Assembly (NCBI GenBank): GCA_003024175.1
Contig: MDYQ01000661.1
Coordinates: 157,901-221,900, forward strand
Direction of reading: 5' to 3'
Length of the DNA stretch: 64,000 nucleotides
Source: Planoprotostelium fungivorum
Taxonomy: Eukaryota; Evosea; Variosea; Cavosteliida; Cavosteliaceae
Shown here: positions 1 to 64,000 of the stretch, one piece after another
Numbering within the stretch: the first letter of the stretch is position 1
Layout of the letters: the number at the start of each line of letters is the position of its first letter
The notes under the pieces: generated by a model
The model's input: the letters and a program-made list of their open reading frames with translations, nothing else
What the model was told of the DNA's origin: nothing
The model's database searches: none
Translations under genes and position numbers: made by a program

Positions 1-494
1 CGTTGTTCTCTGGTTTGACCTGATAGCCGAACATCTGAGATGCCTCGATGAGAGATTTCATCACGGTGACGATGTTATTATATATGATAGGCCGATATGA
101 TAAGAGTTCAGCCGCTGAATATCCATCCGTGTGAAGAATTCGAATCTGCTTCGTGATGGTTGACTTGCCTGATTCTCCCGTTCCTGCGTTCCACTTAGAA
201 GTCGCAATGAATGGGTCAAGTGTGATTCAAAACTAGTCAACGTAATAAAGAAGGCAAATTTCGCAATGCGATGTGTCTTTCTCGTCGAGCATTTTCGTTC
301 ATCCATTCAACTCCCTCACGAGATGCAATTCATATCGTCATCGGAAGTGGTACGAAACAGAATCGACTCTAGATCGTCTCACCTAACAGCAGTAATTTGA
401 TCTCGGATGCCATCTCCTTCCTCCTGTTAGCCATCTCTCGTTCAGCCACTCTGGACGCCCTCGTGTCGACCGTAGAACTGTGAGCACACCCCAT
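1..494 (-). CDS. Heterotrimeric G-protein alpha subunit, 5' part (partial)
   Basis: Exon 1 is 383..494 and exon 2 runs from 183 off the left edge; the 199-nt intron has a GTGAG donor and a CAG acceptor. The protein starts MGCAHSS, a Gly-2/Cys-3 context suited to N-myristoylation and palmitoylation, followed by a charged N-terminal helix and KLLLLGTGESGKSTITKQ, the G1 P-loop of G-alpha (consensus GAGESGKST). The intron splits the P-loop right after LLLLG, and the join is phase-consistent. The segment past the P-loop (IRILHTDGYS, then the start of the helical domain) is also typical. G-alpha proteins couple seven-transmembrane receptors to effectors at the plasma membrane. The switch regions and C terminus lie outside the window, so the subfamily cannot be given. 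Confidence 0.93.
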
Positions 495-1218
495 CGTTGG
501 CTGATGATCGAATGGTCGAATGCGGTTGCTGATCGGTAAACCCTGTGACTTGTCCTTAGCCGGATTCGTATTTTCCTCAGATCTGTCCCTTACCATCGTT
601 ACGAATAAAACCCTTGCAGCGCGTGGAACCAATCATGCAGCCCTGAGTTACATAGAGACTCTACGTGAGTGTCACTGCCTCCAGCGTCACCCTCAACGTC
701 TTGAATGCTCTCGACACAAGCGCCAGAGGCCAACTCGGCTCATTCAACAAATGAGCACCACCACCTCCCGTGACACATCGGTGGCGCAATATTGCGATGT
801 TATAAGAGGCCCTATGTTCGATGACATAATAATACTACTGGCGGAACACAGCGCCCATTCTCTCCTGGTTCCTGCAGGTTCAGTCACCACTGACCAGGAA
901 CAACGCGTGAGATGAGTGAAACGGCAAAGCTTTTCAGTTGAAAAGAAGGAACCTGCTGACGTTGTAGACACGCTGCTTGTCACTTCGAATCTTCAGCCGA
1001 TTTGAATGAGCACGCCAATTAAAGAAGTCAGAGTGCAGCTGCGTACGTCTGATATCGAGGAGAGGTTCACGCCTGTAACGATTCAGAAGAGGTTCAGCTT
1101 GCCTTTAGCTTCTTCCTCTTTAGAAGTGAGTTGCAGCAGTACTCATGTCATGAGACATATCGGGTGTTTCTGTCGGAATAACGGAGGATTCAATCTTCCG
1201 AACCACAACACAAACGAA
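495..1218. other. Divergent intergenic region
   Basis: About 720 bp between the divergent start codons of the G-alpha gene and the Zn2Cys6 regulator. Open frames here (for example 520..915 on +) show no family signature and no plausible splice links. It presumably holds both promoters; I see no clear TATA box or repeat. Confidence 0.5.
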
Positions 1219-2963
1219 ATGACGGACACCATCGAGGCCACTCTTCCCATAGATAATCGAGTCAGTGACGAAGGAAGGAGGTCGAAAGTTACACAAGCGT
1301 GTTCGAATTGCAAGAGATCACATTTGTCCTGCGATACGGGTGAGATGTTGGGTTTAGACGCTCTCACCTGATATGAGAGGTAGGACGACCTTGCAAGCGA
1401 TGTGTTCAGCGTAAATTATCTTCTACATGTACAGATAGCGAGAGGAAGAAGAGAGGGAGGAAGCCAACAGACAGAGACGACTCACCACCACAACCGTTGT
1501 CTCCCTCTCCAGGTGATCATCGATCGATTACAATCATAATCCCCTATATGATCTGACGGAAGAATAGTTTCGAAGAAAGCAAACTTACGGCTGTCTCCAT
1601 CTCCTATTCTGAACGTGAGGACGGATCAAAGTCCCAACCGTTCTGATTAACTCATACAGCCACCATTCGCAGGTTACAATTACCTCCCATCACCCACTCC
1701 ACATTTCGACACGTCCATATCGAATGTTAGTAGCCTCCTTCAATTATTTCGACAAGAGGTGAGCCTCCATTCTCTCACGGTCATCTCGTCGATTCTGATA
1801 GAACAACAGCAGTCACAGGCTCACGTCAATGCGAATCCGACACTCGTAGTTCCAAAACAAGAGATGAAGTGAGAGATCATCTTCTCACATCGAGCTGATG
1901 TGAATCAGGAGGGAGCACATCGATCAACTGTTGGATCAATTGAGAAGCAGCTATTGCATGGATTCACCCTTCAATATCTATTCCCTCGCAGAATGTCACA
2001 TCGGTCAGTAGCCATAGAATCGTTTACGAGACGATGATGACGATGTACAGATGATCATCATGCGAGAGATCCTTATTATCCAGATCGAACTCCCTCGACA
2101 GAACAACATCTCATCTTTTTATCTCAGAATGCCAAACTACGGTGACCTCATCATCATCATCATCCTGGACATCACATGTCATCGACGTCGCACATCATCT
2201 CATCACATCCACTCTCTCATCTGATATAGAGGATGGCAAACTGAGACGAGTTGGCTCAGCTTGAAGAAGAGCACAGAGACGTACCGTCAGATCAAGAGGG
2301 AGATCATGTCTTTGGTCGGGCCGGAACAAGTGTTAGAGATGCGAGAGGCTTTCAGCTACACCCTGGCCGTGAGTCATCTACAACGAGCCAGATCGATTGA
2401 AAACCACAGTGGTGTAAGAATGGTGCCGCATGCAGTGATGTCCCTTGCATCATCTGGGGTCATCACGGCTCGGTCGAATTCGTCAACTCTGCATTTGTAG
2501 ATCTGACTGGATTCTGCGAGAGGTTACCCAGCGGCCTGGACAGACATTTATTGTTGGATTTATTTCAATTCGAGACGGGAGGAGGAGACGCACAGAAGGT
2601 GAAGAGTGGATGATGAGACGAGACTGAGTTTCGATGAGGAATTTGAAGAGAAATCGACCGTCATGCTACCCATACAGGTCGGTCGCGATCACCATGATGA
2701 CATGATCGAGATGGTGAACTGATGATGACAGTTGAGAATCTGGTCGAATCGAAAGAAGCTACCACTGGTGACTGTGATCAATCCTCTCACACAGCAAGAA
2801 GAGAGATTTGTAGACGGTGAGAATTGCTCATCATAAGATGCACTGATCGTGATGATCAGGTACGTTGTGTGTCAGCATGAAGAGAGACTCGTTGAACATA
2901 CCGAATCTCTTTTATGCACAATTTCTACCCTCTCCTGATGTGTTGAAGAGAGTCGCTCGATGA
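1219..2963 (+). CDS. Zn(II)2Cys6 transcription factor with PAS-like domain (ERT1/AcuK-like)
   Basis: Exon 1 (1219..1339) and exon 2 (1384..1512) join to give a fungal-type binuclear zinc cluster: CSNCKRSHLSC, then CKRCVQRKLSSTC, spacing C-x2-C-x6-C-x5-C-x2-C-x7-C, followed by a basic linker (ERKKRGRKP). After small exons near 1563-1617 and 1672-1759 come about 2261..2368 and 2410..2600, which encode a PAS-like segment (DVPCIIWGHHGSVEFVNSAF, DLTGFCERLPSG). Last exons lie near 2728-2818 and 2861-2963, ending VLKRVAR-stop. In fungi the order zinc cluster then PAS marks ERT1/AcuK/Rds2 regulators of gluconeogenesis, so a nuclear DNA-binding role is likely; target genes cannot be inferred. The start could also be an upstream in-frame ATG at 1006. 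The intron at 2369..2409 carries the CATCTACAACG element. Middle exon borders are approximate. Confidence 0.82.
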
Positions 2964-3287
2964 ATGGAATCTCGAATTCCAAAGGATGTAATTAAATAAA
3001 AAACAGAGAAGAATGCCTTCAATATTGAAATACTGTGGTGATGAACAGAAGGCCATCTCTTCGTTCATGATGTGACACACAACGACACGAGAGAGAGCAA
3101 TGTTGCGTCCAAGAGCGACCTGGTGAGTAATCTATACGTAACGCCGAGAAATGCCACCAAGTCAAGTCATTGCATCATCGCATCAAAACTCATCGCGATC
3201 ACATCGAAACACGTCACATCTTCATCATCATACCTTCCTTTATTTCTTCCTTCCATTTCGAGGCCCTCACTATTCAACATCAGATCA

Positions 3288-5495
3288 TCATCGAAACGCA
3301 TCACGCACCATGAACATGTTGTAATTGGAAGCGTAAGCCATGGGCTTGATCGCAGGGTGAGGCTGAACACGGTCAACCCCTCTCGATGAGTTCACCATCT
3401 ACAACTCACCACGGCCGTAAATTGTACGTATTTTGGATTCATCTGTGAATCGAAGCGAATGAGAGCTCCCTTGTTGCCGACAGAATCACAATAGTTGGGA
3501 GCAGAGAACACGGTCACCAGCTTACCATCGGCCTCCACTAGATAACCTGAACGACATCAACCGGCCGCGATAGAAGTACTTCATCTCATATCAAGTGAAC
3601 ACAATCGAAGTCATGTTCCCATCGACTCATTCTGATCATCAGACATGACGGTGATGACATGATGACTCGATCGTTTCAAGAGTGAATTCGAATAATTTGA
3701 GAATAAAAAAACTCCACCTTCTTCCTTGACTTCGTGGCTGCGAACGACCATTTGCAAGTTGTTGTCCTTTAAGAATTTGTGCGTCACGTCGGGGCCAAAC
3801 GCGACACCGACTCCACGCTTGTTGGGGCTTCTGCCGGGGAAGGGAGAGGGATCAGACCACAACAGCTCACACATGAGACCCTCATCGGGTGGCTGACGGT
3901 TTCTGGATATCTTTCGCATGTCGTCCAGCTTGACGCCGTCCTTGCTGAAGAGACCACCGTGGACGATGATCACCTGATCGCACGGTCAGATGGAAGATGA
4001 TGGCGGAGGTGATCATGATGAGGAGAGGAGATGAGCGTGATGATGTGATCATGATGGTGATGGATGCGATCGTGGATGACAAGATCATGATGATCGCGAT
4101 CAGATCGTGATCACGACACTCGATCACTGGTGCTCACCTTCTTGTTCAGACATGCCGACAAGGGCAACCAGTTGAAAACCTCCGTGAAGAGGTCAAAACA
4201 CTTCTTCGAGTACTTCTGAGTGACTTCTCCCTCGAATCCATACATTCGGTTCATGTTGATCGTCTCATGATTTCCTCGCATGAGATGAACGTGATCGGGG
4301 TAAAGTAACTTGTAAGCAAAGAGGGTCAAGACCAGCTCGAGAGAGAAGGAACCACGATCGACATAGTCTCCGTTGACTGGGGGGATCAATTTTCGAGTTG
4401 ACATTTGGGACTCACAGAGGTAGGGGTTTTCGATGGAAGGTTGGCCGTTGATTTCGAAGATATTGAGGAGGCTGATGATGTGTCAGTCCACTTGTGATGA
4501 TGTGTGATGTGTGATGTGTGACACATCGATGACAATGATGATGGAGATGAGTCGATGATGTGTCATTCATAGATGTAATGGTGATGATGATGATGGTGAT
4601 CTCACTCGTAGTACTGTCCGTGAGTGTCTCCACAGACGCTGAAAGAGTTTCCTTCTGGCACTTCGATATCGATGAGAGAAGGTAACTTGCATAAAAGCTT
4701 CTTCATCTCGATCAAGATCTGATACAAGTACCTGATGGAACATGGTGAACATCGAGGAGAAGAGATGAGATACTCACTTCGTGTGGAGTTTCTTCTGAGC
4801 TTTGAGATGGGCAACCAACTGTTGCACGAATGAGAGATCGACCTTTCCATCCATCAAATGGGGGCCATCATATGAGCTTTCGACCGAGATAGATTCAACG
4901 TCGAGTGTCTCGGATAGAGGTTTCTCGTCTTCGGTTGCAATTGCAGATTCGAAAGCCATCTGTCTAACGATCTTTTCACATTGCTTGAATTTCTCTTGAG
5001 CTTCTGCGTTCTTTGGAAGGATGCCAACCACCTGTCGTGCGTCAACATGTTTGTCAAGACTGAAGTCGATTTCTTAATGCATTCGACGTACCTTCTTAAA
5101 GTCCTTGAGAGCCTCCTTGTACTTGCCGAGAAGCAAATTGGCCGAACCCCTTCTGTAATACGCCTTGATGTATTTCGGGTCGACGTCTATAGCGGCCGAT
5201 GCATCTTGCAATGCAGCGCCATACTGCTCCAACTTGGCGTATGCAAAAGCTCTGTTAGAGAGGTAAACTGCATTCTTGCTGTTGAGCTCTATGGCTTTGG
5301 AGTAGAAATCGATGGCTAGGGCATACTTCTGTTCTGTCCAAAACGTCAGCGATAATTGGCAACGTATGATGTGAAGGGTTTTTTTGAATGAGAGAATGTG
5401 GATCACATAGACGCGAACTCACTTCCAAAATGGTCGTTAGCTGTGAGTTTGAACTCTTCTGCCTTCTTAAGGGTTTCTTCAGAGATTTCAGCCAT
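3288..5495 (-). CDS. PPP5C: Serine/threonine protein phosphatase 5 (TPR-PP2A-like catalytic domain)
   Basis: Nine exons: complement(3288..3362, 3410..3546, 3718..3973, 4138..4376, 4416..4471, 4606..4731, 4778..5031, 5092..5333, 5423..5495), in frame, 485 aa, the usual PP5 length. The N terminus ([11 protein letters not shown]) starts three TPR repeats (residues about 10-120) that in this family bind Hsp90 and auto-inhibit the enzyme. The catalytic part has all metal and phosphate motifs: GDTHGQ, GDYVDRG, RGNHE, IVHGGL, SHEV and SAPNYCD. It ends with the PP5-type [11 protein letters not shown] stretch and a C-terminal helix. The enzyme removes phosphate from Ser/Thr in cytosol and nucleus. The last intron (3363..3409) has a GTTGTAGATGG element. 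Confidence 0.97.
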
Positions 5496-5718
5496 GATGC
5501 CGCTGTCGAGGATCAATCACAAGATCTCATTTTGGCCATCCCTGTCTCGTTGTTTCGTGCATCATGACATAAAACGACAGCAATCTCAAAGGCAGCGCGA
5601 CACACCACGTGGTGCTTGTGTTCTCTCTTCGAAGCAGTCCGTCACTCGTTTATTTTCCTCCACATGCCCACATGGATCCATCTTCATCTGACGACATCGG
5701 TAGTGATTCCTGCATCCT

Positions 5719-7075
5719 CTATGTCTGAGCGAGAAGGAACATAGAATTCGAGAGATGTTGGGTGGTCTTCTCCTTCGTGTAGACTTCTGCCTTCTGGACA
5801 ATGTTGTATCGATGGATCCCGATGCATTCGTAGGCTCGAATAGAGGCGGCTTGGAGAGAGAGCAGGACCGATACGGCTCTGTCCATCGACTTCATCATCT
5901 TGTTCTTGATGGGTTCTTCTGATGGAATGTCCATCAGGATGACGTGGATGAGGTAGCGCAAGGTGTCTCTATCCTCGCTCACAGTCTTTCTCATTTCTTC
6001 TGATTTGATGGAAAACTCGAAGAAGATGACAATGTGATGAATGGTGTCTGTCGTCTGATGGTCCATGTTGCCCCATGCTATCTGAAGGGCAAGGATTTCG
6101 TTGAGGCGTTTGAAGATCTGCTTGTCTAACTTGGACAAGAGGCCTTCGTTGCTGTCTTCCATACTTAAACCTATACGGGTCAGGCTCATATGTTTGAAGT
6201 GAATCATAAAATAGAATAAAATCGTATCTTCCATTTATATAAGAATATGAGATGATATGTTGATGATGTGACGATGACAATAGTGATGACTCTTACGTGA
6301 GAGTAATTTGACTGCCGAATGCATCGTGTAGTTCGTCTCTGAATAGAGGGCGCCGAAACTGTAAGACAGCAACTCCGTCGCATGCTGCCTCTTCAGTTTC
6401 GATAACTTGATGGAAGCAGACAGGTTGACAAAGATATCGAAGGCCAGTGATCTGACTTGAACTTCGGCACACTTGATGAGCTCGATCATGGCACTGATGA
6501 AGACGGTGTGGTTGTTAAAGTATTCATCGTTCGCTTGAACGCAAGTCAAATTTCTCAAGATGCCCAAGATGCAGTGGAAGAGGGGGCAGCTGATGTTGAT
6601 GGAGTCGAGGTATTTCATGTCGCCCTCTCCCGGACGGATGGATTGAAGAGGAAAGAGCTCTTCGAGGAGACCTTCGAAAGAGTATCCTTCCATCAATCTG
6701 AAAATGCATTAAGATGGTGGGTGGCGATGGACTTGAACAGTAAGAGGAAATCGAAAGAATCGAGAGGATTTCGATGGACAGTGAAGTGAGATGGAGGATG
6801 ACCGATTACCTGCTGCGGACGTTGGCCCACGATCTGGCAAGAAGGATGAGAAGGATGTCCAATAATCCGTGTGAGGGCTTCAGAGTGATCTCTTCCTCTG
6901 ATGTTTTTGACAGAAGCAGGTGAACACAACTCCATATCTGTTCAAACTGTGCACCTGTGTAAGGACCCGGTTGCAAAACTGTAGTCTGTAGGATAAACGC
7001 CATCCTCTTCTGAAACTGACTCCCATCTATCTCAATCAGCTGTTGGAAACATGATGTGATCTGATCTGATATCAA
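5719..7075 (-). CDS. Armadillo-fold protein, possibly Rsc9/ARID2/BAF250-like
   Basis: Three exons, complement(5719..6170, 6297..6697, 6810..7075), keep phase and encode 372 aa. The protein is almost entirely amphipathic helices. The middle (ILRNLTCVQAND, then VRSLAFDIFVNLSAS) looks like armadillo repeats and recalls the helical repeats of chromatin-remodeller subunits ARID2/Rsc9 and BAF250; this is a resemblance by eye only. No ARID DNA-binding domain, signal peptide or membrane segment is seen. The start at 7075 is the first ATG, but TTTCCAACAG just inside it could be an acceptor, in which case more N-terminal exons lie upstream. The intron 6171..6296 contains the AATAGAATAAAAT element. Confidence 0.72.
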
Positions 7076-7370
7076 TCACCTTTTAAAGAAGAATTTATCT
7101 TTCGTGGAGCCGTCGGCAGCGTCGTGCTGTGATAATTGGCTCCCTTAAATACGATCGCATTGGAGGAGCGGCCATGCCAATCTGTCATTGGATGCTGATC
7201 TTGGAAAAATTATCAAATAGAAATTTTAACGGTCGCAAACAACCAACTCAGCTTCGCTTTGCGGCCACAGCTCCACCCTGATGTCAATAGAATACATTCA
7301 GACACCGGATACTACCACCCATCAATGATATCTAGATGAGCTGAATTGTTTGCATAATTAGAGGCTTTTA

Positions 7371-8388
7371 TCATACTTCAGCCGAGTTTGGCTTCGCAAA
7401 CGTTTGCAATTTTGTGACTTCAGTCTTGTGGCCGGCCAGCTCTTTCAGTGTCTTTGCAGGATGAACGATGTTGAAGACTCCTTGTGCGATGACCATCATC
7501 AAACCGTCCAGAACAACGAAGTAAGATTCAGTGGATATGATGGGTCCGTTCCATCCTTCAGAGAGTTCGATCACTCGATACACTCCTCGGACATAGAGGG
7601 CAACGGAGCTGATGATGACGGGAACAGCGATACGCTTCAGATCACTCTTCTGTTTTCAATGTTAGAGGATGTGGTGATGAAAGGACATCACCTGCTGAGA
7701 TGACAAGTCACAAGCTCCCGTTTTCATAGCCGCCAGCAATTTAATGGCAAAGTCCGCGGCAAAGATGACAAACAGCGTCATGCTGACCAACTGAAAGACG
7801 ATGCCTCCCAACATGATGCGTGCCCCCAGATCGGCTCCTTCGTGGTCGTCCGCTGTGGCAGCCATACCTCCACCGATAGCTTGGACCACCAGCGCGATCA
7901 CGTCGCACGTGATGAACACGATGCTGTATAATTTGGGCCTCAATCTCGAATATTCCGGGTGCGTGAGGCTCATCCTGAGTCATATCATCAGATACGGTGA
8001 AGGTAGTTGATCATCGAGCAGACTCACACTTTGCCCAAGATGAGATAGATGGCAGCTGAATAGAAGACGGGAGCGATGACTAACACAGCGATCTGGCACA
8101 AGAATCCATCGCCGTTGGTAGGTTCGTAAGCGTTATAGAGTCTAGCACCCCAACCGATACATTCACCTACGCCACATCGTCAGATCATCATCAACTGTGG
8201 AACCTCTATTCACCAATTCCTCCGATCGTCAAGACGTGCAGCCACCACCCTCTATAGTAACTGACTTGGACCAAGTGAGCCAAGGTCGAGATGGCAAACA
8301 GTGTGATGAAGAGGATGCCGATCCAGGCGTGGGGTATGTAGTTGTATGCCGATCCTTTTTGGAGATCCAGTACGCTGGTTGTGTTCAT
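7371..8388 (-). CDS. RTA1-like seven-transmembrane protein (lipid-translocating exporter family)
   Basis: Four exons, complement(7371..7649, 7692..7974, 8028..8166, 8214..8388), 291 aa. About seven hydrophobic helices. Family marks are the N-terminal YNYIPHAW before helix 1, AVLVIAPVFYSAAIYLILGK, FITCDVIALVVQAIGGGMA and YRVIELSEGW...ESYFVVLD, all typical of RTA1/RTM1/RSB1 proteins, which in fungi are linked to sterol- or sphingoid-base-type membrane stress and lipid export. It would act in plasma or internal membranes; the substrate is not known. Length (about 300 aa) and helix count match the family. The start is the ATG giving MNTTSVLDLQKG. RTA1 is best known from fungi, so its presence in this intron context is notable. 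Confidence 0.9.
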
Positions 8389-8683
8389 GTCTGTCTATAA
8401 GATGCTGATTCAGAGTATGAAGACACGCCACACGAGATCCCTCCCGCAGAATCCGATACTCTTTTTCTGAACAGACGTTCCGCGAAACCCGACGTTCTAC
8501 AATTTTGATTTCTTGTTCTCTCATCACAATCGATTACCATCTGATTAGTCATCCATGTAACAGACACTCGATGATGAGAAAGAGATGACAAGCGTCCCTC
8601 TACGTGTCTATCCGTTTTCAGAGGAGGTCATGTGACGATGTCGTTCTGCAAACGAAGAGGACAATAGGAATTGTGACCTTCAT

Positions 8684-10911
8684 TTATTTCTTCTTCTTCA
8701 CGGGAGTTGGATTCGACCACACGTAATCCTTCGGCTCGTATTTTGGTAGTTCATCACCCACCCTCTTCGTGAAGAACATCCTCTCGTATCGATTGGACAG
8801 CATCCACTTCATCTGACAACGTGTAAGTGTCCATCTACATCCATCATCGACACGATCAAGCATGATGCTGATGCTGATGCTGATGCTGATGCTGATGCTC
8901 TTGTTGATGATCACCTGTGGCTCAGAGAAAAAGTTTCCAAAACGCGCGCGAAAATCCGCAGCGACTCGGTTGAGGTAAATGACGACGGCAGCGTTGTCGT
9001 TGTTCATCTTGGGCAGCTGTAGACGTTGAGCGATCGTGATGGAGTCGATTCACCTTCAGCGTCCACAGGAAGACACCTCCCTTCTTTAAGAGGGGCATGA
9101 CGGGTGCGATCATGTCCATCATGACCCACGGTCGCTCGTTGACATCACAGACCTTTCATCATCAGATGTCGAGCGATCATGAGATGATCCGATGATGTGA
9201 TGTCGTGATCGCATGATATCCATGATGATGTTGATGTTGATGATGGCGATGATCATCGTGATGTTCATCACGAAGTCTACATGACAACACGATACAAATC
9301 AACTCACGATGAGATCGTACGGTGCATGAGGCTGTAAGTGTTCCACTGAGTCCTGACTCTTCATCTTCAGGTGTGTCAGATTCGCTGGCATGTCTGTGAT
9401 GGTGAAGTCTGCAGGGTCGATGCCAACCACGTGACCTTTGGGACACAACTGACGGGTTCAGAATTGGGACGGGAGAAATGGCGGGAAACCACCTGGGTGG
9501 CGATGAGGTAGGACATACCGCCGGGTGCCGCGCCTACGTCTACAACGCGGCTGTCTTCACGGATGTTCATGTCGTATCGGTCTAATGACTCTCTCATCTG
9601 ATATCTTGAGTCGATGAAAATTTGAATTGTGGTTTACTTCAGTCTTCAAATTAAAATTTCAAATAAGGAAAATTTTCGTGCGTCTTTTATCGTGGATGAT
9701 CGATACGTAGATGTGGCATTGTGAAATCAACGATATATTCAAAATCATATTTTATGTGACAGAGAAGAAAAAAATTGTACAGTATGTCATACATGTTGTA
9801 TCCTTCACATAAGAATGAGAAGAAAAGATTGTATCGATTCTCTTTGACTGATGTGATATCACGTGTTATCAGTTGTGTCTCAGATGTCACTTCACCTTGA
9901 AGAAAGCACGAGAATAAACGTCTTTCTCTGTGATCTTGTCCTCAGATTTAATGTAGAAGTATTCCTTCTCCATCATGGAGTAGAAGACTGTATCGCGCCA
10001 GACGACCACCGTGACGATGTGACTGAATCCCAGTTGTGGTTCCAATTGCACTTTCTTCTCTTCCAGGCGTTTGATGATCTACATCGTCTCATCAGCATCA
10101 TCATCATCCATCACATCACCGTCACGATCGTCGTCTGACATGATGATGGTGCTCACTTGGTCTCTCCTCACAGCCGGATAAGCTAAGACTCTGATTCTCT
10201 TCCCCTCGTAATCGAGCTCATCTAAAAAGTCCAACTTCATCTCTCGAACGGGGTTTTTGGCACCGTCGGGCTTGTGTTGGACTAGTTTCTTCCTCTGCAT
10301 GGTGATCTCTTCATCCTTCTCTTCGTCCTTCTCTTCGTCCTTTGTCTCTCCTGTGGGCTTCGTCTCTTCTGTTTTGCCTTCTCTCTCCAATTTCATCTTC
10401 TTTTGCATCTCACGACGAGGGCCTAGTGCAATGTGTCAACGGAGGAGTTGGAGATGGCAGGTCATTGGAGTTCAAGATCGGTGATGAAATAGAAGATTAC
10501 CTCGCGTGAGAGTCTGAATCTGTGAACCTTCTATCAAAGATAGACTCGAGGAATGATTTGAGATGTAGAAGGAGTGGATGTGTCTCAGAACATACGGTAT
10601 GTTCCAGATCCTAGACGATGTCTTCAACAATCGGCATGCGAGAATGGGGCTCACTCGTTCATCAGTTTCAAGATGGTCAAAGGTTGAATAACTTTCAGAA
10701 ATACCAGATCTTTGTCGATGTGAATGATGTCGACCTCTCCTGGGTGCTTTTCCTCGATCCATTCAGCGATTCTGCGCTGGTGATCGATGACAGTATATAG
10801 TATCAATAGTTGATCATCGAGACAATCTCTCAATCTGCCCTCCGTGGATACTGTTGGTCTCCATTCACACGTAGCCACTTCTTCATCGCTCATCATTAGA
10901 TCACATCGCAT
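8684..10911 (-). CDS. FtsJ/RrmJ-type SAM-dependent RNA methyltransferase
   Basis: Nine exons, complement(8684..8812, 8915..9016, 9054..9152, 9308..9448, 9493..9597, 9896..10078, 10157..10422, 10501..10610, 10655..10911), all phases agree, 463 aa. The C-terminal half is the methyltransferase: SRAFFKM (catalytic-Lys region), VVDVGAAPGGMSYLIA (SAM motif I), GHVVGIDP, YDLIVCDV (catalytic Asp), GGVFLWTLK (Lys) and a C-terminal basic tail. The order fits the FtsJ fold, whose members methylate 2'-O of rRNA, tRNA or mRNA caps. The N-terminal 200 residues are unrecognised, with a Lys/Glu-rich stretch of KDEEKDEE repeats (10310-10380). The first ATG at 10911 is followed by a second at 10893. It shares a 140-bp divergent promoter with the sorting nexin gene. 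Substrate unknown. Confidence 0.86.
8861..8902. repeat. GATGCT hexanucleotide microsatellite in intron
   Basis: About seven tandem copies of GATGCT, inside the last intron of the FtsJ gene. Confidence 0.85.
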
Positions 10912-11051
10912 CTGTACCGCGGGTGCGGAATCTGAATACCGCGAACACGTGCGAATCTTGTCATCAAGCGAAGAGTCTTCTCTTCATCCGAACCGACAGA
11001 GTCAGTCCTCCTCCTTCCCTCCTTTCTCCTGACCATCTATCCAGATTAGGG

Positions 11052-12841
11052 ATGTCCGACGAATTCACATTTGAAGCCGGTGCCAATCATGGCGGCAGAG
11101 ACAGCCAAATCGAAGAGAACAACTTTGGATTCTCGGCAGGACAGTTGGACGCCCCTTCTGATGAGGCTGCAGTTGTTCCCATTTCCAGAACACCCTCTGC
11201 CTCTTTCACGACTGCTGGTAACAGTATGAGAAAATCGGGTGGACCAGCTTCTTACGATAGAGAGTATGTATCGCCCACATCTCCCTTCCGTATCAAGATC
11301 AGCAATCCCGCCAAGGTGAACATTTTATCCATTTCTCTTCATAGACGACGGACGAAGTCACTCTCTTCTGTTTCGTCCGTTTCGTATGACATATATATGA
11401 AACATGAATTCGCACCAGCGCGTGTACAATGGTCTGACACACGATTAGGTGGAATCAGGACTCTTGAATACTCACTCGGAGTACCCGATCCACGTTCAGA
11501 CCACTCTCAACTTCTACAAGAGTTCCGAGTTCACCGTCACCCGAAGGTGGACCATACGATAATACACTCCTCCATTCATAACATCTTTAGATACTCCGAC
11601 TTCGATTGGTTGAGAGAGAGGCTCGCAGAGAACAACAAGGGATACCTCATCCCTCCTCTTCCCGAGAAGGGATTGATCAGTGATTGAATCATCCATTTCC
11701 ATCATCTCACCATCTCCAGATCGCTTCAACAGTGAGTTCGTCGAATACAGAAGGAAAGAACTCGAGAAGTTCCTCATCCGTGTCGTCAATCACCATCATC
11801 TCTGCCAGAGCCCCGATCTCTTGGCTTTCTTAGAGACAAACAAGCCCGAGGGTGAGTCCATCTACAACGCATATCGATATCAAACCAAATTCATTCACTT
11901 ATCTCATCTCAAACGCATCAGGTGGACAAGTGAGAAAATCAGTCGAGAAGTCATCCGAAAAAGAAGCTGGCTCTGGCTTCTTCTCCTTCTTAGCCACGAC
12001 CCCAGCTGCCATGGGCACCGTCGCCGACCCCGATCCTTGGTTCGAAAACAAGAAGAACTACATCACCTCTTTAGAAACTCACTTCCAGATGCTGATCAAA
12101 AACCTCAACGCTTACATGAAGAAGAAGAAGGGTGAGTCAAAAAAATCGTAGGGAGTGGGGATTGAAACGGTGACAGAGAACGTCAACGCATTCGCAGAAT
12201 TCGGAGTCGCTTGTTCCTTGACCGCCTCTGTTGAGGCAGATCAAGACAGCATCACTTCGTCTTCTTTCAATCGTTTCTCTGATGTCATCACGCAGGCAAA
12301 CGAGTTAGAAGAGAGAAGGGTGAGAAAAAAAATGGCCGGGAGCGGGGATTGAAACGTGTCCAGATGAACGAGGAAGTCGGAGTCTTTGAAGACAGCCTGA
12401 GAGATTACGCTAGACTCCTCCAGGCCGTGAAAGAAATGTTGAACGCGAGACAAGAGAAGCTGAACGCTTACCACTACTCTTTCAAGTCTTTGGAAACGAA
12501 GAGAGAGAAGATGGAAAAGACGAAGGGAAACGCAAAGTTGGAACAAGAAGTAGCAGCCGTGAGTTTTTTTATGGACGATGATCACATATGATCACATCGT
12601 CATCACGATCACAACATCATGAAGAAGCTGAAGACATGTGTAGGCACAAGACACCGCGACCAAATCGGAGTTGGAATTCAACCAAGTGTCTGCCATCAGC
12701 CGCAACGAGCTACAGCAGTTTGAGGCCATGAAGTTGAACGACATCAAGGCCCTACTCATCCAGTACACGCAGATCAACATCAACTTTGAGCTGCAGATGG
12801 CTGACTACTGGAAATCTCTCATGAGTGACCTCCAAGCCTGA
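11052..12841 (+). CDS. PX-BAR sorting nexin (SNX1/SNX2/Vps5-like)
   Basis: Eight exons: 11052..11315, 11449..11546, 11591..11679, 11720..11851, 11922..12131, 12177..12319, 12364..12558, 12644..12841; 354 aa. After a low-complexity N terminus comes a PX domain (residues about 75-200): ISNPAKVESG, EFTVTRRYSDFDWLRE (Arg-Arg-Tyr phosphoinositide site), GYLIPPLPEK, FNSEFVEYRRKELEKFL and SPDLLAFLE. The rest is a helical BAR/Vps5 C-terminal domain with FFSFLATTPA, WFENKKNYI, FGVACSLTASVEAD and the final FELQMADYWKSLMSDLQA. Such proteins bind PI3P on endosomes and bend membrane in retromer-type recycling. The introns 12132..12176 and 12320..12363 share GGGAGYGGGGATTGAAACG. The intron 11852..11921 carries CATCTACAACG. 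Confidence 0.95.
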
Positions 12842-12959
12842 AGACAATGAAGAAATCGCATTTCTCTTGTTTTCGTATCGACATCATCGATCATCGTGTC
12901 GATCATGTTTCTCACGATCATGCGGCTGTACGATGAAAATTTGTTCGCGAATGATGCTC

Positions 12960-13130
12960 TGATGATCGTGGACGACGATCAGATGGTGAAGGGAAGGGGA
13001 CAAAGAAAAGACCGCGGGTGGCGTGTCCAGCTGACATCTAAGCCGCTCTCAGGATCGGAACACCTGTTCCACAAGGGGTCTTTTCTTTGTCCCCTTCCCT
13101 TCACCATCTGATCGTCGTCCACGATCATCA
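12960..13130. repeat. 54-bp perfect inverted repeat with 63-bp spacer
   Basis: Arms 12960..13013 and 13077..13130 are exact reverse complements by direct reading; the spacer is 13014..13076. It lies between the sorting nexin stop (12841) and the start of G8 copy 1 (13218). The arms carry no ORF of note. It could be a MITE-like remnant or a transcribed hairpin; no target-site duplication is obvious. Confidence 0.9.
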
Positions 13131-13135
13131 TAGGG

Positions 13136-13150
13136 ATTCGCTTCGTGACG
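13136..13150 (+). promoter_or_regulatory. Putative G8-gene promoter element (ATTCGCTTCGTGACG)
   Basis: Lies about 70 bp upstream of the G8 copy 1 ATG, and its reverse complement matches the palindromic CACGAAGCGAAT motif found about 85 bp upstream of G8 copy 2. The shared position in front of paralogous genes suggests a regulatory site. Confidence 0.45.
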
Positions 13151-13217
13151 AGAAGACCTCCGATGGATAGTGGCATCTCAATGCCATACAGGCAAATCAT
13201 TCTTTTCCGCTCGAAAC

Positions 13218-16200
13218 ATGAGCAACCGGCTCTGGCTGTTCGTCTTCTTGGCCTTCTGCTGCGGCGTCCGAGCTCAGTGTCCAGACACTTCTCAGTACAT
13301 CCGCTGGTCAGCGAGTGAGCTGCAGAACACCATCTCTCCGTTCACAAGTTGACTCATGTTCCAGACCCATTGTGGAATACAGTCAATGCTACAGTCAACA
13401 TCACGGCTGGCCAAAAAGTCTTGCTGGATGTTGCCCCTTCGGTCGTGCTGGGTGTCATCCAGGTCAGAGGCACTCTGTTTGTCAGCAACAAGCAGATGGA
13501 ACTGCAGACACAAGGCATCGTCGTCTACTCTGGTGGCTCTCTGATCGTGGGAACACCCTCTTGTCCCATCACAGCCAAGGTCAGTCATTCAATCTCTGGC
13601 ATCTAATCTCGAACATCTCATCTCTGATGTCTCATTTCCGAAATCTCACACCACACTCCGTCTACACAAGCTCACACAAGAACAGGTGACCATCACCCTC
13701 TTTGGAAGAAAAGCCAATGCAGGAGCAGACACTCTCGGTACTGATCCGACAGCCGTACCCATTCTCGGAAACGTCGTATTCGGATCGAAAGGTATCGCAG
13801 TCGCTCAGAACGGCTCTCTGCAGATGAACGGCTATGTCAATCCTCTCGGTCCTCTTTGGTGCAGACTGTCAAAGACTGCCATGCAGGGTGACACTACTCT
13901 CACGCTGGACACGCCTGTGTACTGGAATGCAGGCGACAGCATCGTCATCTCTTCCACAGACTTCTCTGAGGTGAATGTTCACACTCGTCCTCTCTCTTTC
14001 CTTCGTGACACACGGTAGGTGCTCGACTCGAAGCTGCCCAACACATCACCCATGAACGGTGTTCCCTTTCCCGAGCAGAGTGAAACAGCTGTCATCTCTT
14101 CCATCTCAGCCGACAAGAAGACGCTGACACTGAAGACACCCCTGTCGTGGATGCACTGGGGCATCAACTACGAGAGAGCCGAAGTAGGGTGAGTTTTGAC
14201 ATGCGGCATCTTACACTCTGACATCTGATAGACTGTTGACACGCAACATCGTTGTGAGAGGAGACAACACGTCAGAGTCAGAGCTGTACGGTGGCCACGT
14301 TCTCTTGCGTCACGGACAGATCTTACAGATCACTGGAGTCGAGTTCACTCGCATGGGACAGCAGGGCATACTTGGAAGATATCCCGTGCACTTCCACATG
14401 GCCATGGATGTCTACGACATCACAGCCGCTTTGATCAATTCTTCCCTGCACAACAACTATCAGAGATGCATATCCATCCACGGTGAAGTCATGTTCTGGC
14501 AATTCGTGTCTGATATTGTATGTCAGGAACAAGCGGAGTGTTAGTGAAGCAGAACGTAGCATACAAGACGTACGGTCACTGCTACTTCCTGTGAGCTATC
14601 CTTCACCTCCACTCTTCTCTTCACATCTTGACATTCTTCAGTGAAGACGGATCCGAGACAAACAACACGTTCGATGGTAACCTCGGTGTCTACGCGAAGC
14701 TGATGTACCCTCCTCTCATTCCATCCGACGTACAACCTTCCATGTTCTGGATTACTCACCCACAGAACATCTTCAAGAACAACGCCGCCAGTTCCACCCA
14801 CGTCGGCTACTGGATCATCCCCCCTAACACCCCCCTCGGCCTCAGCGCAAAGGTTTGGCCCGACATGCAGCCAGGAAGAGCTTCGTTTATCCAACCGTTC
14901 GCTGATAATGTCGCCCACTCTTGCTACAAGGATGGATTGCAAGTCGAGGATGGCCAAGATTCTGCGGGCAATTTGGTCCAAGGTAAATCTAGCTGGAGCT
15001 TGGGACCTTCGGTGAGTTGTGTTGTCCGTTCGTGATTCGAATCAGACGTCTAATTCTGTCAGAAAGCTGACAATGTCTTTTCTCGATTTTTGGCGTACAA
15101 GTGCAGACGTTCTGCCTTCTGGGCTCTGTTCATTCCTTTCTCTGCGTATTATGACATGGTCATGCTGGACTCTGGTAATCAGCTGTTCATCGGAACGGAC
15201 ATGAACGCTCTCATCAACGTCACTTTCGTTGGAGAATCGGACAACTAGTGAGGTCAGATGATCTTACAATGTATTCAAATTCTCCAGTGGATTGGCCGTT
15301 GGCAATCGTTCTAGGTCCATTCCATCTCCTGATGGTATAGCCTATTACGTCGGAGGCTATCGTAACTACGATAACGGTGGTGGAGCCAAGTTGATCAACT
15401 GTACCTTCATCAACTTCACTTCATCGGCAGACAAGATGATGGGAGGTTTCGTCAACAGTAACACCGGTCAGTTCGGTACATTCCCCGATGGAGCGTGCTA
15501 CAACTGCAAGTTCATCAACTCCAATCCCATGGTGTCAGGCACAGACGTCAGCCTTCACTTGTACAACACCGTCAAGAACGGACTCTGTTACGCTGATGGA
15601 TCGGGCGTCATCATACCCGGTGGAGGCTGGATGGCGGGAAACCAAACGTTCTACACTACTATCCCGGGTGTCATTCCGAGACCGGAGACGAACGGTTACC
15701 TCATTCCCTCTTTCCACGGAAGGATGGTTGCCATGCACATGCCTCCGGTGGGTCATGTTCACGTGACATCCGTTCTGACTTTGCACGGCAGAATCCATAC
15801 GGTCAATCATCCCCCAATCCCAGGATCTCGACTGACACTCAGATTTACAAGGAATCAACTGGACCATCCACGGTCGTCCTCTACCGACCTCTCGGCAGCG
15901 CCCCAGACAGCCCTTACTTGTTCAGTGAGATCGATTTGATCTTGACGTTCGATTCTGACTGTGACTCAGCCGTTGGGAAAGCACCGACACCATCTCTCGG
16001 CTACTGGTCCCCTCTCTTTACCGACAGTACCGGCAGGAGAACTGCAGCACTTCCTTACCTTGATTTGTCCATTCCTGACGCGAAGAGAGGAGACTGGAAC
16101 GTTGTGGCTATTCCAGTGCCTCGAGGGGTCCAGTACAACGTGACTCACGTGTGAGTTTGTATGACGAAGAGGGAAGATGACACGCACAGGGGTGTACTAT

Positions 16201-17720
16201 TAAGACAATCGTCTCGCTGGGAAGATTTGTCACCGTCTACCACTTGGTACAACAACACGAATCAACACTTGTACGTTCTCGTCAACGAGGACTTTTGGAA
16301 TTTCTGGTTGTTCCCATACAGAAACGTATCGAGCGGAGGATATGATCACTGGCAAGTGACGATGAGCTTCTATCAGGTGAGAAGGGGTTATCGAGCGTCG
16401 AATACTGAAGGATGATCAGATCAGATCCGACTGCACTCTCGACCAATGTTCACTTCCCGGAGCTTATGTCGTACCTCCCATGCCCAGTACCATCCCTTAC
16501 GTGCTTCGCTACGACAAGTACCGTGCCAAGTTCAAGGTGAGTGAAACTTTCTCTTCTATATTCCGTACGATTGACGCGAGCACACAGACACCTGCCGGTC
16601 AGGCTGCTGCCGAGTCTCAAGTCTACCTTCAACTGTACCCCAGCAGCGTCTTGGAAGGTCCTGCGGCTGGATTCCAGATCTGGCACAACGTTCCACTTGG
16701 ATCAGCGGATATATACGCTTCGTGGGAAGATCGCTCCACTGGTCTCACTCTGGCCGATAACGTGATCGGACAGACTGCCTTCACTTCCATGATTCGCCTT
16801 TCCCGCGCTTTCTGGCAGGCAGCTGTCGATGGAAACCTTCAGATGTCGATCAGATCCATTGCAGACGGTAGACAGGTGACTTTTTCTCCCTCACCCTCTT
16901 CTCACACCCTCAGCTGTTGGTCGGTGTCTTCCAGCTGGAAAATCCCACGGCTGCCTTTGTACCACCTCCCAGTCCATCTGCGTGTGCCAAACCTTCTTAC
17001 GAGATCATGAGCGTGTACAACGGTTCGTTCGCCAGCAGCAACTACACCGCCCCCACCAACATCCAAGTGGACGGCGCGGGTACTTGCGGTGGAAAGCCTC
17101 TCATCTTGTCTCACAACACGAACCTGTACCTCAGAAACGACAGGCAAGCGATCACTGTCCCCAGCAGATTCGTTTCCCTCGAATTCTACGTGCGAGCCAC
17201 AAGATCGTTCAACAACTACAACTACTTCAATCTGTCCGTAGAAGGGACGACTCCATCTGGAAAGAATTTGGTGAGATGAGAGATGTCATCGTACGATTTC
17301 TGATGAAGAAAAGACGAACATCGTGGCCAGCAAGAGCACTGACTTCATCATCAACTCCCACGGCTGGTCTTTCGGTGAGTCTGTTACCTCATTCTGAATC
17401 GTGAGAATCAGCTGACGGGAGCAGTGAGAGTCCAACTGGCTGACATGGGTGGAAACACCATATCCGCCCTGAGACTCAGCTTCTACCATTATTCCACAGA
17501 TACACCTCTGTTGGTCGATCAGCTGAGATTCTCCACTGCAGCTCCCATCAGTCCTATCTCAATGGATAGAAAGACGTTAGCTCTCTCCTCTTCCTCAGTT
17601 TCTTCTAGCTCCTCCTCTTCTTCGCTTCAGAACGCAGATCGAGTCTTGGCGAATGGAGGAGAGGTCATCGGGGTCTGTGTCACCGTCTTTGTGGTTTCAC
17701 TCTTTGCTTTGCTCTTCTGA
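13218..17720 (+). CDS. Secreted/GPI-anchored G8-domain, beta-helix protein, copy 1
   Basis: A signal peptide (MSNRLWLFVFLAFCCGVRA) is followed after the 50-nt intron 13315..13364 by a G8 domain (WNTVNATVNITAGQKVLLDV, then GVIQVRGTLF, and TITLFGRK). Next come long beta-strand repeats with GHVLLRHGQILQITGVEFTR and GRYPVHFHM, as in right-handed beta-helix proteins of the CEMIP/TMEM2/PKHD1L1 type, which in animals bind or cleave hyaluronan. Many N-glycosylation sites occur. The end (17424..17720) is a Ser-rich stalk and a hydrophobic tail (GVCVTVFVVSLFALLF) with no basic residues behind it, typical of a GPI-anchor signal. About 14 exons are seen, including 13685..13970, 14233..14484, 14640..15012, 15294..15746 and 16565..16874; inner borders are approximate. 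The function in this organism is unknown; an extracellular carbohydrate-related role is inferred. Its paralog is at 56592-61156. Confidence 0.88.
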
Positions 17721-17856
17721 AGCTGATGACATCGGTAACGATGAATGAAAGATTTTGTCTTCCATCACAATCTTCTGTTCATCACCTCACGAGTTGATCG
17801 TGATCATCGTCGGCATCCTCATTCAGCGTCACACACAAGTCACGATCGACACCCTT

Positions 17857-18728
17857 TTATTCGACATCTTTCTCATCGACAGACACAAACTCTTTCAATG
17901 TCGTTCCTTCTTCTTTGACATTCTCCACCTCCTTCAGTGTTGGACGTTCGACTGTGGACATGAAAGCCTGATGGCTTGTCATCGCACTCCGCGATGTTCA
18001 TCCTCCCACCTCTTTCACGTTCTCTCCTGTTTTCGCTGATACCTCGAAGAAGGGAATATGGTTCACTTCTGCAAAATGTCTGCCCTCTTTGAAGGACACT
18101 TGTCTCTCTTCCTCCTTATCACTCTGTCGTGAGGTTGGAAAAGATCATCGCGGAGGGTGATCGATCACCTTGGTGCCCACGAGTGTCACTTTCACATCTT
18201 CAGAACATCTCTGTCTGATCTGATCGAGCCACTTGGACACATGATCGAAGGAGGAACGGCTGTATCGTGTGTCATTACCACGAAGATCGAGTCGAGAGGA
18301 TTCACCTTGTTACGTCATAAATGAGCAATGCACCGACTGCACCTGTACTCATCTTCAATCACTGATGATCCGCATTATCGCCTGGATCATCTTCAAACGA
18401 TGGACCTCACCTCTGTAGAATGATGAAGTCAAGGAATCATGACGTTCCTGTCCCACAGTATCCCACAGGTCCAACCAGACCTGGACGTCGTCAATTGACC
18501 TGAGCTTCATACGATCGTACTTGATTATCTTCTACGGTGACTTGCTTCACTCGGTGCACACTCTCCATGGTTTGTGAGAAATATCCATACTGGAATCGAA
18601 GGTGCAGCGTGGATTTGCCGCTCCCTGAACAGAGTTCAGAAGAGTTCTGTGGAGCTGAAATGAGAGTCACCAAAGTCGCCGATCACGACGATCTTCCTGA
18701 CATCTTTGACTCCATCTCTGAGGAACAT
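17857..18728 (-). CDS. Rab-family small GTPase lacking a C-terminal cysteine
   Basis: Seven exons, complement(17857..17967, 18010..18123, 18169..18259, 18306..18342, 18411..18480, 18521..18624, 18671..18728), in phase, 194 aa. Motifs in order: KIVVIGDFGSGKST (P-loop, split by a 46-nt intron), QVTVED, WLDLWDTVGQERHDSLTSSFYRG (switch II, catalytic Gln present), LLIYDVTS, VGTKSDKEEERQVSF (G4 is TKSD rather than NKxD) and VSAKTGENVKE (G5). This is the Rab layout used in vesicle targeting. The protein ends VDEKDVE, with no CC, CXC or CAAX, so it should not be prenylated unless the last splice is wrong. It converges on G8 copy 1 with 136 bp between stops. Confidence 0.88.
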
Positions 18729-19160
18729 GCCCTCTCTCTTCCATACTTCAGAGGGGGGTCGGAGCGGTGATATACCACCACAGTCACCACAGATTGGATT
18801 TCGTCGGGTGTATACGGTGTTCAAGTCCATCGCTCTCTGACCAGATGCAGGATCTTGAGTCACTGTCCCTTCTTGGACATCAGCTCGGGTGCCACGTGAA
18901 AGCTTCGGTTAAGTGTCTGCTTGTTGTGTTAAGTGCCAAAAATTGTTCATTTTTGTTGGGTGACGGGTGTCTTTGCATCATCTTGTCAACACGAGTTCGA
19001 CCAAACGGATGCTTGCATGTTAGGGAAGAACTGATGTGATTTGCTTGTTGCATTTCAGCTAATAGCCGGGGTCGATGTTTGTAGTTCCGACACAGCTGTC
19101 ACCTCCTTACCTAAAATTTGTTTGACAAGCCAAACAACCAAAACAAACCAAAAGCCAACA
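18729..19160. other. Divergent intergenic region
   Basis: 432 bp between the Rab-like GTPase start and the mannosidase start. No ORF with family features and no clear repeat; it presumably holds two promoters. Confidence 0.5.
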
Positions 19161-22100
19161 TGAAGACACTCGTGTTACTGTTTTTGCTCTTGAATGTCGT
19201 TGCAGCCGCCGGACTGAACGAAAAGTGAGAAGATGTTCGCAGCGAGAGGATGTTCGCAGCGACAGCTGATCTCAATCAGAGTGGACGTCTATGTTGTGAC
19301 CCATTCTCACGACGACGTTGGATGGCTCAAAACTGTGCAAGGTTACTATGATGAAAGCGTAATGTCCTGTGAATACTTTTACCTCTAAAGAAATGCAGGT
19401 TCGCAGCATCATAACCACCGTTGTCGAGGCCCTCAACGCGAATCCAGGTGCGACATCAATCGAATGAGTGTTGCATTCTGATCCTCCGTCAGCTAGAAGA
19501 TTCTCACAAGTCGAAGTGACATACCTTCGCATGTGGTGGGCCGAAGCGACATCAGCCCAGAAAGATCAGATGAAGAAGTTGGTGGACAACAAACAGTTGG
19601 AATTTAATGTGGGAGGGATGACCATGAACGACGAAGCTCTCACCACTTATTACGAAGAGATCAACCAGATGACCGACGGCTCTCATTGGTTGTGGAAGAC
19701 GTTCGGTGATTAAGATGTGAATTGTGTAATGTCCATCTGACTGCGATGGAGGTGTGAGACCGGCTTCCGTCTGGCACATCGATCCATTCGGTCATTCTAC
19801 GGCGACTGCCTCTCTTTGGTCACAGGTGAATCATCCTCCTCTGTACTTCACCAAATGCGATCTTGCATCATCTGACGTCCGATCAGATGGGCTTCGACTC
19901 CTGGGGACTCAATCGCATTCCATATTGGATCAAAGATCAGATGAAAGCGGAGAAGGGTGATTCCAACACCATCATCCATCACATCTCATCGTCTCCGACA
20001 GGTTTAGAGTTTGTTTGGCAGGGCTCTCCCTCTCTCGGTTCTGCTTCAAACATCTGGGCTCACGTGATGGATTCTCACTACAGTACCCCGACTCAGATCA
20101 ATTTCGATGGAAATTGGGACCTAAAGAAAGTGGCCGACGACACGGTGGAGAATCCGTGGGAACCGTACGTAATGACATTGGAACAGGTGACAGAGTTACG
20201 TACAAGGTCGACGTGGTACCCTCACAATAAATTGATGATCCCTTACGGTGGGAGAAGTGGTTGGTTGTAGATTGACATCTCAAGGTGATGATTTCAAGCA
20301 CGTGCACGCCGTGGAAGATTACGACAACATGGACAAATTGATCGACTACATCAACTCAAATCCGACGTACAATGTACGTACTTCGTAATGAAATTTCGGT
20401 GGAAAACTCAACTGTCACAGATGACACTGAGATACGCTTTCGTGTCAGATTACGTCAGAGATGTCAACCGTCTCAACTTGACCTGGTCCACCTTTCGAGG
20501 TGAAATCGAATGTTTTATTTCCATTTAATCTTCATCTACAACGTAGTAAAGGTGATTTCTTTCCCCTCGCTGACGTTTTCGATCGTTTTTGGACTGGCTT
20601 CTATACCTCCAGGCCCGCTTTCAAACAGTACGTCCGAAAATCAGACGCAGCCCTCGCCACTGCAGAGGTGCTCCATCTACAACTCTGTAGATGGTCGAGA
20701 TCATCTCACCTCTTCAAACAGGTCACCTTGGCCATGGGTAGTTTGACGGGAGCAGTTAAGAACGTCACCTCATCAGAAGATGAGATCCAAAAATTAAGAG
20801 AAGCTACCTCCATCGCCACTCACCACGATTCCAGTGAGCTGTACCATGCAGAAAAGTCGATGACATTTCGTCAGTTCCAGGAACGGAGACCGTCTGGGTC
20901 CAAGACGATTACAATTTGAGACTGAGAGAGGGTAACGATGCTGCGGCCGATGTTGTGAGAGACATCACTAGAGAGTGGATGGGAGTAGGCGACAACGAAG
21001 AAGTTAGAGAGTACCACGTCATAACGAATCCATTAGCGTGGGACAGGAAGGAGGTGATGACGTCATACATATCGAGTTTTCACCGACATTTCGATAGATC
21101 GTGTCGGTTTTGACCAATCGTACCGGGGCCGTCGTGCGTTACGGTGAAACCGTAGTGCCGTCCCAAGTAAGTCCCAAATATAATGAATTAAAATGCATTT
21201 ACGGACGATTTATTTCTTCGTCAGGTCAACCCCGTGCCGGTCTACTCGAAAGCAAAAGCCACCCACCGCCTCTACTTTTCCGTGAATATTCCACCCCTGT
21301 CATCGGCTACGTACAACATCGCGTACAACAATGATCCGGCCACTTTCGCATCTACCTCGAACACCCTCACCAATGGAATCGTACAATTGGATTTCAACGA
21401 GATTTCGGGTAAATTGACAAAAATAGCGGACCATCGCAGGGGTAGACAAGTGAGGGAAATCGAAACGAAGAGAAAATTGAGGGAAAACAGGTCAACGCAA
21501 CGATGGATCTGCTTCAGTACGTCGCCTCCTACGATTCACCTTACTCGACCGAGTCAAGTGAGTGATGTCATCGTGACGAATGATGACGTCATCGGCAGAC
21601 GCTTGGGTGTTCAGTCCACAGACCGACAGCGTCAAGTCGTACCCCGGGGGTCAAGATATCGCCCAGGTCAATATGACCATTTACCCTAGGGAAAACGTAC
21701 CGTACGTATTTGCCACGGCATACAAGTGAGTTTTCTGCTGATATTTTCACACTGAGGAGATATTTAGAAACGATGATGAGCCTATCATCGTTACGCCCGG
21801 GTATGCATCGGTCGATCAAGTCAGCTGCTCCATTTCCCGCGCGGATTTTGGCGGGAAATTGTCGGGCAACGGACAAGTCGATTTCATCGTATGGAATGAC
21901 TTTCCATTGAAAGACCTTCTACCTCAGGTCGAAATTCAATTGAAATTTCATCTTCATCACACAGCTCATCTTCTGGTAGGTTGAATTTGACATGGGCAGA
22001 ACTTCACTGAAAACTCCCGGATCGATCAAAGTGGCGTACAATTTCTCCGTCGCCCCTGTCGTCATCCTATCTGCATCTACAACCAGCCAGACTAAAAATA

Positions 22101-23934
22101 TACTGTTGACCGCCACTCTACAATCTGCCAACACCGATTCCTTCACAGCGACCGTTCACCGAATGGACGGAGAAGATTCCTGGAACGAGGACGACCAAGT
22201 GAGGCCCTCGTTTGATGACGTCATCACACGTCACAGGTCGTTCTACAATGGTTGGCCGTGACATCGGGAGGATACAGAGCGAGCGGCCAGCACTTCTACG
22301 CCGCAGGTACCTCCAAAGCTCCTGCGGGCCAGAAGCAGACACTGACCAAGGTATGACATCTCATCGTCTGAGAATGACGTCACGAAATACGGCAGATCGA
22401 CGTGGAATATTCCGAGAATTTTGCGCTCGATCCGGTCGTCATGGTGACACCGGTGTGTGCGTCGGGTGCCGCTTTCAACTTGAACGTGAGGAACAAGAGC
22501 GTCGGAGGATTTTCCGCGAATTTGTTCCGCTACAACGAGACATCGGAAATGTCTCTAAATTATATCTCTATACCCAGATATGCATCTGTCGAGAGGGTAG
22601 CCCGAGAGGTAAACTTGGAGGAAATTTGGAGGAACTTTCGGTTGATTTCTACAGACGAAGAATGTGGTGTACAGTGGAAAATTGGTAAAAGAGCTCCAGC
22701 AGTATTACGCTCCGAATTACGGTCAGACATACGTACAGTACGTATCAAACACCTTCCAAGCCCACATCACCGAGGTGAAGAACCTATCCAATGATTGGAA
22801 TCAATCATTTTATTTTCAATCGTTTTATTTTGATGTACCATGTGACGACGCTCAACGATGCAGGTCATCAGCGAAGTTGGGCCGATACCAGGCAGCAGAG
22901 AATTGGTTGCTAGGCTAGACACCTCCATAGCAACCGACACCACCATGTATACCGATGACAACGGTCTGGAGGTCGTACAGAGAAAATTCAGAGAAAACGT
23001 CTCCCAACTGCAGGCGGGAAATTATTTTCCCATGGTACAGAGGTAGATGTCGGTGAAATTTCGTGGTGATGACGTCATCAGGGCATTCGTCCGAGACGAA
23101 AGGGAAGACGTCGATCTACAACTTGACATCTTGTCTGATTCCTCCCACGGTATCGGTTCGTTATCAGACGGACAGGTGAGACATTCTGTGAAAGATCCGG
23201 GAATATTCGTAGAAAACTCAACTCCATCAGGTGGAGATCATGCTGCACCGCCGTCACGTTCGAGAATTCTTCGGTAACGTGAGTCCATCTACAACGAGCC
23301 ATCTCCTTTCAAACGTCATATCTGACCTCGTACAGCCCATGGACGACCAAGACGCCATCACACCCTCTCTGTGGCTGTCTATCGGTGACACGTCTTCTCA
23401 GACGTTCGTCATGAGGTACGTGTCCCTCCTTCAGCAGTTCCCGCTGTCCATTCAGAAGGTAGAAGACAATACGAGGGAGAGGCTTCACATTCCCAACGGA
23501 ATGGTCGCGTTGCCAAGCAACGTCCACCTCCTTACCCTGCGTGTCTTTGGAGGGTAACGGAGAGAGATTTGGCGGAAAAATTGACGCGGACAGGTCTTAC
23601 CTGTTGAGATTGCAGCACATCTTCGCTGCGGATGAACACCAAGTGTATTCGAAACCGGTGAAGGTGACAGCACGATGACGATGACGATGAGATGCGAATG
23701 AGAGTGACGCGAAGACAGGTGCATCTGAAGAGAGTCGTGGGTGACCTCTTTAAAAATGCGACCATCACAGAGTACAACTTGAGTGCCAACCAACCCGTTG
23801 ATGAGATGACACCTCTAAAGTGGAACACGAAAGAGGGAGATGAAGGTCATCCCTATCAACGTGTGCCTCTGAGAGAGGACGGTGTCCTCATCTTACAGCC
23901 CATGGAGATCAGAACCTTCTTGATGGATGTCTGA
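19161..23934 (+). CDS. Lysosomal-type alpha-mannosidase (GH38)
   Basis: The start MKTLVLLFLLLNVVAAAGLN is a signal peptide. Zinc and catalytic motifs follow across small exons: VTHSHDDVGW, VEVTYLRMWWAEA, GGMTMNDEA (region of the Asp nucleophile; most family members have GGWVMNDEA), SVWHIDPFGHS, MGFDSWGLNRI and FVWQGSPSLG. Downstream exons give the helical bundle and the beta domains (RYAFVSDYV, ATHHDSSELY, HVITNPLAWDR, FDVPCDDAQRCRS, DNGLEVVQRK, then LHRRHVREF). The last exon ends EIRTFLMDV-stop. The enzyme trims alpha-mannose from N-glycans in acidic compartments. More than 20 exons; introns at 20248..20284, 20668..20721 and 23279..23335 carry forms of the CATCTACAACG element. Exon borders beyond those named are approximate. 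Confidence 0.92.
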
Positions 23935-24148
23935 CGGCCATCGGTTCCGATCATGTGAAAAATAAAGAACACGCATGCAACACGGCCTATAAAAGTTGGC
24001 GTCACCCCGCTCTTATCTGTGATGTGTCTAAGTGGAGATTCATAGGGTTGTAGGACCTTTTCAACAGTTGACACCATGCTTCCGCAGCCCTTTTGTTCTC
24101 AATGCGTTGAAACTCTACACCACATCGGGACATAGACAGATCATCATC

Positions 24149-27100
24149 ATGTCTAGGAAGAAAGATACAAGGTTCTCCGTCAATTTTGGGGCGCTGGACC
24201 GCGGATCTTTAGCTCCTACATCAAGTAAAGAGGCAGTCTTAATGGTTCCATCACAGAATACCTGGCTGGCGAGGGCGATCGAGAAGAATCGAGAGGATGA
24301 AGTTGCTGCAATCATCAAAACGTATAACGCGGGAGCGGTGCAGGCCACGGATCATTTGGGAAGGAATTGCATTCACGTGTGCGCTCAGTATGGAACATTG
24401 ACCATGCTGGAGCTCTTGTTGAAGCACGAGCCCGATTGGAGAGCGGGCGACAACTTTGGAGTGACCCCATTGCATTTGGCCAGTCAATCGGCCAGATATG
24501 ACATAGTAGATCGTCTCATTTCACTCGGCGCCGACGTGAAATTGGTGGGTAACTCTTATTCTTTATTCCTCCAAAAGTGTCTGTCGTGTGATATGATGAT
24601 GACATGATACAGATGGACGACGGCGGTAACACATCTCTACATTATTTATGTGGATCTACGATCCCAAAAGAAAAGAAGACTGGGTTCTTAAAGGTGACAA
24701 CTCCAAGATCATATCACATTCCATCTTTGACCATCCCAATCAGAGTTTCAACGACATGATCAAAGCTGGAGCTGATCTCTACGCCCGAAACATCACCGGT
24801 GACGTTCCCCTGCACGAGGTGACATCACCTCTCACATCATCATCCAATCACTCATCCTCTAAGGCCTGTCGCACCGGCAGTATCACCGCCGTCAAAGTCA
24901 TGGCCGAACAGAGGGGTATCGAATTGGATTCTTCCAATTTACAGAAAGAGACACCCCTCCATCATGCAGCCCGTCGCGGAGAGAAACGCATCGTCCGAAT
25001 TCTACTCGAAAAAGATGTCAATTTCGGCGCCGAGAGCGAGAGCGGCACTGCAGCTCAGGTGAACGACTCCACTCTCGCATCGCATCTCACATGATGAAAA
25101 GGTCGCGCGAGAGAACAACCATCATGAAGTCGTGTCGCTCATCATGAACTACGCCGAGAAGAAGAAGAAACAAGTTGCAAAGGCCACGATGAATCGTAAG
25201 ACAAGGATGACAGAAGAAGATGTCTTCAAGCAGTTGGAGTACAATGCGGAGAAGTCCAATCGTTTCGAAGAGTTTAAGAGGTTGGTGTCCGAGTCAAAGA
25301 TCGATCAGCAGAAGCTCATGAACTTGACGAGTCCCACCGGTAGGACGCTCATGATGGTGGCCAATTATCACGGTGAGGGAGAGTTGTAGATGGACATTGA
25401 GACGGGAAAGGAAATTGGGACTTGGTCACGTGGCTGCTGTCGAAGGGCTTCCCGGTGAACGGGCAGGACAAGAACGGTGAGAAAATTGGGGGAAAATTGG
25501 GTGATGATGAGTAGGCTGGACGAACCTACATTATGCGGCGTGTTCAGACAATGGAAAGGTTGTGATCGGTCTCTTGAAACAGAGGGACATCAATGGTGAG
25601 ATGTCGTCATCGATCACGTGATCTTCATCACATGAATAGTTCATCGAGTAGACGTTAAACACTATCATATCACGTGACATATTATCTCACCATCATCGTA
25701 CAATCACATCATCACATCATCTTCATTATCATCACCATCACCATCATCACCATCACCATCACGTTGACCCTCTATATCCTCTGACTCGTAGATAGTAAAT
25801 ATCAAGAATCACGATCAAAACACACCCCTCCACTACCTCGCAAAGAACACGTTTTTCCCTAACCTGATGCCCGAAATCATGGAGATCCTCCACACCAAGT
25901 TCATGCACTTCAACGCCACCAACGTCAACGGAGAGACAGGTGGGACGTCCCAAATTATTTTCCCGCCAAATCTCACCTCCCCCCCAGCCCTCCACAACTC
26001 GTGCTGGAAGGGAAACATGGTCGTGACGCGGCTGCTGATCGAGAAGGGAATCAACATCAATTTACCGAATAAGATGGGCGAGACTGCTCTACACTGGGCA
26101 GTCAGGGCGGGCCAAGAGAATCACGTGACACTGTTGATCGACAGGGGGGCAGACATCACGATCAAGGGTCAAGAGGGTCTACCGTTAGACATCGCGACGT
26201 CTGCCTTGCAGCCCAAAGATTCGATCATCCTGGCGCTCGGCGGGAAACGTGAGATTGGGACGGACGGAATTGGGAGTGAATTTTTCAGCGAAAAACAAGG
26301 AGGAGGAAGAGTCGAACAAGAGGAGTTGGTTCCAAAACATGCTGAAGAAACACAAAGAACAGCAGGCGAGCGACGTGGCCGGTGACGTCAAATTCGAGAT
26401 GCAGACGAAGCTCAATTGGTTGATCAAGCACGACGAGCTCCAGGTGAGAACATCCCAAAATGAAACATTAAAATGAAATAAAACAGGTCCACGAATTATT
26501 GGGAACGGGTCGATTCGGTGCCGTCTATCGTGGTACCTATCGAGGCCAGACGGTCGCCGTGAAACACTTGCAGAATGTCAACGGAAAATACGAACTCCAA
26601 AAAGAGTTTGACATCATGAGCGCCATGAGGTTCCTCATCACCTTCATGACTCGCACTTACATCTTCAGGTCACCCAGAGTCGTTTATTTTTACGGCGTAG
26701 TTCTATCAGAGACGATGACAGCCTACATCATCATGAGCTACTGCGCAAAAGGAGCTCTCACCAGCGTGTTGAGAGACACACTCATGGATCTAAACTGGCC
26801 CCTCGTCTTCAAGTGGTGCAGACAGATCGTCCAGGTGAGGCCGGAGTGGCTCGTTGTAGTCTGACACACCCCCGGGGAGTCAACGATCTACACTGCTGGA
26901 AGCCACAGATCATTCACAGAGATCTGAAGAGTTTGAATCTATTGGTAGACGAGTACGATGACATTGTCGTGTCAGATTTCGGTATATCTCGGTTCGTTGT
27001 AGATGACAACCTGTCTACCCTGGGTAAACTGAGAGGTGAGGAAATTTCGGTGAAATTCGAGTGAAAGAGGGCAGGCACTTACGCTTATTGTGCGCCGGAG

Positions 27101-29272
27101 ATTTATCTGGGGGCACCTGCTACGGTCAAATCGGATATTTTCTCTCTGGTGAGTATTATTCGATACCGAGAACCAAATCGCAAGCTTCTTTACATTCGAA
27201 GATAGAGATCAATGATATTTTTTCGATCCAAATTCTCCTCGAAACATTTGAATTCGTTTTTTTCATCCTGAATCTACTTGGTGAAAATGAAATCGATCCA
27301 TTTCAATAAGAAATAGAACATCAAGACCCCTCTCATCATTGTGAATCTAAATCCATCAACATTAAATCGATTGTTTCAATTCAATCCATATAGGGTGTCA
27401 TCTTCTGGGAATTAGCCACACGATGCGTCAGGGGAGAATACGTCAGGCCCTACAGTGAATTCAGACACCTCATCATCGATTTCCAAATCATCATTCAGGT
27501 GGCCAAGGACAAACTGAGGTGAGATCTCGCGTGGAATTCGATGAAAACTCAAAGTCTCCAGGCCCACGATCCCACAGGGGTGTCCCGAGATGTTCGCCAA
27601 CCTCATCCGAATCTGTTGGGACGCCACGGAAGATTGTAGACCGTCTTGCAAGGAGATATTGGAGCATCTAAACAAGTTTGCGAGGGACTATGAAGGTATG
27701 TTTGTCATCATCATCCATCATGTGATCAGCCATCATGTGATCAGCCATCATGTGATCGGCCATCATCAGATGATGATGATCGATCGATCAGCACTATGAT
27801 GACGATGATGCATATCATCACATCATCACCAAGGGTAAAGAAACTGATTCAATTATGTAGCGAAACCGGAAGATTGGAAGAGATTCCAACCGAGTGACAA
27901 GAACACCACGTTCGACTCCCTCTTCGCCGCTCTGGACGGTGCAGCCGATGACGATGATGACGATGACATCGAGTATTACAGTGAGCATATCCTCTCATCT
28001 TCATTCGTCATGATTCACGATTATCCCGTCACTCTCATCCATCATCATACATCATGATCTCATCGTGATGCATCATCCATCGCATGTTGTCATCACGCTC
28101 ACGTTGTCATGACAGCTGCTACAACCAGCCCGGTGGTAGCTTCACCACCGTCAGTCCGCACGGAGAGCCCACTCAGCTCACCACGGCTGGACAGAAGCAC
28201 TTCACCCACCCCCGAAATTCCATCGAATTTCGTTCCCATGGACCCACAGCGTTTCCCGCCAAAATTAACGGAAAAGAAATCGGAGTTGAAGCTAAATATA
28301 GCTCGGCCGGTCCGCAGTGTGTCGAGCGGTGAGGGCGATCCCCCGTTCGTGAGAGCTCTGGTGAGACGTCACATGTGATATCATGATGACGTGGCCAGGC
28401 TGAGTCTTCAGAGTCAATTCTACCGGAGAAGAGGTCGAGGTTTAACCTGAAGGCGGGAATTGTGAGTCCATCTCATCACACATTGCGCTCCCACACATGT
28501 GCATCATGTTTGTGATCGTGATCGGACCTTGATGCCATCATCTCGCCTCCATCACATTGGCGATCGTAACACATCGTCACCGATCGATCGCGATCATCTC
28601 ATTACGATGCAAGATCATCTCATCACGATGCAAGATCATCTCATCACGACTATCATCACGCTGATCTCACAAACAGGATTCCCTTCCCATCCAATCTGCA
28701 CCTCAATCTCCGGTCGCCGCCGTACGTAACAACAGGTACGTACACTGTCGACACGTCGACAACCACCGACACGTCATCAGGAGCAGTGAAGATGTGGGAG
28801 AAGGTCACGGCCCCACCATGTTCAGGAGTGCGAGCAATTCACCGAAATCAAGCGCCACACTGAGAGAAGTGAGGAGATCAGTTGAGCCGCCGACGATCGA
28901 GCCTGGATCGCCAGATTCCGCAGAGTGTTCTTCTCCTTCTCTGACTCCGAGAGGTGAGATCATCGATCGCATCGATGATGGCATCATCACCGATCGCATG
29001 CGATGATGATGACGATCTCCACGATCACATCATGAATCACATCACGATCATCATCACATTCAATCACATCATCATCATGATCATCATCACTCATAGACAT
29101 ACCCTCATGACAAGCAGGAACTCGTCTCTTGGGAAAGAGTAGAGCCAAATCAAAGTCCTCTTCAAAGACCATGAGGAACCCTGATGAGATGTCATGGTTC
29201 GATTACATGCAAACGGCTGAATTCCAGGCCATGCAGGGCAAGAGACAGAGCGAGGGATCCAAAAACTCTTAA
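24149..29272 (+). CDS. Ankyrin-repeat protein with C-terminal TKL-type protein kinase
   Basis: The start MSRKKDTRFSVN leads into ankyrin repeats (DHLGRNCIHVCAQYGTLTML, FGVTPLHLASQSARYDIV, ETPLHHAARRGEKRIVRI, GETALHWAVRAGQENHVT). After a Lys/Glu-rich linker with DVKFEMQTKLNWLIKHDELQ comes a kinase domain from about 26487: LLGTGRFGAVYRG (Gly loop), VAVKHL (ATP Lys), IIHRDLKSLNLLV (catalytic loop), SDFGIS (metal Asp), TYAYCAPEIYLG, GVIFWELATR and NLIRICWDATEDCRPS (TKL-type C lobe). All catalytic residues are present, so an active Ser/Thr or dual kinase is expected. The C terminus (27860-29272) is acidic then Ser/Pro-rich and probably disordered. Introns carry simple repeats; 25373..25410 and 26835..26908 carry the GTTGTAG element. 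Substrate and upstream signal unknown. Confidence 0.9.
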
Positions 29273-29444
29273 AGAAATCGCGATGTGTTCTCTTCTTTAT
29301 TCTCATTGGACATCGACATCATCGTGATGATGCGAAATCATAAAGAGGTCTGTGGTGTTCTCTTCGTTGATTCTCATCAGACGTCATCATCATCGTGATC
29401 GTGAGATATGAGATATGAAGAATTTTATGTTTTCTTTATTCTCA

Positions 29445-30927
29445 TTAGACTTCATCGTCATCTTGGTTCGTCTGTATGGTGGACAGCTCCAATTGGGCCG
29501 TGTTATTGTCTGTTCTACTCTCTTCCTTCTGACTGCTGTTGTTCTTCGAGTGACTTTGGTTTGTCCCACTCTGTGTCGATGCAGATGGAGTGAGCCAACC
29601 TTTCACATTGGAGAAGGGAAGATAGATGTCGATGATCATCAGCCTGACGTCAACATCAGATGATGTGCGCGATCATGTTGATGATGACGAGTCTACCTGG
29701 CAATGGCAGTCAAAGCGGAGACGATTCCGGTCTTGATGAGGAAGAGTTCAATGCCCGGGGCTGATTCGACATTCGAACCGAAACTGAAGAGGTTGGCCAC
29801 TAATAGCACGGCTGCCACACAGATGGTCTTCTTCGTCAGCTGTTGAGTTTATCAGACTCCCAGACGTAATGGTGACGACGGTGAAGGTGGATGGTGGACG
29901 ATGATGCTGATGATCGGAGACGTCTCACCTCCGATCTGAGCTGGCATGAGGCTTGAGAGTTTGAATCCAGCAATGATGAAACCGACGCCCATGACAAGCC
30001 ACACCAGGGCAAACCAAGTCACGAGACCGACGTAGACCATCGATCAGCGTCACTACGCACGCTGTAGCGAGCAGTGAGCAACTGGCGGGCTTCGGAGGTG
30101 ATCGGATGACTTTGTGACGGGCTCTCACAAAAGCGACGAAGAACAGGTAGCTGACGATTGTCATGGAGATCATCACGATCTTGGCACGACGCATACGGGA
30201 GATCTGATAAAAATCGATCCTATCCACGCGTGGTCAGCTATAGATGCATCGTCTGATGATTCACTAATAGGCCAGAAGAATGCTGAACATGAGAACCAGA
30301 TTAGGTGTCTCAATGTATGTGAAGACGGTCATTGTCATCCTGTTACCCGTTCCAAAGATCCCTTTGAAGTCCACCGAATAATTCATGAGTTGCACTGGAT
30401 CTAATGTCAATCTGAGGTGTGGCGGGAAATGAACCCACAGAATGTGTCGATCCAGAGCACACCCAACACCAGCCGAGTTATAACGGGAGGAGCTAAACTG
30501 GTGTGACTCGACATCACGCCTCTTCTATATTCGAGGATGAGACGCCATGATACCAGGAGTACCTCGATACCGAAGACGATACTGAAGACGACTCGCATGG
30601 TAACGATGGGATCTCTCCATCCGGCATCTAAAAAGGCTGTAGAAGGATTCAGATGACTTCTCATTCCTCATTCTTACTCAGAACGCACTGTGACTGTCCA
30701 TCACGAGTCGCTGACGCCAGCCACCTGTTCTCGTTCAGATGACCTCTATAATGAATCCTTCTCCACCCTCGACTGCAACGACAGCTGCCGTCTTCCATGC
30801 AGTATCCATTTTCTCCACACAGAGGGTATGGTGCACACGTCTTGATCGTTGGACTCGTCGAATTCGAAGACACTTGTGCGTGAGCTAAGGATAGGCAGAG
30901 CAGGAAGAATGCCACCGAGGTCTTCAT
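29445..30927 (-). CDS. Signal-peptide, EGF-like, multipass membrane protein
   Basis: The protein starts MKTSVAFFLLCLSLAHAQVS (signal peptide), then a Cys-rich module CAPYPLCGENGYCMEDGSCRC that looks like part of an EGF-like domain. Exons further down carry hydrophobic helices: VVFSIVFGIEVLLVSWRLIL, LVLGVLWIDTFCGF, MFSILLAY, IVMISMTIVSYLFFVAFV, VTWFALVWLVMGVGFIIAGF and ICVAAVLLVANLFSF. I count about seven, so a receptor-like topology with a cytoplasmic Ser/Asn/Gln-rich tail ending QTNQDDDEV is possible. I do not recognise the family. Visible exon blocks are near 29445-29620, 29698-29840, 29930-30040, 30390-30640 and 30745-30927; borders are approximate. Confidence 0.68.
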
Positions 30928-31530
30928 GACAGAAGAGAAATGATCCATCCATATCGATGTTGATAACAAATAGAGCCATCGATTTCGATGGCTTCATTCA
31001 CCCTATCACCTGTGTCGCCTGTGCACTATGACAACAAAATCGGCGTCCGCTACCGTGATCGATTGGCGTTCATGCAGGTGATTGGTTCTCCATCCCAGTG
31101 AATTAGACGTTCTCAGTTTTGGTTGTACTGATTCTGATGACGTTCCCACTTTCGCACTGAACATTTCTCGCTTCTCCTTCATCAGAAGGAGCAAGGTAAG
31201 GAGAATGTATGGATGCCACCCACGAAAGGGGATATACGAACAGGCCGATGAAAACGAGAAAATGTGTTTCAGGAGTAGAACCGTCATCAGCTCATCGCTT
31301 AATCAAGCGATAAATACCTTTATCCTCATCACAGTGACAGATCGCCCGCACGAAGCTGATGTCACAGCGGAGCCCTCGGTTGGTTCAATAGGGAAAAGGC
31401 AGTGACGATGCCCTTGTTGTCAATGAAGCTCCGTTGGCATTGGAGCTGCCTATGGTAGCACGCGGTCTATTCACCTTCTCAATCATTTTATTCTCGAGTC
31501 AACTGGAACAGCCAGAGCTCCTGTACCAAC
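30928..31530. other. Divergent intergenic region
   Basis: About 600 bp between the EGF-like membrane protein and the GMC oxidoreductase. Two open frames (31006..31287 on - and 31082..31405 on +) overlap here, but neither shows family motifs or splice partners. No repeats stand out. Confidence 0.45.
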
Positions 31531-33840
31531 ATGAAACGCACTCTGTTGCCCCTATTGGTCTTGGCCTGCATCGCCACCCTCTATGTCTTCGTCCCTCATT
31601 CCAATGACGAAGCCATCCAAGGTCATGGACGTTCTACTCTGAGCTCAGAGGAGAGAACATGGAAAGATCACGATGATGGTGGGTGTCCTCTACATCGCGA
31701 CGTCGATTGACGTCATCAGATCTCATGTATGATTACATCATCCTCGGAGCGGGTGCCGCTGGTTGTGCTCTCACCGCACGTCTGGCTGAGAAAACCAGAG
31801 GTGCCTCTATCCTCCTGTTAGAAGCCGGTAATGCCAATTGGGAAGACCCCAACTTGGTTCAGACTACAGGTCAGTCCACCATCTTTAATGATGTTCGTGT
31901 CACTCACAACAATCAGCTTACACCGGATCCAACAACTTCTTCGAGAACAACACAGCACCCTCGAACGATGCTCGTTACTCGTGGCCCACCTTCCTTCAGC
32001 CAGACGCTTCTCTGTTCAAGACTCGCAATCTCATCGGCTCTGGAAAGGGATTCGGCGGCAGTGCTTCTCTCAACGCTGGCATGCTCATCTTTGGCAGCAG
32101 CCACGTGTGGAATCAATACTGGCCATCATCTTGGTCATATGGCAACATCAAGCCCTACTTTGGTTCTCTCGCCGGCTGGATCAAACCTTACTGGTCCAGC
32201 ACTCGCTACGCCCCCACCAACACCTTCTTGCAGGCCGCTCAGAACATCGCATCCCGTCAGAGATCGACCGGAGATGACTTTTTAGTCAACCGTGCCACAC
32301 GTGGAGTCGAATCAATCGAGACTCCGGGCCAGCCAGGCAGCGTCAACTATAACGACGTAGAGGGCGTCAACTCCGTCACCGCTTTCGGACAGTATCAGAT
32401 CACCCAGCAGGAGATCAACTCGACTTATTTCAAAAGAGTCTATGGAGCCGACCTCTTCAACGAGACAGTCGTGGACCGTTCGACGGGTAAAGGAAAGGGT
32501 GCCTTCACTGGACTCCAGATCATCACAGAAGCCAATGTCAAGAGGGTCACATTCAGAACCTCTCGCTGGTCTAAGCCTCAAGCCACCGGTGTTGAGTTCA
32601 TCCGAAACGGTATCCTCTACACCGCCAGTGCCAGAAGAGAGGTGATGCATCGTCTCATGTTGCATCTTCCATCGTCTCATTTTCGAATCACAGATCGTCA
32701 TCACTGCTGGAACCTTCCAGTCCCCTGCCATCTTACAGCGAAGTGGAGTCGGCAGCTTCGACCGCCTCAAAGTCATCGGTGTTAAGACTCTCATCTATGA
32801 CAACCCTCTCGTTGGCGCCAACTTCCGCAACCACTACTCCCCACAGTCCTCTGTGAATGGCTATGGAGACAGCACTCAACTCAAAGAGTTCTTCTCCCAA
32901 TTCGTCTCCAACTTCCCCGGATACCCCTTCTTACGTGGAGGTAACCATCGTCACCATCTCATCTCTCCACCCGCATCGTGATGTTTTAGACAGCGCATCG
33001 CGATGGTGTCCGTGTCGAGTCAACTGATGTGTTTCCGCAGGTGCTTTCCTCGGCTGGCACAAATTAGACCCCAACCGCCCCGCCGTCGTAACCAACTCTT
33101 CCCCCAGAAAGTACCAGATCTTCTTCGCGGCCGGACAGACCACCGTCGACGCTCGCGCCGCCAACGACTACGGCATCTCTTCTCTCGCATCTACCTCCCT
33201 GTCCATCACACCAGACAACATCCACTTTGAGAGCTACGGAAAAGTCGAGATCGCTCATCCGAGCGATCCATCGGTCATCCCGAACATGTTCTACACCGTC
33301 TTACCCTCCTACACATTCAACGCTTCGAAGACAGTCGCCAGTCAACTGCCTCTGGCTCAGAAGGCGGAACCCAACACCATCTCATCCCTCTTGGGTTACG
33401 ATGCGATCTACCAGCTGGTCGATGAGATGAACCAAGTTCTCAAGTCGCAAGGAAAGAACATCACTCTTTCATACGGCATGCCTCGCAATGATGATCTGAA
33501 GACATTCCATGAGGGTCTACAGAGACTTGGAGCAGACTGGTGGAAGCTCATCTGGACTTGGGCTCTTCCATCGAACGCATCGGCTCAGGACATTGCCTTC
33601 CAGAAAGCTTGCTCCGCAATTCTCTACGTCATTCGAACTGCTGCTCATTTGGATTCTCATCAGAACGGCAGCAACAAGATCGGAGATGTCGTCGATGATC
33701 GACTCAATGTGAAGGGAGTCGAAGGTTTGAGAGTGGCTGATCTGTCGGTCGCTGCCGTTCCACCTGGAGGTAACACTCAGGCCACTGCCTACGTCATCGG
33801 TGCTCGTGCTGCCGATCTGATCATCGCGGACAACTATTAA
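31531..33840 (+). CDS. GMC-family FAD oxidoreductase with N-terminal membrane anchor
   Basis: Exons 31531..31678, 31720..31869, 31917..32641, 32694..32940, 33041..33840; in frame, 689 aa. The N terminus (RTLLPLLVLACIATLYVFV) is one hydrophobic segment, either a signal anchor or a signal peptide. Then YIILGAGAAGCALTARLAE (FAD beta-alpha-beta fold), LLLEAG, GKGFGGSASLNAGM (GMC signature 1), FQSPAILQRSGVG (signature 2) and the C-terminal GVEGLRVADLSVAAVPPGGN plus AYVIGARAADLI. The catalytic His region reads AAHLDSHQNG, and VPPGGN fits the second active-site position. Family members oxidise alcohols (glucose, choline, aryl alcohols and others); the substrate cannot be told. Several N-glycosylation motifs suggest secretion or lumenal location. 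Confidence 0.93.
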
Positions 33841-34239
33841 GACATATAAACATTTGTACCACCTTTGTTCAACGGCTATTATCTCGCGTGTATCGATCGA
33901 TGATTATAGAAGAGGAAGATTCACCACATTAACTAATCATCGACCGATCCGATGCGATGACCTTGATACATGGGCACACGGATATTTTTCTGGGCCACCC
34001 ACCAGGAACCCTGACAACGCATTCTAAGCAGATTTATCTTCCACCCTACGGCACATACATGCAAAGACATCCTCTCAACCACCACACGTGAAGTCTCACG
34101 CTTCACCCTTCGAGCTCTATTGGGCAGCCGACCTCCCGCAGTTCTCGAGAAAAAGTGCTTCTTTGATTCATCCTATGCGGAACGTTCGGTGAAAATTATT
34201 CCGCGCCAGTCTCCCCACAACTCTGCGGCAGCAACAAAC
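33841..34239. other. Intergenic region between GMC and Ras genes
   Basis: 399 bp between two genes on the + strand. It contains the GMC 3' end and the Ras promoter; no gene or repeat seen. Confidence 0.5.
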
Positions 34240-35059
34240 ATGACCGAGTTTAGAATCACGGTCATCGGATCAGGAGCTGTGGGCAAATCAGCCCTGACCG
34301 TTCGATTCATTCAGGGTTCTTTCACAGAGAAGTATGGTGAGAGAGATGGAGGTAGCATTGGAGAGTCTGATCGTCTTCAGACCCCACCATCGAGGACAGT
34401 TACAGGAAGAACGTCGAGATAGATAGTGCCGCGTGTACTTTAGACATCATGGACACCGCTGGACAGGTGAATGTCGACCCGACACGTCCATCATGTTCTG
34501 ATCGGATCTCGCAGGAAGAATACAAATCTCTCAGAGATCAATATATGAAGAGTGCAGAGGGTTTTGTCATCGTATTCAGTTTGACTTCACGGGCATCATT
34601 GGAGAGTCTGAGACAAGTTCGAACGGATGTCCTTCGCATGAAGAATGACGACGCCTCCGTGAGTCTTTATGGACTTGAAAAATGATCTCATTCGTCCGCT
34701 AGTTTCCCGCTGTTTTGGCTGGTAACAAGAAGGATCTGGTAGAAGAGAGACAGGTGATTGGCCTTACCCGATCGTCATATCGACGTCCATCAGGTAGCCG
34801 AAGATGAGGCAAGGAAGATCGCCGACAGTTGGGGTTTCCCTTACTATGAGACGTCTGCAAAATCAGGAGATAATGTCAACGAGGTGATGTTTTGCATTTT
34901 CGAATCATCATACGATCTGTTTCCCTCCATTCGATGGAACTGACATGATCATAGGTCTATTTTGGATTGGTGCGTATGATCAAAAAGTGGAGAACAGCGC
35001 ATCCAGACACCCAAAAGAAGGGAAAGAAGGGAAAGAAAAAGGACTGCATCATGATGTAA
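34240..35059 (+). CDS. Ras/Rap-type small GTPase with CAAX box
   Basis: Six exons: 34240..34336, 34381..34466, 34515..34658, 34703..34753, 34794..34883, 34955..35059; 190 aa, normal Ras length. Motifs: [20 protein letters not shown] (P-loop), [13 protein letters not shown] (effector loop, Thr-35 kept), [20 protein letters not shown] (switch II, Gln-61 kept), AGNKKDL (G4) and ETSAKSG (G5). The C terminus is a polybasic stretch (KKGKKGKKK) ending CIMM, a farnesylation-type CAAX, so plasma-membrane attachment is expected. Ras position 13 is Ala instead of Gly; position 12 is Gly. It is convergent with the MTD1-like gene, with only 40 bp between the stop codons. Confidence 0.96.
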
Positions 35060-35099
35060 TGTCATAAGTTATATAAAGACAAGACAGTGAGTGTCTCCT

Positions 35100-36361
35100 T
35101 TATTTCGAGGCGCTCATCGTCTTCTGGTTCTCTCTCAATCGCAAGAGGTTTCTCAGCAGCATGGCCTGTGTCACCTTTCCGATACTGGGTATCTATCGTT
35201 TCTATAAGACTTTGTATCGTGTTGTCTATATCTCACGTAGATGGCGGCCTTCTCCTTCACAGCGACAGCGTCAAAATTTTTGGCCGATGAGAAGTTGATG
35301 CAGACAGCTCCGTCTCGAAGTAACTCCTGACATCGCATGAGATGGAGTCCATGTGATGGATGATGTGTCGTTGGATGTGGTACGCCGTTTTCTCACCGTG
35401 GGGAATTTGTAGTTGTCCGATGGGACACCCGTGATGACTACATCACACAGAGGCACCACCTCCTTCAACGTAGACGACACGTCTTCCACTTCGTGCTTGC
35501 GTAGCTGTCGACATCATCAGCATCCATTATATGGACGATCCATGCATCGCATGCTGCTCACCCGGATACCAGCTCCTCTCGTGAATTTCTGTATGCCAGT
35601 GATGTCCACCGAATAGACGGTAGCTCCATCGTTCGCGAGCAAGGCCGCGAGAGGTCTCCCCACGACTTCGCTTCGGTTCACGATGCAGACTGTCTTCCCA
35701 TATAGACGGTTGCCGTAGGCCAAAACTTTGTTATAGACGCCGAGGTGCTCTAAGATCTTGACCATGGCAAGGGGAGTGCATGGTAAGATACTCTTCAATG
35801 TCTTTGCATCATCTAAGAAACGGATGTTGTGATACATGTTGGAGATGTAGATGTGGGAGAGACCCTCTACGTCTTTCTCTTTGGCCACGGTCTGTTGGAG
35901 GTAGGTGTCCTGGCTGGTACCAAAGACTGGCCAGTAGATCATGATACCGTGGACGTTGGGGTCTGTGTTGGCTTCGAGGATCTTTTCTTCGAGATCTTCC
36001 TTGTCAAGCTGTCGTGCGACATCAGTTCCATCGTGAATGTACATTGATCTGATCGTGTGATTTATACATCAGATGTTGTCAGTGATAGGAAAGAGGTGTG
36101 ATTATCACCTGTCTGAGCTCGAATTGGAATCCTGCCTCCATAGAAGTCTTTCCCGTCCATTCTGCATACATTTTGGCGGCCGGATCTACGTTGGCAAGGA
36201 AGCCTACCAATTTAGGTGCCTGATCGAGAGAGGACACTTCTGTCTTCAGCTCCTGCATGAATGGCTCCGCAACAGTGGATGCCAAGATCGTTTCTGATGA
36301 CACTGAATGATGCATCACAACGAATGAGTCTCTCACTGCATGTTGGAGTGTTGTCTGCCAT
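35100..36361 (-). CDS. MTD1: NAD-dependent methylenetetrahydrofolate dehydrogenase (MTD1-like)
   Basis: Six exons, complement(35100..35192, 35237..35326, 35397..35504, 35562..36008, 36109..36293, 36337..36361), 315 aa. It matches the yeast cytosolic Mtd1 type from end to end: KMYAEWTGKTSMEAGFQFEL, GIMIYWPVFGTSQDTYLQQ, KEKDVEGLSHIY, SILPCTPLAMVKILEHLG, GNRLYGKTVCIVNRSEVVGR (nucleotide fold), PLAALLANDGATVYSVDI, VVITGVPSDNYKFPT and the end IPSIGKVTQAMLLRNLLRL. Mtd1 oxidises 5,10-methylene-THF to methenyl-THF with NAD+ in one-carbon metabolism. This monofunctional form is distinct from the FolD/MTHFD bifunctional enzymes. The start is the only in-frame ATG before the small first exon. Confidence 0.96.
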
Positions 36362-36819
36362 GATGATAGATCACGAAACTGAGAAAGCGCATGCTCTCAA
36401 CTTTTCTGTGAATCTCCGCTCTACACGACTTCAAGCGACCGAAATTTTCCGAAATTCTCCGTTATTCCACAGGTAGCGGGTGTAAGTTCAGTTCATCCGA
36501 GGTCTTCCTCATTCTTCCTGTACTTTGAGTCTGCTTTCTCCCGTTGATGATGACCTCAAAATTTAGAGTTGTGGACTGTGTACAGTCCTACCCCAACTCG
36601 TCTCATATCTCTCATTCAACACTTCTGAAACATCAATGCAGCAGCCAGACAAGGGTGTATTGTTTCTTGATATTGATAGGATCAATGACGATACCGATGC
36701 TGTACCATGATAAGGTCACCGGTGGTGATCGAACACGGACATCAAAATCCACCGTTGAACATTCGAATGCGCAAAGAAATAAATATAGGATGAATTTCAA
36801 AATTTCATTTTCTTTACAG
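36362..36819. other. Divergent intergenic region
   Basis: About 460 bp between MTD1-like and ZNF277 starts. The ZNF277 exon is preceded by a TTTCTTTACAG-type acceptor at 36809-36819, so a 5' UTR or short coding exon may lie here. Confidence 0.45.
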
Positions 36820-38601
36820 ATGGACGGGAAGGAGGAGGATGCACCTTCTGTAGATCTCATTCCCATCAGATCAGAGGAGGAATACAGATGTATCTTCTGT
36901 GACCACTCTGTCCAACGAAATGAGGACATCTCTGGTGATACCAAGATCATATAATCATCTCTAACTCAGCACAGTCGGTCTCCATCCTCGCATCTATAAA
37001 CCAGCTTATTCTGGTCTGACCGATTGTGGAAAGAAGATGTTGGAACATCTTCTGGTGTCACATCATTTTGTACTGGCAGACGCTGACAAGATCCCCTATC
37101 TACCAGGGTAAGTAGTGAATCATGCAGCCACTGAAACACTCTTTCGTTCTGATCTGATACTGATGCATCATACACAGTTACCTCACTTTTTGGAGAGAAC
37201 AGTACAAAGGAAAGAATGTCGAAGAATACGCCACGAGTATATTGACAAGAGACAAAGGAGATGAACAAATGTATTACCTGTTGGGAGATGTATTACCTTT
37301 AGATCGACAAATCAGAACGCGTCTACGCAACGAGAGACTGGTGATTGACTTCGGCGCCATGCACGAGGTTGATGGACATCAGGATTACCTTCTGAAAAAG
37401 AGCCAAGAGGAGAGGAGTGAGCAACACTTCTCACGAAAATGTCTGTTCTGTAGGAAATGGCTGGGCAATCGGTGCATCATCGTTTCTCACATACATCTTC
37501 GTCCATCGATCTCATACGGTAGCAGAGAAGAGTATTTTTCGCACATGTTACAGACACACAGTTTCAACATTGGTCGTCCAGATAACCTCGTCAACGTTCA
37601 TCTCCTTCTAAACGTCCTGCAGAGTAAATTGAACAGGTGGAAGACATCACATCATCATCCATTCACCATCCATCAGCTGCATCTGCATCTTCTGCGAGAA
37701 GAAATTCGTGGACTGGGATACCCTCAAGTTACACATGAGAAAGAAGAGACATTTGAGAATCGACGCACAGAACAAAGAATACGACCCGTTTTACATCATC
37801 AACTATCTGGTGATCTGAACCCCTGATAATCGTCACAGAGCTAACACAACAAAGGAGGACGGTAAAGACTGGCAACTCATGCAGAGTGATGAAGATGATG
37901 ACGCAGATGAAGAGCTCACCAATGGATCGGGGTATTTATTCTATTTTAATCTATCCATTCTCACAACTGAGACACCACAGAGACGTACAAGCTGATTGGG
38001 ATGATTTAGACGATCGAGAGGAAACTGAGAGTGAACAAGTTCATTGCCTCTTCTGCAGCGGTCTCTATCACTCCACAGATGACGTCTTACATCACATGCT
38101 GATGCAACATCAATTCGACTTACTTCAACTCAAAGCCAAGATGAGTGAGTCATCAGAAAGTTCTTCTGTTCATCGATTTTAGAGTTGGACTTTTATGGGT
38201 GCATACGCGTCATCAACTACATCAGAGAACAAGTGAAGCAGAAGAAGTGTCCATCGTGTTTGGAGGCATGCGATGAGATCGACACGTTGTACAGACATAT
38301 GGATAAGGACGATCACTGCGGTATTGGACAGGATGCATTATGGAATGACGATCGGTGATTCCATTCCAAAGCGATTCGTTTGTAACATGCACAATAGGTA
38401 TCTCATACCCAGCATCAAGGGAGATCCTCTACTTCACACGGTGGAAGGTGATTGCAACTGCCGATATGATTGGATGGTGTATGACCATCGATAGGGCTGG
38501 AGATCGAGGGAGAAGAAGAAGGTGGAGTCGTCGTCCATGGAGAAGAGTTAGATCTGGAATCCTTGTCCTCGAATCGCAGTTTACTGATGGAATGCCGATA
38601 A
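36820..38601 (+). CDS. ZNF277: C2H2 zinc-finger protein, ZNF277 homolog
   Basis: Exons near 36820..36936, 36972..37109, 37181..37414 and further ones to 38601. Features follow human ZNF277: RCIFCDH (first half finger), MLEHLLVSHHFVLADADKI, YLTFWREQYKGKN, MLQTHSFNIGRPDNLVN, LHCIFCEKK...HMRKKRH followed by NKEYDPFYIINYL, VHCLFCSGLYHSTDDVLHHM with HQFDLL, and CPSCLEACDEIDTLYRHM. The end (RYLIPSIKGDPLLHTVE, then an acidic tail to MECR-stop) uses introns at 38358-38397 and 38449-38494. ZNF277 binds uS5 (RPS2) and associates with PRC1 in animals, so a nuclear/nucleolar role is likely. The first ATG may be preceded by another exon. Confidence 0.88.
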
Positions 38602-38723
38602 AATGAACATCCAATCTAGCCTTCATCTTGTTTTATCTACAGACTAACATACAGTCCTCCTCTTTCCTTCCAGATGTACATATCTAAAATTGATGCCTTG
38701 TCAAACTTTTGACTTCGATGCCT

Positions 38724-39044
38724 CTAAACCGACTTCGGTCGCTCGGGCAGAGTATACCATCTTGGTCTCCTCTGTTCCATTGTCTCTCGGTAAGTCTTTA
38801 GGACCTTCCTCAGCTGCCGCATATCCTTGACATTCCATTCTTTCGTTCTCTTGTAGCATGGAACCAGCGGCGGTCCCATCTCCGTCTTCGATTCAAGTAG
38901 TTTTGGCGGCAGCGGCGTTGTGAGCATGCTAGATGGTAGATTTGCGCATTGTCCTTGGTTCCACCGCGAGCAATGATACAAGTATATCTGAAACTGCTGA
39001 ACTCTTCTCTTGGCTTCCCTCAGTTGCATCTGATGCTCCTGCAT
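38724..39044 (-). CDS. Small basic protein, unrecognised
   Basis: An open frame on the minus strand ends at 38724 and codes for a basic 106-residue protein with KTEMGPPLVPCYKRTKEWN and a helical KDMRQLRKVLKTYRETMEQ near its C terminus, ending PERPKSV. Its composition resembles mitochondrial ribosomal or assembly proteins, but no family is recognised. An upstream exon starting at 39141 (MVLCPLAPNN, donor GTACG) may belong to it, and the stretch 38940-39030 may contain an intron. It lies just downstream of the ValRS stop. Confidence 0.42.
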   Translation of the reverse strand: MQEHQMQLREAKRRVQQFQIYLYHCSRWNQGQCANLPSSMLTTPLPPKLLESKTEMGPPLVPCYKRTKEWNVKDMRQLRKVLKTYRETMEQRRPRWYTLPERPKSV

Positions 39045-39178
39045 TGTGTGTGCCCTTGTGTGTGTTCTGACTCTGTCTCAAACGCAAAGGAGCCCTGGTT
39101 GCCCCACGTACGTTGTTTGGTGCGAGGGGACAGAGCACCAAACAACGTCAACACCAAAGGACCTCCTTCGAACATCTT

Positions 39179-42100
39179 TTATTGTCCCAAACTGTCGGCA
39201 ATCTGATCCAACTCTTTTAGAAGGGTCCTCTTGTTCTCCCTATGCATCTCTTTTAGAAAGTCGAACTCACATAAGGTGAAACTTACGCGCGTTTCTCTTG
39301 AACGTCTTTCGGTATCTTTGTAACATCCCACTCTGCCTCCTTCTCCTGCATGCGTTGGAGTTTCTATAGTTTATATCAGTGTATGTCCTTAGTACTAATC
39401 CATAGTGATGGTGCCGTTTAAATGCGTTATGTGGACGACTGACGGTAGATTCGTGTAGATATCATCAGATGCTACGATCCGGGACAAACACACCTGCTCG
39501 ATCTCCTCCTTCTTCTTTAGGAGGTGGTTCGTGTTCAGTCCTTCCGTTTCGAGGTAGAGACGGGTCTTATCGTTGATCACACGAACCGGTAAATCCTGGA
39601 GTTCTTAAGGTGATGTTCGTATGATGATGGATGGGATCCACTTGGAGAGGAGATGGTGATGGAAGGATTCTCTACCTTTAGATCTGCTGTGGGAGCGGCC
39701 AAGATGGTTATAGAGGACGCCATGCAGTATGCTGTCAGGTAATCCTTCATCTCTTCGAAGATCTTTCTCTCTTTTGCATCGGAGCACACGATGGTTCTGC
39801 CCATCCACTTGTCTTTGGTGACTTTGAACTCGACTTGAAGGGCTCTCGACGCTCGTATGACAGCCAATGCAGACTGCATTTCGTTTCAGATGGACAGACA
39901 AGAGAAGAGAAGCATTCACCAGCATCTGCTGCTCGACGGCTGGGCTGATGAAGGCTTTCCATTCAGACAACTGCGGATAAGAAGAGATCATGATGGACTC
40001 TTTGTGTCCCTCCAGTTTGGGCAGCCTCTGCCATAGTTCCTGTGTCCATCGGTCTGTGATGTGATGTCTTCATCTTCACCTCCGAAATAAATGGCATGAA
40101 AGGATGGAGGATACGCAGGACAGTCTCCAAAACGATAGATAACACCTCCCGACAGACTTGAGCTTGTGCCTGAGTCCATCTCAGCCCATGCATTCTGCAC
40201 ACGTAATGTGTGATGCATCACCTCGAGCACTTCGGGGGATCGATTCAACCTCTTCCAAAAGACGGGCTTTGTCTGTTCGACGTAGACATCACACAGATCG
40301 TGCAAGATGAAGTTGTGGACTTCGTCTGATGCTTGCGCAAAGTTGAACTTCTTCAAGTTGAGGTCGACCATTCCCACCAAAATCGCCAGACGATGGAGGA
40401 TCCATCTGTCACCATCAGCATGATGTGCATCGCATGCGTCCCACTTTTCCTCTGTCCTCAAGTTCTTTGGGATCTTGTGAGTCAGTTGAACGTCGGCCTC
40501 CTTCGTGTGGCTCAGAATGAATCGTGAAACTTGCCACAACTTGTTACAAAACTTTCTATATCCGTGCACTCGGCTGAGATCTAAATTGATGCTCCTCCCC
40601 TGCCCCGCATCAGAACACATCACATCATCATCATCTTCTGACTTGTTGTGTGTAAGCGGCCAGAGAGAAACGAAGTGCGTCTGAGCCGCATTCAGGTATA
40701 CCGTTGGGAAACTCTCCTTGCATGATCTCCTCCGCGCTGCAGGAGATCATCACGATGATGTTCGTGACATCATGTCGCGTCTCACGTCTGCAATTCTGAT
40801 CTCGTGACGTTTCCGGTCTTGAGAGTGTGGAGCAGCTGGTGGAAGGTCCTGCCTTCTATGACTTGGATGGGGTCTATGACGTTGCCGAGGCTCTTAGACA
40901 TCTTCCTTCCCTTCGCATCTCTCACCTGGAAGACGATGATGATGATGATGTGATGTGATTACTGATGTCGCTGATGTCACATTGATGATGTGATGATGAT
41001 GGTGATGATGTGACGGATCACCATGGGATGAAGGTAGATGGTCTTGAACGGTGGTGTTCCGTGGAGGTGAGTGCAGAGCATACTCATCCGACTGACCCAG
41101 AAGAAGAGGATGTCGCTTCCCGTTTCCATGACATCCAACGGATAGAACCTCTTTACGACGTCACCTTCCATCAACAGAGGATCGGTCTTCTCCTCTCACC
41201 TTCACTTCACTTTGTTTTTTCGGCCAGCCTAGGGCAGATAACGGAAACAGACCAGAAGAGAACCACGTGTCTAACACGTCTTCGTCTTGCTCGAGGTACA
41301 CTGCAGACGGATCTACCTGCACGGGACGTCGGTGAAATTTCATCGGAATGTACGGACCTTGTACAGCTCCACGGCTTTGGCCAAGGCCTCCCTGTGGGAG
41401 CGTCCCACGACCCACATTTCCTCCTTGGATTCTCCTTTGATTTGTTTGACGCGGTAGGCTGGGATCCTGTGTCCCCACCACAGTTGTCTGGATATGCACC
41501 AATCGCGATTGTTTTCTATCGATGTTATTCTGTGATGTGATGTCGTTTTATGATGTGATGTCGTTTTATGATGTGATGTTATTCTGTGATGTGATGTTAT
41601 TCTGTGATGTGATGTCGTTTTATGATGTGATGTTATTCTGTGATGTGATATTATTCTGTGATGTGATGTCGTTTTATGATGTGATATTATTCTGTGATGT
41701 GATGTCGTTTTATGATGTGATGTCGTTTTATGATGTGATGGCGTTTCGTGATGGGATATCGTTGAATGAGACTCACCCAACCAACGATACCAATCTTGTC
41801 TAGCAGTCTCGGGGAGGATTTCCATTTGATTCGTTCTCACCAATTTGATGGAGGCCTCCGCGAGCGGTTGGGTGTTGACGTACCTGCTGAGGTGAGACGA
41901 GGCGTAATTACGTACGTACCATTGGTGCTTGAGAAGTGGTTCTAAGATGTCTCCGGAGCGAGAGCATCTATGATTTAAATTAATAATCAGATTAGATTAA
42001 AATGAAATAAAATAGACATCGCGTATTTCTCACCTGGCGATGGACATCGGATTGTTTTTCTGTCCTATAAATAGATGCATCGACTTCATCTTTTCGATGA

Positions 42101-44049
42101 TCTTGGTTCTAGCCTCGAAACGGTTCAGATCTATTTTTAGATCAATCAGGTTTTATGACGAGAAATTCACCGTGAAATTCGGGAGAAACTTCGAGGAGGA
42201 TGTCGCCCTGATCGTTCATGATGGTGATGGACTCCAAGTTGTGCCTCTTTCCACATTCAAAATCGTTCTCGTCGTGAGCCGGTGTGACCTGCGGTCCGAT
42301 GTCATTCATCGTGTTTCATCGTGACCGATGTGATCATCACATCGCGATCACACGATCACATTGATGTCGTGATCACATTGATGTCGTGATCACATTGATG
42401 TCGTGATCACATTGATGTCGTGATCACATCGATGATCGAACATCGTGACGATATTCACAACGTGATCGTCTCGATGATCGAACGTCTCGATGATCGAACA
42501 TCGTGGGATGACGTCATCAGGTGAGGTATTTCGATGAGATCTCTCACCTTGACGACTCCCGTACCAATCTCCATATCGACCAATTGCTTGTCCGTCACGA
42601 TCGGAATACCAATCTTTCTCAGGGGGTGCCACACGGATTTTCCGTGGTATTTCTGATGACAGGTCACGTGACCGCACGGCGTGTCATGATGACGTCACAC
42701 CTTGTACCTCTTGTCGTCCGGGTGAATGGCCACGGCCGTGTCACCCAGCATAGTTTCGGGTCTGGTAGTGGCGATTTTCAACCCGGGCAGAGAAGGTTGG
42801 CCTTCATCATCTAAGATGGGAAATTCAAAGGTCCAGATTGTACCGAATTCGACTCTGAAAGTGACGTGAGTCACCCGACATCATCGATCATGATGATGAT
42901 GATGGGTTCATCGTTTGGAGAGTCGCGCTCACTTTCTAGGGTAGCCCGGGACGTCTAAAAATGTCGTTCCTTCCAACGCCAAGTGATCCACCTGATCGTC
43001 ATCAGAACATCACATCGTCACCTCATCATGGACATGTGATCATCGTCACCTCTATATCAGAGATGACCGTCTGGAGATTGCAACACCAGTTGACAAGCCT
43101 CTCCCCTCTATAAATCAATCCGTCTTCGTGCAATTTGACGAAAGCCTCCGTAACAGCTTCACTTCTGGATTCGTCTAATGTGAAAACCTAATATAAATCG
43201 TGTGAGGCGAAGAGAAATAAAATAGAATAAAATCGGCTGAAATAGCACCTCGCGAGTCCAATCGAGAGAAGCACCAGTTCTTTGCTGGAGATGAGTGAGA
43301 TGATGGTCGAAGTGTGGGTTTAAAGACTTACCAGCTGCTCGTTGATCTGACCTCCGTATTGTGTTTTCCACTCCCAAACTTTCTTGATGAACTCGACTCT
43401 ACCGAGATCGTGGCGTGTTAGCTGTGAAGACGATCAGATGAAGGATGGGGTGGGACGGATGAGACATCACATTCTTTTCTTTGGCCAACTTCCTCTCCAC
43501 GATGGCCTGTGTGGCGATACCCGCATGATCGAGTCCGGGAACGTATAAAGTGTCATCTCCATTCATTCTCCTCCATCGAATGAGAATATCCTATAGACAG
43601 TTCACAATGTAATTCGATATGTGATTGATCATCATCGGGACAACGGAAAGAGTACAAACTTGAAGAGAGACGGTTAAAGCGTGTCCAATGTGCAGCGATC
43701 CGGTTACATTGGGAGGAGGTAGGACCATTGAGAATTTCTTTTTCGTACTCTCTACAGGTGGCGTGAAATAACCTGAGAACGTCATCATCTCCACAGACTT
43801 GTCACTCTACCATTCTCGTTCCACCATTTGTACCAATACTGCTCGACTTGGATCTGATCGGTGTGAGTCTGATGAAGACACAGAGACGTGATGTAGTATG
43901 CTCACAGGATCATAAGCGTTCGTGATGGGCTCAGATAGAGAGGACTTGGTGACAGATGCATTTCTTCTAAACCAGAAGTGATTAGGAACTCTACGGCAGA
44001 GAGAAGGTTCAGGTTTGCCCTTGATACCTGATCTCAGCAGCAGCATCAT
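39179..44049 (-). CDS. VARS: Valyl-tRNA synthetase
   Basis: Class I aminoacyl-tRNA synthetase spread over about 20 exons. The N terminus [13 protein letters not shown]...[15 protein letters not shown] is basic and could be a mitochondrial targeting peptide. Then [18 protein letters not shown] (HIGH motif with the ValRS PPPNVTG lead), [27 protein letters not shown] with [49 protein letters not shown] (KMSKS), RFCNKLW and the C-terminal coiled coil ending [12 protein letters not shown]-stop. It charges tRNA-Val; a single gene may serve cytosol and mitochondria. Introns contain the tandem repeats at 41522-41760 and 42344-42430 and AT-rich elements at 41998-42014 and 43214-43233. Exon borders are approximate. 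Confidence 0.94.
41522..41760. repeat. Minisatellite inside a ValRS intron
   Basis: About 14 copies of a 16-18-bp unit, with two main variants TGATGTGATGTCGTTTTA and TGATGTGATGTTATTCTG. It fills the intron between the exons encoding DWYRWLG and NRDWCISRQ. It gives spurious long ORFs on both strands (SHHKTT repeats on the minus strand). Confidence 0.9.
42344..42430. repeat. 17-bp minisatellite in a ValRS intron
   Basis: About five tandem copies of GATCACATTGATGTCGT, followed by degenerate GATGATCGAACATCGT-like repeats up to about 42505. Confidence 0.85.
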
Positions 44050-44279
44050 CGTGGTGATGTGATCTGCGGGCTCAGATCATTGTGAACATCTACAATCATT
44101 TTATTTAAAAGCGAAATAATCCGGTGTGTGAACTCACAGCAGCATCATGATCATGTGTCTCTAAATGCAATAAAATCATGCGGTCCGAACAAGACGCGTT
44201 CAACCTCTCCACTCGTTCTCTCTACATGAATGACATGATCCGAGATGCAATCGAACAACGATCGTTCTTTATGAAATCA

Positions 44280-46712
44280 TCATGATCTCTTGATGATGGT
44301 GTGGGTCACGGACTTCTCGTATAATTCGTGGGGTAGATAGGCGTGACCTTCTGCTCTGGGCGGTGTGAAGTCTTTGTCTATGAGAAAGACAGCGACCTCC
44401 GAACAGGTGGCATCGTTATCACCTGTTCACCTCTTTAGCAAGACATCTTTGACATCGTGATGCATGATGATGCATGATGATGCATGATGTCGGTGATGCC
44501 AGATGGAGATGAGATAGATCACCCGAGAAGATGTCCGCCTTGAATCTGCGATCGGGTTCTATAAATAGAGTCGGCTGTGCGAACGTAGGTTTCGTCCACC
44601 AGCCGCCGCCCACCTGTCGACATTTGAACGGTCTCCTTCGGTCGACATTTCTTACCTTGATGTACAGCGCCACTCGGTGTTCGAACGGGTCAGCATCCAA
44701 TATCTTACCCTCTAATGTTCCCCTGGGCCCCGTAACTGACTTCTCGATCTGTGCCAGGTGATGGTTATTTCCGCGAAATTTCGTCGAGTTTTCTCACCAG
44801 CAAGCCGGGTATGCCGCTTCGGTCGACGATTTCATGGTGGAGGGAGTGAGAGAAGAGGAGCTCGGGCAGATCAGAAGAACCGAGGACCCTCGGAACTTCC
44901 GCGGTCCTTGCGAGGAGGAATACCGCGATCTCCGTGGCGTTGACGTCGTTTTCACCTGGCTCGTTGTAGTTGGGCACGTCGACGTGATCTCACCTGTCGA
45001 CACATCGACTTCGAAGCTGCCATCGGGTCTAATAAACGTCGACGATTGCTCTAGGGTAGGCTTGACCCACCACTGGTTGTCGACATTTATGAAAGTGGCG
45101 ACTTTGAGTGTGGCGGTGTCGTGATGGTTGTAGACTCTACCGCGAATGGGGTTGCGGCTGCCGATCTGGAGGACATCAGAATGGGTCGAAAAAAGGCGGG
45201 AAAATGTCGTGAGCTCACGGAGGGTACGGAGAGGAGTGAGAACGATGGAGTCGAATGTTCTTGTCCAGATCGATTGCCAAAGACCTGTAAATCATTTGAA
45301 TCTCTTTTAAAGAGGAAAAGTGTACACTCTGCGATAGAAGAAATGAATAAAAAAAAGAAAGAGGAAGAAAAACGCACTTCTCTGGTTTCGAAACCGGATT
45401 TGATTTTGCCCGCGGAATCCATTACGCCCCAGTGGGCTCCCCTCTCTCCTTCGTGTTCGACTTTCCAACCTTCGTCGAACGCTTCAAAGTAGAAATATTC
45501 GACCTATTGTGTGGTCGATATTCCATCTACAAACGTGTAGATGACGATAGATGAGAGGGAAATGAAGGGAGGTCACGCACTCGATGGTGGTCGGCCCAGG
45601 CTACAAAGTTCTTGAAGAAGTATGCACCGGCTTCTAAACCAGCTGCGGCAGCTCCGTGGTCTTCCCCTGCGGTAGGCCATCCGATCTCGGCGATGACTAC
45701 CTTTCGAAATTTGAACGATTCGTTCTGGCGGGAAACGTCACCTCTTTCCCTTGGCTCATGCTGACGATACGGCTGTCAGGGTCAGAAATCGAGGATAAAA
45801 TGAAATAAAATCGACGTACTTGTAGTGTTGCTCGGTGTGGTCTAAGGCGGCCTCAATTGGGACCTTGTCCCAATATGCATAGATGTGTACGTATACGATA
45901 TCGATGACGGTCAATACCTGATGAAAAATCAATCTACAACGTTGTAGATGGATGACACCTTGGGGTGTTTGTAGTAGAGACCGTATGGCTCGGCCGTCGT
46001 CACTTGAACTTGTTGAGGGACTCTCTTACGAACCTGAGAGATGTCAATAAGATATCTTGCACCTCCTAATGCCATGTGGTGATCATCATCGAGATGATCA
46101 TCGAGATCACGATCATCGTGTCAAACTGACCTCTTGGATGTATTGGATCAATTTTTCTTCACTCAAGTCTCCTCTCAGAAGGACCTGATGATTACGTCAG
46201 AGAATGGTCACCTCTTGAAGATGAGAGTTCTCACTTCATTTCCCACGACAGCGACGTTGACCAACGGAACACCACCTTCATCGAGTTGATTACAGAGATG
46301 AACCAGTCCCTCGATCTGTTCCCTGTCTGCCACTTCGTTTCCACACAGCCAAGCCCCGATGGAGGATGTGACATCTGCGGTTGCATTATATCAGATTTGG
46401 AAGATGTGTCGATCATCGATGGAATCCAGAGTTCGAATCACCTCCTTGATACATCTCTCTGACACGATGGGGGACTCTCTCTAATCCTCCTCTACTACCG
46501 TAAGTTCTGACGGCAGTGACATGGAAAGAAGAAGACATCAGAGAGAGTCTAGAATCGATTTGGATGTCCTCTAATGCATGCGTGAACGCTGGCGACTGTC
46601 CATCCAGATATGGAGAGAAACATAAGCCACTGATCTAGCCATTGTCATTCGACTTTATACCGGCACGTAGATGTGAAGAAGATGAGCACACCTGTCCCCT
46701 CTCTGTTGCCAT
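44280..46712 (-). CDS. GH17 endo-beta-1,3-glucanase with two C-terminal beta-sandwich repeats
   Basis: The start MATERGQ joins over a 53-nt intron to ISGLCFSPYLDGQSP, the usual GH17 opening. Catalytic regions: VNVAVVGNEVRT (acid/base Glu) and VVIAEIGWPTAGEDHG (nucleophile Glu), then VEYFYFEAFDEGWK and GAHWGVMDSAGKIKSGF. Behind it (44280-45120) two related modules each read WWVKPT or WWTKPT, F-x-PD-x-x-F, D-x-x-[ST]G and a GxND-x-x-AT-x-I-x-VFL[LI]-type end, as in accessory domains of secreted glycosidases. No signal peptide is visible at this start, which is odd for a GH17. The family cleaves beta-1,3-glucan, here possibly of fungal prey or of the cell's own cyst or stalk wall. The introns 44956..44993, 45504..45580 and 45918..45958 carry the CATCTACAACG element. 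Inner exon borders are approximate. Confidence 0.88.
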
Positions 46713-46884
46713 CGCTTGCGTTTGACGCGGTCAACGTCGGAATTTAAAGTCAAGGAAAACAATTTAATCTATCTTTATTTGAAACAATATCATCACCGGA
46801 ACAACGGAAGAATCATCACTACAAGCTTGAATCGAATCCAAACCACACGTACAAAGTTTACTCATCATCAACCACACATAAAAT

Positions 46885-48848
46885 ATGGCACAACCTGTTT
46901 CATCAAATGCTCCAGCGGCCGTCTTTGAGGCATTCGAAGAGGTGAAGGATGCAGCCTGAATCAATTTCAGTCGGTAACATGGCACAATGCCTCGACCTGA
47001 CGTTATCGAACCTCAATGTGATCTCATATCTGACTCTACCACAGGCATTAGAGGGAGAGGTCACCATTGGAGTTCCTCCCACAGATACTTCCCTCTTTGC
47101 CCTCGCCGCGGAGGCCATCGTCCCTTCCTTCTTTAAAGTCACCGTAGATAGGTAATACCGGAGTTGTTCGGTCATTCCTCCAACTGCATTCTGACGTTAC
47201 CGTTAGAGTCATGAAGGGACCCACTTATCCCACCTGGAACTACCCTTTTGAAGTAGCCATAGGAGCCATCCGCTCCGTCTTATATCATCAGAAGGCCCAC
47301 CAGAAAGAACTATTCCAGGTGCTTCACCGCATGAGACCGCATTTCCCCATCTCACCTCGAATAGGGCGTCAAACCTTCCGAGCGCAGGGCCATCTGCTTA
47401 GAAAAGTGAATTTACCTTCCTCTTCACCCTCCCTCCATATCATTTCGTCTTATCATTCGATACTGATGGAGATCGAATTAGAATGGGAAAGGCTAGGAAG
47501 AGGATCGATGGAGGACTCGAGAAGAACCGATATTCGAAAGAAGGTATCCATTTCGAACCAGTCATCTTGGAGAGATCTGGTTTCCCCAGCGTCTTCAAAA
47601 CCAACACCGAGATCGACAGTCTAGTCGATGAGACAGGTGGGGTGATACAGATGAGAACGACTGTCGAGCATGATCAGGATCATTAGACATGGAGTGGGTG
47701 TCACACAAAAACTCATCTGAGAACCGAGTCGTCCTCTATTTCCACGGAGGTGAGAGACATGGCCTTGTGCGGAAAAATCCGCTGACTGTGAGCAGGTGCA
47801 TACTGCGCCATGTCACCCAAAACTCACCGCGGTATCACTACCGTCATCGCACGCACAGCCAAGTGAGATCCCACACATCCACGACATCTCATCCTCTTCT
47901 CATCATCATCACATCATCATCTCGTGTCTCTTCACATCGCTCATCATCGTCCCAAGGTGTGGAGTGTTAGCCGTGAACTATCGTCTGGCACCCGAATTTC
48001 CGTTCCCATCAGCCCTCCACGATGCCCTCATCTCTTACATCTACCTCGTCAAGAACCTCAAGGTCAGCCCGGACAGGTAGGTCTAACCTACCTTCCCGCC
48101 TAAATATTCCAGGATCATTCTGGCGGGAGACAGTGCCGGCGGTGGACTCACCGCCGCCCTCTTGCACTACATCCGAGATTACGGCTCCACCTTGGACTTA
48201 CCCCAACCCGGTACGTAACTCGAAATTCCGCCGAAATCTCATCATCTGCAGCTGCCGCCGCCATGCTATCACCTTGGCTGGATCTGAGCAGCACGTCGGG
48301 TAGCTCGTGGACAGATAAGACTCTCCCTGACTACATCCCTTACTTTGAAAATACACCACCTAAAGAATGGTGGGACCCATCCAGATTGTACATGGACAAG
48401 GTCTCCCTGAAGCATCCGCTCGGCTCTCCACTGTGGGGCAGGTGCGGGAGTGGCTGGTTGTAGATGGAGCTGACGTAATCAGTTGGGAGGGACTACCACC
48501 CATTCTGGCGCATTACGGAGGTTTGGAGAGATTGAAGTCCGACGGAGAGATGGTGGTACAGCTCTTGCAGGTGCGAGTGCGAATGCGAATCTGCGACTGA
48601 GGAGAGCAGGAACAAGCGAGAGAGAAGAATTGGACGGTGGAGTTCTTCCCTGGAGGCTGTCACGTCTTCCACGGCTTCATGACTGTATCCCATGAGGGAA
48701 GGTAAGTGCAGCGTTCTATTTTCAGCCACAAACTCACCGTCGCAGATTGGGCATGGAGCACATTAGAAGATACATGGAGGAAATTTGGGACAAATCAGTG
48801 GAGAAGAAAATCTACGGCCAGGGCGTCCGAACCGTACGGGTCCGATAA
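46885..48848 (+). CDS. Alpha/beta-hydrolase, hormone-sensitive-lipase-type esterase
   Basis: The start MAQPVSSNAPAAVF is 172 bp from the divergent GH17 start. Exons then give an N-terminal cap (PTYPTWNYPFEVAIG), VVLYFHGGAYC (HGG oxyanion hole), VLAVNYRLAPEFPFPSALHDA, IILAGDSAGGGLTAALL (GDSAG nucleophile Ser), AAAMLSPWLDLSST, PPILAHYGGLERL and PGGCHVFHGF (catalytic His), ending RTVRVR-stop. This is the fold-3 (GDXG) esterase/lipase family, which hydrolyses short or medium acyl esters; the substrate is unknown. No signal peptide is seen. The intron 48442..48482 carries GTTGTAGATGG. The region 47960-48110 and several other borders are approximate. Confidence 0.87.
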
Positions 48849-49139
48849 TTCCAAATCGAAACTTTAAATGTATTTAAATGTCTACCGCCTCGTTCTCTCG
48901 TGTCAGCTGTGATCACCAATCTCCTGTGCGTGATCGATCGGGAAAAGCGAGCTCTATGATTGAATCTCCACGAAACGTTGCCATAGTGTGTGCTCATACG
49001 GGATATGTTTCCAGAACTGAACACATTGTATGTCTAATCCATACGGTATATGTAGGAGAACAATGTCGATATCGGGGAGCAGGCCTAAGCGCAACCGCGC
49101 CCTCTATTCCTCTCGTCCTCCATTTCCGTCGCACAGAGC

Positions 49140-49912
49140 ATGAGGAGGGGTCGACTTCTAAAGAGGTTGCTGTCGGGTGGAAATACGCTGAGCCGAAAGA
49201 AAGACACGGAACGGAAGGAGATCACGAACGAATCATCGTGCCAACGCATCCTGTCTCTGGATGATGTGGGGGAAGACGTGCAATTGTATATATTGGCCTG
49301 CTGTGACCTGAAATCCATGGCTGCCTTGGCTAATGTGAACCGGAGGTGAGATATTTCCCATTCTAACCACACTAAGCCAATCAGGTGGAACCATCTGTTC
49401 AAGTGTCCTTCACTTTGGCGAGCATTGTGCGAGCGTGATTACCAAGTCGATGGGACGCCGAATGAGGAATGCACTTGGCAGGAGGTGAGGAAGGTTGATG
49501 ATTGGCCGATCCTGAGGTCTGGTCAGCTGTATCAGAGTCTGATACCTTTCGACCGTGATCGTTCTCACTTCCAGCGATGCTTCTATCCACAGATGAGAAT
49601 GAGAGGAGCCAATGCGGTTCTGATGGGACGCACAAAAGGTACTTTCATATTTCGAGGAAGCTCACATGGAGATAACGAGATGACAGTGAGTAAGTTTCGA
49701 CTGTGCGATCTAATGATGAACAGATCTCATACATCGATTCGCACGGAAACATCAGGCATAATCGAATGAGTTTCACACCAGATGGATACATAGGGGCACA
49801 TTGGGAGGACAAAACTCCTTACTGCTCTTTGGTTCAGATCATGCTGAAGCATCCAGAGCTGTCCCACCCTCTGTATAATGTACCATCAAGTGAATGGTTC
49901 ATGTTCAACTGA
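49140..49912 (+). CDS. F-box protein with C-terminal SH2 domain
   Basis: Exons 49140..49345, 49385..49685, 49724..49912; 231 aa, in frame. A basic N terminus is followed by an F-box (LSLDDVGEDVQLYILACCDL, then WNHLFKCPSLWRALCERDY), which would bind Skp1 in an SCF ubiquitin ligase. The C-terminal 90 residues read as an SH2 domain: GTFIFRGSSHGDNEMTISYI (FLVRES-like, Arg betaB5 kept), IRHNRM, GYIGAHWEDKTPYCSLVQIM and HPELSHPL. An F-box plus SH2 layout is known in Dictyostelium (FbxB, from memory). It suggests recruitment of phosphotyrosine proteins for ubiquitination, which is an inference. Confidence 0.82.
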
Positions 49913-50122
49913 AGCCAGTTGACGGTAGGAATTATGACATAAACATTGAGCTTTTTTTCAATACGATCATATTTCCACGTGATGAACATCGAGATGTTTA
50001 CCGTATAGGGTTAGTAAGATGTTTATCCACATCACCTCGGCAACAAGGGGCCCTCGTCTGCAGCAGATTATGCCGCCAATTTAATAAGATATTTCGATTT
50101 GTGTGCATGGCCCACGTCACAA

Positions 50123-50209
50123 GCTCGATTAGCTCAGTTGGTTAGAGCACCGTGCTAATACTCGTCCCACGACACGCGGGGGTCGCAGGTTCGATCCCTG
50201 CATTGAGCA
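50123..50209 (+). tRNA. tRNA-Ile(AAU) with 13-nt intron
   Basis: The acceptor stem GCTCGAT pairs with ATTGAGC (one G-U) and a discriminator A follows at 50209. D arm GCTC/GAGC, anticodon stem CCGTG/CGCGG, T arm GCAGG-TTCGATC-CCTGC, variable loop GGGTC. The anticodon loop CTAATA-A gives anticodon AAT, and the intron 50161..50173 sits at the canonical 37/38 position. Internal box A (TTAGCTCAGTTGG) and box B (GGTTCGATCCC) are present. Confidence 0.95.
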
Positions 50210-50346
50210 TCACCTTTTGCAATTTTCGAAGAAACCTTCCCGGCTCCGCGTTGATCTTCTTACTCAAGTTGAGAAAGGAGTGATCCCGCTGTCAGCGCGG
50301 AGCACACAGCAGAACCTTCATCACAACAGATCACAACAAGACCCGA

Positions 50347-53038
50347 ATGAAGGCGGCCGCTTTCCTCATAGCCATCTGTTTGGCATCCCTGGTCGCAGCT
50401 CAGCAGCAATCCGTGAAGTCGTTCATCAATGACAACAATGTTCTCAACTACCTCCTCACCGTAAAGAATCTCGAAGCTGCATACTATCAACAAGGTCTAG
50501 CCGCTTTCAACGAGGGCGCCTTCAATGCTGCTGGTTTTGTTCAGGGGATCCGAAGTGCCATCGCCGTCGTTGCCGCTCAGGAGGCCAATCATGCGAGGAC
50601 TCTCTCTCAGATTCTCATCTCGAGAGGATGGCCAGCAATTCCAGTCTGTACCTATACGTTCCATTCTGCCACCCCCGGAGACTTCATCAACGCCCTACCA
50701 GCATTCGGGTCCCTTGGAACAGAGGCTTACGTCAGCGCAGCCGTCGGCCTCACCAACAAGGATTTCCTCAATGCTGTCGCGGGCATCGCAACAGTAGAGG
50801 CGAGACACGCATCCTTCGCCTCATTTCTCGTCCAGGGGAACCCATTTCTAGAGGGACCGTTTACCACCGCGAGGAGCTACACCGAATTGCTTCAGATTAT
50901 CGTCCTCTCTTTGGCACGTGCAGCTACAACACCCAGGCCGTCTCTTATGTCAACACGAATGTCAGCGTATCATCGGCCGACTTGGATTCTTATCGTTGGG
51001 TCCCTGCATCATCTTTCCGGTTCCCCGGTACCAATGTCACAGACGTCAACGGGGAGGTGGTGAGCTACTTCACCGCCAACACCTCTTACCTCGCATCTGA
51101 TGCGAATGTGCTCAACTACCTTCTCATCGTGGAAAGTCTGGAGGCCTCCTTCTATCAGACTTTCAGCGCATCTTATACCCCCGCCAACATACTGGCCGCT
51201 TATCCTGGATTGAACAGCACTCTGGCCGAGAGATATAGCTCCATCATCAACGTGATCGCAGCTCACGAATTGGTTCATGCATCAGCCCTCCATTCCACAC
51301 TACAGAGTCTCTCTCAAATCACATCTCACAATATTGCCCCCGCTTGCAGTTGCAATTGGGCCGAATTAAGTCCCGCTCTGGCTGATAGCACTCGCGTCAA
51401 TTTCACCACTTTTCTCTCCGTGGCGTACTCCTTGGAGAGCTTGGGAGTCCGGGCCAGACACGGGGCCGGGGACAAGATGATCATCCCAAGCTTAACCCAA
51501 TTCATACAATCGATCAATACTGTCGATGCTGGACACACTTCCTTCCTCGCTCAGCTCTTCCAGAGTGCAGATGCTCTCAACCATAACCTAGCGACACCGG
51601 TCAGAGCGTTCGACACACCATTCGATAGTTCCGATGCCATACAACCGAGTGCGTTCTTCGCCATCATGGGCCCCGCCTTCAGTTCTCAGTGTGTGGCCGG
51701 CATTAGTGTCCCGGCGGACGGGAGAATTAATGCCTTCAACGACGCCAACAACAATTACGCTCCCTACACTAACAGCATGGGTGGATCAGTGACAGGGACG
51801 TCCACTGCATCTGGGACGGCTGCCTCTACCACAGCTGCCTATACGACAGCTGCCTCTACCACAGCTGCCTCTACCACAGCTGCCTCTACCACAGCTGCAA
51901 TCACGAATACCTCTTCTACCTCTGCCGCATCTACGACCAACGGGGGCATGGCCGATGGATCAGGGATACAGACGTCAGAAGAATCCACGACAACTGTTTC
52001 CCCCACCGAGGCAGTCACACTTACGACCAACAAGGGAAGCACAGACACTACTGTCTCATCTACAAGTCCTTCCACCACCGGGACAGTCGTAACCATGGTG
52101 ATGATCGCGCACATCTATCATCTCGCTGATCGCGTACAGACTTTCACCGTCACCATCAGCGGCAGCGTCCCGAGCTTCTCAGACTTCTCTACTATCATGG
52201 CCGATGTACTGGGCTGCTCTAAGGTCGACATCACTGCGGCCAGTAGAAAGAGAGACGTCGATCAGTCTTTCCGTCTCACTCAATCGAGTCTCTCACAACT
52301 CGGCGCAGCCAACGACAGTCTACACAGAGCCGTACGAGAAGCACAGATTTCACCAGACAACAACCCGTTCAGTCGATCTGCAGCTCAGCACGGTATCACA
52401 CCGTTCAGCGTGTCATCGATCAAGAGTGAATCTACTGCGTCAGGTGAGGCATTGACTTGCCCGAATCTGAAGACGCGTCAGATGTCAGCAACCAAGCTGG
52501 AGGTGACAGCACCGCGTCGACACAGAAGAGCAATACGGGAGCCATCGTAGGTGGCGTTGTGGGAGGCATCATCGGGCTCTTGATCGTCGTCGGAGTGGTC
52601 GTAGCCGTTCTGACCATGACCAAGAAGAGGAAGGATGTAGAAGCGGCACAGACGAAGGAAGAGCCAGTTGAGAGGGTGCACATCGGCCATGAGATGTCTG
52701 TGGTCGTAGACAAAGGTGAAGGAGGCGATGAAGAAGATCGAGAATGACATAGATGAACAGCGGAGGAGATCGCGCCCCACCACCCACACGCAGTTGATAC
52801 GACATCATCTCCAGTGGCAGCTGTCAAAAGCAAAGAAGAGAGAGAGAGAGCACTTCGAGCGAAGGTGGTAGAGCTGCGACAGCAGATGGAGGGAAGGACG
52901 ACCGAGATGGACGAGCTACTGCTGGAGACCCAGACGAGAGAAGTGATGGAGAAGCAGAGGCAGCTGATGGAAGAGAACGCGCAGACGAGACAACACATCG
53001 AACTGATAGAGAAGAGGATCTCTGAGCTGGCAGAATGA
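50347..53038 (+). CDS. Secreted/membrane protein with two ferritin-like (Rds1-type) domains; one frame break
   Basis: Signal peptide MKAAAFLIAICLASLVAA. Two tandem ferritin-like four-helix domains begin NDNNVLNYLLTVKNLEAAYY and SDANVLNYLLIVESLEASFY. Domain 1 keeps the whole diiron ligand pattern (E in LEA, QEANH, E in GTEAY, VEARH); domain 2 has LEA, HELVH, SLESL and VDAGH, with Asp for the last Glu. A Ser/Thr/Ala-rich stalk follows, with five TTAAS-like repeats (51810-51900). After the intron 52444..52481 comes a Gly-rich transmembrane helix (AIVGGVVGGIIGLLIVVGVV), then KKRK. A 45-nt intron (about 52716..52760) probably leads to a cytoplasmic coiled coil ending ELAE at 53036. The frame shifts near 50903 without a plausible intron. 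Rds1/desiccation-related proteins are the nearest known family; the role is unknown. Confidence 0.84.
51825..51900 (+). repeat. 15-bp coding repeat (TTAAS units)
   Basis: Tandem copies of a 15-bp unit close to ACAGCTGCCTCTACC, encoding Thr-Ala-Ala-Ser-Thr in the stalk of the ferritin-like protein; probably an O-glycosylated spacer of variable length. Confidence 0.85.
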
Positions 53039-53142
53039 ATCACATAAAGAGGTTCGAGAGGACTACGATATAGGTGCACGTGTAGCTCAGTTTGCCATTT
53101 CAGAGCAACGTACGAAGATGGAGAGAATGAGACGATGGATTT

Positions 53143-54408
53143 TTATAATTTGGATACACCTCCCGCCTTCTTGATTGCCATTCTCTCGATCAGTGATGGA
53201 ACGATGGGTTTCAGAATTACTCCCAGTTTTCCACTGAAGGTCAAGATAACATTTCCTATCGAAAAGATTAGACATCAGACCATCATGCAGACATTAAGAC
53301 ATCGCAATCATCCGAAATCACACATGACACACAACACATCTCTCTTCGTCCCACCTCTTCTCTCTGATACTGCTCTCGCTATCTCTTGTGCAGCTTCTTC
53401 GACTGACATGCGCGACTCTTCGCTCTCATTAAACTTGATGTCCCCCTCCTTCTTTCCGTGGAGAGAATTGTCTCTCATGTTGCTGGCGACACTACCCGGG
53501 GAGACGATGGTGATGGATACTTGATCTCCGATCTGATTGATTTCAGAAGATGTGCAGTTGTGTTTAGATGATGCGTGAGATGCATCATCTGCGTGAGATG
53601 ATGTGGTGGAAGATCGAATGAGATGATGACATCAGCACCTCTGTTCTTAAACTCTCAAAGAATCCTTGCACTGCGAATTTTGACGCACAGTAACCCGTTC
53701 GAAAGGGAAGACCGATCTGACCTGTTCACATGGTCAACGTCCGTATGATGTCATCCGAATCTTGAAGGTGGTGGTGGATGATGGAGCACCAGATAGAGAG
53801 CTAACGACGCCAATGCTTCCCTTCGAAGCTTTCAGGTGAGGTAGGGCATAGAAGGTTGGATAGAGGTAGCCGAAATAATTGACATCGATCAGTTTCTTGT
53901 ATAGCTCTAAGTCCTCCTCGACTAGATTTTCGAAAGGGGTGTGGAGAGATATACCGGCGTTAAGAATCTGATCTTTCATCATCATATGATCAACATGTGA
54001 TACGATGACGTTCGATGGGACCTACCAAGACATCGATTCTTCCATATTGCTGAATGGTGTATTGTACCATGGCTCTGCCACAGAGATCAATGAATGGTCG
54101 AACGAAGAGGGATCTCACTTGCATTGATCTCTGTCTCTAACATCTGCGATGAAATAGCATGCCTGGGCTCCTCTCTTCTTACACTGTTGAACAGTAGACT
54201 TCAACTGACTCTCATTTCGGGCGGCCACGACGATCCTAAAAACATGTCAGAGAAAGAAGAAGAGAAGGTCACGCGTGGGAGTCGTATCTCTCACTCCGAT
54301 GTATATCATCACTCCTCACTTTGTTCCCTTCTGTGATAACTGAAGAGCTATCGCTCGACCGATTCCAGAACTACCTCCAGTGAGAAGAACGACTTTCGAT
54401 GCACTCAT
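53143..54408 (-). CDS. Short-chain dehydrogenase/reductase (SDR, 11-beta-HSD-like)
   Basis: The start MSASKVVLLTGGSSGIGRAI holds the TGxxxGIG cofactor motif. Next exons give RIVVAARNESQLKSTV, CYFIADVRD (adenine-ring Asp), LNAGIS (NAG motif), LYKKLIDVNYFGYLYPTFYA and SIGVVSSLSGAPSS (catalytic-Ser region). The catalytic YxxxK exon should lie between 53680 and 53760, but I could not place it clearly. Exons after it read SVTIVSPGSVASNM and HGKKEGDIKFN, ending RMAIKKAGGVSKL-stop. The layout is that of classical SDRs acting on steroids, retinoids or other alcohols; NADP preference is suggested by the Arg after the second strand. It starts 81 bp from the divergent MFAP1 gene. Confidence 0.84.
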
Positions 54409-54489
54409 AATGCTGCTGCCGATGTGATGTGAGGGCAAATTCAAGGAAATTGTCTCCGATCTGCAAACATCACATCACCCCACCGCACA

Positions 54490-56430
54490 ATGCAACGCGA
54501 CACGCCACCTTCGTTTCACCCTCAACCAGTGAAGCCAGGTGAGAATATGTCATTAAGAGGAGTAGAATCCACATGCTTTCTGTAAATCAATACTGATATC
54601 ATTCAGCTCGTTATCGTGCGGGTCAATTGCCTGAATATGCAAAGAAGGTAGACCTCGGTAAGTCGGTTATTCACCATGGAAGTTCTAATCGATTCTCAGT
54701 TGAAGTGCCCGTGCCTCCCAAGAGAGAGCCCGATACTTCTGATCCCAGACTCCAACGTTTGGCCAGACGTAACCAAGATACTTCCAGCTCTGATAGAAGA
54801 CGAAGACATGTAGAGGCCGAGGTAATTGTCACATCGCCGTCCGATGTTTCCAAGTCTAAATTGCCGGCAGGTCATCGAAGAAGCCACGGGAAAGAATGAA
54901 GAGTCCACATCGCAGAACGTGAGTGTCCATCTCATTGAACATCCAGCTGAACTGAACATCTCCGAAGGACGATGGCGATGGAGCTGGTGACAAAGAAGTG
55001 GAGGGAATGAACAAGATCCTCCTCAAAATCAACATGGGCGAGGTAGATACAAGAAACAAGACAGTCGCGGTGAGATCCCAAACATGCATGTCGTCTGATG
55101 TGATCTCATGTCTATAGGAAATGTTGGAAGAAGAGGAACAAGAACAAGAAGAACACGATAACAGAAGAGAGAGAGCGAGACGAATGGCTAGAGCCAGAGA
55201 AGAAGAAGAAGAGATAGAAAAGCTGAGGACGGCCGATGAGAACATGGCCGAGCCTGAAGGGGTATGTCCTTCTAGAATTTTATCTACACTGGACACCTTC
55301 ATCTCATTTCGTCTAATCACGTCATTCAATCATCCATCTAATCATCATCAGGAGAACCGATCGGGAGATGATGAGGACGATGAAGAAGACGACGAAGAGG
55401 AAGAAGAAGAGGAAGAAGAGAGACCCAGGATCGCTCCCGTTTTTAGAAAGAAGGAGGACAGAACGACACAATCAGCAGAGGCACAACTCAGAGACGTAGA
55501 AGAAGCAGCTCGAATTGCCGCAGAGAAGAGATTAGAAGAGAGGAAATTAGAATCGGCAGAGTTGGTCCGTTTAGAGGTGGGAATCCGAATTTATTTCATT
55601 TTATTGTTTTCTCGTTGTATCGTCTGATGAATGGTAGGCCGAGAGAAATGCCACTGGAGAGGGAGACGATAAAGAGTTGCCCGATGAGCTATCGGATGGT
55701 GATGGTGACCCGACGGAGGAATATGAGGCGTGGAAATTGAGAGAGTTGATGAGAATCAAGACGGAAAGAGAGGTGAAGTGTCTTCTCATCAGACACGAAC
55801 TAGTTCACATCATGGCGCGATCTGATGATAGTCCATATCAAATTGAATCTGATGACATCACATCGCATGATGGTCCATCATAACATATGTCATCATCCAT
55901 CATCACATCATCCATCATCTTCCCATCATCACCGTCATCTGACATCCATTCAGGAGAAGGCAGCAGAAGAAGCAGAGAAGGCCGAGCTAGAGAGACGTCG
56001 AACTTTGACCGACGAACAGATCAGAGAAGAAGACAAGGAGAAGTTGGCACCCAAGGAGAAGGGCAAGATGAAGTTCATGCAGAAGTACTACCACAAGGGA
56101 GCTTACTTCAGATCGTTCGACGAGAAGGACGAGATCGCGAATCGCTGGGACGTCACACAACCCACGCTGGAGGACAAGAGTGATAAGAGCATCCTTCCTT
56201 CGGTCATGCAGGTGAGCGCGATGACGATGGAGTGCACGATGATGACGATGATGCAGGTGAAAAACTTTGGAAAGAGATCGAGGACAAAGTACACGCATCT
56301 GGTCGATCAAGACACGACGCAGAGAGATGCAGGGTGGAGCACGAAAGACGCACAGTCAGTGACCGATAAGATGAGGAACAAGATGGGAGGAGCTGGACCC
56401 GTAGAGAGATCGAAACGACAGAAGTATTAA
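54490..56430 (+). CDS. MFAP1: MFAP1 homolog, spliceosomal B-complex protein
   Basis: Exon 1 (54490..54538) reads MQRDTPPSFHPQPVKP and joins to ARYRAGQLPEYAKK at 54607. Further exons give SDPRLQRLARR, EVIEEATGK, KTVAEMLEEEE, Glu/Arg-rich helices with an acidic run (55370-55430), RIAPVFRKKEDR and EEYEAWKLRELMRIKTERE. The last exons hold the signature KFMQKYYHKGAYF, QPTLEDKSDKSILPSVMQVK NFGKRSRTKYTHLVDQDTT (across an intron at about 56213-56256) and end ERSKRQKY-stop. MFAP1 (Spp381-related) joins the B complex of the spliceosome in the nucleus; in such an intron-rich genome it should be essential. Confidence 0.95.
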
Positions 56431-56591
56431 ACACGTTCTATGCCGTCTCTCTCTTGTGCAGTCGATCGTTACACGTGCGAGGACTTTCCGTTATCATGTA
56501 GTGCCTGAGAAAAGTAAACAACGATAATCAGACGAGAACGAAATAAGATAAACTGATCTTTCATTTATCACAGACAGACGCATCTACGGCC

Positions 56592-59500
56592 TCAGAAGAG
56601 CAGGACGGTGAGGGTGAAGACACAGGCCATGACAGCGTTGCCTCCGTTCTTCAAGACGTGATCGTCATTCAAAGAAGCTGGAAGAAGGCTGGACGAAGGA
56701 TTGTCTCTCCATCGAGACAGGGCCAATAGAAGATGATGCAGTAGAGAACCTCAGCTGATCCACCAACAGAGTTGTGTCTGCGTAATAAGGATTGAACTTC
56801 AAAGTGAGAGACGAGATGACGTTTCCACCCAACTCAGCCAGATTGAGCCTCACTGCTCAGTGTTACAATGGTTTGATCATATCACAACAGAGAGTGACTC
56901 TTTTGTGATGAGAGACAACTCACCGAAAGACCAGCCGTGAGAGTTGATGATGAAGTCAGCGCTCTTGCTGGGCACAATATAGACCTGCAATCCGTCAAAA
57001 CTGAGCAAATATCTCGCATCTCACCGAGCTATATTGTCCTGGGAGACTAATGGCTTGTAAGGAGATGTTGAAAAAGTTGTAGTTGTTGTACGATGTCTGC
57101 GTTCGGATGTAAAACTCGAGAGAAGTGTACTTGCAGGGTACAGTGATCGCTTGCCTGTCGTCTCTGAAGAACACAGAGTAATCTTTGGGCAAGATGATTG
57201 GACTTGTAGCGCACGCTCCCGTCGAATTCTTCGCTACATTACGGTTCATTGCAGTGTTGTTCACGCTGGTGAACGAGCCGTTCGTGTACACGTTCATGAC
57301 GTCATAAGAAGGTGTGGCACATGCAGATGGGCTGGAAGGTGGCACAAAGGCAGCCGTGGGATCTTCCAGCTTGAAGACACCGACCAACAGCTGAGCGAGT
57401 GAGAAGAGAGTGAAAGATAGGGTGTGGTAGAAGAAGTCACCTGTCTACCGTCTGCAATCGATCTGATGGACATTTGAAGGTTTCCATCTACGGCAGCCTG
57501 CCAGAAAGCGCGGGATATGCGTATCATAGAGAAGAAGGCAGTCTGTCCCACCACATTATCGGCCAGGACGAGTCCAGTCGAACGATCCTCCCAAGAAGCG
57601 TACAGATCTGCCGCTCCTCCTGGTGCGGTGTGCCAGATCTGGAACCCAACTGCAGGGCCGTCTAGGAAGCTGCTGGGATACAGTTGAAGGTAGACTTGAG
57701 ACTCCCCAGCGGGCTGACCAGCAGGTGTCTGTGCGTACGTGTCATCGGTCTACAAGCATCGACAGTCTCTCACCTTGAACTTGAGACGGTACTTGTCGTA
57801 ACGTAACACGTAAGGGATGGTGCTGGGCATGGCAGGTATGACGTATTTTCCTGGAAGTGAACATTGATCGAGGGTACAACTGGCTCTGACCTGATCCAAC
57901 TTCAGGTCTTGACGTCCGATGATCTGTTCTCACCTGGATGTAGTCCATGCCTCTTAACCAGTAAGTGTAACCTTCTATAGAATCGTTTTTATAGGCGTAT
58001 TGACTGAAAGACCAATAGTCTGCGTTGACAAGGATGTACAAGTGCTGGTTCGTGTTGTTGTACCACACCGAACCGGGTGACAGATCTTCCCAACGAGGAG
58101 CGAGAGGAAGAGCGACGCCCCTACCTTGTCAGCTTCTCACAGCGGTACGTGCTCACCTGTAGGTCACGTTGTACTGGACACCGCGAGGCACTGGAAACAC
58201 AACGACGTTCCAGTCTCCTGTCTTGGCATCGAGTATGCTCAGATCTAGATAAGGAATCGTTGCGACTCTTCTTCCATTCTTGTCGGTGCAGAAGGGAGAC
58301 CAGTAGCCCAGAGTTGGTGTGGGACCTTTTCCCATGGCTGATATCGCGTCATTCAGATAGAACCGATGACGAAAGAGCGAGAGAGCTCACTGTACAAGAA
58401 AGGACCGTCGGACGCGCTACCGAGAGGTCTGTAGCGAACGACCGTGGCTGGACCTTCAGGTTCTTCATAGATGGCAGTGTCAGTAGAGATCCAGGGATTG
58501 GTCGTATCTTGAGCGTACACATTCTACGTAGATCAGATCACAATGTCATGGTAATTGAGTGTGGCCTACCGGATGCATGTGCATGGAGACCAACCTTCCG
58601 TGGAAAGATGGGAGGAGGTAGCCATTGGTCTCCGGTCGAGCGATGGCACCAGGGAAGGTGTCGTACAGGGATTGGTTACCAGCAAACCAACCACCACCGG
58701 GTATGACGGCACCTGACGCGTCGGCAAAGCAGAGTCCGTTCTTGACCGTGTTGTAAGAATGGAGACTGCGGTCTGTGCCTGCCACCATTGGATTCGCATG
58801 GATAAACTTGCAGTTGAAGCAAGCTCCATCGGGGTACGTGCCGTATTGTCCACCGTCACTGTTGACGAAGCCTCCCATCATCTTCTCTGCCGATGAAGTG
58901 AAGTTGATGAAGGTGCAATTGATCAGCTGTGAACCGCCACCATTGTCGTAGCAGCGGAAACCTCCGACGTAATCAGGTTTACCGTTGGGAGTTGGGATAG
59001 ACCTCGAGCGATTGCCGACGGCCAATCCACTGGATAATTGGTCAGCAACGATCCGTCATCATTTGAACTCACTAGTTTTCAGATTCTCCCACAAAAGTGA
59101 AGTTTACTGGAGAATCAACACCAGTTCCCGTGAACAGCTGTTGTCCGGCATCGAGTAATACAGAGTCTCGGTAGAGTCCTCGAGGAATGAAATGAGCCCA
59201 AAATGCGGAACGTCTGCACTTGTAGCCGATGAAATTCGTGAAAGTGTTGGGGAAGTTCTATCTATCCATCAGATGGGGCTTGTCAATGACATCGTCTCAC
59301 ATTGTTTGCGGGGTTCCAGCCGACCGACAAGCCATGGAGAACACCCTGATCGTCTTGTCCGTCCTGGGCTTGGAATCCATCCCAGTAGCACGAGTGGGCG
59401 ACGTTGTTATCAAAAGGTCCCATCAATACTCCCAATCGAGGCTTCATGTTGGGCCAGATCTTACCGCTGGTACCCAGGGGGCTATCAGGAGGGATGACCC

Positions 59501-61156
59501 AGAAGCCAACGAAGGTCGAACTCGCTGCGTTGTTGATGAAGCTGTTCTGTGGGTGAGTGATCCAGAACATGGAAGGTTTGACATCGGATGGAATGAGGGG
59601 AGGGTTCATGAGCTTCGTGTAGACACCGAGGTTGCCATCGAACGTGTTGTTTGTCTCAGATCCGTCTTCACTGTAGAATGTCAAGATGTGAAGAGAAGAG
59701 TGAATGAGCTCACAGGAAGTAGCAGTGACCGTACGTCTTGTAAGCGACGTTCTGCTTCACTAACACTCCGTTCGTTCCTGACATAGGATGTCAGATTACA
59801 ACACGATGAGAAGGCATGTCACCGTGGATGGATATGCATCTCTGATAGTTGTCGTGCAGAGAAGAGTTGATCAAAGCAGCTGTGATGTCGTAGACATCCA
59901 TGGCCATGTGAAAGTGCACGGGATATCTTCCAAGTATGCCCTGCTGACCCATGCGAGTGAACTCGACACCAGTGATCTGTAAGATCTGTCCGTGACGCAA
60001 GAGAACGTGGCCACCGTACAGCTCAGACTCTGACGTGTTGTCTCCTCTCACAACGATGTTGCGATTCAACAATCTACCAGACGTAAGCATGATATGGAAA
60101 GATTCCGATGACAGTTACCCCACTTCGGCTCTCTCATAGTTGGCTCCCCAGTGCATCCACGACAGAGGAGTCTTCAGTGTCAGCGTCTTCTTGTCGGCTG
60201 AGATGGAAGAGATGACAGCTGTTTCACTCTGCTCAGGAAAGGCAGCACCATACATTGGAGGCGGGTTGGACTGCTTCGAGTCGAGCACCTGCCGCGTGTC
60301 ACGAAGGAAGAGAGAGATTGTGAGTCACCTCAGAGAAGTCTGTGGAAGAGATGACGATGCTGTCGTCTACATTCCAGTACACAGGCGTGTCCAGCGTTAG
60401 GGTTTTGTCGCCCTGCATCGCAGTCTTAGACAGTCTGCACCAGAGGGGACCGAGAGGATTGACATAGCCGTTCATCTGCAGAGAGCCGTTCTGAGCGACT
60501 GCGATACCTTTCGATCCGAACGCGACGTTTCCAAAGACACCGAGAGTGTCAGAACCTGCGTTGGCTTTCCTCCCGAAGAGGGTGATGGTCAACTATATTT
60601 GTGTCAGCACGGATAGATGGAACGATGTGGAATGTTCTGCATGAGATCCGATGGATCATGTCAATCACCTTGGCTGTGATGGGACAAGTGGGTGTTCCTA
60701 CGATCAGAGAACCACCAGAGTAGACGACGATGCCTTGTGTCTGCAGTTCCATCTGCTTGTTGCTGACAAACAGAGTGCCTCTGACCTGGATGACACCCAG
60801 CTATATATATATATATATATNNCCTACGATCAGAGAACCACCAGAGTAGACGACGATGCCTTGTGTCTGCAGTTCCATCTGCTTGTTGCTGACAAACAGA
60901 GTGCCTCTGACCTGGATGACACCCAGCACGACCGAAGGGGCAACATCCAGCAAGACCTTCTGACCGGCCGCGATGCTGACTGTAGCATTGGCTGTGTTCC
61001 ACGAGGCATCTGAAACATCAGTCGGCTTGTGAACGGAGAGATGGTGTTCTGCAGCTCACTCGCTGACCAGCGGATGTACTGAGAGGTGTCTGGACACTGG
61101 GCTCGGACGCTGCAGCAGAAGGCCAAGAAGACGAACAGCCAGAGCCGGTTGCTCAT
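56592..61156 (-). CDS. G8-domain, beta-helix protein, copy 2 (frame problems at both ends)
   Basis: Paralog of the gene at 13218-17720, with the same signal peptide (MSNRLWLFVFLAFCCSVRA), the same first intron position, a G8 domain, and exons matching in order (GQILQITGVEFTRMGQQ, SMFWITHPQNSFINNAA, GFVNSDGGQYGTYPDG, VGVFKLEDPTAAFVPP). Differences: the assembled G8 exon is interrupted by an AT tract, two N and a 105-bp duplicate (60697-60927), so the region must be read with one copy removed. Near the C terminus the reading frame stops at 56665 (ending SSSFFE), while the GPI-like tail (VMACVFTLTVLLF, to 56592) is one base out of frame with no fitting intron. Either sequencing error or loss of the anchor. 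Role as for copy 1: extracellular, probably carbohydrate-related, not proven. Confidence 0.82.
60697..60927. repeat. 105-bp direct duplication flanking an assembly gap
   Basis: 60697..60801 and 60823..60927 are identical copies of G8 exon sequence, separated by a (TA)n tract (60802..60820) and NN (60821..60822). This is the pattern of an unresolved contig join rather than a real tandem exon. Confidence 0.9.
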
Positions 61157-61228
61157 TGTCTTGTGCGGAAGAGAATGACCTTGTTGTGGATCGCCGCGTG
61201 TGGCATGTTTGTGTCACTTTCTGTCACC

Positions 61229-61260
61229 TAAGGACATCTCTTCGCTTCACGAAGCGAATG
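61229..61260. promoter_or_regulatory. Palindromic element upstream of G8 copy 2 (copy A)
   Basis: TTCGCTTCACGAAGCGAA (61241..61258) preceded by AAGGACATCTC. The same AAGGACATCTC plus palindrome recurs at 61394..61421. Confidence 0.6.
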
Positions 61261-61393
61261 CACTATCGTAACAAATGCATCCCTTCCGTACGATACGGCA
61301 TCATAATGCGTCGCTGTTAGAAACACGGTTCGATAACGTGAAATAGGGGTGATGTGTCATGTGGGTTTTTATCCGTGTCACTCTCTGGCCTTT

Positions 61394-61423
61394 AAGGACA
61401 TCTCTTCGCTTCACGAAGCGAAC
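61394..61423. promoter_or_regulatory. Palindromic element upstream of G8 copy 2 (copy B)
   Basis: Second copy of AAGGACATCTC followed by TTCGCTTCACGAAGCGAA. A shorter third form TTCGCGAAGCGAA lies at 61566..61578. Confidence 0.6.
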
Positions 61424-61818
61424 ACCTGGGGTCGTCTCATCATCGTGATGAGCGGTATCAGTGAGGTGGTCAATGGTCAAGGTCAAGGTCAAGGAAAAAG
61501 TAGGGGCCCATGTGACTGTACCTCGTCTCGCGCACGATGGCGTCTTTATGTCACTAAACGGCACCTTCGCGAAGCGAATGAAAGAAAAGAGACGAAAAGG
61601 CAATTGTCTTTTCTTGCAGCGCATAGGTGATTCACCCATTTATCCGGTCAGTATGGTATCACCCCTGAGTCAAGAACAAGTAGTCTAGTTCTCCCAAGAT
61701 TCTACTCGTTGATTCGGCACCCATTGCTCGACTGAACCTCATATAAACCTTATCTAAACTCTATCTAAACTCAAACCAGGCACAGAAGAGACCACCATCA
61801 TAAATATCCATTCATTCA

Positions 61819-63462
61819 TCACAAGAGATTCTTCTTCTTGCAGTAGATGTAATAGCCAAGGAGGAAGACCATGTTCGTAGCCACGATACCACCAGATATC
61901 ATGTAGAAGGCGTGGGGATGTTCTTCCATTCCACTGTGCAAGTTCATACCAAAGATACCAGCGCTGAGACTGCACAGGGCGGTAGAGAAAGATCCGGCGG
62001 TGAGGAAGAGCGTCAACTTCATGATGCGATTGCGGATGCTGATCGGATCAGATCGTGAGATACATCATGATCAGACGATCGAGTGATGATGAGATGATGG
62101 TCAAGCGGATCATGCGAAGAGATAGACGAATTGGATGTAGCTGACTCACTGATCGAGCGTGAAATTCAAGTATTCATCGATGGTGGCGATGGATCGTCTC
62201 AGTTCGGCCATCTCTTGTTGCGCGAATTGGATCTGTCTCTCATCAGAGTCAAAGTCGAGATCACAATCACCTGTCTCAGCGACGCTTCGAGTAGAAATTC
62301 GACTTCTTCGTGATCTTCGATGTTTCTTCTCCTTCTACAACAGTGTAGATGAGTGCGTGGAATATAAATATGATTTCTATGTTTCTCACCCTCTGTGTTG
62401 ATCCGTGAGGTAGATCTTGATCATGTCTTCGTTGGACGAACAGACTTGACTGATCAACTTGTGAAGAGAATTTCCGGTAGATGTCATCTCATTCAAACTC
62501 AAGAGAGTCAATCGTGAATGATGGCCGTGCGTTCTCACCTGTTTCTGTGTTTCAGTAATTCCTTGTGCAAATGCTCTGGTTTATCGCTGTGTGCCGCGAT
62601 ACGATCCAATAGCTCTTGTATCGAGAAACGTAAAGCGAACAGAATGGATGTCAGTCTCTGATGTGTGGCACCCAAGACAGCTTCTAAAGCCTTCAACTCG
62701 AATGTGCCGTGTTGTGTCGAGTGATCTGATCATCGATCACGACCCGTCATCACATCACGGATCACGATGGTGATCGTCTTTACCTTCTCCGTTCATTTCC
62801 TCGGCGAGAAATTCTCTGATGTTCTGATTGATCGTCGTCTCTTTATCTCCACTGAAGATGTACAGACGGTTATACGTGACGATGGCTCTCACGTAGATGA
62901 GGTTCAATACCTTGGTCACATCAGACACGATCGACGACGGATCGGTGATCGATGATCCACGATCGATTGCGATCGATTGCGATCGATGGGTGGTGATCGA
63001 TGATCGATGATCGATGATCGATGGATGGTGATGACTCACGATGGCTCGATCTTTCGTGACGAAAGCTGGTGGTACAGAATCTTCAGGCAATCCTCTCAAC
63101 TCCACCGTTCTGAGGTCTCTCCTCGATAATTGTAGAGTCTGAAGCATCTCGTGACGCGGAATCTGTGCAGGTGTGAACAACGTGATGATCTCACACGATC
63201 GAGATCGATGTCACCTTTTCTTCTCGTATTTCTTCGGGTCCCGAAAGAACGAGTACCTGAAAAGTTCAGGAGAGATGGTAGAATCAATGATTACCTGTAT
63301 GTCTTTCTCCTCTTGACTTCTCTGCATGATGTATTCTGCAATGAGGCCACTGGAACGTCTCTGTCGGGTCTGTGTGGAACTGTCCACATCGGCTTCTTTC
63401 ATAGCAGCCTTGATCTTCTCCTTCCAGAAACTCTGATATCGTGCAGGTTGATGAAGCAGCAT
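61819..63462 (-). CDS. CorA/Mrs2-type magnesium transporter
   Basis: The last exon encodes MKLTLFLTAGSFSTALCSLSAGIFGMNLHSGMEE and a second helix MVFLLGYYIYCKKKNLL: two C-terminal transmembrane helices joined by GMN, the ion-selectivity signature of CorA/Mrs2/Alr1 channels. Upstream exons form the long helical cytosolic part: LQLSRRDLRTVELRGLPEDS, VRAIVTYNRLYIF, FELKALEAVLGATHQRL, LLSLNEMTSTGNSLHKLI, DHEEVEFLLEASL and ELRRSIATIDEYLNFTLDQ, typical of Mrs2. The N-terminal exon (63290-63462) reads MLLHQPARYQSFWKEKIKA, and earlier exons are possible. Location (mitochondrial inner membrane or plasma membrane) cannot be decided. The intron 62335..62389 contains TCTACAACAGTGTAGA. Confidence 0.88.
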
Positions 63463-63787
63463 CGGTAGTTGAACCTCTTTCGAAGATTCGATCAGAACAA
63501 ATCATACTTGTATCAATTTCCATCACTCACTCTGTAGATTAAATGCAGAAAGATTGGATGTCTTTTTCGGAAGAATGCAGGAGGATGATATGGATGTGTT
63601 CGTGCATATCCTCCATGGTTGGACCAATCTTGAATGGATCTCAATATCGAGAGATCTAGAGGCACCCACCTGATCATCATGTTGAAAAAAACTAGAGAAA
63701 TTCCGCGAAGAAGCTTCTCAGACCAAATTATTGTGCCGAAGATCATCGATCATCTTGATGACACAATCGATGTGATGACGAACACTT

Positions 63788-64000
63788 TTATTTCCAGATC
63801 TGTGAGAAGGTATCGGGTCCCACTCGTGATTCTGTGCTGCACAAGTTCTTCAACTCATCTAATGACGAGACGAATCTCTTCAATGATTTCGATCTCTCTC
63901 TTCGGTACCAGATCGCCTTCTTCTCCCTCTCAGACCAACTGTCCTCATCTAAAAGTCTCGTGTTCTCCTGTACTTTCATCATCACACGGCACCTCCATGC
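63788..64000 (-). CDS. 3' end of an unrecognised gene (partial)
   Basis: An open frame from the right edge ends with a stop at 63788. It encodes a charged helical stretch (TRLLDEDSWSEREKKAIW, then SLKRFVSSLDELKNL) ending TFSQIWK. No family recognised. It could also be an exon of the neighbouring Mg2+ transporter if a donor was missed. Confidence 0.4.
   Translation of the reverse strand, partial: AWRCRVMMKVQENTRLLDEDSWSEREKKAIWYRRERSKSLKRFVSSLDELKNLCSTESRVGPDTFSQIWK

Follow-up and report, generated by a model that had tools for sequence, protein, structure and literature searches.

Why does the same short word recur in the introns of unrelated genes of Planoprotostelium fungivorum? An earlier note on a 64,000-nucleotide stretch of DNA, here called the window, had read this recurrence as the trace of introner-type insertion. 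The matter touches two open questions, the origin of introns and whether very short introns hold information beyond splicing, and the density of a discrete 11-bp word makes a direct test possible. If the introns that carry the word are young, they expose how introns are made; if the introns are old and conservation is limited to the word, DNA-level signals reside in introns of 37-77 nt.

Genes were predicted with a gene finder written for the window and blind to the word. Its 24 gene models contain 248 introns with a median length of 49 nt (shortest, 34-36 nt) and divide the DNA into 14.5 kb of intron, 37.8 kb of exon and 11.7 kb of intergenic sequence. All counts come from this one window, and the models are imperfect, with a mannosidase and the ankyrin part of a kinase gene fused in one model (g8). 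Approximately 1 in 20 of the predicted introns (about 5%) carry the 11-base word CCATCTACAAC in either direction. The recurrence in unrelated genes and in both orientations was borne out, with seven intronic sites forward and eight reverse. The 13 introns listed previously were all recovered at the same coordinates, but they fall in 8 genes and not in ten; two further introns, 20500-20551 (exact CATCTACAAC) and 8813-8914 (one mismatch), had been missed and bring the count to 15 introns in 9 genes.

The word takes three forms: a half-site with the preferred right-hand extension GAGCCACTCC, which is present in about six copies; an inverted pair, CCATCTACA-N4-TGTAGATGG; and the bare core. Coding-forward copies are the unit TCATCTACAACGAGCCA (2374..2390, plus strand) in intron 2369-2409 of model g0, a gene labelled Zn2Cys6 in the earlier note but given no family by Pfam; a core (11858..11868, plus) in intron 11852-11921 of a PX/Vps5 sorting nexin; the unit CCATCTACAACGAGCCA (23285..23301, plus) in intron 23279-23335 of a GH38 mannosidase; and the unit CCAACTACAACGAGCCA (44957..44973, minus), which touches the acceptor of intron 44956-44993 in a minus-strand GH17 gene. 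Three of these copies, those at 2369, 23279 and 44956, read CTACAACGAGCCA, one more than had been counted. Coding-reverse copies are a core CCATCTACAAC (3395..3405, plus) in intron 3363-3409 of the minus-strand PP5 gene; the weak copy CCATCTACATC, with one mismatch (8831..8841, plus), in intron 8813-8914 of a minus-strand FtsJ-like methyltransferase gene; the unit CAATCTACAACCAACCACTTC (20254..20274, minus) in mannosidase intron 20248-20284; a core (25383..25393, minus) in intron 25373-25410 of the ankyrin part of the kinase gene; a unit with two mismatches in the core and the full GAGCCACTCC extension (26843..26860, minus) in kinase intron 26835-26908; and the unit CCATCTACAACCAGCCACTCC (48447..48467, minus) in intron 48442-48482 of an alpha/beta hydrolase gene. 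The mannosidase intron absent from the earlier list, 20500-20551, holds a core reading TCATCTACAAC (20532..20542, plus). Kinase intron 26835-26908 probably ends earlier on its 3' side than predicted, because translation of its 3' part yields a kinase-like stretch of protein; the unit would still lie inside.

Full hairpins had been reported in four introns, and these were confirmed (4 of 15). A perfect inverted pair, CCATCTACA-ACTC-TGTAGATGG (20673..20694, plus), lies in mannosidase intron 20668-20721; CCATCTACA-AACG-TGTAGATGA (45523..45544, plus) and CCATCTACA-ACGT-TGTAGATTG (45930..45951, minus) lie in GH17 introns 45504-45580 and 45918-45958; and CCTTCTACA-ACAG-TGTAGATGA (62331..62352, plus) spans the acceptor of intron 62335-62389 in a minus-strand MRS2-like transporter gene. 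The spacer is 4 bp in all four. Of the 9 columns in each arm, 8 and 7 are invariant, but the 4 spacer columns include only one that is. All pairs found within 60 bp are these adjacent arms; terminal inverted repeats around an interior were not encountered, and in intron 26835 inspection by eye suggested no more than an imperfect longer symmetry.

Chance, or the composition of introns rich in CATC and GATG, might produce such a word. Many words are indeed common to the introns of the window for compositional reasons, and CATC/GATG low complexity dominates an all-against-all intron alignment (g6-g22 paralogue pairs off the printed list). In a looser test of 11-mers at one mismatch, with g22 introns excluded, the best word of the CCATCTACAAC family was found in 11 introns (maxima of 7-10 in 10 shuffles), and a compositional CATC-type word tied with it at 11; counting 11-mers at two mismatches, again without g22 introns, had no power. 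However, the 10-mer CATCTACAAC occurs nine times in introns, against 0.02 expected from an order-2 model trained on introns, and is common to nine introns; none of 200 intron shuffles reached nine for any one non-low-complexity 10-mer (maximum 6, usually 3-4). The core was also more frequent than in shuffled sequence: CATCTACAACG at no more than one mismatch has 15 matches on both strands and across all sequence classes, against 0.91 expected and a maximum of 4 in any of 100 dinucleotide shuffles. Finally, 13 of the 248 introns lie at zero or one mismatch to CCATCTACAAC, where 0.23 are expected. An origin by chance or composition is therefore extremely unlikely.

The distribution of mismatches is bimodal, with no excess at two mismatches (3 introns of 248, against 4.08 expected). 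The sites at zero or one mismatch are a discrete class without a tail of decayed copies. After masking, pairs of the CCATCTACAAC family lie near the top of the intron alignment together with TTTTATTTCATTTTA, GAAATTTCGGTGG and TTTGGCGGGAAA words (g6-g22 paralogue pairs excluded). Companion words were also noted: TGACGTCA in 9 introns, 2 exons and no intergenic DNA; TTTCCCGCC in 5 introns, 5 exons and no intergenic DNA; and GAAATTTC in 6 introns alone of the three classes. Seven of the nine intronic TGACGTCA copies, by eye, lie in the 3' half of the intron, and this word may arise incidentally from sequence at the branch point and the acceptor.

The word is concentrated in introns. At no more than one mismatch, CCATCTACAAC has 15 intron, 3 exon and 1 intergenic sites, so that its density in introns exceeds that in intergenic DNA (Fisher p 0.0016) and in exons (p 1.5e-6). 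A model based on sequence alone, for which 11 units were used, gave 14 window matches at E 0.05 or better, 12 of them intronic and two in exons (22074 and 26991), although 10 of the 11 building units lie on or overlap matches and hence match by construction. The expectation that coding sequence should not show the word did not hold: exon sites with one mismatch to CCATCTACAAC lie at 22073, 23112 and 26996, and CATCTACAAC occurs exactly in exons twice (none in intergenic DNA), a mild excess over the 0.115 expected from codon usage (P 0.015).

The word or its hairpin might instead act in the pre-mRNA as an aid to splicing. Several forward copies do lie near the donor, and two palindromic introns form more stable folds than their shuffles (z -3.46 and -2.33). 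However, these were two of eight introns folded from the 15, and the other six were unremarkable; the two orientations are equally common, the full hairpin is confined to four introns, and of 36 stem pairs, 4 are disrupted and none is rescued by a compensatory change, albeit in only four sequences. Perfect stems of at least 8 were found in 12 of 246 introns (5.1 in shuffles), 6 of 25 intergenic segments (2.4) and 7 of 254 exons (7.0); the excess is shared by intergenic DNA, so that hairpins in themselves do not set introns apart. We regard an RNA element as very unlikely.

Another explanation is a tiny mobile palindrome of some 12-22 bp, once CCATCTACA-N4-TGTAGATGG or a half with GAGCCACTCC, that jumped or was copied into introns. 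Small dispersed palindromes of other genomes are comparable. The discrete, near-identical copies with unrelated flanks, the two orientations and the four inverted pairs are all in keeping with such an element, whereas the core has three different right-hand continuations and no single sharp end, the arms are kept while the spacer letters vary, and there is almost none in intergenic DNA. Repeats flanking the units average 1.79 nt against 1.67 nt at random, and the introns with a unit are no longer than others (median about 50 nt, n = 14, against 49 nt overall). On this evidence a mobile palindrome is unlikely.

A further reading, on balance unlikely, is that the introns themselves descend from elements that inserted in either direction and became introns. 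The mobilising enzyme would have recognised a terminus or core, the one part to remain similar, and the interiors would since have diverged or would never have had a common sequence. Recurrence, both orientations and enrichment in introns, the parts of the introner reading that stood, are consistent with this, as are five forward copies that begin 5-7 nt past the first intron base. Without the unit, six introns of 37-41 nt would shrink to 16-26 nt, less than the shortest predicted introns, so that a complete short intron which merely gained the unit does not account for them. Shared short inverted repeats are described for Amoebophrya introners (PMC7789003), and internal symmetry for fungal introner-like elements (PMC8469720). 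In PMC9860276, a family requires four or more introns in non-paralogous genes, and the word, counted alone, is present in 15 introns of 9 genes. The same paper recognises families by similarity reaching near both splice boundaries, and in this strict form the introner reading was not supported, since the window introns share no similarity outside the unit. With units masked, the mean pair score of 14 introns (8813 excluded) was 9.29, against 9.17 (p 0.38) for length-matched random introns drawn without g6, g22 and introns over 110 nt; the similarity is thus confined to 11-22 bp. Neither intron junctions nor the surroundings of units showed a clear target-site duplication (junction repeats, as raw means, were 4.07 nt in 14 members and 3.53 nt in other introns), and decayed copies are absent. 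Units are not significantly close to the donor (p 0.11) or to intron ends (p 0.12). In addition, the GH17 gene has a duplicated domain, and unit-bearing intron 44956 is matched in position by a unit-free intron of the second copy (44423..44522, minus strand); each interrupts a glycine codon in phase 1. The position of the unit-bearing intron is thus homologous to that of an intron without the unit. A caution follows: a short sequence repeated exactly among introns may look like an introner though the similarity stops short of the intron ends.

Our results point, tentatively and with a probability that we put at about 0.4, to a constrained, orientation-free recognition word that is kept in introns because it is recognised as double-stranded DNA. 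The putative site 5'-CCATCTACAAC-3', retained in about 5% of predicted introns, would be used by itself, together with GAGCCACTCC, or as two inverted copies separated by 4 bp. Recognition as double-stranded DNA would account for the use of either orientation and for the lack of a fixed distance from splice sites, and the 7:8 ratio of orientations points to DNA rather than RNA. A constrained core, free flanks and independence of orientation, the features of a protein-binding site, are all seen in the sequence of the window. The near-identical copies with unrelated flanks also favour a recognition word, as neutral copies would have to be young and a young, longer element would share flanks; the shared position of introns 44956 and 44423 is counted on the same side, as are the discrete class without decayed copies, the constant spacer between well-conserved arms and the ordinary length of the unit-bearing introns. 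Selection would maintain the word and a sequence-specific protein would bind it. Of 14 site-bearing introns, not one comes first in its gene, which makes promoter-type regulation unlikely; the word may rather act within transcribed gene bodies, with chromatin, elongation or co-transcriptional splicing as examples of possible targets. Against a recognition word we count the single site in 11.7 kb of intergenic DNA, where binding sites might be expected; the GAGCCACTCC extension, which exceeds a simple half-site and fits a short repeated unit; and the large share of six introns of 37-41 nt that the unit takes up. A more far-reaching proposal, that a fixed 11-bp tag in internal introns serves as a genome-wide mark of gene bodies read by one dedicated, putative binding protein, is doubtful. 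If it were true and the window typical, about 1 in 20 introns would be tagged by single or inverted-pair sites, and very short introns would be carriers of a DNA-level signal besides being spliced out.

Outside the window there were 12 exact matches to CCATCTACAACGAGCC in IMG/VR and two to GTGAGTCCATCTACAACG, both in records titled as bacterial MAGs; we took these as chance, in the former case without calculation. An external sequence search with CCATCTACAN4TGTAGATGG had no matches, and no relative of the PP5 gene was found among viral contigs. Among the matches listed for a literature text search with CATCTACAACG, the titles were unrelated to introns of fungi, and no title reporting the word was among the matches listed for our literature text searches, on which the claim of novelty rests.

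Among known systems, introners share with the window a sequence common to introns of unrelated genes, and Gozashti et al. 2022 (PMC9860276) describe a method that allows insertion in opposite orientations and family median lengths down to 30 nt; their similarity runs near both boundaries, whereas the window word is interior and 11-22 bp long. Fungal introner-like elements (PMC4457414) and the symmetrical stwintrons of Hypoxylaceae (PMC8469720) are alike in inverted symmetry and in their spread over many genes, but they are related over the whole intron and are introns on the coding strand only, and the stwintrons have terminal inverted repeats of 45-55 nt. Amoebophrya introner elements likewise bring inverted repeats of 8-20 nt to introns that otherwise vary, but there (PMC7789003) the repeats join both intron ends, the junctions carry direct repeats of 3-5 nt and non-canonical introns are common. 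The window introns, in contrast, are GT-AG, with adjacent arms 4 bp apart and no clear direct repeats. A different kind of precedent is provided by the PATCs of C. elegans, periodic A/T clusters that form a non-coding DNA signal associated with introns. Both PATCs and the window word are intron-associated DNA signals, the latter being a discrete 11-bp word.

A word of about 11 bp recurs in the window, as the earlier note had claimed, and it does so well above shuffled expectation. CATCTACAACG occurs 15 times at up to one mismatch, against 0.91 expected and a maximum of 4 in 100 shuffles, and CATCTACAAC is present in 9 introns, where the top 10-mer of 200 intron shuffles reached 6. Among 11-mers at one mismatch, the best word of the CCATCTACAAC family is found in 11 introns, a tie with a compositional word (11), with shuffle maxima of 7-10; the case for recurrence rests on the exact-match tests and the mismatch profile. 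The profile is the most telling result: the best CCATCTACAAC match is exact in 7 of 248 introns (shuffled mean 0.0), has one mismatch in 6 (0.23), two in 3 (4.08) and three in 40 (31.2), its significance being inflated to an unknown degree as the word was picked from the same introns, a choice for which the 200-shuffle 10-mer test allows. There is no tail of decayed copies in the best-match profile of these 248 introns, and the class is discrete.

These introns come from a semi-Markov gene finder made for this window, which was trained on long ORFs and was not given the word. It placed 248 introns with a median length of 49 nt in 24 gene models and recovered, with identical coordinates, the 13 introns in which the core had been reported. 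GC content is 45-52% (4-kb steps), and short introns are abundant across the 64 kb. By Pfam, the genes are ordinary eukaryotic ones (PP5, GH38 mannosidase, PX/Vps5 sorting nexin, ankyrin-repeat kinase, MRS2-like transporter and alpha/beta hydrolase); the GH17 match is weak, and RTA1 is among the further matches.

In element orientation the conserved core reads (T)CCATCTACAAC, and to its right are three types of continuation. All or part of an extension, GAGCCACTCC, follows in the introns starting at 2369 (model g0), 23279 and 20248 (mannosidase), 44956 (GH17), 48442 (hydrolase) and 26835 (kinase). An inverted copy, which makes the whole CCATCTACA-N4-TGTAGATGG, follows at 20668 (mannosidase), 45504 and 45918 (GH17) and 62335 (transporter), while the core is bare at 3363 (PP5), 11852 (sorting nexin), 20500 (mannosidase), 25373 (kinase) and, as a weak copy, 8813 (methyltransferase). 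The arms are 4 bp apart in all four inverted pairs, in which 8/9 and 7/9 arm columns and 1/4 spacer columns are invariant; no other convergent or divergent pairs of CCATCTACA (one mismatch) lie within 60 bp of each other. The 15 intronic CCATCTACAAC sites at up to one mismatch fall in 14 introns, none of them the first of its gene model, with two sites in intron 45918. A fifteenth intron, 26835, combines the full extension with a core carrying two mismatches. At least one modelled boundary, that of this intron (26835-26908), is probably wrong, judging by translation: GVNDLHCWKPQIIHRDLKS, a kinase-like stretch, reads through its 3' part, so that both the earlier and the new models engulf conserved kinase sequence. 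Inspection by eye revealed no AG acceptor in a suitable frame, so the sequence may contain an error or the acceptor may be unusual.

Besides the 15 intronic sites, the window holds three exonic and one intergenic. Enrichment in introns, which the note had put up for testing against intergenic DNA, is evident there (Fisher p 0.0016) and against exons (p 1.5e-6), each base counting as one trial in both tests. The expectation that coding sequence would be free of the word failed: exons contain the word at 22073 and 26996, in frames resembling real protein. The first appears to fall in a lectin-like repeat of the GH38 protein and the second lies within the kinase domain; the first, placed at 22074 by a model of the unit, even has part of the extension. 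Exact exonic 10-mers number two against 0.115 expected, a mild excess without explanation.

When the unit is masked, 14 of the 15 unit-bearing introns (all but 8813) resemble one another no more than random introns of matched length do (mean pair score, 9.29 versus 9.17, p 0.38; best pair, 19 versus 21.2, p 0.54). If neutral, copies so similar should be recent, and recent copies of a longer element should have flanks in common, which these lack; the unit would therefore be either a very short insert or a selected word. The data would be explained more simply by a word under selection in otherwise drifting introns, with a very short inserted piece as the remaining option. Recognition of a selected word as DNA is suggested by the balance of the two orientations, both noted earlier (with respect to the gene, 7 sites are forward and 8 are reverse), and by the lack of a fixed distance to the splice sites. 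Five forward copies start 5-7 nt past the first intron base, but overall the units are not significantly near intron ends (p 0.12) or donors (p 0.11). A spacer that stays at 4 bp while its letters vary would fit a putative paired binding site. Two points weaken this reading: a site of that kind should also occur in promoters, yet there is almost none in intergenic DNA, and the GAGCCACTCC extension exceeds a simple half-site. The word would therefore act in gene bodies.

A function as an RNA hairpin is unlikely as a general explanation, given the orientation balance and the mostly unremarkable folds: two palindromic introns of the eight folded are more stable than their own shuffles (z -3.46 and -2.33), but the other six are not (z -0.81 to 0.60). 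The stems of the four inverted pairs contain 4 broken pairs of 36 and no compensatory changes.

Other repeats are present. Further short words recur in introns (e.g., at 20514, 26469, 37935, 41998, 43218, 45796 and 55590): TTTATTTCATTTTA at two mismatches (8 introns, 1 exon), GAAATTTC (6 introns, 0 exons) and TGACGTCA (9 introns, 2 exons), all with 0 intergenic sites. Tandem arrays of 18-bp and 17-bp repeats (41485-41808 and 42354-42438) lie beside and inside introns of what looks, from the sequence of its models (39427-43566), like one valyl-tRNA synthetase gene. Inverted paralogues lie at 13218-17720 (+) and 56665-61156 (-). Pfam, applied to the 381 N-terminal residues of the former, assigns them G8 and CEMIP-type beta-helix domains, and their introns at matching places are far more diverged than the exons. 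One paralogue only carries an exact 105-bp direct repeat (60697-60927; step of 126 bp, the copies being separated by ambiguous bases and an AT run), which may be an assembly artefact. A tRNA gene at 50123-50209 (+; Rfam, 54.5 bits), its amino acid left open by ARAGORN, probably contains an intron. Sorting nexin introns 12132-12176 and 12320-12363 are alike nearly end to end, both with an A-run and GGGAGYGGGGATTGAAACG, and the flanking exons differ in the part shown. Their normalised global score is 0.50 (30 shuffles: maximum 0.54, mean of maxima 0.38), and as a candidate for intron copying this pair, though unproven, ranks above the CATCTACAAC word.

An introner origin of the unit-bearing introns is a rival to a selected word. 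Introner families are recognised by similarity that extends close to both splice boundaries (PMC9860276). The unshared flanks speak against such an origin here, as does the GH17 gene, whose domain is tandemly duplicated: intron 44956, with a unit, splits the glycine codon of VST-GEND in phase 1, and intron 44423, without one, splits that of IFS-GDND in the same phase. The simplest reading of these sequences is that the intron predates the duplication, and the unit would then not mark intron birth there unless the other copy lost it. At the intron junctions, members have nominally slightly longer repeats than the other introns (means of 4.07 versus 3.53 nt; at least 5 nt in 29% versus 18%), and those around the unit are not longer (1.79 versus 1.67 at random). 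In favour of introners are the preference for introns over intergenic DNA and six introns of 37-41 nt that, minus the unit, would measure 16-26 nt, under the shortest predicted introns (34-36 nt), so that the word was not simply added to a finished short intron. Inverted sequences, either short or symmetrical, can also accompany the spread of introns, as in Amoebophrya introners (PMC7789003) and fungal introner-like elements (PMC8469720, PMC4457414).
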